Positions 1 to 64,000 of a stretch of DNA of 64,000 nt are shown here, in pieces. Source of the DNA: Mesomycoplasma ovipneumoniae (GTDB lineage Bacteria > Bacillota_I > Bacilli_A > Mycoplasmatales > Metamycoplasmataceae); NCBI GenBank assembly GCA_009756935.1, contig VZDP01000004.1:1-64000 (forward strand), in the 5' to 3' direction. The notes under the pieces are model-generated. The model made no database searches and was not told where the DNA came from. It saw only the letters and a program-made list of their open reading frames with translations. The translations under genes and the position numbers were made by a program. The first letter of the stretch is position 1. Each line of letters opens with the position of its first letter.

Positions 1-83
1 AGTAGTTGTATTTTTTCTTTTATTATGGTTAGATTTAAAATTCAGTGTTTTTCTTTGATAGTTATTTTTCTTGTGTTTGCCAG
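1..83 (+). repeat. Partial copy R1 of the dispersed TIR repeat
   Basis: The first 83 bases match, with few differences, the distal part of the repeat copies at 61781 and 62638 (same order of TAGTAGTTGT, TTAGATTTAAAATT and GATAGTTATTTTTC blocks). It is truncated by the window edge. Its transcription direction, inferred from complete copies, is rightwards, convergent on gyrA. Confidence 0.8.
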
Positions 84-181
84 TTGGATGTCAAAAATTA
101 AGACAAAGGGATGAATTTAAGACTTTAAATCAGCGTCTAAATTACACTGTAAAATTCAAAATTAGGATTTTAAAGTCTTAG
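77..181 (+). other. Remnant related to the repeat-borne 46-codon ORF
   Basis: An open stretch ending in TAG at 179-181 reads xCQKLRQRDEFKTLNQRL and then diverges. The small ORFs at 36886-37026 and 62346-62486 begin MLQKLRQRVxFNTLDQQM. Similarity is limited to about 17 codons. I see no start codon with a ribosome site, so this is treated as a fragment. The rest of 182-253, up to the gyrA stop, shows nothing else. Confidence 0.4.
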
Positions 182-253
182 ATTCTGTAATTTTAATCTA
201 CTTAAATTTTCTTCAACTGTGAATTTATTAGCGATTTGCCAAAAATTGATAGA

Positions 254-2809
254 CTAATTTGCTTCTTTTTTAATTAAAGTAACAAAACTTATTTCGTCTT
301 CACCTTTGAGTTTAATTAATTTTACCCCTTTTGTCCTACGACTAATTATTGGGACGCTATCAAGATCAATTCTAATTGCAAAACCTCTTTTAGTGATAAT
401 TATTGCTTCCTGATCTGGCCCAATTGTGCCGACAAAAATAAGATCACCAGCCTTTTCGTCGTCTAGACCTTTTAGTCCTTTAGTTGCTCTTCCGGTTAGT
501 CGATATTCTTCAACAGGAGTTTTTTTCCCATAACCATGTTTACTTAAATTAAAGACAAAATCATTGCCAAAGGTGTAACAAGCGCCAACTATTTCGTGTC
601 CTTCTTCAAGAGCAATTCCTTTAACACCGATTGAAGCCCGACCGGTATTTCGTAATAATTTAATTGGTCAACGATTTACAAGTCCTTGGGATGAGGCTAA
701 AATAATATTGATTTCAGAATTTGCTGGCACAATAAAGGCTGATTTTAAATAATCACCCTCAACAAGTTTTAAAGCGATTTTTCCATTTTTTGGAATATAA
801 CTAAACTCTGAAAGTTCCGTTTTTTTAATATAACCAAAAGCAGAAACTGTGATAAGTCAATGATCTTTGTATTGTTGATTTCAAGGAATTAAAGCGCTAA
901 TATTTTCATCTTTTTGTACATGTACAAGATTTAAAAAAGGGAGACCTTTTCCTTGTTTTGAGCTATCAGGAATTTGGTAAGCCCGAAGTTTGAAAATTTT
1001 AGCCCGTGAAGAAATAATTAAAAGATCGCTGTGGGTGTTTGTAATGCAAACAGATTTTAGCTCGTCATCTTTGTATAAATTTGAAACTGAGGCACCAAAG
1101 CCACCACGATTTTGTAGCCTATATTCTTCTAAATTTAACCTTTTTACATAGTTATTTTGTGTCAGAGAAATAATGACTTTTTCATTAGGGATAAAATCTT
1201 CTTCATTAAGTCGTATAATTTCGGTAATAATTTCAGATCTTCGTGGATCACTAAATTGTTCAGCGGTTGCTTTGTGTTGGGTAATAATTAATTCAATTAG
1301 TTTTTCAGGTGATTCAATTATTGATTTAATTTCGTCAATTTCGATTTTTAGACTTTCAATGTCGCCAATTAATTTTTCAATTGCCAAACTAGTTAGCCGA
1401 CCAAGACGCATGTCAATTATTGCTTTTGTTTGCACAGGATTTAAATTATAAGTTTGAGCTAATCTTTCTTGAGCGATTTGGTCTGAGCTTGAAGATTTTA
1501 TTATAGCAATTACATTGTCAATATTTTCAATAGCAATTTTTAAACCGCTTAAAATATTAAGTCTTTCGCTAGCTTTTTCCAGGTCAAAGTTCAGTGCGCG
1601 AAGATTAATTTCTTTTTGGTGTTCAAGATAATGAGATAAAATTTCCTTTAAATTCATTAATTTTGGCACACCTTTTACAAGTGCAAGCATATTTATTGAA
1701 TAACTAATTTGTAAATCGGTGCTGTGATAAAGTTTATTTAAAATAACTTCAGGATTAAATCCTTTTTTAATATCAAAAACAACACGAATTCCGTGCCGAG
1801 TACTTTCATCACGAATATCTTTAATTCCAAGAATTTTCTTATTTTTTACTAAAAAAGCAACCTTTTCGATAATAGAAGGTTTTTTAACTTCATAAGGAAT
1901 TTCGTAAAAAATAATTCGTGATCTACCTGAATTTAAGTGTTCAATTTTTGCTTTTGATCTAATTCAAAAAGTACCTTTTCCGGTTAAATATGCTTGATTT
2001 ATCCCTTTTTTCCCTGAAATTATTGCACCTGTTGGAAAATCTGGACCAGGAAGAGTCTCAATTAATTCATTAATGTCAATATTTGGATTTCTTGCAAAAG
2101 TAATGAAAGTTTCAATAATTTCGCCTAAGTTATGCGGTGGAATTTTGGTGGTCATCCCAACAGCAATTCCAGAAACCCCTGAAACTAATAAATTTGGAAA
2201 TCTTGCTGGTAAAATTTCGGGTTCCATTTCACTTGCATCATAATTAGGCCTAAAATTTACAGTATTTTTTTTAATACCTTCAATCATTTTATTAGAAATT
2301 TTTGATAGTCGTGCCTCAGTATAACGCATTGCCGCAGCTTCATCGCCATCAATTGAACCAAAATTACCATGCCCATCGATAAGCGGGTAGCGTAGTGAAA
2401 AAGGTTGAGCCATTCGAACCATTGAATCATAAACAGAAGCATCACCATGTGGGTGATATTTTCCAAGAACATCACCGACAATTCTAGCTGATTTTTTATA
2501 ACTAGTTCCTGAAGTTATTCCAAGTTCACTCATTGTGTATAAAATTCGTCTATGAACAGGCTTTAGTCCATCACGAACATCAGGTAGAGCTCTTGAAACA
2601 ATAACTGACATTGAATAATCAAGAAATGAAACTTTCATCTCATCTTCGATTTTAATTGGAACAATATTGTCAGTTACTGTTTCTAAAATTGTTGGTTTAA
2701 CTTCGTAAATTTTGTCTGAGTCATCCGATTTGTCATCGTCACTATTTAAGCTAGAATCAATTTCTTTGATTTCTTCGTTATCTTTATGGTTTTTATTGTC
2801 CTCAATCAT
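254..2809 (-). CDS. gyrA: DNA gyrase subunit A
   Basis: GyrA (851 aa) is the DNA-cleaving/religating subunit of gyrase, which introduces negative supercoils as A2B2. An acidic N-terminal extension of about 55 residues precedes the breakage-reunion domain. That domain shows [29 protein letters not shown] and the tyrosine region [13 protein letters not shown], then LPARFPNLL. The C-terminal beta-pinwheel carries a GyrA-box-like QNRGGFG and [10 protein letters not shown], which favours gyrA over parC. Several TGA codons are in-frame (for example at 1966-1964 and 883-881). The gene ends at TAG 256-254 and has its own -10 upstream. gyrB is not in the window, so the gene stands alone between repeat R1 and a transporter. 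Confidence 0.95.
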
Positions 2810-2842
2810 ATATTTCCTTTTAAAAGCAATACTAATTTTAAA

Positions 2843-2848
2843 ATTATA
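2843..2848 (-). promoter_or_regulatory. -10 element of gyrA promoter
   Basis: The minus strand reads GGTATAATTTT with a perfect TATAAT about 35 nt before the gyrA ATG. A GGAAA purine stretch lies just before the start. No convincing -35 is visible, as is usual in mycoplasmas. Confidence 0.6.
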
Positions 2849-2896
2849 CCATAATTTGCGGCTTTTTTTGAATTTTTGGTTGAAAAACTTCGAAAA

Positions 2897-2932
2897 TTTT
2901 TTTAATTATGTATGCCAACATAATTAAAAAAA
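2897..2932. terminator. Perfect 15-bp palindrome upstream of gyrA
   Basis: Arms TTTTTTTAATTATGT (2897-2911) and its exact complement (2918-2932) enclose a 6-nt loop, ATGCCA. The T-rich outer arms would give a U-tract in either direction, so it could be a bidirectional terminator. It lies just upstream of the gyrA promoter, so a protein-binding site is the alternative. The remaining 2933-3130 is AT-rich with no gene seen. Confidence 0.5.
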
Positions 2933-3130
2933 TATTTTAATTTAGATAATAGTCAATTTAGTTTTGATTACAAAAATAATCTGAACCGAAAGTTGAAATT
3001 CAAACCTTAGATAAAAAACAGCACTCAACTAAAAAAGTGTCGTAAAATACAGCATTTTTATAATAAAACTAAAACTGTAATAGTTAAAATTTTGGTCCTA
3101 ATAATTCAAGAAAATTCCTTTAAAAAATAA

Positions 3131-3154
3131 AAAAACGAGCTTTGTAAGGCTCGA
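3131..3154 (-). terminator. Rho-independent terminator of the ZIP transporter gene
   Basis: On the minus strand CGAGC-loop-GCTCG is followed by seven T. It starts about 55 nt past the transporter stop codon. Confidence 0.75.
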
Positions 3155-3208
3155 AATTTTCTAAAAATTTGCAAAAAACTTGCTAAATTAAGTTACACTA
3201 TTCAAAAA

Positions 3209-4099
3209 CTAGTGTTGGTGAAGAGTTAAAAGAATTAAAGCAAAAACAATTCCGGCTGCAAAAAGAATAAGCGAAATATGCCATTGTTTTGAGGAATTAT
3301 TCCTGAGGTGAATAAATTCAGGAACTAATTCGATTATTACCACAAAACTCAAAATTGCTCCACCAGAAACATTGAAAAATGGAATTAGTCAACCAGTTTG
3401 AATAAAAAATCTATTCAAAAAAGCACCTATTACAATAATTGGAATTAAAATTAACGTTGTAATTAGGTTGTAAATTACGGACTTTTTGATACTTTGACCA
3501 TATTGAACTTGCCGATAGTGAATAATTAAAATTTCAATTAACATATGAGCAACAAAAGTTCCAATTAAATATCAATTAACTTCCTCTCCTGCAGTCACTC
3601 TGGCAATGACAGATCCTAGTATAAATCCATCAATTGTTCGGTGTGAAAGTAGAAGTAAAATTGCAAGTCAAGCAGATTTTGGACTGTCAATGTCAGAAAA
3701 ATTTACAATATGATCGCTATGATCGTGCTGTTTGTGATCCAGATGCAAATCTTTTTTAAAAATGCGAATAAAAAATCAACGGGCAATAAAAACACTTGTC
3801 AGACCTAAAATTGAGCCACCGCCAATTATTAGAATTTTAAATAAATTTTCTAGATCACCATAGCTATGAGCGAAATTTTCAGCGCCATTAAACCCTTCTT
3901 GCATAAGTCCAACTGTTGCAACCATTAACAAGAGACCGGTGCTGAGTGAATAGAGATAAATATTTGACGTTCGTTTAATTCGCGGTTTAACAATTGCAAT
4001 CAAAAATACTATTAAAACCGGAACTGCTAGAATAATTAAAAGGAAAATTAGTAAATTTACAGTAAGGGAAAGATAAAAATCCGGATTTTGGTAAAAAAT
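3209..4099 (-). CDS. ZIP-family divalent metal transporter
   Basis: A multi-span membrane protein (296 aa) of the ZIP type, which moves zinc or other divalent metals towards the cytoplasm. Visible signs are a His/Asp-rich variable loop (HKQHDHSDH), then SHRTIDGFILGS resembling the metal-binding helix IV signature, and FVAHMLIEILIIHYR for the next helix. Roughly eight hydrophobic segments can be counted, and the protein ends in LTLHQH. No ATG exists in frame upstream of residue 100. The best start is ATT at 4099-4097, eight bases after AGAGAAGG; TTG at 4003 would delete the first membrane helix. Specificity for zinc is family knowledge, not visible here. Confidence 0.8.
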
Positions 4100-4197
4100 T
4101 GTTAATACCTTCTCTCTACATAAAAATAAATACTAAATTTTACAAGATAAATATTTTTTTTAACTAAAAAATATTAAAAAAAAATTAAAAATTAAAA

Positions 4198-4222
4198 AAT
4201 GCCGTAATCTACGACATTTTTA
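4198..4222 (-). terminator. Terminator of the tRNA cluster
   Basis: Minus strand AATGTCGTA-GAT-TACGGCATT followed by T6, one G-U pair in a 9-bp stem, about 40 nt after the last tRNA (Phe). Confidence 0.7.
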
Positions 4223-4262
4223 TTATAACTACTTATAAATTATTGGAGCTTGCAATTAGGTA

Positions 4263-4338
4263 TGGTGGCTCCGACAGGAATCGAACCAGTGACACACGGT
4301 GCTTCAAACCGTTGCTCTACCAACTGAGCTACGGAGCC
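4263..4338 (-). tRNA. tRNA-Phe (GAA)
   Basis: Cloverleaf with acceptor GGCTCCG/CGGAGCC, encoded CCA, and anticodon stem ACGGT/ACCGT around loop TTGAAGC (anticodon GAA). Last gene of the minus-strand tRNA run. Confidence 0.95.
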
Positions 4339-4339
4339 A

Positions 4340-4415
4340 TGGCGGTCTAGACGGGGATCGAACCCGCGATCTCCTCCGTGACAGAGAGGCGTATTAACCA
4401 CTTTACTACTAGACC
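4340..4415 (-). tRNA. tRNA-Asp (GTC)
   Basis: Acceptor GGTCTAG/CTAGACC with CCA encoded. Anticodon loop CTGTCAC gives GTC. One base separates it from tRNA-Phe, so it is co-transcribed. Confidence 0.95.
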
Positions 4416-4416
4416 T

Positions 4417-4491
4417 TGGTTGCGGAGGTAGGAATCGAACCTACGGCCTTTGGGTTATGAGCCCAACGAGCTACCTCTGCTCTACTCCGCT
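4417..4491 (-). tRNA. Initiator tRNA-fMet (CAT)
   Basis: Anticodon CAT in loop CTCATAA. Two initiator hallmarks are visible: an unpaired 1:72 (A:A) at the acceptor end and three consecutive G-C pairs (GGG/CCC) at the bottom of the anticodon stem. CCA is encoded. Confidence 0.9.
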
Positions 4492-4518
4492 GTGTTAAGA
4501 TTTTTTTTTTAAAATAAA

Positions 4519-4609
4519 TGGCGGGCAATGAGGGATTCGAACCCCCGCGGGCTTTCACACCCCTGCCAGTTTTCAAGACTAGTCCCTTCAGCCACTTGGG
4601 TAATTGCCC
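4519..4609 (-). tRNA. tRNA-Ser (TGA)
   Basis: 91 nt with a long variable arm (class II). Acceptor GGGCAAT/ATTGCCC. Anticodon stem CTAGT/ACTGG around CTTGAAA gives TGA. CCA is encoded. Confidence 0.92.
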
Positions 4610-4613
4610 ATTT

Positions 4614-4689
4614 TGGTGGATCTAACTGGATTCGAACCAATGACCAACCGGTTATGAGCCGGATGCTCTAACCGCTGAGCTATAGATCC
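4614..4689 (-). tRNA. tRNA with CAT anticodon, probably tRNA-Ile2 (lysidine-modified)
   Basis: Acceptor GGATCTA/TAGATCC, loop CTCATAA, anticodon CAT. It lacks initiator features. The GGATCTATAGCTCAG start and CCGGCTCATAACCGG anticodon arm resemble the Bacillus and mycoplasma Ile2 tRNAs read after TilS modification. The other CAT tRNA, at 4720, fits elongator Met better. Confidence 0.75.
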
Positions 4690-4719
4690 AGGCGATTTTG
4701 TTATATATTATATGAAAAT

Positions 4720-4796
4720 TGGTGGCTCCAAGGAGATTCGAACTCATGACCTTCCGGGTATGAACCGGACGCTCTAACCAACTGAGCTATAGAGCC
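4720..4796 (-). tRNA. tRNA-Met elongator (CAT)
   Basis: Anticodon stem TCCGG/CCGGA encloses loop TTCATAC, as in Bacillus elongator Met tRNA. The 1:72 pair is G:C, so it is not the initiator. CCA is encoded. Confidence 0.8.
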
Positions 4797-4798
4797 AA

Positions 4799-4875
4799 TG
4801 GTGGAGAGGAAGGGAGTCGAACCCTCTACCTCCTGCGTGCAAAACAGGCGCTCTAGCCAGATGAGCTACCCCCCC
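4799..4875 (-). tRNA. tRNA-Ala (TGC)
   Basis: Loop TTTGCAC gives anticodon TGC. The acceptor is GGGGGGG against CCTCTCC, so two of seven pairs are G-U, which is unusual but still pairs. CCA is encoded. Confidence 0.9.
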
Positions 4876-4878
4876 AAA

Positions 4879-4955
4879 TGGTGAAGAAGACAGGATTTGA
4901 ACCTGCGACCACTACGTCCCAAACGTAGCGCTCTGCCAAGCTGAGCTACTTCTCC
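4879..4955 (-). tRNA. tRNA-Pro (TGG)
   Basis: Anticodon stem CTACG/CGTAG with loop TTTGGGA, anticodon TGG. CCA is encoded. It is the first gene after the -10 at 4964. Confidence 0.93.
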
Positions 4956-4963
4956 AATTAATA

Positions 4964-4969
4964 ATTATA
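4964..4969 (-). promoter_or_regulatory. -10 element of the eight-tRNA transcription unit
   Basis: Minus strand TGTATAAT lies just upstream of tRNA-Pro, with TTGCTT as a possible -35 at 15 bp. It separates tRNA-Arg from the remaining eight tRNAs. Confidence 0.55.
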
Positions 4970-5031
4970 CACTATTTTTTGAAAAAGCAAAATTTTTTTA
5001 TTTATTTTTTTTATTTTTAAAAATAAAAAAA

Positions 5032-5108
5032 TGGCGATCACGAGAGGATTCGAACCTCTGACCACAAGCTTAGAAGGCTCGTGCTCTATCCTACTGAGCT
5101 ACGTGACC
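5032..5108 (-). tRNA. tRNA-Arg (TCT)
   Basis: Anticodon stem CGAGC/GCTTG with loop CTTCTAA gives TCT. CCA is encoded. It has its own -10 at 5119 and lies 75 nt from the other tRNAs. Confidence 0.93.
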
Positions 5109-5118
5109 ACAATTTACA

Positions 5119-5124
5119 ATTATA
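5119..5124 (-). promoter_or_regulatory. -10 element of tRNA-Arg
   Basis: Minus strand GGTATAATTG about 10 nt before the mature tRNA 5' end. It is the same GGTATAAT core as at gyrA. Confidence 0.6.
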
Positions 5125-5159
5125 CCACTTTTTTAATAAAAAGATTTATAATTTATTGC

Positions 5160-5978
5160 ATGAAAATAAATTGATTTCCAGGCCATATGGCAAAAAGCAT
5201 AAATGACATAGAAAATAAAGCGCGAATAGCAGATCTTTTTATTTTAGTTGTGGATGGGAGATGTCCTATTTCTAGTCTAAATGAGAATTTTTTGCAAATT
5301 GCAAAGCAAAAAATGACACTAGTAATAGTAACAAAAATTGATCTAGCTGATAAAAACAAATTCACTAAAATAAAAAAATTTTTTACGGATAAAAAATTTT
5401 TTGTTCTCTTTGTAAATTTGCGAGATTATTCAGCTAGATTAGAAATTATATCATATTTAAATAAAATTTTTAAAATAAAACAAGAAAAAAATTCAACTAA
5501 ATTTTTTTCGCCAAGTCTAAAATGTTTTGTTGTCGGAGTACCTAACACTGGAAAATCAACGCTAATAAATTTAATCACAAAATCACAGCTAAAAGTAGGA
5601 AACCAACCGGGAATAACGAGAAATAATCAATGAATTAGCTATGATAAATTTCTTTTTCTTGACACCCCAGGTATCCTATTGCCAAAAATGGACGATCAAA
5701 TTTTAGCCGTAAAATTAGCTATTATTGGTTTGATAAGGTGAGAAATTCTAAATATTAGTGATCTTTTTATTGAAGCATACAAAATAATTTCTGAACAATA
5801 TCCAAATTTCATAACAGATTTAGAACTAAAACCCTCGCTAATTGATTCAGAAATTGAAGAAAACTTGTTGATTTTATGCAAAAATAAAAATTTTATAAAT
5901 AAAAGCGGTCTAGATTTGCCTCGTTGCCGAAAGTGATTTTTAATGCATATTGGTAGACAAAAAATCACACTAGATTAA
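5160..5978 (+). CDS. rbgA: Ribosome biogenesis GTPase RbgA (YlqF)
   Basis: Circularly permuted GTPase of 272 aa needed for late 50S assembly. The N-terminal INWFPGHMAKS is the family signature. The G motifs occur in permuted order: TKIDLADK (G4), then GVPNTGKSTLIN (G1), GNQPGITRNNQW (G2) and DTPGIL (G3). The C-terminus GLDLPRCRKWFLMHIG follows. The start is ATG 5160; TGA encodes Trp in the fifth codon. Transcribed away from the tRNA cluster and followed by a strong hairpin. Confidence 0.93.
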
Positions 5979-6050
5979 TTTTTTTAGATAATTTATTTTT
6001 AAAAATATCTAAATTATTGTATTAATTTAGATGCAAAAACAACTTGTTTT

Positions 6051-6083
6051 ACTTGCTTTTTGCACAGCAAAAGCAAGTTTATT
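6051..6083 (+). terminator. Terminator after rbgA
   Basis: ACTTGCTTTTTGC, loop ACA, then GCAAAAGCAAGT followed by a T-rich run. It lies 73 nt past the rbgA stop. A second weak hairpin (TTTTACTTTT-AGAAGTAAAAG) follows near 6117-6140. Confidence 0.75.
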
Positions 6084-6262
6084 ATTTTAGATTTTAACTT
6101 TATGCTTTTTAGGTTTTTTACTTTTAGAAGTAAAAGAAGTCTATAAAATGGTTGCTTAAAATGCAAAAGAGTTTTTACCACAAACTATAAATAAAAAATT
6201 ATTTGTCTGATTTTTCTACTAATTTAAACTTATATATGGTTTTTTTCTTTTGCATTTTCTTT

Positions 6263-7714
6263 TTATTTTTCTTCATACTTATCTAAATAATTGTTTTTTA
6301 AATCTTCCATTAGTTCAAGTCGACTAATGTTTTTATCAAAAACAATGCTTTTATTCTTGGGAAAAGCCAAGATTTGGAAGGCAACTTTCTCAAAACTAGA
6401 TTCAGGAATTGTATTAAAATTTAGTGTTAAATCCGTCTTAAAAATTGTTGTCAAAAAAATATTATTATTTTCTGTTTTTCTAAAAACCAATTTTTCTCAT
6501 TCAGTCCTTTTTGAAAAATTAGTAGGGGGCGATATGGGTTGCAGGACTGTTCCCCAAAATCGTTCATAACCAATTCGTTCCCAAGTTTCGTAAATAAAAA
6601 TATTATTATTTTTCAGAAATTCATCAAGTTTTTCGCCGTTTAGAAATTTTTGTTCAAAATCAGAAATTAGATCATTTTGGTCAATTTTTAATTTAGGATC
6701 TAATTTTGAAATTCGGTCGATAATTGTTGTTTTAAATTCGTCAATATTTCTAATAATTGCATGTTTTTTTGGTAAAAAACTGTTAGATCAAGGATTAATT
6801 TTATTTGTAATTAAATCAAGAATTTTTGGCTTTAAAGTTTTAATATTATTAATTTCTTGGCTAAAATCGATAATTTTAAACATAAAAGAGGGGGATGAAC
6901 CACTAATCTCGTTTTTTGACAAATTGTACTTTTTTGCGAGTTTATTATAAATTTTTCTAGCTTCTGTTTCAATTAATATTTTCTTCTTTTCATAATCTAT
7001 AATTTTATCATTATCACCAGCATAAATTTTTTCATCAATATCCCTAAAGGTGATTGTTTTATTTTTAGGGTAGACTATAACATTAAAAAAAGGCGAATCT
7101 TTAAAAACTACATCGGGTTGAACTAATTCTCCTTCTTTAACAAAATCTGGCACAAATCTTGTGGCTGTAATGTTTGAAGAACCATTTTCTTCAAAATAAT
7201 AGTAGGTAACACGAGTTGGCCTTGAATATCTGACACGTTCGCGTATTATAATATTATTTTTTTCTAATACTTTTTCAAGAAGTTCTCCTTTTAGAAATTT
7301 GTCTTCAAATTCTGACTTGAGTTCAGAAGTATTCATTTTGGCAAAATTAGGATTATTTTTTATAATTTCTTCAGTTCTATCAACAATATTTTTTTGAAAT
7401 TGTTCGAGGTTTTCAATTGTTATTCTACTTTGTTCGCCAAGGAATAAAAATTTGTCCCGCTGCTTTTTGGGTTGATTATAAAACAGATTTAAGGCTGAAA
7501 AAGTTCCGTTTTTTGCATTAAATTCTTCATAATGCTTTGCTAGTAAATTTAAAAAATAGTGAGAATTGTAATTTTGGGGATTGTTAATTCCGTCATCTTT
7601 GTTAAAAATTTCTTTATCAATAAAATGAATTAAATTTCCGCAGGAAGTTAAAAAAAATGTCGGAATTAAAAGGGTTGTTCCCAAAAATTTAGTGAGAATT
7701 AGTTTATTTTTCAT
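6263..7714 (-). CDS. Surface lipoprotein with two internal repeats, copy A
   Basis: A 483-aa lipoprotein with a Lys-rich N-terminus, hydrophobic helix and lipobox FLTSC (Cys25). The body contains two related halves. Residues near ENLEQFQKNIVDR ... FEDKFLKGELLEKVLEKNNI and YPKNKTITF recur as NIDEFKTTIIDR ... FEQKFLNGEKLDEFLKNNNI and FPKNKSIVF. Aromatic clusters (YYFLNLLAKHYEEF, VTYYYFEE) suggest the mycoplasma aromatic-motif lipoprotein family, unverified. Its ATG overlaps the last 11 nt of the S8 protease gene, so the two are translationally coupled and probably work together at the surface. The paralogue at 10264 is about 85-90% similar by eye. Confidence 0.85.
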
Positions 7715-9809
7715 TATTAACCAAATAAGAAAGTGCTAATTTATCTTCAACAGAATTATCAAAAGTTACAGATTTAAATTTTTTCACATAAAGCCGGTAG
7801 TGGCCTGATTTTTCCGCTTTAAAATCAATTAATTCATCATTGCTTTTAGAGCTTGTTGACCAAGAAACATCAACTCAATTATTATTTGAATCAAGTTTTT
7901 GCAAATACAAATCATAATCTGAAACAAAATTGCCATTTTGATTTTCTTTAGTAGCTTTTAATTTTAAACGTTCAGAATTAATATGTGTTTCTAACCATTT
8001 GTCAAAGTCATTTTTATGTTGGTTAATCTTAGATTTAGCATCTAAAATAGCAGCGGCGCCTGCAACTGGTAAACCAATCGGAGTAAAAGGTGTTAAAAAT
8101 CATCATCAACTTACGTAGTTGCTCTTGTCAGGCACGGCTACTTTATTTTTTAAAAGACCGGCATTAAACATTCAAGACAAAGAAGCTTTAATTTTGTCGT
8201 TTGAATTTACTCAGAATGGTTTGCTAGTAAAAATTGTTTCATGTTCTGATTTTTTTTGGTCACTAATAAAGTAGGTATTTTCACTAGCTTTTAACATATT
8301 TTTAAAATCGGGAGTGCCTGAGCCATATTTTTCAAAATAACCATTTTTCTTTTTAGTTAAATCACTATGATCTGGTGAAATTGCTGAAGCAGATAAAATC
8401 GCTTTTAATGCTATTAGTCTATTATCATCATTATCTAAATTTGGTTTTTCTCTTAGGAATGTTGATATTAAACCAGTGACAATAGGGGCTGCAAAACTAG
8501 TTCCATTAACAAAATCATCCTTAAAATGATTAGTAACAGGATTATAAATTCGCCCGGGAGCGACGACTAAAGGTTTGGCCAATTCATAATATTCTTGGCC
8601 AGTTTTATAATTTGAATAGTCAGCAATTTTGTTTTTGGTAATTTTTCAAGGCTCAGAATTATCATCGAGTGCGCCAACAACTATAGAATTTAAAGATAAT
8701 TTTTTTTTATCTATTCAAGGGTGGTCTTCGTATTTCTCATCAGAATATTCCATTGCACCGTTACCAGCTGAAAAAACGTTAATAACACCATATTTTCTTG
8801 CTAAAAAATCAAGAAAAAAGGCGTCTTCTTTATAATCGTAAAAATCTTTTCCTGTGGCCCCATAACTGTGATTTATTACCCTAACATTATTCGTTTCAAC
8901 CATTCATTCAATTGCTTTTTGTCACTGACTGTTAGTAGTAAATATAGACAAATAGGAAGTTGACTTGGTATCAATACCTAGTTTACTACCTAATATTAAC
9001 GATACTAAAGTTGAATGATATGGTTCGTTTTCATCATACTTCGTTGTAATTGGTTTAATTCACTTATTAGTAGATCCCAAGTCGTTAATATGAATGTTAT
9101 TATCATTAAAATAACTCTTAAAATCATAGTTAAATTCATGCTCAACTTCGATTGCACCAACTTTTGTTTGTGGTGATTTGTAAGTTAATTTATCCTTATT
9201 AGCCTGTTCTTCAAAATTAACAATCTTAATATTTTTTGACATTGATTCTTTAAACTTGTCAATTTGACTTTTAGGAAATAAATATTTAGGTAAATAATAA
9301 TTGTAACCATTTAGAAATTGATTATTATAATGAAACCAACTTAAAGGCTTTGTTTTTTTATCTCCTTCATTTTTATATACAATGTAACGACTAATGAACG
9401 AGTTTTCCATTGAATTTTTTACAAAAAACTCTCTATCATTCTCGGTATCAAAATAAAACCATACAATTGGTAATATTTTACTGCTCTTAGCTTCTTTGAA
9501 TTTTAATCCTGATTTTTCTATTTTTTTAATAAATTCAAGATTAAAATTATTAATTTCTTTAGACTCAGTACTCAAGAAATCAGGGTTTAACAATAGTTTT
9601 AATTCGAATTGATTATCAAAATCATTAATTTTTGGCGAGTTACTTAACTGTTTGGCAAAAGGCTCACTTATATCGATTTTATTACTAAAATTTGAAGCAT
9701 ATCAATATTTTTTAGTATCAAAATTTATAAGAAAAGAGTGATATATTAAAAAAATTGATGGTCAAAACACCAATAATAAAATTATTTTTTTAAATTTTGC
9801 TAATTTCAT
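7704..9809 (-). CDS. S8 (subtilisin-like) serine protease, membrane-anchored
   Basis: A 701-aa protein with one N-terminal hydrophobic segment (residues 7-27) and no lipobox. Peptidase S8 signs: catalytic Ser438 in NGTSFAAP, His265 in YHSTLVSLILG, VINHSYG, and the oxyanion Asn in VFSAGNGAM. The position expected to hold catalytic Asp reads VGAIEVEHEF, so Glu221 may replace it. A second hydrophobic stretch (about residues 555-580) lies in the C-terminal part, followed by a beta-rich tail that may contact the partner lipoprotein. It is read with the overlapping lipoprotein gene downstream. The substrate is unknown; the family commonly includes surface processing proteases. Confidence 0.85.
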
Positions 9810-9840
9810 TTTTCACACCCAATTAAAATTATTTATAAAA

Positions 9841-9846
9841 ATTATA
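9841..9846 (-). promoter_or_regulatory. -10 element of the protease-lipoprotein operon
   Basis: Minus strand TGTTATAATTT gives TATAAT with an upstream TG, 32 nt before the protease ATG. No good Shine-Dalgarno is visible; GGGTGTG is the only purine block. Confidence 0.6.
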
Positions 9847-10263
9847 ACATCTTTTGGCTTTTTAATTTAATTATATTCATTTTATTATCACTTTAATTTT
9901 TTTATTGAAAACCCGACTTATACTTTTAAATAAATATTTTATCATTATACTTTTATTAACAAATTATTACTAATAATCATGAGCTTTATTTATTAATAAT
10001 TTTCAATATTCTAAAAAATTTTAAAATTCTCACAATAAATTATTGACCTTTTGCCATAAAAAAGAAAATAAAATTAAACCAGGTCCTTAAAAGTTACTTA
10101 TCATATAAAAGCCCAAGTTTTATATTAGGTAAATTATTTATCCAAATCTTTTAAAATGAACATGAGAGAAAAAATTAGCAAAAGTGGTGCAGTCAAAATC
10201 ATAGAAAAAAACTATTTGCCTGATTTTTCTACTAATTCAGACTTATATGTAATTTTTATCTAG
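9847..10263. other. AT-rich intergenic spacer between cassette copies
   Basis: No gene is visible. Bases 10205-10260 resemble 6195-6240 downstream of lipoprotein copy A, so the duplicated unit extends beyond the stop codon of the lipoprotein. The rest is unstructured AT-rich DNA. Confidence 0.6.
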
Positions 10264-11736
10264 TCATTTTTTCTTTTTTGATTCTTCATATTTATCTAAA
10301 TAATTGTTTTTTAAATCTTCAATTAGTTCAAGTCGACTAACGTTTTTATCAAAAACGATATTTTTATTCTTATGAAAAGCCAAGATTTGGAAGGCCGCTT
10401 TTTGAAAACTAGATTCAGGGATTGTAATAAAATTTTGTGCTAAATCCGTTTGAAAAATTGTTGTCAAAAAAATATTATTATTTTCTGTTTTTCTAAGAAC
10501 CAATTTTTCTCATTCTACTCTTTTTGAAAAATTAGTAGGAGTCGATATGGGCTGGAGAACACTTCCTCAAAATGGTTCATAACCAATTCGCTCTCAAGTT
10601 TCGTAAATAAAAATATTATTATTTTTTAGAAATTCATTAAGTTTTTCGCCCTTTAAAAATTTCTGTTGAAAATCAGAAATTAGATCATTTTGGTCAATTT
10701 TTAATTTAGGATCCAATTTTAAAATTCGGTCAATAATTGTTGTCTTAAATTCGTCAATATTTTTAATAATAGCATGTTTTTTTGGTAAAAAACTGTTAGA
10801 TCAAGGATTAATTTTATTTGTAATTAAATCAAGAATTTTTGGCTTTAAAGTTTTAATATTATTAATTTTTTGGCTAAAATTGATAATACTAGACATAAAA
10901 AAGGGGGAAGAAGTACTAATCTTGTTTTTTGGCAAATTGTACCTTTTTGCTAGCTTATTATAAATTTTTCTAGCTTCTTGTTCAATTGATATTTTCTTTT
11001 TTTTCTGTTCTTTATAATCTATAATGTTATCATTATCGTCGGTGTAAATTCCTTCGTCAATGTCCCTAAAGGTGATTGTTTTATTTTTAGGATAGACTAT
11101 AACATTAAAAAAAGGCGAATCATCAAAAACTCTGTCAGGTTCAATTAATTTTGAATCTATAACATAATCTGGTACAAATCTTGTGGCTGTAATGCTTGAA
11201 AAACCATTTTCTTCAAAATAATAGTAGGTAACACGAGTTGTCGATGAATATCTAACATGTTCGTTTATTATAATATTGTTTTTTTCTAAGACTTTTTCAA
11301 GAAGTTCTCCTTTTAGAAATTTGTCTTCAAATTCTGACTTGAGTTCAGAAGTATTAACATTTGCAAAATTAGGATTATTTTTTATAATTTCTTCAGTTCT
11401 ATCAACTATATTTTTTTGAAATTGTTCTAAGTTTTCAATTATTAGATCATCAGGTTCGCGAAGGAATCAAATGTTGTCCCGTTGTTTTTCTGGTTGATTA
11501 TAAAACAAATTTAGGGCTGGAAAAGTACCGTTTTTTGTATTAAATTCTTCATAATGTTTTGCTAGTAAATTTAAAAAATAGTAAGAATTGTAATTTTCTG
11601 GATTGTTAATTCCGTCATCTATGTTAAAAATCTGTTTAGTAATAAAAGTAATTAAATTTCCACAGGAAGTTAAAAAAAATGCCGGAATTAAAAGGGTTGT
11701 TCCCAAAAATTTAGTAAGAATTAGTTTATTTTTCAT
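10264..11736 (-). CDS. Surface lipoprotein with two internal repeats, copy B
   Basis: A 490-aa paralogue of the 6263-7714 lipoprotein. It has the same signal peptide, lipobox FLTSC (Cys25) and two-repeat architecture. The ATG at 11736 matches copy A; one extra ATG precedes it. Differences cluster in the middle (EQKKKKISIEQ insertion, IDSKLIEPDRVFDD), as expected for diverging surface paralogues. No in-frame stop other than TGA(Trp) is seen. Its upstream protease is a pseudogene, so the lipoprotein may now work with the protease of copy A or alone. Confidence 0.85.
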
Positions 11737-12022
11737 CATTAACCAAATAAGGAAGTGCTAATTTATCTTCAACAGAATTATCAAAAGTTACAAATTTAAA
11801 TTTTTTGATATAAATCTGATAGTAACCTGCTTTTTCTGCTTTTTCTAATTTCTTTTAGTTTCCAATAAAGTAAGTATTTTTGCTAGCTTTTAACATATTT
11901 TTAAAATTAGGAGTGCCTGACCGATGCTTTTCAAATCTTCAAAATAACCCATTTTGTTTTTGGTTAAATCACTATGATCTGCAAAAATTGCCAAAACAGA
12001 TAAAATTGGTTGTTACCTTCAT
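11726..12022 (-). pseudogene. Decayed S8 protease gene of the second cassette
   Basis: Compared with the intact gene at 7704-9809, only two pieces remain: about 100 nt of the 3' end (LVNDEK stop, overlapping lipoprotein B) and about 140 nt around DHSDLTKxKxGYFE ... DFKNMLKAS. They are joined by an internal deletion of roughly 420 nt. Frameshifts interrupt what remains. The -10, an AGGAGA ribosome site and an ATG (12022) survive, giving only a 16-codon ORF. The catalytic Ser, His and most of the protein are gone. Confidence 0.8.
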
Positions 12023-12060
12023 TAAATTCTCCTTATAATTTGTTCTTATATTTTTAACAA

Positions 12061-12066
12061 ATTATA
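12061..12066 (-). promoter_or_regulatory. -10 element upstream of the decayed protease / lipoprotein B
   Basis: Minus strand GATATAATTTG, 38 nt before the surviving ATG and AGGAGA. It probably still drives lipoprotein B. Confidence 0.5.
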
Positions 12067-12098
12067 TCATGATCTTCAAAAACAAGAAAGTAAAAAAT

Positions 12099-12145
12099 AA
12101 AAAAATATAATTTCATAATATTTTGTAAAAAAATTATATTTTTTT
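12099..12145 (-). terminator. Terminator after lepB
   Basis: Arms AAAAAAATATAATTT and AAATTATATTTTTTT form a long A-U stem with T-rich ends on both strands. It lies 60 nt beyond lepB and upstream of the next promoter. Confidence 0.6.
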
Positions 12146-12203
12146 ATTTTAACAGTTGTCTATATTTATGAATTAACAAATTTATATAAAGTAGCACTAA
12201 CCC

Positions 12204-12707
12204 CTATAAAATTCCAATGACATCACCTAGATCAAAAAATCCAAAATCTCGGCTGTCGCTACTGTTTTCCAAATTATCACCAACAGCAAAAAATTTATTT
12301 TCAGGCACTATTCCATCGAACAAAAAAGTTGCACTTTTGATAAAAGTTGCAACTTTTTTATCATTTATGTAAATTTCATTATCTTTAACAGTTATTTTAT
12401 CCCCTGGCAGTCCTAAAATCCTTTTAATTAAAACTATTTCTTTGTAATTAAAAGCGACAATATCGTTTCTTTTTGGTGATTTTACTCTATTAATAAAAAT
12501 TTTTTGCCCGTGTTGTAGAGTTGGAAACATCGAGTTACCTTCAACATCAACTAACCTAAAAATAAAAGTAAAGAGAATAAAAACTGTTACGGCAATTGAA
12601 AAGACTAAAGCTGACAAACCAAATAAAAAGGTTTTTTTATTAAAAAATTTTTTCTTTGGTTTAACAATTACAAAATTATTTTTTTCCATAGTTGAATCGT
12701 TTTTCAT
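12204..12707 (-). CDS. lepB: Signal peptidase I (S26 family)
   Basis: 167 aa. One N-terminal transmembrane helix (about residues 27-50) precedes the S26 boxes: catalytic Ser in VEGNSMFPTLQHG, catalytic Lys in IVLIKRILGLPGD, and box E VGDNLENSSDSRDFG. It cleaves signal peptides of secreted, non-lipoprotein precursors. It ends in a true TAG (12206-12204). A TATAAT at 12731-12726 sits about 20 nt before the ATG with no ribosome site, so it appears to have its own promoter at the end of the preceding operon. Confidence 0.92.
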   Translation of the reverse strand: MKNDSTMEKNNFVIVKPKKKFFNKKTFLFGLSALVFSIAVTVFILFTFIFRLVDVEGNSMFPTLQHGQKIFINRVKSPKRNDIVAFNYKEIVLIKRILGLPGDKITVKDNEIYINDKKVATFIKSATFLFDGIVPENKFFAVGDNLENSSDSRDFGFFDLGDVIGIL

Positions 12708-12725
12708 TTAAGTATTACACTGATA

Positions 12726-12731
12726 ATTATA
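12726..12731 (-). promoter_or_regulatory. -10 element of lepB
   Basis: Minus strand ATATATAATTATC in the 55-nt gap between the pseudouridine synthase stop and the lepB start. Confidence 0.5.
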
Positions 12732-12762
12732 TATAATAGTTGCTTAGCTAAAATTTAATTTG

Positions 12763-13470
12763 TTAAAAAATGTTCTTTAGTGACAAAATTTCGGCTTGAG
12801 ACAGTTTACGTTTTTCACCTGGTTTTAAATTTCCAAGTTCAATAGTTGCAAAACTCAGTCTTCGGAGCATAAGAACTTTTTTGGAAACAGATATAAAAAT
12901 TTTTTTAACATGATGGTTTGAACCTTGCCAAATTTTGACAATATATGTCCGGGAGGCAACTTTTTGAACTTTTTGAACAGATTTTACATTATCTAAATAA
13001 ATTTCATTGTTATTCAAAAAGTTGATTTCCTCATCATTTAAATTAAAATCAGTTTTGACTAAATATGTTCTCTGAATTTTTGAACTAGGATGAAGTAATT
13101 TATTGCTAATTTCGCCATCATTTGTTACCAAAATTAGTCCGGTTGTTTCAAAATCCAGCCTGCCTACTGGAAACAAATAGGAATTTTTATCAAAAAATTC
13201 CATTATTGTTGGCCTATTTTGTGGATCAGTTCGACTTGTAATATAATTTTTTGGTTTATTTAGCGCATATCAGACGATTTTTGGTTTTTTATTTATTTTT
13301 TGACCGTCAAACTCAACAACATCAAGGTCAGAAATTTTTTGGCCTATTTGTGCAAATTTACCATTAATTTTTATTCGTTTTTCGTTGATTAATATTTCGG
13401 CTTTTCGTCTGGAGGCAATTCCCATTTGCGATAAAAATTTATGAATTCTAACTGTTTTCATGATTTTCAA
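12763..13470 (-). CDS. RsuA/RluB-type pseudouridine synthase
   Basis: 235 aa. The N-terminal S4 RNA-binding domain (VRIHKFLSQMGIASRRKAE) is followed by the catalytic domain with VGRLDFETTGLILVTNDG, containing the catalytic Asp, and the tail region WQGSNHHVKKIF. It isomerises a uridine in rRNA; the RluB (23S) and RsuA (16S) types cannot be separated by eye. The start ATG 13470 (or 13461) overlaps sufU by 23 (or 14) nt, so it is translationally coupled. Confidence 0.88.
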
Positions 13471-13870
13471 TTTGTTTTTGCAACAAAAACAAAGGTAGTT
13501 TAATACAGATTACTCGGTTTGGGTGACTTTTAACCATAAAAAGTGCATTTAAATCTCCTAAAATTGGGATAATTTTTTGAGATTTAATCATTTCTTCATA
13601 ATTTTCAAGCAAAATTTGCGCTTCACTTATGGTTTTATTAATTAAAATTTTTTCAAATAAATAACAACTTGCGAGCAAAAGTGTACAACCTGAAGCGCAA
13701 AATTGTATTTTTTTAATTTTTTGACCAATAATTTCTAAGTCTAACTGAGCCCAATCGTCACAGTTATTATTCATCTCAGAGCTTGTTGACTTACAAATTC
13801 GTTTTTTTTCTTTGAATTTTTCATTAGCATCGACAATAATATTTCGTCGAATAATAAAATCATTATACAA
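13448..13870 (-). CDS. sufU: Iron-sulfur cluster scaffold/sulfur acceptor SufU
   Basis: 140 aa, SufU/IscU fold. The three conserved Cys regions are visible: NNNCDDW, FCASGCTLLLAS and NRVICIKLP. In Firmicutes SufU is a zinc-dependent sulfur acceptor for SufS. It overlaps sufS by 8 nt, forming the minimal SufS-SufU pair typical of mycoplasmas that lack SufBCD. Confidence 0.88.
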   Translation of the reverse strand: MYNDFIIRRNIIVDANEKFKEKKRICKSTSSEMNNNCDDWAQLDLEIIGQKIKKIQFCASGCTLLLASCYLFEKILINKTISEAQILLENYEEMIKSQKIIPILGDLNALFMVKSHPNRVICIKLPLFLLQKQIENHENS

Positions 13871-15008
13871 AATCTAAAAACCTCTTTTCTTCTAGGTTGG
13901 TAATTAAGTCGTCAATATCAGCAAAATCATTGTAAAAACCAAGCGAAACTCTGATGAAACTATCATTTTTTAGCACTTTTTTTAGTAACGGTACACAAAA
14001 ATTCCCGCTTCGAACATAAATATCGTTATTTCCTAGGTATGAAGCAACATCTTGAGCGCTAAAACCTTTAATATTGAAAATTATAATATGGTCGCCTTTT
14101 TTTGAAAAAATTTCAATATCATCAATTTTTTCTAATTTTTCATATAAATAGTCGGCCAAAATTTTAATTTTTTTATAAATAGTTTCAATCCCGATTTCAT
14201 TTATAAAATCAATAGCAGCATTTAAGCCCCAAATTGCAGCAAAATTTAGTGTCCCGGCTTCAAATTTGCGATAATCATTATAAAAAAGTAAATTTTTGCT
14301 GTCAAATTTTCGAATTATGCCCCCTCCAAATTTTACAGGTTCTAGTCAATCTATCAAATATTTTTTTATTGCAAGCACACCTAATCCAGTTGGTCCGTAA
14401 AATTTATTAGAACTAAAAGCCAATGCGTGGCAAAAATTCATGCTAACTTTTTGAAAGTTTATTGATTGTGTTGCATCATTTATTACAAAAGCGCCGTTTT
14501 TTATAGCTTTTTCTCAAATTTTAGGTAAATCTAGATTTACTAAAATTGAATTATTTGCTTGACTTATAGCAATAACAGCCGTTTTTGGTGAAATTTTGTC
14601 AACTATTTTTGTGCTATAAACAATTTTTGCGCCCACCTTTTGAGCAATTTTGACTCAAACAAGTAGATTTGAAGAATGATTTAAGGGTGAAAGTAAAATT
14701 TCATCTCCCCTTCTTATGGATTTTTTAATCATGTTAGCAAAAAGATTTATTGATTCTGTTGTTCCAGAAGTAAAAATAATTTCTTCGGCAAAACCATCAA
14801 TTAATTTTGCAATTTTTTCGCGAGTTTGGTTTAAAATCTGTAAATTTTCAAAGGCGATTTTTGAATTTGATGAGTGTGTATTAACTGCACAATTTGTGTA
14901 AAAATGGTTAATTTTTTCAATTACAGATATTGGTTTTTGCGTCATTGCCGCAGAATCTAAATAAGTTACCTTATTTAAAAAAGGAAAAAATTGTTTATAA
15001 TTAGTCAT
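13863..15008 (-). CDS. sufS: Cysteine desulfurase SufS
   Basis: 381 aa, class V aminotransferase fold. The start TYLDSAAMTQKP is typical. TSGTTESIN forms part of the PLP site, the Schiff-base Lys is in SSNKFYGPTG, and the catalytic Cys loop is RSGNFCVPLL. It removes sulfur from cysteine for Fe-S and thio-tRNA synthesis. Overlaps of 8 nt with tlyA upstream and 8 nt with sufU downstream indicate one transcript. Confidence 0.93.
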
Positions 15009-15714
15009 TTTTCTTGATAAAATGCAAAAAATACTCGATATTTTTTGATTTTAGTCCTTTAATTGGTGATTTAGTTGAATTAACAAAATCAAAGTCATTT
15101 TTAGCGAATTCAACCAGCCTGTTAATTAAAAACTCGTGAAATTCAGGCGAAACATAACCACCTTTTTGGACATATTTTGAGCTAGCCTCAAATTGAGGTT
15201 TAAATAAAGCAATAAAACTTTGCCCTTTTTTTAACAGATTTTTTACAACACTAATAACAATTTTAAGACTAATAAAGGAAACATCGCAAACAATTATGTC
15301 GATTTTTTCATCAAAAAAATCGCTTGTAACATATTTAATGTTGGTTTTTTCTTTTACTGAAACTCTAGGATCAATTCTTAAAGAATAATCTAATTGATTC
15401 AAACCTGAATCAAGAGCAAAAACTTTTTTTGCGCCTTTTTCAAGGCAAATTTGTGTAAAACCACCTTTAGAAGAGCCAATATCTAGAACAATTTTGTTAT
15501 TAAAATCAAGTCCGAATTTTTCGTAAGCTCAAAGCAATTTTATGGCGCCACGGGAGACATATTTTTCCTTTATTTCAACTGTCACTTGGTCTAAATTTTT
15601 AATTTTATATGCTGGCAGAAGGCATACTTTATTATTGACTTTTACATGACCAGTTTTAATTAATGATTCAGCTTTTTCAAAACCCATGCTTAGAATTTTG
15701 CTAAGTAGGTTCAT
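15001..15714 (-). CDS. tlyA: TlyA-family rRNA 2'-O-methyltransferase (hemolysin A homologue)
   Basis: 237 aa. The N-terminal S4 domain (MGFEKAESLIKTGHVKVNNK) and YVSRGAIKLL lead into a Rossmann methyltransferase with VLDIGSSKGGFTQ (SAM motif I) and CDVSFISL. The family methylates 16S/23S rRNA; the hemolysin name is historical. It overlaps sufS, and the hypothetical gene upstream ends one base before its ATG. Confidence 0.9.
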
Positions 15715-16176
15715 TTATTTTCATCTCCTTAAAATTTCAATGAGTTTGATATTAAAATTTGGATCAGTTTTTATTCATTCAAGCGATAAATTGTTAAAAG
15801 CATCTCTTCGACGGTCTTCAAAATCGAATAATTTTTGTCTGAATTTAAATCTTTGTAGGTAAATTTGTCAACTATAAAACAAAAAAATTGCTAAATTTTT
15901 ATGAATTCTTAAGTTTGAAAATAAATTTAAGTTTAAAAACTGTTTCATGCATGAAATTCAATTTTCAACTTTGTAAATATTATTAACTAATTTTAAATCA
16001 AGTTGAGCACATTGTTGATTTGAAACACTAATTTCTAAAATTTTTGAAAGGTTATAAAATAAAAATTTAAATTTTTTTCCAAGTATTTTTTTATATTTTC
16101 AAAATTTAGTCTCAATTTTGATATGACTTTTTATTTCATGTTTATTTTTGAGGTCTAAGAAGATTCTTGTTTTCAT
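15715..16176 (-). CDS. Conserved-looking hypothetical protein, Trp(TGA)-rich
   Basis: 153 aa, starting MKTRIFLDLKNKHEIK at ATG 16176 and ending LIEILRRWK at TAA 15717-15715. It is open only when TGA is read as Trp (five such codons). Basic and aromatic, mostly alpha-helical in appearance, no signal peptide or clear membrane helix. It overlaps nusB by 35 nt and abuts tlyA without a gap; AGGAGATGA at its end supplies the tlyA ribosome site. Its function is not recognised. Co-transcription with nusB and tlyA hints at an RNA- or ribosome-related role, which is inference only. Confidence 0.75.
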
Positions 16177-16936
16177 AATAATTGTATACTTTTTGCAAAA
16201 CAGCATTTACAAAACTAAATTCATCGCCACCTTCAATGCTAAAAATTTTAGTGATTTCAATAGCCTCATTAAAAATAATTCGGCGTGGTTGGAAAAATAA
16301 TTCAGCAGCTCCCAAAAGCAAAATTGATCGAATTAATGGCAACATTCTATCTCAACTTCAATTAGATTTTAACTGTAAAGTAATGACTTTCTTCAAAAAA
16401 ACATAGTTTTTCTTGACAAAAGTAAGTATTTTCAACTGATCAAAAGTGACTTCAAAATACTTATTTTTTATTTCATCAATGTCAATATTTTGATCAAAAA
16501 GTTGTGAGCCATAAATAATTGAAATATTAGCCATTCTTTTAATTCGTTGTTTGGATAGACTTTGAAACTCAAGGCAACTATTTTCTTCGTCGTCTTCAGA
16601 GATTTTAGTATGCTTATATTGGTAATTTATTGACTGACTATTTGAGCAAAAAGCTCGATTTTCATAGGTTATTTTCATTAAATTACTGTTATGTTGACAA
16701 CTTGGAGCACTCAAGATGTCACAATTTTTTACCCCATCTTGAGTGTCATTTTGACTTGAAATACCAGGTAAATTTTTAGAACTATTACAGTCGAGCGAAC
16801 TTACAAAAAGAGAGCGTTGCTTTTGTAAAACGTGTGCAAATTCCTTTGCTTCTAGATCAAAATAAGGAAGAGTATTTTTTTTCTTATTCCTATATTTTTG
16901 GTTTTTTGCCGAATTTTTTTTGTTTAAATGATTCAT
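16142..16936 (-). CDS. nusB: Transcription antitermination factor NusB, N-terminally extended
   Basis: 264 aa against the usual 130-150. The NusB domain is the C-terminal half: KQRIKRMANISIIYGSQLF, IRSILLLGAAELFF, FNEAIEITKIFS and EFSFVNAVLQKVY. NusB binds boxA RNA with S10 during rRNA transcription. The N-terminal 110-130 residues are polar low-complexity sequence (SSQNDTQDG, CDILSAPSCQHNS) with several Cys, unlike the rest. Initiation at an internal ATG (such as MKITYE or MANISI) is possible. First gene of the operon, with candidate -10 sequences near 16991-17014. Confidence 0.8.
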
Positions 16937-17138
16937 TTTATTCCACTTTTTTGCTTTTGCTGACTAGATAATTGAGTTTAAATCTGACTAATTATAAAAA
17001 AATAATAAATTATACTTTAAATTTAATAAAATTTTATCATTTTTCAATATATTAAAAAGAATTTGTAGCAATTATTTAGCCCTTTTATTGGAAAAATTCT
17101 GAAATTAAAATATTTAAAACTGTAAATTCAAGGAATAA

Positions 17139-18335
17139 TTATTCTAAAGAGTCAAAAATATCTTCACCTATTTCCGCTAGCTCAACTTGAAAATTTCTGG
17201 CAATTATGTTTCCGATAGTTGCAAGCGAATCAACAGGATTTTTTAATTTTTTGGACTTTGATGTGAATTTTTTTGAAAAAATTGTTAGTGGTAAAGCCTC
17301 GCGTGTGTGATTTGTGCCGGGAAAACAAGGGTCATTTCCGTGATCAGAAGAAACAATTAATAAGTCATCATCTTTTAGTGTATTTACTAATTTTGCTAGT
17401 TTAATGTCAAAATTATTTAAATTTTGACAATAGCCCATAATATCGCGACGGTGACCATAACTTGAGTCAAATTCGACCAAATTCACAAAAATAAATTGAT
17501 TTTTTGTGGATTTGGAGGCAATATCAATTGCGATATCCATATTATTTTCATCACTGTCAGGTCCAAAAATTTTATCAAGTCCCTGTTTTGAAAAAATATC
17601 GCCAATTTTACCGACTCCTATAGTTTCAATTCCTTTTTGCTGTAATCTATCAAGAATTGATTTTGGCGGTGTGTTTGCATAGTCATGTCTGTTAAAAGTG
17701 CGTGTAAATTTTCCGTTTTGACCAATATAAGGGCGAGCAATAACGCGAGCTACGTTTCATTCTGGCCTTGAAGAACAAATTTTTCTTGCAGCTTTTGCAT
17801 AGCGATATAGATTTTCAAGCCCTAATGTTTCTTCATGACCACAAATTTGTAAAGTGGAATCAGGTGAGGTATAGACAATTATTTTGCCCTCATCGATAGA
17901 TTTTTGTCCTAATTCTGACAAAATTACAGTCCCACTAATTGATTTATTGCCAATAATTTCTCGATTATCAAAGGCTTTTTTGAGCTCTCTTATTAGTTCA
18001 TTAGGAAAACCCTGATCAAAATTTGGGTTAGGCTGAACAGTTTCAATTCCCATCATTTCTCAATGACCCGCGAGGGTGTCTTTTGCATTTGATTTTACGA
18101 TAATTTTTGAAACATAAGCAAGTGGTTCTTTATTTATTTTGCCACTATTTTCGATTTTAGCCACATTAGAAATTCCCATTTTTTTTCAAAAAGGAATTCT
18201 TAATTCACCAGTTTTTGAAACACAATATAAAGTATTTGCGCCCGAATCGCCAAAAACGTCTTGAAAACCATCGTCCCCAATTCCAAGCGAATCAGTTACT
18301 ATTAAGAAAATTCGATTAAATTTGTATTGTTCCAT
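17139..18335 (-). CDS. deoB: Phosphopentomutase
   Basis: 398 aa. It interconverts ribose/deoxyribose 1- and 5-phosphates in nucleoside salvage. Alkaline-phosphatase-superfamily metal motifs are visible: LIVTDSLGIGD near the N-terminus, DTLAGHWEMMGI, NRHDYANTPP, VEFDSSYGHRRD and SSDHGNDP with GTNHTREALP. A monocistronic minus-strand gene, divergent from the exporter at 18411. It fits the cytidine deaminase gene nearby as part of nucleoside catabolism. The gap 16937-17138 downstream shows no gene. Confidence 0.93.
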
Positions 18336-18410
18336 AATTTTTTGTTAGTTTTTCCTAAATTTTTCTATTTTTTAATATTTTAATTAATTTTACAACAATT
18401 AGGGCAGAAG

Positions 18411-20450
18411 ATGAAAGTATTTTTGCAAAAGGATTTAAAAGATTGTGGATTGGCGGTTCTTCAATCAATTTATCATTTCTTTTATGATAAAAAAATATCA
18501 ATAAACTCTTTAAAAACAAAAGCTTTTTATTCAAATGACGGGATAAACATCGCTAATTTAGAGCGATTGGCAAAGGAATTTGGAATTATTCTTGAATCTT
18601 ACGGTGGTCCTTATGAGAATTTAAAAACCTTAGACATCGTAAAACCAACGATTATTCTAATTAAAACTGGGGATTTAAATCATTATGTTTTATTGACAAA
18701 AGTAAAAAAATCAAAATTTGAAATTATCGATCCCTTAAAAGGAAAAGTAAAAATCAAAGCTGAAACAATGGCAAAAATTTTCCAAAATGTTGTAATTTTT
18801 GCCCAAAAAGATCCTGAATATAAAAGATCAAAAATAAAAGATAAGTCATGGAATAATTGGTGGTTTTTCCTTGAGTCAAAAAGTAACTGATATCTTATTT
18901 TTTTATTTTTTATAACTGCAGTTAGTAATTTTTTATCTTCATTATTCATGAAAACAATAATTGACAAGGTTTTGCCCCAACAAGATTTAGGTCTTGTCAT
19001 AAAAGTGAGTCTTTTCTTTGCTTGGATTGTAATTTGGCGAATTTTACAGGACATTATTAAAAAAATATATATTCATAAAATTGAACTAAAAATCGAAAAA
19101 GATATTTTTGATCGTTTTTTTAACGCTCTAAAAACAGGTAAAAATTTTCAACTTTTAAAATTAGACAATCATGATTACATTAGAAGGATTAATTTAATTC
19201 CAAGTTTTGCAGCTTTTTCTGCCAGTTTTTATTATCATATTTTCAACGAAGTTATTACTTTTTTAATTTCATTTTTTATATTGTTGTGGATAGACATTAA
19301 AATTTTGGGCTTAATTATTGGAATAGGCATAATTTACCTTTTTATTAGCATAATTGTGCGAAAAAGTATCTCCAAAAATCACCAATTTTTAATGGAAGAT
19401 CAACTAAATAGTTTGACAAGCACAAATGACATGATTTTTTCCCTTGAAAATTTAAAGCGTGATGATGTTTATAAAAATTTAAAGCATCAATTTGATGAAA
19501 AATATTACCGTTATAAAAAGACAGAATTCAATATTTGGAAAAAAGAGAGTTATTTATCAAGTTTTAATAATTTTCTTTTTTCAATAGCGCCGATTTTAAT
19601 TGTGGTTATTTCCTCTTTTTGAATTTTTGATAATAAATTATCCATTGGCGAATTACTACTTTTTTTAAGTTTTTTTAGCTTTTTTATTAATCCGCTTTCT
19701 TCATTTGTTAATATAGTCACTAATTTGCCGATTTTTTTAAAGGAATTTGAGCTTTTAAATTTTGTGCTCAATATTGAAAAAGAAACAACCGGTAAATATC
19801 ACCAAAAAATTTCGGACATAAAATTAAAAGATTTAAGCGTGAGTTATTATAAAAATAAGACACTTTTTTATATTGAAAAAATGCAAATAAAAGAAAATTT
19901 GCACATAATTGGAAAAAATGGAAGCGGAAAGTCTACATTTTTACGACTTTTAAATCAGGAAATTGTTTATAACGGTGATTTTTTAATTAATAATCTTGAT
20001 TTAAAATATTATGACCAAAACGAGTTGCGTAAGCGAATTTGCTACATAAAATCGCAAAATTATTTCCCTAATATTAGCGTTCTTTCTTTTATAACAAATG
20101 AAAATCCTGAAAAAATTCAGAATTTAATTAATAATTTTCAACGATTTGACATTCAGGAAATGCTTTATGAATGGCAAATTTCCCTTGACTCAAAATTTGT
20201 TAACAATGGCTCAAATTTTTCTAGCGGTCAAAAGCAAATAATCGCAATTTTGCAACTTTTAACCAAAGATTTTGACTTAATTTTATTAGATGAAGCTTTT
20301 GAAAACATCGATGAAAAAAATTTTGAATTTTTAAAGAAAGTAATCTCAAATTACCAAAAAAATGCAATGTTTATCGAGATCTCTCATTCAAAAAGATATG
20401 TAATTGACCAAGGAGAAACTTTTGACATCAAAGATATATCAAAACAATAA
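18411..20450 (+). CDS. Peptidase C39-containing ABC exporter (bacteriocin/peptide type)
   Basis: 679 aa. The N-terminal C39 peptidase domain (1-140) keeps the catalytic Cys in KDCGLAVLQ, His in NHYVLLTKV and Asp in FEIIDPLKG. A membrane domain of about six helices follows (160-440). The ATPase has IGKNGSGKST (Walker A), NFSSGQKQ (signature) and LILLDEAFEN (Walker B). Such exporters cleave a double-glycine leader from a peptide and pump it out. All catalytic residues are present, so it is probably active. No leader peptide with a GG site is visible nearby. First gene of a plus-strand run ending at era. Confidence 0.88.
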
Positions 20451-20805
20451 GATAACAATGATAATTAGTGTCTTTTTGCTAATTTTGATGGGCGCAAGTT
20501 TTTACTATTTTTTTCAGATAAAAACCTACAGGACCGTTAATTTTATTTTAGAAATTGATGAAAAACATAAAACATTTGCGACAGTAAATTCAGACATATA
20601 TTATTTAATGGATAAAGATTCATTTGCCCAATTTCAATTTCAGGACCGAGTAGTTAGACTTGAAATTACAAAAATTGTTAATGTAAAACAGAATGAATTT
20701 GTTATTGAGTTCACAAAATCACTGTTATTAAAACCAAAAACTCAACTGCCAGCCGTTCTTTTCTTAAAAAATACAGGTAATTTTTTAGATCTTTTTACAA
20801 AATAG
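20422..20805 (+). CDS. Small membrane-anchored protein coupled to the C39 exporter
   Basis: 127 aa. The start is TTG 20422, placed by AAGGAG (20410-20415) with 6-nt spacing; it overlaps the exporter by 29 nt. One transmembrane helix (IISVFLLILMGASFYYFF) is followed by about 95 beta-rich residues. Size, topology and coupling suggest a reduced accessory subunit such as a mini HlyD/LcnD adaptor, which would suit a cell with no outer membrane; this is inference. No sequence signature confirms it. Confidence 0.7.
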   Translation: MTSKIYQNNKITMIISVFLLILMGASFYYFFQIKTYRTVNFILEIDEKHKTFATVNSDIYYLMDKDSFAQFQFQDRVVRLEITKIVNVKQNEFVIEFTKSLLLKPKTQLPAVLFLKNTGNFLDLFTK

Positions 20806-20822
20806 AATAAAATTAAATGTAA

Positions 20823-21278
20823 ATGGTGAAAATTCTAATTAATTTTGAGAATCAAAGTAAGGTTAAGTTTAAATTTTTAAAGTTGTTTAAAAAAATTTTT
20901 GAAATTTTTGCAAAAAATGAAAATTTACAAGGTGAAATTAATCTAGATTTAATGCTAATAAGTGAAGAAAAGGCCCAAAAACTAGCCCTTAAATTCAAAA
21001 ATAAAGACTATGTTCCTGATGTTTTATCATTCCCAAGTGGTTTGAAAATTGAAGAAAATAATTTGCAAATTCATTTTTTAGGCGAAATTTTTATGACACC
21101 ATCAAAAATTCAAAAACAGGCAAAAGACTATAATCATACTGAAAAACGCGAATTTTCATACCTTTTTGCTCATAGCCTTTATCATTTACTAGGTTTGGAT
21201 CATGATAATGATGAAAATAATAAATTTATGCACGAAAAAGTAGAGAACATTTTAAAAAATTTGGAGATTTTTCGCTAA
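20823..21278 (+). CDS. ybeY: Endoribonuclease YbeY
   Basis: 151 aa. The zinc-binding motif HSLYHLLGLDHDND and PDVLSFP are characteristic. It works in 16S rRNA 3' maturation and ribosome quality control. Its stop overlaps the cdd start (TAATG). The ybeY-cdd-era order is a common Firmicute arrangement. Confidence 0.92.
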   Translation: MVKILINFENQSKVKFKFLKLFKKIFEIFAKNENLQGEINLDLMLISEEKAQKLALKFKNKDYVPDVLSFPSGLKIEENNLQIHFLGEIFMTPSKIQKQAKDYNHTEKREFSYLFAHSLYHLLGLDHDNDENNKFMHEKVENILKNLEIFR

Positions 21279-21673
21279 TGGAACAAATATTTGAATCCCT
21301 AAAAAAACTAAGCAAAAATGCCTACTGTCCTTATTCCAATTTTGCAGTAGCTTCAATTTTGCTAACAAAACAAGGACGCACTTTTGAAGGTATAAATGTT
21401 GAAAATGCCGTTTATCCTGCAGGAATTTGTGCCGAAAGAGTAGCGATATTTCAAGCAATTGCCCAAGGAGTTAATCCTGAAAATTTTAAAGAAATTCATA
21501 TTTATAGCCCAAAATCTAGTAAGTTTATTGTCCCTTGTGGTCAATGTTTACAAGTTTTTGTTGAATTTTTTTCTGAAAATGTTAGCATTTTTCTTTATAA
21601 TTCAAAAGCAGAATTTATTGAGAAAAAATTAAATCAACTTCTCCCTTTGCAATTTAAGAAGGATTTTTTATAA
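21278..21673 (+). CDS. cdd: Cytidine deaminase
   Basis: 131 aa, the standard size for the tetrameric enzyme. Zinc ligands and the catalytic Glu lie in GICAERVAIFQA and VPCGQCLQ. It converts cytidine/deoxycytidine to uridine/deoxyuridine. Co-transcribed with ybeY and era (2-nt gap). Confidence 0.95.
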   Translation: MEQIFESLKKLSKNAYCPYSNFAVASILLTKQGRTFEGINVENAVYPAGICAERVAIFQAIAQGVNPENFKEIHIYSPKSSKFIVPCGQCLQVFVEFFSENVSIFLYNSKAEFIEKKLNQLLPLQFKKDFL

Positions 21674-21675
21674 AT

Positions 21676-22560
21676 ATGGATACAAAAACATGTTTTGTTG
21701 CAGTTATTGGTCAACCTAATTCAGGTAAATCTTCACTAATAAACTCGATTGTTCAATTTCCAGTTTCAATTGTTAGTCTAAAAGCCCAAACTACTAGAGA
21801 TGCAATTAACGCAATTTATAATAAAGACAATCTTCAAATAGTTTTTGTTGACACTCCCGGTTTTCATAATAAAATTAATAATTTAAGTAATTCTCTAAAT
21901 TTCGCGATAAATTCAACACTCGAGGGAATAGATCTTGTTCTTTTTTTACACCCAGTTAATGAGCCAATTGATGAAAATACACAGGCTTTTGCTAAAAAAA
22001 TCTCAAATATTAAAAACAAAATTGCAATAATTACTAAAACTGATATTGAAGATGGCGAGTTTACTTTCGAAAAACAGTCGCAAAAAATGAAAGAATTTGA
22101 ACTTGAATTTGACAATATTTTACCTTTTTCAACTAATTTTGAGGATTTACGAACCAATTTGTTAAGCCAAATTGAAAAATATGCCTATCCGTCAAATCAT
22201 TTTTTCAATAATTTAGATGTTACTGATCAAAGTTCGCGTTTTTTTGCAAAAGAAATAATAAGAAAACAAATACTTTTGAATGTTGATGATGAAATTCCAC
22301 ACCAAACCGCTGTTGTCATTGACAATTTTGATGAATCAGAAAAAAATTGTATTCGAATTGATGCAACAATTTATGTCGGTAGAAAATCCCATTTGCCAAT
22401 AATAATCGGTAAAGCTGGCTCAGTTCTTGGACAAATTGGTACTAATGCTCGCAAAGAACTTGAAGAAATTTTTGGTAAAAAAGTTGTCCTAAAAAACAGA
22501 GTAGCTGTTGCTAAAAAATGGTTTAATGACCCTAAAATGATTAAGAAATTTGGCTATTAA
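21676..22560 (+). CDS. era: GTPase Era
   Basis: 294 aa. G1 GQPNSGKSS, G2 region TTRDAI, G3 DTPGF, G4 TKTD; then the KH domain with GKAGSVLGQIGTNARKELE. Era binds the 3' end of 16S rRNA during 30S maturation, which fits its pairing with ybeY. Last gene of the run. Confidence 0.95.
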   Translation: MDTKTCFVAVIGQPNSGKSSLINSIVQFPVSIVSLKAQTTRDAINAIYNKDNLQIVFVDTPGFHNKINNLSNSLNFAINSTLEGIDLVLFLHPVNEPIDENTQAFAKKISNIKNKIAIITKTDIEDGEFTFEKQSQKMKEFELEFDNILPFSTNFEDLRTNLLSQIEKYAYPSNHFFNNLDVTDQSSRFFAKEIIRKQILLNVDDEIPHQTAVVIDNFDESEKNCIRIDATIYVGRKSHLPIIIGKAGSVLGQIGTNARKELEEIFGKKVVLKNRVAVAKKWFNDPKMIKKFGY

Positions 22561-22695
22561 AAATTTAAGTTTGTATAATTTTTCTCTTAAATAATTGATT
22601 TGGCAACTATTGCTAAACAAGCGTTTTTTGGTGCTAAAATTACTAAAAAAAATTATTAAAATTTATTAAAAATAGATTTTAATTTTAATAAATTA

Positions 22696-22724
22696 AATAT
22701 TTTACAATTTTGCTGTAAAATATT
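22696..22724 (+). promoter_or_regulatory. Inverted repeat over the putative lpdA promoter
   Basis: AATATTTTACA, 7-nt loop, TGTAAAATATT: a perfect 11-bp inverted repeat. Its right arm includes TGTAAAAT, the best -10 candidate for the gene at 22812, so it could be an operator. No T-run follows, which argues against a terminator. Confidence 0.45.
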
Positions 22725-22811
22725 TAACTAGGCAAGCATTCTTTTTTAAAATTATTTAAAAAGCTTGCTGTTCATAATTTATTAATTTTAACTTGAAAAA
22801 AGGAGTAACAT

Positions 22812-24173
22812 ATGAAAAAATTTGATGTTGCAGTAATTGGTGGTGGTCCAGGCGGATACTCTTTGGCTGCTATTTTAGCTAATAACGGCAAAAATGTCGC
22901 ACTTTTTGAATCAAATGTCTTAGGTGGAACTTGTGTAAATAGAGGGTGCATCCCAACTAAAACAATTTTAAAGTCTGCAAAAATAAGACAATTAATGTCC
23001 AATTCTGACAAATACGGTTTTGAATCCAGTCACATATTTAATTTAGAAAAAGTCTTTGAAAATGCACGCAATAACAGTAAAAAATTGCAACAAGCAATCA
23101 AAGGTGCCCTAGATGGTGCAGGTGTTTCTGTTTTTAACCAAGAAGCAAAATTAGTTTCTAAAAATATAATTAAAGCTGAAAACAACGAAATTTATGCAGA
23201 CAAAATAGTTCTCGCAACTGGAAGTAGACCAAGAAAAATACAAATTGAAGGCATCGAAAAAGCGAATGTTTATACTTCTGATGATTTAATTTTAGATTAT
23301 CACGATTTTGATGAATTAACAATAATTGGTGGTGGAGTTATTGCCCTTGAGTTTGCTAGTTTTTATGCTAACTTTGACAAAAAAATAACAATAATTGAAT
23401 CAAATAATCAATTATTTGGCAATTTTGATGAATCAATAAGAGACGCTGTTAATTCAATTATCCAAAGAGATAAAATAAATGTCATAACAAATGCAAAAGT
23501 TTTAAAATACGAAACTGATGGTTTACTTATTCAACAAGGCGAAATGGTTTCTAAACATAAAACTCAAAATATTTTACTTGCAGTTGGCAGAGTTGTTAAT
23601 AATGATTCATTTTCTGAGTTAAATCTAGAAAAATATGACAATGGTGTTTTAAAAGTAAACGAATTTTTCCAAACTTCAGAAGAAAATATTTATGCAATTG
23701 GTGATTTAAATGCAATTATGATGTTATCAACAAGCGCATATAAACATGGAGATGTTGTTGCAAAACATATTTTGCACCAAAAATCTGACGAAAAATTTGT
23801 AAAATCCAATATTCCGTTTGCAATTTATACAAATCCAGATATTTCATTTGTTGGAAAAAGTGAAAAAGAGCTAGAAAGTGAAAAAATCGAATTTGAAACA
23901 GCGCAAGTTTTTGCAAGAAATTTGCCAAGAGCACATGCTAACTTAGATTTTGAAATTGGTTTTGTCAAAATTAATTACGAAAAAAACACTTATAAAATTC
24001 TATCAGCAACTATTTTTCTTGAAGATTCAGCAACTTTAATTAACCAAATTGCATTAGCAATAACCAAAAATATGACAATTCTAGACCTTCAAAATTCAGC
24101 TTTTACCCACCCTACACTTGCCGAATCTGTTTATTATATTTCAAGAAATATCGCTTTTAGTAAAAAATCCTAA
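22812..24173 (+). CDS. lpdA: Dihydrolipoamide dehydrogenase (E3)
   Basis: 453 aa. FAD-binding GGGPGGYS, redox disulfide GGTCVNRGC (Cys41, Cys46), NAD domain IIGGGVIALEFASFYANF, and catalytic His in FTHPTLAES. No N-terminal lipoyl domain. It re-oxidises the dihydrolipoyl arm of pyruvate dehydrogenase. An AAAAAAGGAG ribosome site lies before the ATG. The other PDH genes are not in the window. A 10-bp palindrome (24194-24215) follows and may end transcription. Confidence 0.92.
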   Translation: MKKFDVAVIGGGPGGYSLAAILANNGKNVALFESNVLGGTCVNRGCIPTKTILKSAKIRQLMSNSDKYGFESSHIFNLEKVFENARNNSKKLQQAIKGALDGAGVSVFNQEAKLVSKNIIKAENNEIYADKIVLATGSRPRKIQIEGIEKANVYTSDDLILDYHDFDELTIIGGGVIALEFASFYANFDKKITIIESNNQLFGNFDESIRDAVNSIIQRDKINVITNAKVLKYETDGLLIQQGEMVSKHKTQNILLAVGRVVNNDSFSELNLEKYDNGVLKVNEFFQTSEENIYAIGDLNAIMMLSTSAYKHGDVVAKHILHQKSDEKFVKSNIPFAIYTNPDISFVGKSEKELESEKIEFETAQVFARNLPRAHANLDFEIGFVKINYEKNTYKILSATIFLEDSATLINQIALAITKNMTILDLQNSAFTHPTLAESVYYISRNIAFSKKS

Positions 24174-24193
24174 TAATTAATGTTTTTTTAGCC

Positions 24194-24215
24194 TAAAATT
24201 TCAGTTGAAATTTTA
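24194..24215 (+). terminator. Palindrome after lpdA
   Basis: TAAAATTTCA-GT-TGAAATTTTA, 20 nt past the stop codon. It lacks a clear U-tract and is a weak terminator candidate. Nothing else is seen up to the repeat at 24336. Confidence 0.4.
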
Positions 24216-24335
24216 CGGTAATTAGTTTCTTTTTTAAACTGGTCAATTCTAAAACCTTTGTTTTTTTGTTGAAATTAATTGTAATTAAGTTTTCTTTAAA
24301 TTAAAAGATCTAGAAAAATAAAGTAAATTAATATT

Positions 24336-24923
24336 CCCGAGTTTTCCAGTTTGATGAGATAATCTTAAAAAGTGTCCGGTTTTGGGCACTTTTTAACTTT
24401 TTTGGCAAACTCAGGAAAAATAACTATCAAGGCAAAAACACTAAATTTTAAATCTAACACTCATGAATGCAAAATCCACTTACTAATCGAGTAAAGCAAA
24501 CTAAAAAAGCAGTTTAAAACACTACCAAAAATCATAAAAAGTACAACTACTATTTAAACTCAATGTAAATAGAAAACTCGTTTTTATTTGCGTCGAGCCT
24601 AAAAAAACATATGAAAGAAATTTTTTTTAGACCAAGCATTTTTTTGCAAAAGATTAATTTTACAATAATCAAAATTAAGACTTTGAGTCAAAAAACACGG
24701 ATTTTAAACCAGGACAGAGAAAATTAACATATTAGACAAAAAACATAACTAAGTCCCCCTTAATTCAATATCAAAATTTATTAATTATTCTTAGTGAGTG
24801 TAATTATAGCAGAAATTTTTTTTAGACCAAGCATTTTTTTGCAAAAGATTAATTTTACAATAATCAAAATTAAGACTTTGAGTCAAAAAACACGGATTTT
24901 AAACCAGGACAGAGAAAATTAAC
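24336..24923 (-). repeat. Copy R2 of the TIR repeat, rearranged
   Basis: Starts with the terminal repeat CCCGAGTTT..CAGTTTGATG (24336-24356), then the bidirectional hairpin AAAAAGTGTCC/GGGCACTTTTT (24367-24395) and the CTCAATGTAAATA hairpin near 24558. The unit's promoter lies on the minus strand: TTGGTC at 24830-24825, 16 bp, TATAAT at 24808-24803. AAGGGGG then precedes a 4-codon ORF (24746-24732). A 113-bp block (24619-24731) is repeated at 24811-24923. The far terminal repeat is missing, where the IS3-type element begins. Confidence 0.85.
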
Positions 24924-24960
24924 ACTAAGGTGTTGGCTTTTTTGTCCGAGTTTAAGGAGA

Positions 24961-24990
24961 AAGCTAACACCCAAAGTGTTAGCTTTTTTA
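24961..24990 (+). terminator. Hairpin in front of the IS3-type transposase
   Basis: AAGCTAACAC, loop CCAAA, GTGTTAGCTT then T6: a good terminator that would shield the transposase from outside transcription. The right arm with its T-run is also a diverged direct repeat of 24925-24943 (GGTGTTGGCTTTTTT). Confidence 0.7.
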
Positions 24991-25022
24991 AATTTTCAAA
25001 TGCAACAAAACGGAGAATACTA

Positions 25023-26126
25023 ATGTCAAGACACTTTAAAAAAGACGAGTTTGATATGATTTATAAAATTTACAATGAATTTGGATTAAAAAAAACAATA
25101 AATTATATAAATGATATTTCGCCAGATACAAATTTTATAACCAGAGATCAATTAGTTCGAAGAATCAAAAAAATTATTCGGTATTATAATAATGGTATGC
25201 AAGACCAATTATTAGATAAAAAGGGTGCAAGAAGAAAGCCAGGGACTGGCAAACCTAAAAAACAAATTGAACCCGATTGAAACGAATTTACAAAAGAAGA
25301 ATTAATAGAAATAGCTAAGAGATATTACGAAACCAACAAAGATAAATCAAAATCAGGAAAACTTAGTGAAGCCAAAACACTAAATATTCCCTACAGCAAA
25401 TCTGCAAAAATTTTTAATGTGTGCAGACAAGCAGTGGCAAAATCTAAAACTAGAGTTATAAAAGTAAAAGAACACAAAAATGACGCAATAATTAAAAAAT
25501 CCTTTCTTGATAACAAAGGTAGATATGGTCGCCTAAGGTTGAGTGCTTATATTTCTATGAAATATAATATTAACATTCACCCTCGAACTCTTGGAAGACA
25601 TTTAAAAAGATTGAATTTAGTATGCAAAATTAGAAAAAAAAGAAGAAAGAGCGAAATTAAGAACACCAAATTCGCACTACCGGATATTGTTAAACGCGAC
25701 TACAATGATAAATTAAATAGAAATATTTTTGCTACTGATGTTACATATATAAAAGCTCCCAGAGATGTTAAGGAAAACCATGTATTTTTGTCTGTAATAA
25801 TTGAGCATAAAACTAAAAAAATCAGAGATTTTAAATTATCTGTAAACAATGATCTTGATTTAGTTATGGGTAATATAAAGACATTTAGGTCTATAGATAA
25901 AGATTTTGTTATTCATTCGGACCATGGATTTCAATACACTTCAAAAGTCTATATTGACAAAATAAATAAAATGGGAGGAACTGTTTCGTTGTCTCGCATA
26001 GGAGATATTATCGTTGTTATTCTTCACGAGTCAGATAAAAAAGAATTCCAATTTAAAGTTCCTTTACAAAACATTAATCAACTCCCAGTGCTAGTTGGTC
26101 AATCATTACCAAGCAAAAAACAATAA
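25023..26126 (+). CDS. IS3-family (IS150/IS1138-like) transposase, 3'-damaged
   Basis: 367 aa, one ORF combining OrfA and OrfB. N-terminal helix-turn-helix (HFKKDEFDMIYKIYNEFG), the HTH_21-like stretch GRYGRLRLSAYISMKYN, then the rve integrase core with Asp239 (ATDVTYI) and Asp300 (HSDHGFQYTS). After SLSRIG (codon at 26001) the sequence no longer looks like IS3. The expected NxxDNA..E block with the catalytic Glu is absent and 40 unrelated residues lead to TAA. It is therefore probably inactive. No right inverted repeat is found. Confidence 0.85.
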
Positions 26127-26160
26127 AATTGGTCTCTAAATTTTAGAATATTTTTGTATA

Positions 26161-26189
26161 AAAGCCGCGATTAACTTCGCGGTTTTTAT
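26161..26189 (+). terminator. Terminator after the transposase
   Basis: AAAGCCGCGA-loop-TCGCGG followed by TTTTTATTTT. Confidence 0.75.
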
Positions 26190-26299
26190 TTTGAATTAAA
26201 TTTATTTGACTAAAACATGCAAGTAACTTTTCAATGCTAAATTTATTAACCCCTTTTTGCAAAAATTTATAAACCCTTTTGTTGAAGTTAAACAAATGC

Positions 26300-26372
26300 T
26301 TGAGTTTGACAGTTTGATGGCAAAAATTCACTTTTTAGTGAATACAAATATGAAAAAAATACCGGTAAATAA
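26300..26372 (+). repeat. Isolated end fragment of the TIR repeat
   Basis: TTGAGTTTGA..GTTTGATGG, then the AATTCACTTTTTAGTGAAT hairpin and TACCGGTAAAT: the outer 70 bases of the repeat in plus orientation, opposite to R2, with no body. Confidence 0.7.
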
Positions 26373-26453
26373 ACTAGGGCAAAGACTAATTTCAATTTAA
26401 TTTTTTGTTGCAATTTTGATCAAAAATGCCTTAAATTTATAGAAAAAACATCA

Positions 26454-26482
26454 AACCCGCGAATTAAAAGCGGGCTTTTTTC
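26454..26482 (+). terminator. Terminator before the SGNH lipoprotein
   Basis: AACCCGC-GAATTAAAA-GCGGGC followed by TTTTTT. It isolates the downstream promoter from read-through. The stretch 26373-26453 shows no gene. Confidence 0.7.
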
Positions 26483-26510
26483 TACTAATTTACATTTTTT
26501 TGTTCTTTTG

Positions 26511-26533
26511 TTTTTTTTTTTTTTTTGTATAAT
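26511..26533 (+). promoter_or_regulatory. Poly-T tract abutting a TATAAT -10
   Basis: Sixteen consecutive T (26511-26526), one G, then TATAAT (26528-26533). The run fills the -10/-35 spacer. Slippage would change spacer length, a known route to on/off expression of mycoplasma surface genes. The ribosome site GAAAGGAAA lies before the ATG at 26570. Confidence 0.6.
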
Positions 26534-26569
26534 TGTTAAGTTATTCAACTAAAATCGAAAGGAAACAGT

Positions 26570-28414
26570 ATGAAATACAAAAATGTTCAAAACTATCCCG
26601 TTAGAAAAAGATTAAAACTTATATCATTAGGTTTATTGCCAATAGCTACTGCAGTAACGTTTGTTGCATGTGTTTCTCAGGATTCAGCAAAACTACAAAC
26701 ATTTAAATATTTAGCCATTGGTGATTCTGTTACCGCCGGATTTAATCAAGAAACTTATCGCGATTTTCAAGGTAAACTTAATTCAGGGGGGGGCGTAAGT
26801 GGCCTTTCGTATCCTTCCTTTTTTGCTCACTATTTGCAAAAGTTAAACAAAGATTCGCTAGTTTCATATGATAATTTGGCCTTTTCTGGTGCAACAGTAA
26901 AAAATTGACTTAATTTAATTAATCCTACAAAATACCCAACTGGAAAAGTCGCTGATAATCCTTTTGTGCCTAAAAATAACGATCAAAATACAAAATTTAA
27001 TGATTTATCTACCGTTTTTGGCAATTTTAATAAATCAAGTTACCCTGAATTAACTCAGAAAATTAAAAACGCTAATCTTTTGACAATGACTCTTGGCGCT
27101 AATGATATTTTCTTAGTTGCAACTAAATTTGGCTCCCTTTTATCTCCTGAAACATCCGGAATTAAAGAAGAATTAGATAAAATTACTGTAGAATCAGCTC
27201 CAGCAACAACTCAAGAAACAACAACTCCCGCTGATCCTAAGAAAACTCCTAAGAAAAAAGAGGATTTAAAGCCAAAAATAGCCAAATATATAAAAAACGA
27301 AATTTCAACCAAAATAACAGAATTTAAAGCAGATTTAGAAAAGCTTTTAAAAGAATTAAAGGAAATTAATCCTAATTTACATATAAATTTACTTGCATAT
27401 AAATTGCCAAACTCACTTTTAGTTCAAGTTTTAAGTAACCTTTTTGCTAATGATTTTGGTCTAGAAAAAGATTATTTCCAAAAAGTTACAACCGAAATTA
27501 ATACTGCAATTCGCCAAACAGCCCAAAAAGCTGGTGTAAATTACGTTGATCCATTTGACGCAGAAATTTGAAATGATTCTGACACAAAATTAGGAGCAAC
27601 ACAATTTGATATTCACCCTCAAGTTAAGGGATACAAAAAAATAGCTGAGCAATTATTGCTAAAATTAGCAACCGATCAAACCCAAGCTGGTGCTGTTGTT
27701 GATAGTATTAAAAAATCTACAAAATTCACTGATAATGCTTCAGGAAATTTAACATATAAACATGTTCTTGATCTCTCAAGTGTTGCAAAAACTAATGAAG
27801 AATTATTGAAAAAAATAAATGATAATAAATCTGAAAATGATTTCATTAATGAAGAGTCTGAATTTGAAAAAACCCAAGCCGCTCTAATGAAGGACGATAA
27901 AAAAGATTTGGCTGCTTCAATGTTATCAGTTTTAAGTTCAGATATTTTTGGAAAACTGGATTTTAAAGACTTAGTTAAAAAATCAGGACACTGACTAGCT
28001 AGTTCTTTTGTTAAATTTATTCCTGAATCAGCATCAGAAAAATCTCTAGCAGAAGTTTTACAATTACTTGGAGAATTTGCTACACCTTATCTACAAAAAG
28101 AAGGTACTGATATAGTTAAAGTTGCACTTAATAAGGTATTAGCTGATCTAGAAAAAAATGCAAAAGATCCTAAAAACCACTCAAAAATCACATTCCCTTC
28201 AATAATTAAAAGCATTATTTCTAGCTTTGTTTCAAATCTTGATATTGCGAAAGTTTTAGTGGATTTACCGAAGTTAACAGGTAAAGGATCAACTTCATCA
28301 TCATCGTCAACTCCTTCAACTTCAGGCAACTCAACTTCTTCTTCACCTTCAACTTCAACAAACTCAACCCCTTCAGCTTCAAGAACTTCAACAGGTTCAA
28401 CCTCTAACTCTTAA
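26570..28414 (+). CDS. SGNH/GDSL-hydrolase surface lipoprotein
   Basis: 614 aa with signal peptide and lipobox VTFVAC. SGNH blocks: LAIGDSVTAGFNQ (block I Ser), LGANDIF (block III) and DIHPQVKGY (block V Asp-His). Together these indicate an active lipase/esterase-type hydrolase on the outer face. A charged linker (TTPADPKKTPKKKEDLKPK) interrupts the domain near residues 210-235. The last 50 residues are Ser/Thr/Pro low-complexity, ending STGSTSNS. The substrate, perhaps host phospholipid, is inference from the family. Confidence 0.88.
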
Positions 28415-28450
28415 TCAGACTCTAAAACACTTTATTAAAAATTAATACTT

Positions 28451-28488
28451 AAAAACATGGCATTTTTTTAACGTCATGTTTTTTTATT
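28451..28488 (+). terminator. Terminator after the SGNH lipoprotein
   Basis: AAAACATGgC loop GaCATGTTTT followed by T-rich sequence, 37 nt past the stop codon. Confidence 0.65.
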
Positions 28489-28493
28489 TAAAA

Positions 28494-28974
28494 AATAACT
28501 ATCAAAGCAAAAACACTGAATTTTAAATCTGACCATCACGAAAGAAAAAATACAACTGCTATTTAAACTCAATGCAAATAGAAAACTCGTTTTTATTTAA
28601 ATTGAGCCTAAAAAAATATGTAAAGTTTTGAAAGAACAATAACCAAAAGCCCTAAATTTGAAGATTTCTAAACGGTAAATTTAAGGCATTCCATCATATT
28701 TAAAAATATAATGGATAATTTGCATTTTCTGATTTTTTATGGCAAAAACATAACTAAGCCCCCCTTAATTCTTATTTCAAAATTTATTAACTATTCTTGG
28801 TGAGTCTAATTATAACAGAAATTTTTTTTAGACCAAGCATTTTTTTTGCAAAAGGTTGATTTCGAAACTATAAAAATTAAGGTTTTACCCTCAAAAAACA
28901 CGGATTTACAGGTATTTTTTGCATATTTATATTCACTAAAAAGTGAATTTTTGCATCAAACTGTCAAATTCAGG
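28494..28974 (-). repeat. Copy R3 of the TIR repeat
   Basis: The right terminal repeat CATCAAACTG..CAAATTCAGG (28954-28974) is present, the left one absent. Minus-strand promoter: TTGGTC 28836-28831, 16-bp spacer, TATAAT 28814-28809; AAGGGGGG precedes ATG-TTT-TTG-CCA-TAA. The TTCACT/AGTGAA hairpin and the CTCAATGCAAATA hairpin are present. It lies between two convergent genes. Confidence 0.85.
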
Positions 28975-29001
28975 TAAAGATATTAACTAAAAATTTAAGT
29001 C

Positions 29002-29037
29002 AAAAAAAATCATCTTCTTAAAAATGGAGATGATTTT
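29002..29037 (-). terminator. Terminator of glyA
   Basis: Minus strand AATCATCT-loop-AGATGATT followed by T8, about 28 nt past the glyA stop. Confidence 0.8.
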
Positions 29038-29064
29038 CGCTAAACAAAAAATAATTTATTTTTT

Positions 29065-30321
29065 TTAAATTCAGTAACTAGACTTAACCGGAAATTTTTT
29101 TGTTAATTCCTGAACTTTTAGTTTAATTTCTTCAATTTCACTAGGATTTAAATTTTTCTTTCTTAAGACAAAATCAATAATTTCAGCAAGAATAGCAAAT
29201 TCTTTTTCCTTAAAACCGCGAGAAGTCATCGCTGGAGTGCCAAAACGAATTCCTGAAGTTACAAAAGGACTTAGAGTATCATTTGGAATTGTGTTTTTAT
29301 TTGTAATAATATTTACTGACTCAAGTAAAATTTGTGCTTGTTTACCTGTTAGATCATAGGTTTTTTTAACATCAACAATAAAAAGGTGATTTTGTGTTTT
29401 TCCTGAGACAATTCTTGCACCTTTTTTTGCAAATTCATTTGCAAAAAAAGCGGCATTTTTCACGATTTGCTCACAATAATCTTTAAATCAAGGCTGGAGG
29501 GCCTCGTTAAATGCAACAGCTTTTGCGGCAATTGTATTAAAAAGTGGACCGCCTTGAATTCCAGGGAAGACAATTTTGTCAATTTTATTTGCAATTTCTT
29601 CAATATTTGTTAAAATCAAACCACCTCGAGGTCCGCGAAGAGTTTTTTGGGTTGTTGATGTTATTACATGAGCAATTCCAACTGGTGAAGGATGCACGCC
29701 TGCAGCAATAAGCCCGGCAATATGGGCAATGTCAGCAAGCAAATAGCCTCCGACTTTGTCGGCAATTTGCCGAAAACGGCCAAAGTCAATCAAACCTGAA
29801 TAAGCTGAATAGCCACAAATTATTAAATTTGGCCTAGTCTCAAGCGCTATTTTTTCAATCTCATCATAATCAAGAGTTTCATTTTTGTCAAGAAAATAGC
29901 TAATTCCGGTGTAAAAGATTCCAGAAAAATTAACTTTATAACCGTGAGTTAAATGGCCTCCTGAACTTAAATCAAGGCCAAGAATTTTGTCTCCTGGTTT
30001 TAAAAGTGCGGCAAAAACGGCTGAATTTGCACTTGAGCCTGAATAGGGTTGGACATTTGCAAATTTTGTCCCAAAAAGTTGCTTTGCCCGTTCAATTGCA
30101 ATTAATTCAATTTTGTCAATAAACTCACAGCCACCATAATAGCGTTTTCCAGGATAACCTTCGCCATATTTATTGCTCAAACTTGTTCCATTTGCGCTTA
30201 GAACATCTTGAGAGGCATAATTTTCACTGGCAATTAGCTCAATTTGGTCGTTTTGTCTTTGACTTTCTAAGTTAATTAGCTCAGAAATTTGTTGATCTTT
30301 AATATTAATTTTCTTGTACAT
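29065..30321 (-). CDS. glyA: Serine hydroxymethyltransferase
   Basis: 418 aa. PLP-enzyme signature with Schiff-base Lys in [14 protein letters not shown], plus [36 protein letters not shown] and [10 protein letters not shown]. It interconverts serine and glycine and charges tetrahydrofolate with one-carbon units. Two TGA(Trp) codons are used, and the C-terminus is SSYWI after the last TGA. Monocistronic, convergent with the SGNH gene. Confidence 0.95.
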
Positions 30322-30400
30322 TTCTCAAAAAACATAGAAATTATACTATAAAAATAAGGAATATTCTAAAAACAGGCAGCATTTTGCAAAAAAATTTTTT

Positions 30401-30430
30401 TTGCATTTGCTAAGCAAAACATGGTATAAT
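30401..30430 (+). promoter_or_regulatory. Promoter of secDF
   Basis: -35 TTGCAT (30401-30406), 18-bp spacer, extended -10 TGGTATAAT (TATAAT 30425-30430). The ribosome site AAGGGGAAG lies just before ATG 30456. Confidence 0.7.
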
Positions 30431-30455
30431 TTTAAATTTAATAGAAGGGGAAGTC

Positions 30456-33050
30456 ATGAAAATACGTAGTTTTTTCGCTAGGTTGTTTTCGCTTAATAGT
30501 TGAAAGCGTTTTTTTCTTGCTTTTTTAACATTTTCTTTTCTTGGAAGTGGTGTTTTTCTCGTTTCAAATTATTATATTTCACAGAACATCAATCGCTCAA
30601 TCGAATATGGTGGTGGAGCTGAGGTTTTAGTTCAAGTTAAGACTTTGGACGGAAAAATTCCATCTTCAAAAGTTGTTCAGGAGGCAGATTCAGCTATTTT
30701 CCAGCGCTTAACCGGCGGGGCTAATTTGAATGGTACCAACGTTTTTACCGAAGGTGAAGGACGAATAAGAATTTCACGTAATAAAATATCAAATAACCGT
30801 GAATTAGAGCAATTTATTGAAGAAATTGTTAATAAACCAACACTGACAATTACAGATGTTAATACAAATCCCCTTTTTTTTGACGGTAAATTTGAAACAA
30901 ACCTTAGTCTTGAAAACGGTGATGAGTCAAATTGGCTAGTTCCGTTTGCTCCAGGTTCTGCCCTTTCACAGCCAAATCCCCAAAATCCATCAAGTAATCA
31001 AGTATTAATCGAATTAAAAGACAACAATGCTCAATTAGAGTGAACTAAAGCCACTGAACATATTTCAAAATTGCCCCGTGGTCAAAACAGAATTTTAATT
31101 TGATCTAATATTTCCGAACTTAAAAAAATTGCCCAAGAAAAATTCCCCCTTCAGTGAGAAAAAGCTAATAAAAATATATATAATTTTTTGCACGTTGGTG
31201 AAAAAACTACCCCTGATTTTTTGCCAGACCGAAAAATTTTACAACCTTCACTTAAAAAATTCCAAATTGATGCAAAAAGGTATTTAATTTCCGATGCAAC
31301 AGTTAGTCAAGCTTTAAATGGAAAATCCTTTGTAATTACAGGTAATTTTTCTCCTCAAGAGGCAAAACAATTAGCACTCGATATTAATTATGGGACTGCT
31401 GATTATAAATTAGATTTTTTGTCAGCTTCATTTGTTAGCAAAACCAAGTCTGAGTCAGCCTTTATTGCTGGATGAATCGCAATTGGTCTAGCAATTGCGA
31501 TAATTTCGCTATTTTTGATTGTAAATTACGGTGTTTTAGGAATTGTTGCAACAATTTCACTTTCACTTTATGTCTTTTTGACATTACTTTTTTTCACGAT
31601 TGTTCGAGGCGAATATTCTCCAATAACCATTTCAGCGCTTGTTGTTGGAATTGGGATGAATATTGACGCAAATGTCATTAGCTTTGAACTATTTAAGTCG
31701 AGAATTTATGCCGGTAATTCGGCCATAAAAGCAAACTCCCAAGCTAATCGAACGTCCTTTAATGCAATTATTGACTCAAATGTTACAACACTGATAGCCG
31801 CACTTGTTTTGTTCTTTTTTGGAACAAAAAATGTAAAAAGTTTCTCAATTACGCTTATTTTTTCAATTGTCTTTACACTAATAGTTACAATTGGATTTAC
31901 AAAATTTTTCACAAGCTTTATTCTTAAGGCTGATTATTTCCAAAAAAGTAATAGATTTTGACTTTTAGGTATAAAAAATTATTACTTGAAAAAATATGAA
32001 CGAGGCTACCAATCAGTTTATTCAAGAATTAATTATGAAAAAATTTATAAATATTCTAGATGAACTCCGCTTGTTTTGTTTGTAGGATCGCTAGTGGTTT
32101 TTGCAACATTTGCTGGAATTTATAAGTCTTTTGGTTCAGGCTTTAATTTAGCTATTGACTTTAGTGGTGGTACAAACTTGCTAATTGAAACCTCAAATTC
32201 AAGTTTTGACTTGATAAATCAAGAAAAAGCTAATAAAATAATTGATTTTTTAAATTCACATAATATTAATAGTACAAATTCGCAAATAATTTTAAATCCG
32301 TTAAATGAATCATCTTCTATTTTTAATATTGAAGTCAAAACACAACTAGACTTAGCTTCCAGACTTTCGACGCTTAATTCAGAAATTCAAAGCAATTTCT
32401 CAAATATTCGAATGACCAATTATTCAATTTCAAATGAAGAAGCACAAAAATTAATTTTCAATGCAATACTTTCAGTTGGCTTGGCGCTTGTTTTTGTAAG
32501 TATCTTTACACTGATTAGATTTAAGTGAACTTTTTCATTTGCAATTATTCTTTCTCAATTATTTAATGTTTTAATGGTCTTTTCGGCGATTATTATTACT
32601 CGAATTCAAATATCTCAAAATTTGGTTGTTGCAATTTTAACTCTAATTGGTTATACTGTAAATGATACAATTGTTGTCTTTGACCGTATTAAGACAAAAT
32701 TTAGTGAAACAAATCACGTTGATGTTTACAAAAGTGAAAAAATTAACCAAATTTCATTAGAGGCAATTAAAGACACAGCTAAAAGATCTATTTTTACATC
32801 TCTAACAACAATTTTTACAATCATAGTTTTAATGATTTTTTATGAGTCAATTGATGTAGTTTTCAGTTTAACAATGCTTATAGGTGTTATAATTGGAACA
32901 TATTCTTCATTATTTGTCGCAACTAGAATATGAAATAAATTAGAAGCATATCGAAACTATAAAAAACAAAAAAGAATTAACGCTAAATACTGAAATATCC
33001 AAAAAGTTCATGAACAAACATTTGCAAGTATTAATGACTATGAAAAATAA
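30456..33050 (+). CDS. secDF: Protein translocase SecDF (fused SecD-SecF)
   Basis: 864 aa. SecD half: first TM helix, periplasmic-type domain (30-330), GNFSPQEAKQLALDIN, and the TM block with VVGIGMNIDANVISFE. SecF half from about residue 530: AIDFSGGTNLLIE, then GYTVNDTIVVFDRIK and a TM block. Twelve TM segments are expected. It uses proton-motive force to complete Sec-dependent export, relevant to the many surface proteins here. SecD and SecF are often fused in Firmicutes and mollicutes. Confidence 0.93.
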
Positions 33051-33146
33051 GTAACCAAAAATTAAAATAATTACTAAAAAATATCTATTTTAATTTTTGG
33101 TTTTTATTTTGTAAAATTTTTTGTGGTTTAAAATTAAAGGTTAAAA

Positions 33147-34433
33147 ATGAAATCATTCTTAAATTCAAGTCCTAAGGGTACTTATGATATTGTTGAGCAA
33201 GAAAGTGAAATATTCCTAAAAATCCGCAATATTTTCTTCCAATATGCTAGAAAATTTAATTTCTCATATATTGAAACACCAATTTTCGAGTATGCAGAAA
33301 TTTTTGAAAAAACTAGTCAAGATTCAGATGTAGTAACTAAAGAACTCTATAAATTTTTAGATAAATCAAATCGACAATTAGCTTTAAGACCCGAGGGAAC
33401 TGCGCCAATTATGCGAGCAATTTGACAGCATAAATTGCACCAAGTTGAAAAAAAATTTTTTTATTTTGGTCCCATGTTTCGCTATGAAAAACCACAAAAA
33501 GGACGTTTTCGTCAGTTTTATCAAGCCGGATTTGAAATTACTAACTATAAACCAGAGTCATTTTTTTTACAGATTTTAGAAGTTATTCTTTTAGTTATTA
33601 AAATTCTTGAAAATCTTAAAATTCAAAACTACCAACTTAAAATTAATTACCTTTCAAATTCACAAACAAGACAAGAATATTCTAAAGCCTTAACTCAATA
33701 TTTTGAAAAATATATCGATAAACTTGAGCCAATTTCTAAATCACGGCTCAGGAATAATCCTTTGAGAATTCTTGATGACAAGATAGAATCTTCTAAAGAT
33801 TTTGTTAAATCAGCTCCAAAAATAAGCGACTTTTGATCAACTGTGGATAAGCAAAATTTCAATTCAATAATTTCAATTTTTGAAAAATTTAAAATTAATT
33901 ACGTGGTTGATTATTCTTTAGTTCGAGGACTTGATTATTATGATGAATTTGTTTTTGAATTTATTGATAATGACAAAATTTTAGGTTCAAAATTAACTTT
34001 TGCTGGTGGAGGTTGTTATAATAATTTGCCACAAAAATTTGGCATGGCTAATTTTAAAAGTATCGGGGTTGCGTTTGGAATTGAGCGTCTAATAGAAATT
34101 TTTAAATCTAATTCCCCTACTAAATTAACAAATTTAGATTTTTATTTAATCGGCTTTAGTCAAGATGAAATTCTTAAAAATTTTGAACTTGCAATTTTAC
34201 TTCGTGAGCAAAATTTTCAGGTTGATTTAAATAAATCGCCCTTATCAATTAAAGATGGATTTCAAAAAGCAAAAAAATCAGGCGCAAAATTTGCTTTTTT
34301 CTTTGAAAAAGACGAACAACCTGGCCAAATATCAATCAAAAATCTGCAAACATCTATTAATAAAGTAATTTCACTTTTAAATATTGATTTTGAATTTTTA
34401 AGAACAATTATAGACGGAGAAACTCATGTATAA
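33147..34433 (+). CDS. hisS: Histidyl-tRNA synthetase
   Basis: 428 aa, class II. SPKGTYDI start, TSQDSDVVTKELY, motif 2 FRYEKPQKGRFRQF, HisA motif LVRGLDYYDEFVFEF, motif 3 GVAFGIERL, and a short anticodon-binding domain (LDFYLIGF..). The aspS ATG overlaps its last 8 nt. It follows secDF by 96 nt. Confidence 0.95.
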
Positions 34434-36138
34434 TTCAAAAAATTTATCCAAAGAACAAATTGGAAATATAGTTTCAATTCAAGGCTGAGTCCAAAATATT
34501 CGTAAAATTAAAAGTAAAACCTTTGTGGTAATCCGTGATTATCACGGAATTTTTCAAGTAATTATTGATGAAAATACCAAAAAAGTCGACAAATACTCAA
34601 AAGAATCTGTTGTGCGTGTTGAAGGCATTTTATCACTAAGAAGCAATCCAAATACAAAAATTCATAACGGTGATCTTGAAATAAACGCAATAAATTTTGA
34701 AATACTTTCATTTTCACAGCCAATTCCGTTTGAAATTCATAATGAAGCTCACGCCAATGAAGATTTACGTTTGGAATACCGATTTTTAGATTTACGCCGT
34801 GAAGTAATGCAGAAAAATTTGACTTTTCGCTATAAAGTTTTTCACTATATTCGCTCTTTCCTTTTTGAAAATAATTTTATTGAAATTGAAACTCCGATTT
34901 TGTCAAAATCAACACCTGAAGGAGCGAGATCTTTTTTAGTTCCTACTCGACAAAAAGGAAAATTTTTTGCCTTACCGCAGTCACCTCAAATTTATAAGCA
35001 ACTTTTAATGGTTTCTGGATTTGAAAAATACTTCCAATTTGCCCGTGTTTTTCGTGATGAGGATCTAAGAAAGGACCGCCAATTTGAATTTTGTCAACTA
35101 GATTTAGAATTTGGTTTTAGTAATTTTGAAAAAATCTCCAATCAAATTGAAAACCTTATAAAATATTTGTGAGAAAAAATTTACTCTAATTCAAACATTG
35201 AATTTCCGCGGCTTGACTATGATTTTGTAATTGACAAATATGGAACCGATAAACCTGACTTGCGATTTGAAAATAAATTATTTTCACTTGATTTTCTTGA
35301 TGGTCAAGACCCACTTTTTCAAGGTAAAACTCGTGGAATTTTTCTTGAAAATGTTTTAATTTCAAAAGCAGATTACCGAATTTTTTCTGAAAAAATAAGA
35401 CAACATAATGCAAACAGACTTTTATACATTCATATTGAGTCTGGAAAAATTTTGTATTTTTCTTTTAAAACTGATGAATCTGTCTTGAAATCTAAGCTTG
35501 AAAGTTGACTATTAGAGAATAATTATCAAAATGGAACTTTATTTTTAATTTCTGATAATTATCAAGAAACATCATTAGCTCTCGGGGCTTTACGAAATTT
35601 ATTAGCACAAAAATACGACCTTATTATTGACAAAAATCAATTTAAATTTGCCTGAATTATTAACTGACCGCTTTTTGAACTTGATTCAAATCAGCAAATA
35701 ACTTCTGCTCACCACCCTTTTACAGCGCCTGTTGTTGAAAATATTGAATTTTTAGATACTGACCCTATAAAAGTTCGCGCTCAGTCTTATGATCTTGTGC
35801 TTAATGGTTTTGAACTTGGTTCTGGTTCAATAAGAATTAATAATTCTGAATTACAAAGTAAAATTTTTAGAATTTTAGGTCTTAATCAAGATCAGATTAA
35901 CCTTCAATTTGGCAGCCTTTTAAAAGCTTTTAATTTTGGAGTCCCACCTCATGGAGGCTTTGCTTTTGGCCTTGACCGTCTAATTATGATTTTATTACAA
36001 ACAAACTCAATTCGTGATGTTATTGCTTTCCCAGTAAATTCAAAAGGCTTGGACTTATTGCTAAATTCACCTTCATCAATAAATCCTGAGTCATTATCTG
36101 AATACAATATCAAAATTAGCGACACAGATAAAGAATAA
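34426..36138 (+). CDS. aspS: Aspartyl-tRNA synthetase
   Basis: 570 aa, class IIb, bacterial type. OB-fold anticodon domain (GWVQNIRKIKSKTFVVIRD), LEYRFLDLRRE, QSPQIYKQLLM, motif 2 FRDEDLRKDRQFEF, GAD-like insertion (300-410), SAHHPFTAP and motif 3 GFAFGLDRLIM. Translationally coupled to hisS, the usual Firmicute order. No tight terminator of its own: repeat R4, with a bidirectional hairpin at about 36247, begins 77 nt later. Confidence 0.95.
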
Positions 36139-36215
36139 TTTCTAAAAAAGCTTACAAATTTTGAATAAATAGGACAAATTAGAATATTAATTTAACCAAA
36201 AAGCAACTAATTTTT

Positions 36216-36787
36216 CCCGAGTTTCCCAGTTTAATGAGCTAATCTTAAAAAGGTGTCTGGTTTTGGGAACTTTTTTAACTTTTTTGCTAAAAATTAATTA
36301 CCTATTTTAAAACACCGCAAAATCAAGCTATGGACAAAACAACAAAAACCATAAAAAATACAACTACTATTTAAACTCAATGCAAATAGAAAACTCGTTT
36401 TTATTTGCATTGAGCCTAAAAAACATATGAAGTTTTGAAAGAACAACAACCAAAAGCCCTAAATTTATAGATTTCTAAACGGTTAAATTTAAGGCATCCC
36501 ATTATATTTAAAAACATAATGGATAATTTGCACTTATTTTATTATGTCAAAAAACATAATTAATTCCTCCTTAATTCAATATCGTCAATTTATTAATTTA
36601 TTCTTAAGTGAGAATCATTATAACACAATTTTATTTTTGACCAAACATTTTTTTTTTTTTTTGCAAAGGCTTAATTTTAAAATAATAAAAATTAAGATTT
36701 TAACCTCAAAAATACCCGTAAATCCGGGTATTTTTTCATATTTGCATTCCTAAAAAGTGAATTTTACCATCAAACTGGAAACTCAGG
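36216..36787 (-). repeat. Copy R4 of the TIR repeat
   Basis: Complete: left terminal repeat CCCGAGTTTCCCAGTTTAATG (split 36216-36236), right CATCAAACTG..AAACTCAGG (36768-36787). Minus-strand TTGGTC 36644-36639, 16 bp, TATAAT 36622-36617, AAGGAGG, then ORF MFFDIIK. Perfect 13-bp stem CTCAATGCAAATA/TATTTGCATTGAG near 36376-36414. The poly-T upstream of the -35 is 15 long. Confidence 0.88.
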
Positions 36788-36792
36788 ATTTA

Positions 36793-37234
36793 CCCGAGTT
36801 TCCCAGCTTGATAAGGTAATTTTAAAAAGGTATCCGGTTTTAGGGACTTTTTTAAGTTTTTTGGTAAAAGTTAATTACAATTTTTTTACTGATTTATTAA
36901 CACATCATAGTAAAAATCATACCTATTTCAAATATTCGGATCACTAGGCACACCATCGCGATTTTTAAATATCATTTGCTGATCTAAAGTGTTAAATTTA
37001 ACCCTTTGTCTTAATTTTTGCAACATCGTTACTAAACCAACTTAGTTAATTTTTGTTTTTTCATAATTTATAATTATACCATAAAATTACTTAAAATGTA
37101 ATTAAATGATATTAATAAAAATTAAGGTTTCACGTTCAAAAAAGACTGATTTACGGGTGTTTTTTCATATTTTTATTCACTAAAAAGTGAATTTTTGTCT
37201 TAAAACTGGGAAACTCGGGAAACTGGAAACTCAG
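36793..37234 (-). repeat. Copy R4b: TIR element with a different body
   Basis: Left end CCCGAGTTTCCCAGCTTGAT (36793-36812) abuts R4; the right end is doubled (37201-37234). It keeps the terminator hairpin at its left end, but the body is replaced by the small-ORF module described below. R4 plus R4b together are flanked by the 18-bp direct repeat AAAAAGCAACTAATTTTT at 36198-36215 and 37244-37261. Confidence 0.75.
36886..37026 (-). CDS. Repeat-borne 46-residue protein, copy 1
   Basis: MLQKLRQRVKFNTLDQQM ... DPNIWNRYDFYYDVLINQ, TAA end. The copy at 62346-62486 has the same length with seven conservative or point changes and no frameshift, and its Trp codon is TGG where this one has TGA. That pattern suggests selection on the protein. 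Upstream lie a -10 (37078-37073) and a 10-codon ORF (37064-37032, MKKQKLTKLV). The ribosome site is poor. The family is not recognised. Confidence 0.45.
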
Positions 37235-37277
37235 GATTTAAGCAAAAAGCAACTAATTTTTGCCTTTTAAATAGCAA

Positions 37278-37326
37278 AAATTCCTAAAGAATTAAGCCTT
37301 GAAAAGCTTTAAATCTTTAGGAATTT
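37278..37326 (-). terminator. Long hairpin terminator of the second ABC gene
   Basis: Minus strand AAATTCCTAAAGA..TTAAAGC, loop, GC.TTAA..TCTTTAGGAATTTTT: about 20 bp of near-continuous pairing with a terminal U-tract. It lies 70 nt past the ABC gene stop. Confidence 0.75.
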
Positions 37327-37398
37327 ATAATGAATAACAAAGAGATTTGGCAAATTTAGATAAAATTTAGCCCTAACTATACAAGTCAAATTCAAAAA

Positions 37399-39384
37399 TT
37401 AGAATTGCTCAAATTTTAGCAATTTAATTACCGGTTTACGATAACTTAGTCAAGAAATTATTAGGTAAATTACCGAAATAGATCCAAACATTATAAGTCA
37501 TATTATTATAAGTAAAGCTCCAACTTGGCTCAGTGAGGGTAGTAAAATATCTTGACCAATTATTGCAGTATAAATTTTTCCCATTGACGGAATGAAAACA
37601 ACTGAATTAATAAATAAAATAAAGAGCGAAATTATAATAATATTGAGCCAATGGTAAAAGAAAATTTGTCAGGTTTTAGCATTTAGTGCCTTAAGAATTC
37701 CAATTAATTTCATTTTTGAATCACTCAGATTTTTGGCATAAAAGACTGTCTGAATTAGTAAAATTATAATAAATAAAACTAAAATAGCACCAATAACTAT
37801 ATTTGTAAATGATTGTGTATTTAATATTGATTTTGTTATACCACCTAGAGATGATTGGGTTTCAAATTCTTTGTTGTTTTTAGCAAAGTTTTCAATATTA
37901 GTTGCTAAATCATCATCAATATTAAAATAAAGTTTCAATACTCAAGGGTCAATTTTTTCTGGCTTATTGTTGTCTTTTTCTGGCTTATTATTGTTAAGAT
38001 TTTCATTTGAGCCGTTGTTTTTTTGGACAGGTTTTGCTAGTTCAAAAAATTTATGATGTAAAAAGCTAAAATTTAGTCTGTCTAAAGTAGACAAACTACT
38101 TATACCAACTACTTTTAGATCTACGGCTGTGTTTCGAAAACTTGAGACACTAATTTTTTGATTGTTTGGCTGTTCTATATTAAATTTTGTTGCCAGTGAT
38201 TTTGAAATTATTACTTCATCTTTGTTTTGAATATTTCTGCCTACTAAATTTTTGTTGTCAAAAATAAATCTATTTTTAAAAAAATCACTTTCATCGATAT
38301 AGTCAACAGAAGAATCAAACTCTGTTTTATCGCCATAAGTGAAAGTAACCTTAGGAAAGCTAAAAATAGGAACAATTTTTACAATTTTTGGGTTATTTTC
38401 TTGAATTTTTGTGATTTCATTAGTAGAAAATGTGTTTATTTCTGCATTTGATTTTTTTGTTATTACAACCGAATCTAATTGATATTCAATCGTGTTTTGC
38501 AAATTAGTGCTGCTAATATTTAAATTTAAGACACCAAATAATAGTGTCCCAAAAAAACTTGTTAAAAAAAGCAATAAAAATAAAATACTTGAGGTAAGTT
38601 TTGATTTAAAATCTGTAATTGTTAATAGAAAACCTGTCTTAAATTCCTGTTTAATTTTCGAAAGTTTTGAATTTTTAGCTGTTTTTTGATAGTTTAAATC
38701 GCTGTTTTTGGCAGTATTTTTAGTAATTAAGGACTGATTTTGGCCATTTTTGTCAAAAATTTCCTCAGAAATTTTGTTTTTTTCAATATAAACAATTTTG
38801 TCGGCATATTTTTTTGCTAAATCAAGGTTATGACTAACTACTAAAATAGTTTTATTTTTGGCAATATTAGCTAAATTTTCAAATACAATTTTTGCATTTT
38901 CAATATCTAAATTTCTTGTTGGTTCATCAAGCAATATAAAACTACTATCACGTGAAAGTGAACGTAAAATTGCAATTCTTTGCCTTTCGCCGCCAGATAA
39001 ATTATTTACTTTTTGTTCAAGTTGTTCAGTTTTTATCGACATTAAATTTGCATTTTGATTTAATGCATTTTTGTCTAAAAGTTTATTTATTACATTATTT
39101 CCTATTAAAATATTATCATTAGATGTAATTTTTTCAATTAAATTAAAATCTTGAAAAACAACATCAACTAATGGTTTTTTAATTTCAGAACCATTTTCAT
39201 CAAAAAAAGAAATGTTTCCAGTATCTTTTTTTGTAAAACCGGCAATTAAATTAATAAGGGTTGTTTTGCCAATTCCTGATTCGCCAACTACAAAAGTTAC
39301 TTTGTTCGAAGGAATTTCAAGATTTAGTGAACTAAAAATAAATCTGTCATCAATTTTTTTTGTTAAATTTTGAATTTTTATCAT
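37399..39384 (-). CDS. Fused ABC ATPase-FtsX permease, paralogue 2
   Basis: 661 aa. ATPase (1-220): GESGIGKTTLIN (Walker A), NNLSGGERQR (signature), FILLDEPTRNLD (Walker B, with Arg where Gly is usual in PTGNLD). Then one TM helix (about 255-285), an extracytoplasmic domain, a low-complexity linker NNGSNENLNNNKPEKDNNKPEK, and three C-terminal TM helices of the MacB/FtsX type. It probably acts on lipoproteins or peptides at the membrane face; substrate unknown. It follows its longer paralogue, separated by a terminator-like hairpin. Confidence 0.85.
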
Positions 39385-39438
39385 TTTTCCTCAGGCCTAA
39401 AATTAAAAAACTTTTATATCTTTTTTATATAAGTATAA

Positions 39439-39458
39439 AAAATCACGAATGTGATTTT
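39439..39458 (-). terminator. Terminator after the first ABC gene
   Basis: Minus strand AATCAC-ATTC-GTGATT followed by TTTT, starting 4 nt past the stop of the 760-aa gene. Read-through into the second ABC gene may be partial. Confidence 0.6.
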
Positions 39459-39461
39459 AGA

Positions 39462-41744
39462 TTATCTTAACAAAGTTGCCACATCTTTTCGATATGTTTT
39501 ATAAGAAATTAATAGGTAAATAAATGACATAGAAACAAAACTAATTAACCAAGTTAAAACAAAAATTACGGTAATTTGCGAATAATCTGGCTGAAATAAG
39601 TTTTGATTCAGAACTATTTTGTAAATTTCTGGGACAATCAAAGTAGATAAAATTATACCTACAAAAAATACAAAAACACTAATAATTATTAAATTTAATC
39701 AATGGTACATGAAAATTTCTAACGTTTTTCCGCCTAGCGATTTTAAAACTGCTATTGATTTTTTCTTAAAATTAGAAAGATTTACGGCATAAACGCTAAT
39801 AAAAATCAATAAAGTAATACCAAGAACTATAATTGAGGCAAAAATAATCGCAATCAAAGTAAATTGAGAGGCAAATAAAGAATGTCTTAGTTCATCAATC
39901 CCTCCAGAGGTGGAATAATAACGTTCGACACCAGATTTACTATATTTATCTAAAAAATCCTGAATATTATTATAAAGATTTTCATGATTAAAAAAGACTA
40001 AAAATTCACTAGGATGTACTTGGCTGAAAAAATTTTCGATTTCACTGTTAAAAATTACTATATTCTCTGGTTCTTCTGAAGTATTATTAGTAGTTTTATC
40101 GGCATCAAAAATACCAACAACTTTAAAAATATAATAGCTCCGAAAAGTAGTATTAATTTCTATTAGTTTTCCAATTTTATTAGTAATATTAGAGCTAACT
40201 GCAATTTCGTCGAATGATTGAGGTAAATTACCTTTAGTTAAATTTATTGAATTTGCCTGGCTTGAATTTTGATAAAAAGATTTCGTAATAGTCGGATCAA
40301 TAATTGTCGTATTGTCATCTGTTCCTGAAGTGCGAGAGTCAAGAGAATAATAATTATCTGGCAAAATATCGAATCTATTAAAATTTTTGGATCTTTCTTT
40401 ATACCCCTTTTCAAATGTTGTCTTTAATTTATTTGTATGGATTAAAGACAACAAAGGTTGATCAAAACTTTTTTCTTCAATTACTCCAACAATTTTTACT
40501 TCTTCAAAATGTTTAGAAAAAGAAATTTTTATTTTTTTTCCTATTGGGTTTGTGATTTGAAGTTGATTAATAATTTTCTCAGGTAAAATAACTTCGTCTT
40601 GATTAGATATAAAATTATTATTAAATTTTTGGCTTTTAATAATGTCAGCGAATCTATTTTTAAAAAAATCCGACTCATCAACGGGGAAAATTGGGCCTGT
40701 TGAAACTTTTTTATCATCATAACTGAATTCAAATGATTGTAAATGAGTATATATTGGTATTATTTTCTCTATTTTTGGGTTTTCTTTTTTAAGTTTCTCT
40801 AATTCATTAATATTTAAGGAAGAAAGCCCCTTTTCACTTACGTTTAATGTGTCTAAATTATATTGAACAACGTTGTCAAAATTAATATTTTTAGCGGAAA
40901 TATTTAAGTTAATAAATAAAACTACACCAAAAATCATTGCTAAAAATGAAACCAAAACAAGAATAAAAGTAGTAATTTTCGATCTAAAATCAGCAAAAGA
41001 CAAAAGTAAGGCGACTTTTGCTTTTTGGTAAAAAGACGGTTTTTTATATACTTTATTTTCAGAATTTGCTAAAAAATTATTCGTAGATATTTGAAGATTT
41101 TTTTGTGGTTTATCTTTATTTTCTATTGATTGAATATTTTCTTTTTCTACATAAATAATTTGATCAGCATATTTTTTTGCAAGTTCTAAATTATGACTTA
41201 CAACTAAAACAGTCTTATTTTGCGATATTTTAACTAACAAATCAAGCAATGCAATTGAGTTTTCTTTATCCAAGTTCCCTGTAGGCTCGTCAAGTAAAAT
41301 AAAGTCGGCATTTCTTGATGAACTTCTTAAAAATGCAGCTCTTTGCTTTTCACCGCCTGATAAATTCTTAGCTAATCGATTTAATTTTTGACTATTTATG
41401 TTAATTGCACTAGCTTCGTTTTCAATTTGGTTATTTTCAACATAACGATTTAGAATATGATTTGCAATTAAAATATTATTTTTAATTGAAAGTGATTCTA
41501 TCAAGTTGAAATCTTGAAAAACAACGTCCACCAAAGGATTTTCAATTTCATTACCATTTTTAAAAAATGAAATTTGGCCACTATCCTTTTTTGTAAAGCC
41601 GGCAATTAAGTTAATCAGGGTGGTTTTCCCAATTCCTGATTTTCCAACAATAAAGGTTATTTTATTTGATGGAATCTCAAGATTTATTGAATTAAAAATA
41701 GTTTTATTGTTAAATTTTTTTGATAAATTTTCAATTTTTATCAT
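39462..41744 (-). CDS. Fused ABC ATPase-FtsX permease, paralogue 1
   Basis: 760 aa, same architecture as the gene at 37399: GKSGIGKTTLIN, KNLSGGEKQR, FILLDEPTGNLDKEN, one TM after the ATPase, a large extracytoplasmic domain (about 290-600) and three C-terminal TM helices. N-terminal ATPases are about 70% similar by eye, while the external domains have diverged and this one is about 100 residues longer. That is the pattern of an exported-substrate or surface-exposed part under diversifying selection. The ATG is preceded by AAGAGG. Confidence 0.85.
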
Positions 41745-41951
41745 CTAAATAAACCTCTTGTTTGGAATTAAATGATTCGATAGGAACTTTGCTCATATTT
41801 TTTGAGGCAATTAATAAGCTCTTTAGTATAAAAATCAATACATACCGACATATTTGACACTAATATTGAGTTCACCGTTGTTAGTTTTTAATATTTGTGT
41901 TTGTTTTTTAGGTTTTAGCAGTTATTGTGAATATCGAAAAGTACGCAATTA

Positions 41952-41984
41952 TTAGGTCAGTAATTTAGATCTTACTTTGTTCAT
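41952..41984 (-). CDS. Possible 10-residue leader peptide in the ABC 5' leader
   Basis: ATG AAC AAA GTA ... ACC TAA (MNKVRSKLLT) with GAGG eight bases before the ATG, 39 nt after the -10 at 42028-42023. The transcript would run another 207 nt before the ABC gene. No alternative hairpins are obvious, so attenuation is only a possibility. The rest of 41745-42467 holds no recognisable gene. Confidence 0.35.
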   Translation of the reverse strand: MNKVRSKLLT

Positions 41985-42022
41985 GATCAACCTCGCATAT
42001 TATTAATTTAATTAATAAAAAA

Positions 42023-42028
42023 ATTATA
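42023..42028 (-). promoter_or_regulatory. -10 element of the ABC permease unit
   Basis: Minus strand TTGTTATAATTTT, about 280 nt upstream of the ABC start, giving an unusually long leader for this genome. Confidence 0.5.
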
Positions 42029-42412
42029 ACAAATTTTTAGTTTTTTAAATACATTTTTTTATTAAATGAAAAAAAATTTAAAAAAATAAAAAATCAAATA
42101 TTTTTAAAATAAATTACATAAAAAATTCAAACAACTAGCTTTTTATCAATGATATCGTTTTCACTGTTTTTATTTATATTTTCTATATGAAAGCTTGGTT
42201 TTTATATGAAAAGTGATTTGAAGGTCTTTAATCGTCACACAAATTAATGAATGAACTTATTTTTTGATAGCCAATAGTCACATTATCAAAATTTTGGCAT
42301 TCAATACTGATTAATTCTAGCCGCAAAGTGCCATGAGAATTTAAAAGGATGGTTCAAAACTAAATTAATATACAAATTAAAATTGAAATATATAGGTTTT
42401 TTAATTTTTTGT

Positions 42413-42425
42413 TATATAATTATAT
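42413..42425 (+). promoter_or_regulatory. -10 region of the DUF31 lipoprotein gene
   Basis: TTATATAATTATATAAT gives two overlapping TATAAT candidates 35-50 nt before ATG 42468. AGGAAAA before the start is a weak ribosome site. Confidence 0.5.
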
Positions 42426-42467
42426 AATTAATTAATCAATTAAAACTCTCACGAAATAGGAAAAATA

Positions 42468-45400
42468 ATGTACAGAAAAAAAGCAAAAACCAACCCAATA
42501 TTTTTATTCGGGGTTGGTATTTTTTCACTTGTTGTTGCCTCTTGTTCAACCTCAAACTCAAATTCATTTCAAAATTACACCGATCCAAATAAAAGTCTTC
42601 AAAAAAATCAGGTAGATAATTTTTTTCTTCAGTATCCAAATTTTCCTGAAGATATTAAAAATAAAATAAAAGATTCCTTAAATATTTCCTCACAAAATTT
42701 CGCAAATTCAGAATATATGCCTAAACTTTCTCAATTTGTAGAACAATACTCATCAACATTAGATTTGTTTGGAAAATTCGAGTCTAATTTTAAATCTAAA
42801 ACAATCGATAAGTCTTTTAGCGTTAACGAGGATAAATACAATAATTTAAAAAGTGAAATTGAATCGTTTAATCAAAAAATTCTAAATTCATCTAATTTTG
42901 ATACTAAATTGGATGAGTATTTAGCCAAAATAAGTGAATTAAACGCAGAAATTACTAAAACTAATGAGACCCTTAGTCAGGAACTGTCAACTTTTGGTTG
43001 ATTTAATACGGTTTTAAAACACGCAAACCTTGTTAATCTTAAAGCCTTAAGTGCGCAAATTAATGACAAAATTACCACTTTATATAAAAATGATAATAAA
43101 GAAGAAATTGAAAATTTCACCTCAAATTTAATGATTTTGGAAAATATTATCACTCAAATTAAATCAATAAAAAATGAATATTCAACTAAGAAAAATGAAG
43201 CTTTCAATAATTTAATTACAAATTTTAATTCAAATATAAATTCTGATAACTTAATTAACAATGTGACTGATTCAATTCAAAATCTTAAAAGTATCCAAAC
43301 TAATTTAGAAAAAATTGTTAATGAGTCAGCACAAAAAAATGAAAAACTACAAGAATTAAAGAAATCTGTTATTTCAGATGTTGAGAATGCCGCTAATTTA
43401 TCCCAAAGTGTTCAAAGTAATTTTAAAGAAAAAATAAATGACTCAATTACTGAATCACAAATTAGTCAAATTAAGGAATTTATTTCGGATTTAGAAAATG
43501 TTGCATCACTTCTGTCTTCATTGAAAACAGAAAAAATAGAACTAGAAAATAAGCCTAATTATTTAAATTCTGAAAATAAAACAGAATTAGATAATCTAAT
43601 GAGTTCCTTAAATTTTCTAGATGAACAAAATAAGCTTGTATTAAATGATGAGATTTCCAATAATACAAAATATTTTTTATCTAATGCTTTAACAGTCTAT
43701 GAAAATGTAAAATCAGAAATAGCACGTCTTAATGGTGATGTTAAGCTAAAAGAAGCTAAAAAAACTTTGGAAAATCAATTATTACCTAGCAAATTTAGTT
43801 CAAATTTTATTTCTAATATTAAAAAACTAGCAGATTCAAAAAAATTAGTTTCTGATATTAAAGATATAAGTTCTAGCATTTTAAAATTAGCAGATTCGCT
43901 TGACTTATATAATGTTGAAGTGAAAAATTCTCAATCATTATTGAATAACTCAAGTACATCTGCAACAAATAAGCAACAACTTGAAGAAAAAAATAACAAA
44001 ATTAAAGAAAAATTAGACGAAAATCTCCGACTTAATCAAATTGATAGTGAAAATTTGCCCGGATTTGCTGATGATTTTGCTAATTTAGTCAGTTCATTTT
44101 CACAGACAATTTTAAATTCAAAAGCGCAAAATGAGCAAATTGTGCAAGAAAAACCACCGGTAAAAGTTGCACAAAATTTATCAGATTTTAAACAAGAGGC
44201 CCAAAAAGCCCTAAAAATTAGTCTTGATGACCAAGGACTTGACCGTCATAGTATAAAAAAATATCTTACTTCTGCTTCTTTTAACCTTCAAAATGCAAAT
44301 CTTTGGTTAAAACAACCACAAAATGATGAAATAAATTTCAAATTATTAGACTTATCATTAGATAGTAACAACAAAAATATTTTAGTCCTTAAATATGAGG
44401 CGACTTCAACAAAAAACCCTTCACATTCAACGATTTTATCCACCCAACTTTTAATTTCTAATGATGATGTTGACTTAAACAAGATAATCTCTTCATTAAA
44501 CATAGATTTTCTTGATGACTATTTTGATATTTACTATAATTCGTTCCTTGATTTTGAAAAAGAAGACTTCCCTAAGCAAGACGTAAAAAAATTTATTTTA
44601 GAAAATTTTTCTCAATCAAAACAAACAATCGGAAATTTTTTCCATGTTGCATTACCAGAGCGACCTGAATTAACCTTTACCAGTGATAATAAAATATCTT
44701 TAAAATTAGAGATTAAATTTAATAACCAAGTTATTAAAACAGTCATTGTTAAGTCCAAGAACCCAGTTAATTTTAAACAAAAAGAAAACTTGCCAGTAAA
44801 AATTGGATATACTCAAAACTTCAAAAACTCCAGCTTTTATAATCAAACTTACCTTAATGATTCTGAATATGCTGATTATGATTATACAAAGACAAATGAC
44901 CTATCAGCTTATTATTGGAGTTTCCAAGAGCCTGCAGGTGCTGGCGGGGTTGGAAGCTATTGATTTTATAAATATTTATTAAAACCAGCTTTAGAATCGC
45001 TGCAACAAACAGGGGAAATTGCTGCAAATAAAAAATTTAAAACTCTTAAAGATCAGCCAAAAGTTGTAAAAGTTTCAGAATTTGGTTCAGAAAACCCAGC
45101 AAATCCAGATGAATTAAGCAAGTCCGACCTTGATAAAATTTTTGATAAAATTTTAAAAGATAAACAATTTTTTAACTACGAAATTCCTAGAAATGCGACA
45201 ATTTCACTTTCAACTTTTGATGTTGATAATGAAAAAAGAAGAGTTTTAACCTCAAGTACAACTCAAAGTATTTGGCTTAAATTATTAATAAAAAATGGCC
45301 AACACACTAGAGAAGAAATTCTACAATTTGCACCTAAAGATTTCTTAAAACCAATTTTATCACCACGTGATAAAGCTGATTTATCATTAATTGAAGACAT

Positions 45401-48400
45401 TTTAAGTGATCCTACTGGTAAAAAATTATTTAAAAACACAAAAATTAACGATATAGATCATACCCACGGTCAAATTTCACTAGCTGGAAAAACGAGTTCA
45501 GAAATAATTAATTCACTTAACAACCTTTATACATTTGCTAAAATTGGAAAATTTGAAATTTTTGCAAAAGATGTTATTTCTACAAACATTTTAAAAGGTG
45601 AGGCAAAAATTTTCTTTTGGTACAAATTTAACGGGTTGGAATTTCCTCTAATTGTTGAAGGAACTAAACGTACTGATGTGTTCAAAACTGAAAAAGCCAT
45701 TAGTTTTTCAAATTGACTGCCAGCTACTTATAGCGATATTAAGCCTAAAAATGGGTCTAGTTTCACCAGTGAAGATTTTGCACCTATTCCAGAAGAAACA
45801 GGTCAAGTGGATAGAAGTAATGGCAAAGCAATTTTAAAACCTAATCAAATTTCCACTGATGATAAATCAATAATTGATCAAATTAATAGTCGCCACTTTG
45901 ATTATCGTAGAGTGACCGGTGAATTTTATAAAAAAGAGCAAATAGACATAAAATATAGACTAATTGACCCAGCTGATATTGTTGAACAAAAAGCTGAATC
46001 AAAGCTAAATTACTTACTTCAAATAAAAGCTAGAAATGAAACTACTAAAAATAGTGATTTAAATAATTTTAAAAATGAAGAAGTTAAACTTGAGGGTGAA
46101 GACAAAAAAAGTGGAAAAAATAGTGAAAAATTACCAAAAATTGTCGAGAAGCAAATATTTTTTAATACTGATCCTGAAGTCACACTTGACACTTCGAAAA
46201 TTTTAAACAATTATTTTGTCTATTATTATGATGCTAAAACCACTAATATACCAGGTGAAATGACTTTTAAACTTGGTTTTATTAACAAAAAAAACACAAA
46301 TATCCGCTATAGTTCTGACAAAGTCATAAAATTACAAAACCTAGAAAACGATTATAAAAATAAACTTTATCCTGAAGTAATTCTAAATAAAATCAAATAT
46401 TCTGATCTTGTTCTAAAAAATAATAGTTCACTTGCAAGAAACGCGTTAAATAACAACAATTTTAAAGATCTTTTTGACATCAAAGAACAAGCACTTCAGT
46501 ATAATAATTTCAAAATTTCAAAAGAAAATTTACAATTTCTTGAGACAAAAAAATACAATAATAAATTATATTTCCGTCTAAAATATGTTAATGGGCAATA
46601 TACTGTTGAAGGATCAACTTGATATTTTTTAACAAATATAAATAACCAAAATATTCAGGCCAATATAGATTTAGATACACAAAACCCATTAGTTACTTTA
46701 TTTGATTCTGGAAATGAAGTAACTAGAAGTCGTGAAATTGAACCTTATTATAAAGATTTATATTGAAATTACGATAATTCTACAAAGACAGCTAAATGAA
46801 CATTAAAAGAAAAATATTTTTCTCAAACATTTTTAAAAAATAATCCTAAAAACCGGAAAATAAATCTGCAATTATTTGGAAATGCTTTAGTTCAAAATAC
46901 CCGAAGACTTACCCGAATTAGCGGCGGAATGGACTTGCTTGAAAACAAACCAACTAAAGGTGGTTATGATTTTGTTTTTGACTTTGAAAAATTAGCAAAG
47001 GGCGAAATAATAGCAATTACTGAAGAAACCAAAAATGTATTTTTTGAAAATTCAGGGAAAAAATTTGAGAATTTTAAATTTACTTTAAGTGCTCAATATA
47101 TCAAAGATCAAGGGATTGAATTTAAATTATGACTAAATAATTCAAATCTTGGTTTAATAGTTGATAATGTTCTTAACCATGTTGAAAAAGGCGCCGACTT
47201 CTATAATAGTTCAAAATTTGACACTTTTGATCCAAAAAAAGCCTTTATTTTACATAAAGCCGGAGCAAGAGTTCATATTGAATACACAAATTCGCTTGAA
47301 AATGAAGATTTTGGTTCTAAAACAAATCAGTTTGATTATAAAAATATTGACTATACTAATGAAGAACAACCAATTTCATTCTTTACCAATTCAGATGCTT
47401 ACAATTTAGAAAAATATAATCCAAATCAAAATGTTCCTTATAAATTACATGAAGGGTATTTACAAGATTTAGAATTTTTACATAAATCTTGAGATACTAA
47501 AAAATTCCCACTAGCAAAAAATTTATTAGCTAGAACCTTTGGATTTAGTTTTGGAAGTGCAACTATGCTTGCAAAAGTAAATAATGACCCAGATGATGGT
47601 AAATTTTACATAATCACAAATAATCACGTCGAAGGTGGCGCAAGTTTTGATTTAAATACTCTTTTTGGTAAAGATTTAACTCATTCCTTATCAAATACTC
47701 GTTACATGGCTATTGCAAGTAAATATTATTCTAATTCAATTGATGGCGGTTATAGCTATTGAGGTGGACCAAACGCCGTCAAAAATGTTCCTACTTGGAT
47801 AGTTTGAACTGGTATTAAACAACCGGATGTAGATGGAAAAAATCCAAAAAATGTTGACATAACTGTTTTAATTGTTGATATTAAACCTTTAATTAAAGCG
47901 GCTTATGAAAGCGGTGAGTTCCAAAAAGCAGCCTGATTATTAAATTGATATAAATTACCTAACTTAAAATTAAATTCAAATGGTCAAACAGATTTAACAT
48001 TTTTTGGTCAAAATGTTAAACATTTTGGAATGAATGGATTTCCTTATGCAAAACAAAGTGGATATATAATTAATAGGGCTAATTCAGATCAACAAAATGT
48101 TACTATTTTGAATCAAACAGGTTATACTCCATCATATTTTAACGCTGGTAATTCCGGAACTGGAGTATTAGGGCCAAATGATGAGTATATTTCAACAATT
48201 AATGGAGGTTCACCACTTACATTTTTACAAAGTTGGAATTATTCAACGGCAAATTATAATTATTTTGGAATAAATTGACAAAATGAAAAACCACTTGAAC
48301 TAAAAAGTAAATATAGTTTATCATCAATGATAATGAGACTAAATGCTCAAAATCCGCGTGAATACAGTCTTCCTTGGTTTTTCAAAGATTTTGAAAAATA

Positions 48401-48401
48401 A
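42468..48401 (+). CDS. Very large lipoprotein with C-terminal DUF31 (MIP-like) serine protease
   Basis: 1977 aa. Signal peptide and lipobox VVASC (Cys26). Residues 40-600 are Ser/Asn/Lys-rich, mostly helical and coiled-coil-like. A middle part (about 600-1680) is mixed alpha/beta with no recognised domain. The last 300 residues form a DUF31/PF01732 trypsin-like domain. Probable triad: His1720 (ITNNHVEGG), Asp1797 (VDITVLIVD) and Ser1896 (NAGNSGTGV). The family includes the mycoplasma immunoglobulin protease MIP, but here the protease is fused to a giant anchored stalk and no MIB-like partner is seen. Many TGA(Trp) codons, no frameshift found. Confidence 0.85.
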
Positions 48402-48505
48402 AATAATCTTAAAGTCACAAAAATTAGCTTATTAATTTAGTCTATTTATTTAAACTTTTCTATTTTTGCTGATTTTATTGACATTAAAACTAAAAGGTTC
48501 AAAAT
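48349..48505 (+). repeat. Left copy of the 157-bp duplication flanking R5
   Basis: Covers the last 17 codons and 3' region of the DUF31 gene. The same stretch, about 85% identical, recurs at 49185-49341 on the other side of repeat R5. Confidence 0.8.
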
Positions 48506-49184
48506 CCCGAGTTTCCCAGTTTGATGACATAATCCTAAAAAAGTGTCCTGGTTTATTATTTGGGCACTTTTTTAACTTTTTTGACAAACTCGGAAAAATA
48601 ACTATCAAAGCAAAAACACTAAATTTTAAATCTAGCCATCACGAAAGAAAAATCTACTACTAAGCAAACTAAAAAAGCTAAAATTTTAACTTAAAAGGCA
48701 AAATTATGAATTTTTAAACTACTTTTTTAGTTTAAAACACTAACAAAAATCATAAAAAATATAACTACTATTTAAACTCAATGCAAATAGAAAACTCGTT
48801 TTATTTGCAGCGAGCCTAAAAAACATATGAAGTTTTGAAAGAACAATAACCAAAAGCCTTAAATTTATAGATTTCTAAACGGTTAAATTTAAGGCATACC
48901 ATCATATTTGAAAATACAATGGAAAAGCCGCATTTTCAAATTTTTTTATGACAAAAACATTCTTAATTCCCCCTTAATTCTAATCTCAAAATTTATTAAT
49001 TATTCTTAGTGAGGTTCATTATAACATAATTTTATTTTAGACCAAACATTTTTTTTTTTGCAAAAGGCCGATTTTAAAACAATAAAAATTAAGATTTTAG
49101 CCTCAAAAATCGCGGATTTACGGGCATTTTTTGTATTTATATTGACTAAAAAGTAAATTTTGCCATCAAACTGTCAAACTCAGG
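48506..49184 (-). repeat. Copy R5 of the TIR repeat (679 bp, both ends intact)
   Basis: Left end CCCGAGTTTCCC..TTTGATG (48506-48526), right end CATCAAACTG..CAAACTCAGG (49164-49184). AAAAT lies at both outer borders. Hairpin GTGTCC/GGGCAC with T-runs (48537-48574). Minus-strand TTGGTC 49045-49040, 16 bp, TATAAT 49023-49018, AAGGGGG and ORF MFLS. Transcription would run antisense towards the DUF31 3' end. Confidence 0.88.
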
Positions 49185-49341
49185 AAAATCCGCGCGAATA
49201 CAATCTCGCTTGGTTTTTTCAAAAATTTTAAAAAGTAAAATAATTTTAGAGCCCAAAAATTAGTTTATTAATTTAGTCTATTTATTTTAAATTTTCTATT
49301 TTTGCCGATTTTATTGACATTAAAATTAAAAAGTTAATAAT
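49185..49341 (+). repeat. Right copy of the 157-bp duplication, decayed DUF31 3' end
   Basis: Begins AAAATCCGCGCGAATAC and would read PREYNLAWFFQKF before a stop, against PREYSLPWFFKDF in the gene. It is non-functional and more mutated than the left copy. Confidence 0.8.
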
Positions 49342-49391
49342 CCATTTACTCTAAAAAGTCGCAAAAATTTGTAAAAAAATACTAAAAAAAG

Positions 49392-49441
49392 AGTAAAATT
49401 TACTTTTAAAAGGTAAAATGAAGTAAATTTTACTTTTTTAT
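49392..49441 (+). terminator. Strong terminator, probably the original one of the DUF31 gene
   Basis: AGTAAAATTTACTT, 15-nt loop, AAGTAAATTTTACT then TTTTT: a perfect 14-bp stem. It now lies 990 nt from the DUF31 stop because R5 and the duplicated flank intervene. Confidence 0.75.
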
Positions 49442-49470
49442 TTAATAAAATAATAAAAAAACACCATTGT

Positions 49471-49481
49471 AGTGCTATAAT
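49471..49481 (+). promoter_or_regulatory. Extended -10 of the P97/P102 operon
   Basis: AGTGCTATAAT (TG-C-TATAAT, -10 at 49476-49481), 41 nt before the P97-like ATG. The ribosome site is AGAGGAAAAA. Confidence 0.65.
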
Positions 49482-49522
49482 TTTAAATATTTGATTAAAA
49501 ACCACATAGAGGAAAAATATAT

Positions 49523-52500
49523 ATGCCTAAAAATACTAATAGATTAGCAATAGCAATAACCGCTGTTGGCGGTGTTGCTATTTTTGCAACGACTATTGGG
49601 CTTGTAACTCGAATTCGCTATACAGGAGAAAATCCCCGAGCTGAATTAGAAAGTTTAGTTTCGCGAGTCCAAAATGTTGCCTTTAAATCTGATGTCTTTG
49701 ATGATTCTACCACATACAGCCAAATAAAATCACAACTTTTTGACCAAAGTGGAAAATTATTAGCTGGCACAGATTTAAATAAATTTATATCTTTTTACAC
49801 ACAGGTTAACTCCAAACTACGTAAATTTGAGCCAACTTTTGCACCAAATAAGCCATTTTTAGAATTTATTGACTTAATTCCAAATGATAATGATCAAAGT
49901 TTTGAGCTTCGTTTTCGTGCAAAGCACCAAGTTGATAACAATCACACAGCATTTTCAACCATTATTTCAAAAAAGGTGTCATTTGCACAACGTTCACAAT
50001 TTGCTCTTGCCGAATTTAATTCAAACTTAGAAAAAATCACCAAAAGTTTCAAAGAAAATATCCAAAATCTAAGAAGAACAGATTTTAGCTCAAGTGTTAT
50101 AAATCCAAGTTTAGTTGATCAAAAAATTGCATCGCTAACTCGTGCAGAAGATTTTGCCGCTGATATTAATAGAGCCCGAACTCAAAGCGAGGCTGTTGAA
50201 AAAATAAGTCAATATTTCCCTGATTTTCAAAAAATAATTAACGATTTAAACTTTGACAAAAATAATTTTTTCACTTTTAAACAAGGAACAATTTACAATT
50301 TTAGTTTAGAAAAACATCCTGGAACTAATAATTTTATTTCAGTTGGTCCAAATTCAGTTCCAAGTTTTTTAGTTAAGGCTGAATTAAGTGATGATGCAAA
50401 ATTTGTGCTTAAAAATTTTAATATTGAAGATGCCCAATTGCTTGAAAAAATTGATTTAGTTCCGCAGGCTAGTTCAGGTTCTGAGTCAAGCCAAGGTGAA
50501 GAAAAACAAGCTAAACAGGCAACTTATTTTGCTGATGTAGACGATATTTTGTCAAAAATTTCACTTAGAAAATTACAATTTACTGATTTTAAAGTTGGAA
50601 GTCAGCCAGTTACTAATACTCAAGTTCAAGCTCAGGCTAGCTTATTAAGTTCTGGAGATATTAAGCAACTAGTTCAAGTTTCCTCTGAAGTTACCCAAAG
50701 TCAACCTCAAGCTCAAGCTGAAGGAGGAGCGGGAGGAGGAACTGGGCAACAAGCAACTTCAGGAACAACTGGAACAGACGCGGGATCAACTGGGACAGGT
50801 GGAGTGGCAGGCGCAGGAGCACCCGACTCAGGAACAGGATCAACTGGATCAACCACAGATCAGCAAACTAACGGAGAATCTGGCACAGAACAACCTTCTG
50901 TAACTACTCCAGCTGAACCTGAAGATAAAACAAAGGAATTAGTCAAATATCTTGAAATTTCAAATCGCACTACAAATGAATTTTTAGCTAGTTTTAATAA
51001 AAAAATATATTCTTCTATTAGAGAAAAATCTAAAGAAGTAGTAGATAAAATAAATTCTGAATTATTAATTAAGCCAATTTCCCTTGATTTTGGTGATTTT
51101 AATCAGTATTTTGACAAAAAACAACCTCAAGGTGTTGATTTTTATTTAGATCTTTCTAAAGCACAAGAAAAAGATGGCGTTAATACAGACAATTCAAACC
51201 TTGAAATCCCGGTTGTTATTAATCTTTATTCAAGTTTTTTTGGTGACTCAGAAAACAAACTTTTAGGATCTAAAACTTCAGTTTTTGAAATTCCTAATTT
51301 CAAGAAGGTTGGAACACAAACTGGTTCAGCGGGAACTACAGATCTCTCTTCTAATTTAGATACAGAGCGGAAAACATTCTATAATCTTGACGGTTTACCT
51401 ACAACTTCGGCTTCTCAACCAACTTCAGTTTCTGTTTCTGCTTCAACAACAGGTGCGCAAACTACCCAAAATAAACAAATTAGAATCGGGTCAACAACAG
51501 CTTATATTTCTAAAACTGAGTTAGAAAATTTAATTGGAACTAGTACAACTGGTTCAACTAGTGAAGGAACCGGACAAACTACTGAATCAAAAGCTCCTAA
51601 ATTTGAAGAAATTAAGAAAATTATCGGAAATCCTTTCCAATATGCATATGATTTTGATGCAAATGAGTCAATGCTAAAAGCTTGAGTTGGACAGCAAAAA
51701 TTCCCTAAACTCGAAGATTTTGCTAGTTTTACGAAAAATAATTTCATTGCATCAGATTACAAAATAAAATCATTAAAATCTGATAAATTCTTCAAAAATG
51801 AGTATGATGTTGCTTCCTTTTATGCGTATTTAATCCAAATGGAACCTGCTCAAGTTTTAAATTATCTATTTGAAATTGCTAAAGCAAACGGTTTAGTTGA
51901 TAAAAATGCTTCAATTAATCTAAATGATATAAAAGATGACAATATTTTCAAAATTGCCTCAGATGTTAAATTTAATACAACTGAAACTAACCCAGTTTAT
52001 TCACTTGATTTTAACAACCAGTTTTTAGGTTTTGATTCTCGTGGTTGAATTTCTAATCTATTTTTACCAAAAACTGTTTGGCAAAAAACAAATACTTTAA
52101 TTAATGACAGCGATATTTTTACTGAATTAAATAAATATTCACCTGTAAAAGTTGAAACAAGTTCAGGAACAAGTGATGATCTTTATAAAACATTGCAAGA
52201 TGCTGCTAAAAAAATTAAAGAAGCACTGAAAAAACAAAGCTCCTCAATTTTAAAAGCTGGTAATGGTAGCGGTTCTGGCGGCGGAGGTGGCGCTGGTGGT
52301 TCAGATTCAACTACTCAAACTTCAATTCAAGCTGAAATCAAAAAATTCTTTAGTGAAAAAACACAACCACTTAGCACTTTAAAAGATTTATTGCTAGCAT
52401 TTTACTTTAAAGCTAAAGAATTAACCAACTTTAACGCTTGATCAAAATTAGGTAGTGATCTAGACTATAAAATTGTTTTTGAAAAACACTCAGGTTCAAC

Positions 52501-53029
52501 AGGTTCATCTTCAGGTACTAGTGAAACTCTTACTACACCTTCTGGACTTGAGGACTATAAATTAACTTATTATTACAAGGTTTTTGACAAAAAAACTGGT
52601 GTTGCTAAATATCAAACTCCAAAAATTGACTTAAATTTATGAGTTAATAAACAAGATACTCAAAGAACTGAAAGAGATGAATTAAACAAAGCTGTTTTAA
52701 GTATTCCACCATCATTTTCGCTATTTTACCTCAAAAAAGAGGATTTTGACAAGCTCAAAAAAGGTGATTCTACTGAAAATACTGAAGGTAAAAAATTCGA
52801 AGAAACTGCAGTATTCAAAGAAATTCAAGAAAAAATCCAAGAAAACAATAAAGATCTCAAACTCTCAGTTGTTTCAATAGATGAAGATAAAATCAGTCCG
52901 CAAAGATTTAAAGTTGTGAATTTGCAAATCGAAAAAACTACACCAACTACTGAAGGTTCTTCAACTGGTCAGTCAGTTAAGTCAAGTCTTAGTTTCCAAG
53001 TTAGAATTGCACTAGACGATACACAATAA
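49523..53029 (+). CDS. P97-like cilium adhesin paralogue
   Basis: 1168 aa. N-terminal transmembrane signal (IAITAVGGVAIFATTIGLVTR), then RYTGENPRAELESL, typical of P97/LppS-family proteins of this clade. Low-complexity Gly/Thr/Ser/Gln tract at about residues 400-475 (TGTDAGSTGTGG) and a Gly-rich block near 915 (GSGSGGGGGAGGSD). I do not see the P97 R1 AAKPE-type cilium-binding repeats, so direct cilium binding is not assured. These proteins are exported and usually proteolytically cut; no lipobox. Followed by the P102-like partner after 35 nt with an AAAGGAG ribosome site. Confidence 0.85.
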
Positions 53030-53064
53030 TAAAAAAAATTTCTACCATTTTAAAGGAGAAAAAA

Positions 53065-56000
53065 ATGTTAAATAAAGAAAATAAGTCAAAAAGTATAAAA
53101 ACAATAATTTCAACAGGTTTTTCGATCACCGCAATTCTTACAACAATCGTTGCAGTTCCTATTGGTTTAACAATTTTTGAGCGTTCATACAGTTCACAAA
53201 TTTTTGGAAACGTTGATAAAAATGAAGTTGTCAATTTAAAAACTCAGTCCACCTTTAGCGAAGAAGATTTTATTAATGCTCTTAATAATCTAAAATTACA
53301 TGACCAGTATAAAGATTTATCAGCAAAAACAGCCCTTTCACTGGCTAAAAACCCTTCATATGCATTTAATTTTTTAAATGCATATGACTTTAGTCCAATA
53401 ACTAAACACAATTTTCGGGTAGTTTTAGACATTGAAAAAGCAAATGCTTCTGGCACTGAAGTAAAAAATGTCGTAGTTTATGCTCATTCAGATCAATTCA
53501 AACTTACTTATTCAAAACAAACTGACCTTAAAGGTTTTACCCAAAGTGATAAGGCTGATGGCGATTTAGTTGGATTCCAAATTGATCTTGAAAAGTCAAA
53601 ACTAGAGCTAACAGGCACAAAAAATTCCAATTTAGTAGCTTCCGAAGTTGCTTTTAAACTTGATAATGACTTTCAAGCTTTTTATAAAAGAACACGTTCA
53701 AAATCACAAGCTTTTTCTGATGCTTTATTCCAAAATGGACTGGCTTATAATTTAGTTAATACTTTAGGTCTACCTTCAATTTTGGAAAAAGGTTATGTTT
53801 TAGCACCAAAAACAGTTGAAAACCAAAAAGCTAAACAAGAAAAAATAGTTATGGTTGGCGATTCAGATACCAAAAGAGTTGACAGTCTAATGAAAGTTGA
53901 AAACTTAGTTTTCAAAAATCTTAACGATCAAGCCGGAACTCTTTCAATTTCTTTTGAGCTAAAAGATCCAAGCGGCAAACTTATCAAAGAATTTGACTTT
54001 CCAATTTTAGGAATTAAAAAATTAAGCGATGATGTAAAAGCTGTTGAGCAAAAAATTCTTTCACAATTTAGTGATTTTGTTCAATTAAAACCACTAGTTC
54101 AAATTGCACTTGTCAAAGATAATCTAAGTTTGGCCCAAATCGTCTACAAAACTGATAATAACCCCGTTAATCTCGCAACAGTCTTGAGCAAAATTACGCA
54201 AAACTCACAACAAAATGGACGACAAAGCCAAGTTTCAACCCAACTTTTCCAAGATTCAGGTCAAAATTCACAAGCTAATAATGCCAAAGTTGACATAAAC
54301 CGTCAAGATTTAAGTGCTTTTTTCAATTTAAAGTCTGAAAAATTCCAAGTTCCTGGACTTGATGGTTATTTTGTTAAAATTAACAGCATTAAATTAGCAG
54401 AAAATTTAACCCAAGCGCAAAAAGATAAACTTGTACAAGAAAATAAAGTTTCTTTTGAGGTTGATTTTCAAATAGAAAAACAACTAAATATTGAAGCTCC
54501 TTACCTTGAAAGTGAATTTGTTAAGTCAAATTATCCAAAAGTTCTTGAATCTTCGCTTGCAAGTTTAGGAAAAGGAAATGATTCTAAATTTGTTTTAGTT
54601 GATCTTGGTTCTTCAAAATCTAATGTTGAAGTTCAACTTGATTATGATGAAAATCAGCGAAAAGTTTTAAATGCTGTCTTAGAACAAAATTCAGAAGACT
54701 TTACAAATTTAGACAAAATTGATCCTCAAGATCCAAAGTTTGAAAACTTTAATCCTCTAGCTAAAACTTTTGAATTCAAAGAAAATCCTAATGGACCAAA
54801 ATTAACTTTAGAATATGTTAAATCTCTTGTTTCAGAAGTTGTTGAAGATGCTAAAAAACAAAAAACTTTTACCGAAGTAGCCAAAAAACTTTTCATTTTA
54901 GATCTTGGAATGGAGCCTGAAAGTGCTAGCGCTCTGCAAAAATATATAGATCTAAACAAACCAAGATTTGAGCCTACTTCTAAAGACAGTGGTAGCGAAA
55001 AACCAGCTGAAGGTGAGAAAAAAACAGAAGAAGGTGAGAAAAAACCTGAAGAAGGTGCAACAACTGGAAGTCAATCAGCAGATTCTCAACCATCAACCGG
55101 TGTTCCAGCTGCTGGAGCTGGAGCTGCAACAGGAGAGGCAGTAGCAGCCGGAGGTGGCACAGCGGCTACAGGAGGCGCAGGCGGAGCTGGAGCTACCACA
55201 TCCACCTCAACAACCGGAGCGCAAGCAACTTCAACAACCGGATCCCAAACAACCTCATCAACAACAGCATTCGAAGATGATTCAACTGCTAAAACTAATG
55301 ATGATTCAACTACTGAAACTAAAACTGAAACAAATGAAGTTTCAACTTTTAAAGGTTTAGGTGTTGAACTTTGAGCATTTTTACAAAAATCTAATTATTC
55401 TGCACTTGGTCAAACTGATTATCAAGCAGAAGTAGTTACAAAATCTGATAGTCAAATTGATGTAATTCTTAGTTTTGGAACAAAAACTGAAACAGAACAA
55501 AAAGATTCAAATCCTAAAGCTATTTTCTCAATCACACAATTAGAAAATGATGCTGATTATGATGTTCTAAGAAGTTATAATCCAACCGTATTTTTTGATT
55601 TTCGTCAAAATCAAAAAACAGATGGAAGTGATAAAATTACAAAAATACAACCACTTAACCGTGGCGATGTAAAAATTGATCTTGAAAATGATAAAGATAA
55701 TGTTGCAACTAAAGATGGGTTATTAGTAAAAAAAGCTGTTGAAATTAAGGAGGTTCCGGCAAGTCCACAGGAAGCGGCGGCTGTAACGGCAACTGAAGCA
55801 AGTACAACAGTAGCAACTACTGAAACCACAGCACCAACAACTACAACCACAACAGGCACACCGACCCCAACCCCTACTACTACAACAACAGAAACTCCAA
55901 CACCAACTCCAATAACAGAAACAACAACTCCTACAACCACAACCGCAACTACTGCTATTGACTCCAAGAAACAAATTCTTGAATCTGGTGTAATATTTTT

Positions 56001-56760
56001 AGCTTTCCAACCGCGTAATATTAAAGACAATAAAAAACATTATTTAATCGCATCTGGCGACGGTAAAGGTATTTTTATTAAGAAAACCAAACTAGGTGAT
56101 GGAAAAACTGAGAAATTTGCCTTAGGTCTTGATGAAAATCCGGGTTCTAACGGAGGTTCAAAGGTTGATTCAATTGTTGCTTTAATTTCTGGAGTTGATG
56201 GTGAAGCCGACACTCGACTTCAGTTTGAAGAACCAACTTCTGGTTCTAATGGCGGCGGTGGCGGTGGTTCAAATAATGGGTCTACTGCTGAGGCAAAAAA
56301 CATAATTCAACTAGTTTTTGGAGTGCCCGCTCCTGATCCTTTCAGACAAACTAATGTAAATAAAGAAGATGCTGATGACTTTGACTTTATTAAAGATGGA
56401 GATCTAATTTTCTTAACTTTAATAAAAAATCAAAATAAATGGACAATTTGACTTACTTCATCAAAAGCAAAAAACCCTTACAGTCAAAGAATTTCTAGTA
56501 CTTTAGACCTAACTTTAGGTGGTCATTTTGATCATAGTAAAAATCTAACTTGAACTCATTTAGGTCCTAAAGCTGAAGCAACTTCTACAACTTCATCTGG
56601 TGGAACTGAAGCTCAAACTCAAACCAACACAGCCCCAACCTCATCTCCAACTCAAATCTTGTTCAAAGGTTTTGCAGTTTATGACTCACCTACTTTAGCA
56701 ACAAATGTTGAGACAGTCTCAACCTTAAATAATCTTTTTATTAAAAAATTCATTAAATAA
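53065..56760 (+). CDS. P102-like surface protein paralogue
   Basis: 1231 aa. N-terminal TM signal (FSITAILTTIVAVPIGLTI) followed by ERSYSSQIFGNVDKNEVV, which fits the P102/LppT family that follows P97-type genes in this clade. Low-complexity stretches: EGEKKTEEGEKKPEEG and Ala/Gly/Thr/Ser tracts (about 640-760), Thr/Pro tract (about 910-960) and a Gly block near 1060. It probably binds host matrix or assembles with the P97-like protein on the surface, by family analogy. A strong terminator follows. Confidence 0.85.
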
Positions 56761-56787
56761 TTTTTTAATAAAACAATAGATAAATTA

Positions 56788-56826
56788 AAAAGTAAACTTT
56801 TAAAGGCAAAAGTTTACTTTTTTACA
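56788..56826 (+). terminator. Terminator of the P97/P102 operon
   Basis: AAAAGTAAACTTTT, loop AAAGGC, AAAAGTTTACTTTT plus further T: a perfect 14-bp stem, 27 nt past the stop. Confidence 0.85.
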
Positions 56827-56881
56827 TTAATAACAACAGTTTACATTAAAATATAAAATAAATCATTATAATTATTATATT

Positions 56882-57211
56882 ATGCGAACAAACCCTTTTT
56901 ATTCTGGAATTAGACTAATAGATCTTCCACAACCAGTTTTAATTAGTCTTTCTGTTATTTTCTTTGTTCTTGCGATAGTTTCAATTTCATTTCACAAATA
57001 TACAAGAAAAAAAATTCAACAATACAAAGAACTTCAAATGGAAGATTGAAAAAGAGAAAATCCGGGCAAAAAACATTTTACTTATGAACAGACAAAAATG
57101 TTTTTACCCGCTTGACAAAGAGCAAAATACAATGCCCATATTTTTTTGTGTGTAATTTTTGTTGTTGGCGGTTTTGTTTTTGCATTTGGCAACACCTTAA
57201 CAACTTTATAA
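56882..57211 (+). CDS. Small two-helix membrane protein, unknown function
   Basis: 109 aa, MRTNPFYSGIRLIDLPQ..., TAA end. Two hydrophobic helices (VLISLSVIFFVLAIVSI near 19-35 and IFLCVIFVVGGFVFAFG near 86-102) enclose a basic cytoplasmic-looking loop. Two TGA(Trp) codons. TATAAT at 56867-56872 is only 9 nt before the ATG and there is no ribosome site, so the mRNA may be leaderless. It lies between the adhesin operon and nrd and is closed by a terminator at 57321. Not recognised. Confidence 0.7.
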
Positions 57212-57320
57212 GTCTAATTTTGTTGTTTTTGTCTTTAAAATTATTTTTTCTTAGTTTTTTCCAAAGCTGGCAGGAATTGACAATAAAATTTTTAATTTAT
57301 TTACCCCACAAATATAAAAA

Positions 57321-57347
57321 AATCCTATAAATTCATAGGGTTTTTTT
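57321..57347 (+). terminator. Bidirectional terminator before nrdF
   Basis: AATCCTAT-AAATTC-ATAGGGTTTTTTT; the A-run on the other side also gives a U-tract on the minus strand. A 15-16 nt A-run follows at about 57363-57378. Confidence 0.75.
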
Positions 57348-57477
57348 ATTTTTTTTGTGTCAAAAAAAAAAAAAAAATTATTTTGAAAAAAAATTTTCTT
57401 AAAAGACTTTTCTTTTTGGTAAAATTATATTCCATTTAATTTTTTAATTATTTAAAGAGCTATTTAGAGGTGGAAAA

Positions 57478-58524
57478 ATGAGTCAAGAAAACAACAATTT
57501 AAAAATTAAACAAAAAAATGATTACTATAACCTTTCAGTTTCGCCTCTGGAATATGCCTATAATAATTTTTCAGGCAAAATGCGGTCAGTAAACTGAAAT
57601 GTCATCAATGATCCTAAAGATTTAGAAGTTTGAACCCGTGTAGTTCAAAATTTCTGAATTCCAGAAAAAATTCCGCTTTCAAACGATTTAGAATCATGAA
57701 GAAGTCTGTCATCAGAATGACAACAACTTGTAACCCGAACTTTTACTGGTCTAACTTTGCTTGATACAATTCAGGCAACAATTGGCGATGTAGCCCAAAT
57801 TGGTCATTCTCTGACCGATCACGAGCAAGTTATATATGCTAATTTTGCTTTTATGGTAGGAGTTCATGCTCGCTCTTATGGTTCAATTTTTTCAACTTTT
57901 TGTTCAAGTGAAGAAATCGAAGAGGCACACAATTGAGTAATAAATAACGAAAAATTACAAAAAAGAGCAAGAATTCTAATCCCTTTTTATGTTGGAAAAG
58001 ATCCTTTAAAATCAAAAGTTGCTGCCGCACTAATGCCTGGTTTTCTACTTTATGGTGGTTTTTATCTCCCTTTTTACCTTTCTTCAAGATCAAAACTGCC
58101 AAATACTTCTGATATAATTCGTTTAATTTTACGTGACAAAGTGATACACAATTATTATTCAGGCTATAAATATCAAAGAAAAGTTGAAAAATTAAGTCCT
58201 GAAAAACAAAAAGAAATGAAAGACTTTGTTTTTGATTTACTTTATAAATTAATTGACTTAGAAAAAGATTATTTATATGACTTATATTCTGAAGTTGGAA
58301 TTGCTGAATCTGCAATAAAATTTAGTCTTTATAATGCTGGCAAATTTTTACAAAATTTAGGATATGACTCACCTTTTACAAAAGAAGAAACTGAAATTGA
58401 ACCTGAAGTTTTTAGTCAATTATCAGCTCGGGCAGACGAGAATCATGATTTTTTCTCAGGAAATGGTTCTTCTTATGTAATGGCCCTTGCTGAAGAAACT
58501 GAAGATGAAGACTGGGAGTTTTAA
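57478..58524 (+). CDS. nrdF: Ribonucleotide reductase beta subunit NrdF, metal-free class Ie (VPK) type
   Basis: 348 aa, R2/ferritin fold. In ordinary class Ib NrdF the second metal Glu lies in FMExVHA. Here it is FMVGVHARSY, so Val127; His130 and radical-site Tyr134 remain. The next Glu (LLExF) is Pro187 (ALMPGFLLYGGF), and the DEAVH Glu is Lys221 (RDKVIHNYY, His224 kept). Asp96 (LLDTIQ) remains. This V-P-K set defines class Ie R2, where NrdI and oxygen convert the Tyr to a stable DOPA radical without metals. First gene of nrdFIE. Ribosome site AGAGGTGG. Confidence 0.93.
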
Positions 58525-58525
58525 A

Positions 58526-58981
58526 ATGGAAAACAACAAAAAACCCTATGAATTAGGTGATTATTCTAAACCTAAAGGCGAAATTTTTCTTGTTTATTTC
58601 TCTTCAATTTCTAATAATACTCACCGTTTTATTGAAAAACTAGGCTTTAAAAATCAAAGAATTCCAATTGATATTGACTCTCAAATTCAAGTCAATCAAG
58701 ATTATGTACTTTTTTGTCCTACTTACAGCGGCGGAAAAGGTGAAACAAGCGGTTCGGTACCAAAACCGGTAATAAAATTTTTAAATAATGAGCAAAACCG
58801 TAAATTTTGCAAAGGAGTTATTGCCTCTGGAAATACTAATTTTGGCGATACATATGCTCTTGCTGGCCCGGTTTTGTCAAAAAAATTGAATGTCCCCTTT
58901 TTATATCACTTTGAGCTCTTAGGGACTTCTGACGATGTTATTAATGTTAAGACAATATTAAATAATTTTTGGGAAAAATAA
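58526..58981 (+). CDS. nrdI: Flavodoxin-like activase NrdI
   Basis: 151 aa. FMN-binding phosphate loop region VYFSSISNNTHRFIEKL, then CPTYSGGKGETSGSVPKPV and ASGNTNFGDTYALAG, all typical of NrdI. It supplies superoxide or a reduced oxygen species to NrdF; in class Ie it is needed to make the DOPA radical. The ATG lies one base after the nrdF stop and the stop abuts nrdE, so expression is tightly coupled. Confidence 0.93.
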   Translation: MENNKKPYELGDYSKPKGEIFLVYFSSISNNTHRFIEKLGFKNQRIPIDIDSQIQVNQDYVLFCPTYSGGKGETSGSVPKPVIKFLNNEQNRKFCKGVIASGNTNFGDTYALAGPVLSKKLNVPFLYHFELLGTSDDVINVKTILNNFWEK

Positions 58982-61144
58982 ATGAAAACACACGACAAAA
59001 ATCACGCTTTTAGTTCTAGCAGCTCTGAAAGTTATATTAGCCTAAATGCAAAGGCCAAATTATTTTCAAAAAATCCAGATGCATATAAATTTGATATTTT
59101 AGCCGGGCAAAAATATATTAGCGAACATATTGAGCCTCGATTTAAAGTATTTAATTCGTTCAAAGACCGAATTAATTTTTTGCTTAGCCAAAATTATTAT
59201 GACCCTGCAGTCATAAATCAGTACTCATTTGAACAACTTGAGGAATTAAATCAAAAAGCTTGAAGTTATAATCATTTTTTCCCTTCATTTATGGGTGCTT
59301 TTAAATTTTATTCTTCATATGCCCTAAAATCTGATGATAATTTAACATATTTAGAACATTTTCCTGACCGGGCTTTGTTAAATAGTTTATTTTTGGCTAA
59401 CGGAAATTTTGAAGATGCTAGGCAAATTCTTGAGCAAATAATGCTAGGCAGATTTCAACCAGCTACCCCAACTTTTTTAAATGCAGGAAAACTAAGAAGA
59501 GGAGAGTTTGTTTCTTGCTATTTAATTAGAGTTGAAGACAATATGGAATCAATTTCGCGGGCAATTACAACTTCTTTGCAACTTTCAAAGCGTGGTGGCG
59601 GAGTTAGTGTTTTGCTAACAAATTTACGTGAACTAGGGGCACCAATTAAAAACATTGAAAATCAAGCAACAGGCGTAATTCCTGTCATGAAAATACTTGA
59701 AGACTCTTTTTCGTATGCAAACCAACTTGGACAACGTCAAGGAGCTGGTGCTGTTTATTTAAATGTTCACCATCCTGATATTTTGTCTTTCCTTGATACA
59801 AAAAGGGAAAATGCTGATGAAAAAATAAGAATAAAATCGCTCTCTCTGGGCGTTATAATCCCAAATATAACACTAACACTGGCCAAAAACAACGAACAAA
59901 TGGCACTTTTTTCTGTTTATGATACCGAAAAGTTTTACAAAAAACCTTTTAGTGACATTTCAATCACCCAAGAATACTACAAAATGCTAGATAATCCCAA
60001 AATTAAAAAAACCTTCATTTCAGCAAGAAAATTATTTCAAACAATTGCTGAACTACAATTTGAAAGCGGTTATCCTTATATTTTATTTGAAGACACTGTT
60101 AATGATGCAAATGCTCATCCTGATCGGGTTGTAATGTCAAATTTATGTTCAGAAATCACTCAACCTTCAACTCCAAGTTCTTATTTTCCTGATCTAAGTT
60201 TTAAAGAAATTGGCCAAGATATCTGCTGTAATTTAGGTTCGCTAAATATTGACAAAGCCATGGAATCAGGTAAAGATTTTCAAAAAATGGTTCACTATTC
60301 AATTGTCGGACTTGATAGTGTCTCAAGAAATTCTGATCTTTCAGTTGCCCCTTCAATTCAAAAAGGGAATAATTTAAACCACGCAATTGGACTTGGAGCT
60401 ATGAATTTACACGGTTTTTTGGCCAAAAACCAAATAATGTATGACTCAGAAGAAGCTCTTGACTTTACAAATATTTTCTTTTATTGTCTAGCATTTTCTG
60501 CTTTTAAGTCTTCTTTAGAATTGGCAAAAAAATTCGGTCCTTTTGCTGGTTTTGAAAAAACCACATTTGCCAGTGGCAAATATTTTGAAAAATATACAAA
60601 AGTTGATAGCTCAACTTTTGTACCAAAAACCGCTAGAATTCAGCAACTTTTTGAAGACTATCAAGTTGCAATTCCGTCCCGTCAAGACTGGATTGAACTG
60701 GTAGAGCAAATTAAAATTCACGGAATTGCCAATTCACATTTAATGGCCATTGCTCCAACTGGGTCAATTTCCTATCTTAATTCTTGCACCCCATCACTCC
60801 AGCCGGTTGTTGCCCCTGTTGAAGTTAGAAAAGAAGGAAAATTAGGAAGAATTTATGTTCCTTCATATCAATTAGGTCCAAAAACATATGACTTTTATCA
60901 AAAAGGAGCATACGAACTTGGACCAATTCCAATTATTAACATCGTTGCCGAAGCCCAAAAACACGTGGATCAGTCAATTTCAATGACATTATTTTTAACT
61001 GACAAAGCAACAACTAGAGATTTAAATAAAGCATATATTCATGCCTTTAAAAAAGGTTGCAAGTCAATTTATTATGTAAGAATTCGCCAAGATGTCCTTG
61101 AAGATTCAGAAAACTATGAATTTTGCGAGTCTTGTGCCGTTTAA
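58982..61144 (+). CDS. nrdE: Ribonucleotide reductase alpha subunit NrdE
   Basis: 720 aa, class Ib R1. PATPTFLNAGKLRRGEFVSCYLI carries one active-site Cys. SLQLSKRGGGVSV and MSNLCSEI hold the radical Cys and Glu. APTGSISYLNSCTPSLQP forms the phosphate site, and the C-terminal redox pair is FCESCAV. No ATP-cone, as expected. It makes dNDPs using the radical from NrdF and electrons from a NrdH/thioredoxin-type donor not present here. Confidence 0.95.
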
Positions 61145-61179
61145 TTTTTCAAAATAAAATATTTTGAAAAATTTATTAT

Positions 61180-61689
61180 CTAATATTGATTTTTAATTCT
61201 TTCAAGATTTTTATTGTATTTTTCCAGATAAGCTTGAGTTACTTGATCAATATTTCAGTTCAAAATTTCAATAAAACCAAGGAAATATTCAAACAAATTA
61301 ACAAGAGTTTCTTTTTCCTTTTTATGCAAAAAATCAGCGGCTAAAATAAAGACTTTTTTAAATTGTTCGTTAATATCTTTGTTTTGAACAAATTTTGTTT
61401 CAAAAACTTGTTGGCTTTGAAAATGAATTCCGGCTGAAACAAGAAAATGAATTGCATCAACAAATTCTTCGATAGTTTTATCAAAATTAGACTTTTTGTT
61501 AATTTTTCAATATTTAAAGCTTTCAATTTCATTTGCAAATTCAGCAATTTCGACTATGGCAGCAATTATTACCTTATCTTGCCATTGGTGATCAACCTTT
61601 GTGATTAAATCATTACCATAACTATATTCAGCAAAAAGTTTATCTAAAATTTTTTGTTTTTCAAAAATTAGTTTTAAATCAACAATCAT
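61180..61689 (-). CDS. dut: Dimeric (all-alpha) dUTPase
   Basis: 169 aa. Metal-binding helices show IVEIAEFANEIESFKYWK and EEFVDAIHFLVSAGI, the ExxE and ExxD pattern of MazG-like dimeric dUTPases. It hydrolyses dUTP to dUMP, linking to the nrd operon with which it converges. Two TGA(Trp) codons. No clear terminator in the 35-nt gap to nrdE. Confidence 0.85.
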
Positions 61690-61780
61690 ATTACTTCACA
61701 CAAAAAAATATATAATTAATAAATGTATAATTATATATTTTTTTGTTAATTTTTCAAAGAAAAAAATTATTTTGCTTTTT

Positions 61781-62344
61781 CCAGAGTTTCCTGGTTTGAT
61801 GGCAGAAATTCACTTTTTAGTGGATAAAAATATACAAAAATAACGGTAAATCCGTGTTTTTTTAGCTAAAGCCTTAATTTTTATTATTTTAAAATCAGCC
61901 TTTTGTAAAAAAAAAAAAAAAATGCTTGGTCTAGAAAAAAATTCTGTTATAATTAGAGTCACTTGAGAATAATTAATAAATTTGATATTGAATTAAGGGG
62001 AATTAGTTATGTTTTTGTCATAAAAAAATCAGAAAATGCGAATTATCCATTATGTTTTTAAATATAATGGAATGCCTTAAATTTACCCGTTTAGAAATCT
62101 TTAAATTTAGGGCTTTTGGTTATTGTTCTTTCAAAACTTCATATATTTTTTTAGGCTCAATTTAAGTAAAAACGAGTTTTCTATTTACATTGAGTTTAAA
62201 TAGTAGTTGTTTTTTTCTTTCGTGAGTGTTAGATTTAAAATTTAGTGTTTTTGCTTTGATAGTTATTTTTCCTTTGTTTTCCAAAAAGTTAAAAAAGTGC
62301 CCAAAAAACAGACACTTCCTAAATCGAAGATAAAAATGCAACGT
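61781..62344 (+). repeat. Copy R6 of the TIR repeat
   Basis: Begins with CCAGAGTTTCC..GTTTGATG (61781-61801) and the TTCACTTTTTAGTGGA hairpin. A16 (61907-61922), TTGGTC 61926-61931, 16 bp, TATAAT 61948-61953, AAGGGG, ORF MFLS at 62009-62023. Hairpins CCATTAT/ATAATGG, CCTTAAATTT/AAATTTAGGG and a CTCAATTTAAG/CATTGAG stem follow; the end hairpin AAGTGCCC/GACACTT is decayed. Bases 61809-62346 equal 62637-63174. Confidence 0.88.
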
Positions 62345-62345
62345 A

Positions 62346-62486
62346 TTAGTGATTTATTAAGATATCAAAGTAGAAATCATATCTATTCCAAATGTTTGGA
62401 TCGCTAGGGACATCATCGTGATTTTTAAGTATCATTTGCTGATCTAAAGTGTTAAATTCAACCCTTTGTCTTAATTTTTGCAACAT
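62346..62486 (-). CDS. Repeat-borne 46-residue protein, copy 2
   Basis: MLQKLRQRVEFNTLDQQM ... DPNIWNRYDFYFDILINH. Same length and frame as 36886-37026, Trp coded TGG here. A -10 (62538-62533) and ORF MKKQKLTRLV (62524-62492) lie upstream as in copy 1. It fills the spacer between R6 and R7. Function unknown. Confidence 0.45.
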   Translation of the reverse strand: MLQKLRQRVEFNTLDQQMILKNHDDVPSDPNIWNRYDFYFDILINH

Positions 62487-62637
62487 CGTTACTAAACCAA
62501 CCTAGTTAATTTTTGTTTTTTCATAATGTATAATTATACCATAAAATTACTTAAAATGCTATCAAATGCTACCAATAAAAATTAAGGTTTTACATTCAAA
62601 AAACACCGATTTTACGGGTCTTTTTTCATATTTATAT

Positions 62638-63174
62638 TCACTTTTTAGTGGATAAAAATATACAAAAATAACGGTAAATCCGTGTTTTTTTAGCTAAAGC
62701 CTTAATTTTTATTATTTTAAAATCAGCCTTTTGTAAAAAAAAAAAAAAAATGCTTGGTCTAGAAAAAAATTCTGTTATAATTAGAGTCACTTGAGAATAA
62801 TTAATAAATTTGATATTGAATTAAGGGGAATTAGTTATGTTTTTGTCATAAAAAAATCAGAAAATGCGAATTATCCATTATGTTTTTAAATATAATGGAA
62901 TGCCTTAAATTTACCCGTTTAGAAATCTTTAAATTTAGGGCTTTTGGTTATTGTTCTTTCAAAACTTCATATATTTTTTTAGGCTCAATTTAAGTAAAAA
63001 CGAGTTTTCTATTTACATTGAGTTTAAATAGTAGTTGTTTTTTTCTTTCGTGAGTGTTAGATTTAAAATTTAGTGTTTTTGCTTTGATAGTTATTTTTCC
63101 TTTGTTTTCCAAAAAGTTAAAAAAGTGCCCAAAAAACAGACACTTCCTAAATCGAAGATAAAAATGCAACGTAT
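62638..63174 (+). repeat. Copy R7 of the TIR repeat
   Basis: Aligned to R6 at a constant offset of 828 bases with no difference noticed over about 538 bases, so the duplication is recent. Promoter TTGGTC 62754-62759, TATAAT 62776-62781, ORF 62837-62851. The left terminal repeat is missing; the end continues into the IS30-type element, which it could transcribe. Confidence 0.88.
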
Positions 63175-63202
63175 GGTATAATAATATTATACTTGCATTT
63201 TT
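63163..63202 (+). promoter_or_regulatory. Hairpin overlapping the IS30-type transposase promoter
   Basis: AAAAATGCAA ... TTGCATTTTT: a perfect 10-bp inverted repeat, enclosing a second near-palindrome GGTATAATAATATTATAC that contains TATAAT. The structure can serve both as promoter and, for incoming transcripts, as a terminator. Confidence 0.55.
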
Positions 63203-63218
63203 TTATTCTTGGAGTATC

Positions 63219-64000
63219 ATGGAAAAAAGAAAATTTAAACATTTTAGTTTTGAAGATTTAGTAAAAATTGAGTTTTTATTGCAGCAGAACAAAAGTATTA
63301 GATTTATTGCTAAGCAACTTAATGTTGCACCCTCAACTGTCTCAAGAGAAATTAAAAGAAATTTAAATGAATATGGAATTTATGAAGCTAATTTGGCAAT
63401 AACAAAAAGGCGAAAAAGATATTATCATAGGTATTATTTTAGATTTGTTGTGTTAGGAAAATATGAGGAATTTAGCAAAATTTTTGCAGTAAAATATGAC
63501 AAAAAAGTCCACGGAGTTAAGGCGACATATTTTTATATAGCAGAAAATTTTCCCGACATTGAAAGACCATCTTTAAAGACTGTTTTTAACTGAATTAAAA
63601 CTAATAAATGGGTATTAGTTAGGAGTGACAGACTCAGAAAATATTACAAAAAAGGCGGAAAAAGAACCAGAAATGCCGTGCAAAGATTAGTTCCAGAAGG
63701 TTATGTAAAACCCATTTGAGCACGTGATAAATCCATAGATTCTAGGCAAGATTTTGGACATTGAGAGCTAGATTTAGTAGTTGGCAAAAAGGCTAGCGGA
63801 CATGATAATATCTTAACTTTAGTAGAAAGAAAAACTAGAAAATTATTTGCTAAAAAAGTGCGAAACAAAAATCCCAGAACCATCAATAAAGCCATCAAAG
63901 ATCTTGCAAATGAAAATAATTTACATATCAAAACTATCACTTGTGACAATGGGATTGAATTTGAGGAAATTGCGATATTGGCATATTGATTAAAAGTAAT
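63219..64000 (+). mobile_element. IS30-family transposase gene, cut by the window end
   Basis: At least 260 codons. N-terminal HTH FSFEDLVKIEFLLQQNKSIRFIAKQLNVAPSTVSREIKRN is the IS30 signature. The DDE core starts with GHWELDLVVGKK (first Asp) and ITCDNGIEF (second Asp); the Glu lies beyond the window. Three TGA(Trp) codons and no stop up to 64000, so it may be intact. Ribosome site TTGGAG. Confidence 0.88.

What the first reader, a model, noticed from the sequence alone, without database searches (positions are those of the whole stretch)
24336..63174. Dispersed TIR-bounded transcription unit: candidate mobile small-RNA or micro-ORF family
Copies R1-R7 share CCxGAGTTT..CAGTTTGATG at one end and its inverse at the other. 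Five independent copies plus the R6/R7 duplicate keep TTGGTC, exactly 16 bp, TATAAT, about 60 nt, AAGGGGG or AAGGAGG, then a 4-7 codon ORF (MFLS, MFLP, MFFV, MFFDIIK). They also keep a stem built on CTCAATGCAAATA and a terminator-type hairpin near the distal end. Exact spacer conservation with a drifting ORF sequence suggests the promoter and structured RNA are selected, or that copies spread recently. The element encodes no transposase.
Basis: partly seen in the sequence, partly recalled or inferred. Interest (0 to 1): 0.78.

Follow-up and report, generated by a model that had tools for sequence, protein, structure and literature searches.

The report
Mobile small-RNA elements in a mycoplasma
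This sheep-lung mycoplasma carries many copies of a small jumping DNA element that has no jumping enzyme of its own but seems to encode a conserved folded RNA with a tiny start-stop reading frame, an unusual cargo whose job is still unknown.

Summary
The repeat is real. The window is from the Mesomycoplasma ovipneumoniae complex (code 4). Element ends match those of an IS1634-family insertion sequence (104-120 bp left; 76-95 bp right in R3 and R4; 77-87% identity); the interior does not. A hairpin pattern counts 60-79 copies per genome in 7 of 15 held genus genomes. Of 80 two-ended copies, 28 have adjoining direct repeats of 17-145 nt, and 6 of 10 tested sites are empty in some sister genome: a non-autonomous, MITE-like element, presumably moved by IS1634 transposase. 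The interior shows RNA-level constraint: three covarying hairpins; changes to G-U outnumber changes to A-C 86 to 28 (about 1:1 expected); a 22-nt unpaired stretch changes four times less than the leader. The micro-ORF keeps a stop within 9 codons in 109 of 116 copies although its T-run changed about 18 times (66 expected by shuffling). Against: copies at one site diverge nearly as much as their flanks; one of two folded copies is no more stable than shuffles. Transcription could not be tested. Likely mechanism (inferred): a ribosome-docked structured RNA serving the element. Corrections: only R3 and R4 have both ends; R1 lost H1-H2.

The parts
24336..24925 (-). R1: rearranged copy. Distal terminal repeat 24336-24356, distal hairpin 24365-24394, H3 24550-24603, SD and ATG 24739-24766, micro-ORF MFFV 24732-24746, -10 24803-24811, -35 24825-24834. 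No proximal terminal repeat, H1, H2 or linker; exact 114-nt duplication 24616-24729 / 24811-24924.
28490..28974 (-). R2: proximal terminal repeat 28953-28974, -35 28831-28840, -10 28809-28817, SD and ATG 28744-28771, micro-ORF MFLP 28737-28751, H1 28691-28715, H2 28649-28687, linker 28618-28642, H3 28559-28612. Distal end missing.
36216..36787 (-). R3: complete copy. Proximal terminal repeat 36766-36787, -35 36639-36648, -10 36617-36625, SD and ATG 36550-36577, micro-ORF MFFDIIK 36534-36557, H1 36499-36523, H2 36456-36495, linker 36425-36449, H3 36367-36420, distal hairpin 36245-36275, distal terminal repeat 36216-36236.
   Evidence: IS-end match
48506..49184 (-). R4: complete copy. Proximal terminal repeat 49162-49184, -35 49040-49049, -10 49018-49026, SD and ATG 48953-48980, micro-ORF MFLS 48946-48960, H1 48899-48923, H2 48856-48895, linker 48825-48849, H3 48768-48820, distal terminal repeat 48506-48526.
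   Evidence: the same insertion is found end to end in five sister genomes
48349..48507 (.). left copy of the long target duplication of R4 (159 nt, 82% identical to the right copy at 49185-49343)
   Evidence: family D13
49185..49343 (.). right copy of the target duplication of R4
   Evidence: family D13
61781..62323 (+). R6: proximal terminal repeat 61781-61803, -35 61922-61931, -10 61945-61953, SD and ATG 61990-62016, micro-ORF MFLS 62009-62023, H1 62046-62070, H2 62074-62113, linker 62120-62144, H3 62150-62203, distal hairpin 62292-62323. Distal terminal repeat missing.
62637..63151 (+). R7: tandem duplicate of R6 (offset 828 nt) without terminal repeats. -35 62750-62759, -10 62773-62781, SD and ATG 62818-62844, micro-ORF MFLS 62837-62851, H1 62874-62898, H2 62902-62941, linker 62948-62972, H3 62978-63031, distal hairpin 63120-63151.
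36793..37219 (-). related non-RNA copy: IS1634-type IS with its middle deleted (start and end of the transposase gene joined), same ends as R3, lying next to it
62346..62625 (-). second fragment of the same IS deletion type (88% identical to 36886-37165), between R6 and R7

Best explanation
The repeat is a non-autonomous transposable element (MITE-like, median about 580 bp) made of the two ends of a resident IS1634-family IS around a foreign interior. SHOWN by comparison: shared ends, target duplications, empty sites, high copy number in seven genomes. SHOWN statistically: the interior is constrained as an RNA on one strand (three hairpins, a conserved linker) and by a 5' Shine-Dalgarno, ATG and early stop. 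INFERRED: the IS1634 transposase moves it in trans; an extended -10 promoter transcribes it into an RNA of about 300-400 nt that ends at H3 or at the distal hairpin; a ribosome docks at the strong SD, translates 4-5 codons and stops before H1, so that it protects the 5' end (as STAB-SD leaders do in Bacillus) without unwinding H1-H3; the hairpin-linker part then acts for the element or its IS family, by a step that is unknown.
For: Ends: R3, R4 and R6 match 104-120 bp of the left end of four ISs at 77.5-85.5%; R3 and R4 match 76-95 bp of the right end at 77-87%; R6 matches only 24-35 bp there in three ISs and none in the fourth; best interior match E 0.061. IS1634 family matches in all 7 high-copy genomes and in 10 of 15 genus genomes. 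Direct repeats touching both ends (within 30 nt) in 28 of 80 two-ended copies, 17-145 nt (several are the same site in different genomes). Joined-flank query: matches that run across the junction, hence empty sites, at 6 of 10 chosen sites, at least 11 genome-site cases. Copy number 60-79 per genome, control 0; a linker pattern gives 66-88, control 0-2. RNA: 121 copies, 40 pairs, 96.1% of cells paired; 8 pairs with two-sided changes against 3.0 (shuffled) and 1-7 (slid); covariation score 0.108 against 0.090 and at most 0.039. On the tree WC->GU 86, WC->AC 28, expected 141:134 from unpaired sites, p 1.6e-7. Changes per site: linker 1.7, H3 3' arm 2.1, ATG+T5 2.6, leader 7.3, promoter 8.3, ORF tail 9.2. 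Micro-ORF: stop within 9 codons in 112 of 120 copies, against 14 and 33 if one or two T are added; 109 of 116 against mean 65.7, maximum 81 in 2000 shuffles of T-run length; about 18 changes of T5/T6+ but 6 of short/long on the tree. The copy in another species (L038) keeps 35 of 40 pairs, three of them by changes on both sides, and MFFS with seven T.
Against: No expression data; promoter, transcript and translation are all inferred; across 22 copies with target duplications the H2-H3 divergence from consensus (4.6%) is not below half the duplication divergence (3.8%), so that clock shows no constraint after insertion; over 97 pairs at 30 candidate orthologous sites H1-H3 diverge 7-8%, only a little less than the flanks (9.6%). 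At the R4 site the leader is the least variable part (3.1%) and H1-H3 (8-9%) exceed the neighbouring coding sequence (5.5-6.0%). R6 folds no better than shuffles (z -1.2, 11 of 100), R3 better (z -3.1, 1 of 100). A-C breaks are commoner on terminal (24) than on internal branches (4), which fits partial decay after insertion. Gene conversion between copies cannot be excluded. No complementarity beyond shuffles to the transposase mRNA start.
Confidence: 0.55

Rival explanations
1. Plain MITE: IS1634 ends around junk, conserved only because copies spread recently from one source.
For: Clear mobility. Low divergence after insertion gives little time for decay, and copies at one site diverge nearly like their flanks.
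Against: Recent spread predicts even variability and no strand preference. Found: a 5-fold range of rates within one unit, G-U far above A-C, and compensated T-run frameshifts.
Confidence: 0.12
2. Hairpins kept at the DNA level (cruciforms or single-strand folds used in transposition or replication), not as RNA.
For: Long near-perfect palindromes; the reverse strand also scores weakly with the RNA model (L038, 28.7 bits).
Against: DNA hairpins are strand-symmetric, but G-U outnumbers A-C 86 to 28, and two adjacent G-U pairs in H3 are kept in 120 and 119 of 121 copies. It does not explain the SD and the ORF stop.
Confidence: 0.08
3. Host-adopted trans-acting small RNA (targets in the host), amplified by the IS ends.
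For: Constraint also on terminal branches; a single well-paired copy in another species (L038); an almost invariant unpaired linker suited to pairing.
Against: 60-79 redundant copies should relax selection on each. A search of one genome (G009) for the linker complement gave 89 matches with up to 1 mismatch; nearly all lie in element copies, and the few others are about as many as the control's 4. Insertions are polymorphic.
Confidence: 0.2
4. Portable promoter/terminator cassette that regulates neighbouring genes in cis.
For: Promoter-like motif kept; 64 of 67 scorable copies lie behind at least one gene, 31 of them between convergent genes, against 4 of 34 gaps in the window.
Against: Between tandem genes the unit points against the genes in 24 cases and with them in 9; IS-derived hairpins at both ends should stop read-through; RNA structure and ORF stop stay unexplained.
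Confidence: 0.08

Closest known systems
QMITE1 / QMITE2 of Coxiella burnetii (PMC5896051, passages read)
   Same: MITE families of about 50 copies, QMITE1 300-400 bp with sigma-70 promoters, giving rise to small RNAs.
   Different: Short direct repeats (2-3 and 7-11 nt). The passages describe sRNAs that arise where copies inserted; I saw no covarying internal RNA gene and no constrained micro-ORF there.
IS1634-family insertion sequences (PMC2266710, passages read)
   Same: Ends, and long variable target duplications (the paper gives 8-514 bp for IS1549 and IS1634).
   Different: No transposase; the interior is replaced by an unrelated RNA-type unit.
ISPpu9 small RNAs Asr9/Ssr9 (PMC8450116, abstract and outline)
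   Same: Small RNAs tied to an IS that set transposase expression.
   Different: They adjoin and are complementary to the tnp mRNA; here no complementarity beyond shuffles was found.
STAB-SD / 5' stabilisers of Bacillus-type mRNAs (PMC3997798, passages; its reference list also names a mini-ORF RBS that protects an mRNA)
   Same: A strong SD near the 5' end, with ribosome binding more important than translation.
   Different: There a coding mRNA is protected; here the protected body would be a noncoding RNA, and stability was not measured.

Membership tests
MITE (non-autonomous IS derivative) | short, no transposase gene, terminal inverted repeats | tested here: met
   median 579.5 bp in the 80 of 121 copies with both ends found; core crosses an ORF of 100 aa or more in 1 of 71 copies with long flanks (114 aa)
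MITE (non-autonomous IS derivative) | ends match a resident autonomous IS | tested here: met
   R3, R4, R6 against four ISs; IS1634 matches in all 7 high-copy genomes, though in G015 only as two part matches
MITE (non-autonomous IS derivative) | target duplication and empty sites | tested here: met
   28 of 80; 6 of 10 sites
MITE (non-autonomous IS derivative) | mobilised in trans by the IS transposase | not testable with these tools
   inferred from shared ends and duplication style
IS1634 family (autonomous member) | IS1634-type DDE transposase | tested here: not met
   no interior similarity to the IS; so it is a derivative, not a member IS
small-RNA gene | conserved covarying RNA structure on one strand | tested here: met
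   but R6 alone does not fold better than shuffles
small-RNA gene | a transcript exists | not testable with these tools
   no expression data for this species could be searched
known Rfam family | match at the gathering score | tested here: not met
   only tRNAs in the whole window; for R6 with E up to 10, eight sub-threshold matches, best E 0.025
STAB-SD type stabiliser | strong SD near the 5' end that stabilises RNA | tested here: inconclusive
   SD-type sequence kept and predicted to pair with a recalled anti-SD tail at -10.2 and -11.1 kcal/mol; stability not testable
antisense regulator of its transposase (RNA-OUT/Asr9 type) | complementarity to the tnp mRNA start | tested here: not met
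   five segments against three ISs; best rank 14 of 200 shuffles

The most novel reading that the evidence does not exclude
A transposable element whose cargo is a selected, ribosome-docked structured RNA: the micro-ORF is a start-stop landing pad rather than a peptide gene, and the RNA raises the success of the copy that makes it (cis or family-wide), so that one IS family drives a parasitic RNA gene to dozens of copies in a minimal genome.
Probability: 0.3. Interest if true: 0.8.

Novelty: new variant of a known kind. Interest (0 to 1): 0.62.

Why it matters
Bacterial MITEs are usually treated as IS leftovers, and claims of MITE-borne small RNAs rest mostly on where copies happened to insert. 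Here the RNA module itself shows selection, by three tests: covariation, a G-U over A-C preference, and kept micro-ORF frames. At roughly 60-79 copies of about 580 bp it would make up about 4% of a 1.1-Mb genome (my arithmetic). If the RNA is made and docks a ribosome, it is a natural case of a noncoding RNA that uses a start-stop ORF for stability, and a case of a mobile element that spreads an RNA gene. It is directly testable with one RNA-seq and one ribosome-profiling experiment.

Tried and rejected
Tried without result or against the reading. Rfam: no family. Phage and plasmid collections, distant mode, and one exact pattern in viral contigs: no match. Antisense to the transposase mRNA: no signal. 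Pseudoknot between the H2 loop and the linker: -4.6 kcal/mol, matched or beaten by 45 of 300 shuffles; rejected. Linker complement elsewhere in G009: five exact matches lie away from the H3 hits; one (129614) is the R2 site, the other four I did not examine. Possible extra copies in G012, G003, G005 and G011 from the linker pattern: eight stretches fetched gave no convincing homologue; chance matches. Target-duplication clock and orthologue rates: no or weak support for constraint after insertion, told above. Leader-peptide sensing of Phe or Leu: considered; not favoured, since no gene follows the unit and codon 4 varies freely.

Rows dropped before counts: 181 hits -> 147 full -> 132 unique -> 129 trimmed -> 121 after removing odd lengths and near-duplicates. 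R1 (no H1-H2) and R7 (identical to R6) are not among the 121. The micro-ORF counts use 120 of 129 or 116 of 121. Of the five without ATG plus T-run, three read ATGCTTT with an early in-frame stop and two have lost the ATG (read from the alignment). Many copies are the same site in sister genomes, so counts are not independent events.
Full report
WHERE IT IS. The window reads well in code 4. Its own assembly is not held; the nearest held genome, G001, shares 42% of sampled 31-letter words. G005 has the length published for M. bovoculi (760,240; listing, 86). G012 has the length that I recall for M. hyopneumoniae J, and G011 that of M. flocculare; these two names rest on recall only.

THE OBSERVATION. 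Six promoter-SD-ORF-H3 units are present (R1, R2, R3, R4, R6, R7), each with a 16-bp spacer. Only R3 and R4 have both terminal repeats. R1 is rearranged and lacks H1, H2 and the linker. A seventh copy with the same ends, 36793-37219, is a deletion form of the IS itself.

MOBILITY. A 31-nt H3 pattern (up to 3 mismatches) counts G001 73, G002 78, G008 76, G009 79, G010 75, G014 68 and G015 60, with 0 in the other 8 genus genomes and 0 for the control everywhere. A 17-nt linker pattern gives 66-88 in the same seven, control 0-2, and 0-5 in the other eight. An RNA model finds 9 of 119 family genomes: the seven (29 each, the cap), G012 (1, E 1.2e-18) and G126 (1, E 0.02, doubtful) (stricter filters). 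G003 keeps a scrambled remnant.

ENDS. Left ends match 104-120 bp of four ISs; right ends match 76-95 bp in R3 and R4; R6 keeps only 24-35 bp there (three ISs; none against the fourth); the interior does not match. The IS is IS1634 family (NF033559; 281.7 bits in G001), with matches in 10 of 15 genus genomes. Of 121 copies, 80 had both ends found; 43 of 80 have a direct repeat above the best of 60 shuffles, and in 28 it adjoins both ends. R4 has a 159-nt duplication, 82% identical. PMC2266710 (passages) reports 8-514 bp duplications for IS1549 and IS1634, which fits. Of ten copies chosen among those with duplications, six have at least one sister genome where the joined flank matches across the junction (sites L032, L024, L007, L014, L034, L036; at least 11 cases). 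The R4 region matches end to end in five genomes and in pieces in two, so some insertions are old.

RNA-LEVEL CONSTRAINT. On 121 copies and a structure of three helices (40 pairs), 96.1% of cells pair; every measure exceeds all 500 shuffles and all slid versions. Shuffles do not remove relatedness, so I rely more on three points. First, on a tree of the copies, WC pairs become G-U 86 times and A-C 28 times, while unpaired sites predict 141:134 (p 1.6e-7); the excess holds on terminal (58:24) and internal (28:4) branches. A DNA hairpin or an RNA of the other strand would not give this. Second, changes per site run from 1.7 (linker) and 2.1 (H3 3' arm) through 5.2 (H3 5' arm) and 5.5 (H2 3' arm) to 7.3-9.2 (leader, promoter, ORF tail). 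Third, the copy in G012 (L038) keeps 35 of 40 pairs, three through changes on both sides.

MICRO-ORF. In 120 of 129 copies with ATG plus a T-run, 112 stop within 9 codons and 99 within 5; adding one T leaves 14 and 3, two T 33 and 10. Copies with five T read GNCATAA and copies with six T read GTCTAA or GCATAA: the stop follows the frame. Shuffling T-run lengths among copies gives 65.7 on average, 81 at most, against 109 of 116. The tree has about 18 changes between five and six or more T and 6 between short and long ORF; 7 of 116 are long, and only one clade (of two) is all long. Third codons are Phe or Leu, fourth codons vary: the stop, not the peptide, seems to be kept. The long form (17 codons) would run a ribosome into H1 (inference).

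RESULTS AGAINST. The duplication clock, the site-by-site comparison (flanks 9.6%, H1-H3 7-8%, leader 16%, ORF tail 20%) and the R4 site (leader 3.1%, H1-H3 8-9%, neighbouring genes 5.5-6.0%) give little sign that single copies are better kept than their surroundings after insertion. Leader and tail that diverge more than the flanks suggest exchange between copies (inference). R6 folds no better than shuffles, R3 does. The sigma-70 scan finds no promoter in R6.

CONTEXT. Of 71 copies with long flanks, 67 could be scored: 31 between convergent genes, 24 tandem and opposed, 9 tandem and aligned, 3 between divergent genes; in the window, 4 of 34 gaps between ORFs are convergent. Orthologous copies are counted more than once.

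MECHANISM. Inferred: extended -10 transcription, ribosome docking at the SD, stop before H1, and a stable hairpin RNA. PMC3997798 (passages) describes strong SDs that stabilise Bacillus-type RNAs even without a start codon. What the hairpin-linker part does is unknown; I favour service to the element or its IS family, because dozens of redundant copies argue against a single host task.

LITERATURE. Searches (top rows seen) listed no paper that I recognised as describing this element. Passages of PMC6199787 and PMC5179023 (M. hyopneumoniae sRNAs and repeats) do not mention it under my search terms. PMC4198240 (passages) reports 78 putative ncRNAs in M. hyopneumoniae; its tables were not available to me. 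PMC5896051 and PMC10969869 (passages) hold the nearest precedent.

Noticed in passing
upstream of the -35 in copies; e.g. window 49050-49060 and its orthologues: The A-run before ATGYTTGG varies from 0 to 21 (median 16) among 121 copies, and from 7 to 17 among eight copies at the R4 site: a possible slippage-tuned promoter.
   Followed up: partly
window 48768-48820 and other H3 copies: The 3' arm of H3 is far more conserved (2.1 changes per site) than its 5' arm (5.2), so the 3' arm may have a second role. Unexplained.
   Followed up: no
TSDs of L030, L094, L035 and of the G012 IS (L175): Several duplicated targets contain terminator-like hairpins with T-runs, and copies are enriched between convergent genes: possible target preference for terminators.
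   Followed up: partly
window 24930-26126: ORF with weak HTH_21 and rve (integrase core) matches, IS3-like, directly beside the rearranged copy R1.
   Followed up: no
window 6193-7731 and 10206-11753: Two gene-sized stretches repeated about 4 kb apart at 86-90% identity.
   Followed up: no
window 38770-39204 and 41133-41567: Repeats at 76% in two neighbouring minus-strand ORFs, the first with an ABC transporter domain.
   Followed up: no
window 42468-48401: ORF of 1977 aa without any Pfam match at E 0.001.
   Followed up: no
window 4263-5108: Cluster of nine tRNA genes on the minus strand.
   Followed up: no
L172 (G002), L061 (G001): Intact IS1634-type ISs lie inside or directly beside copies of the RNA element, so element and IS often share sites.
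   Followed up: partly
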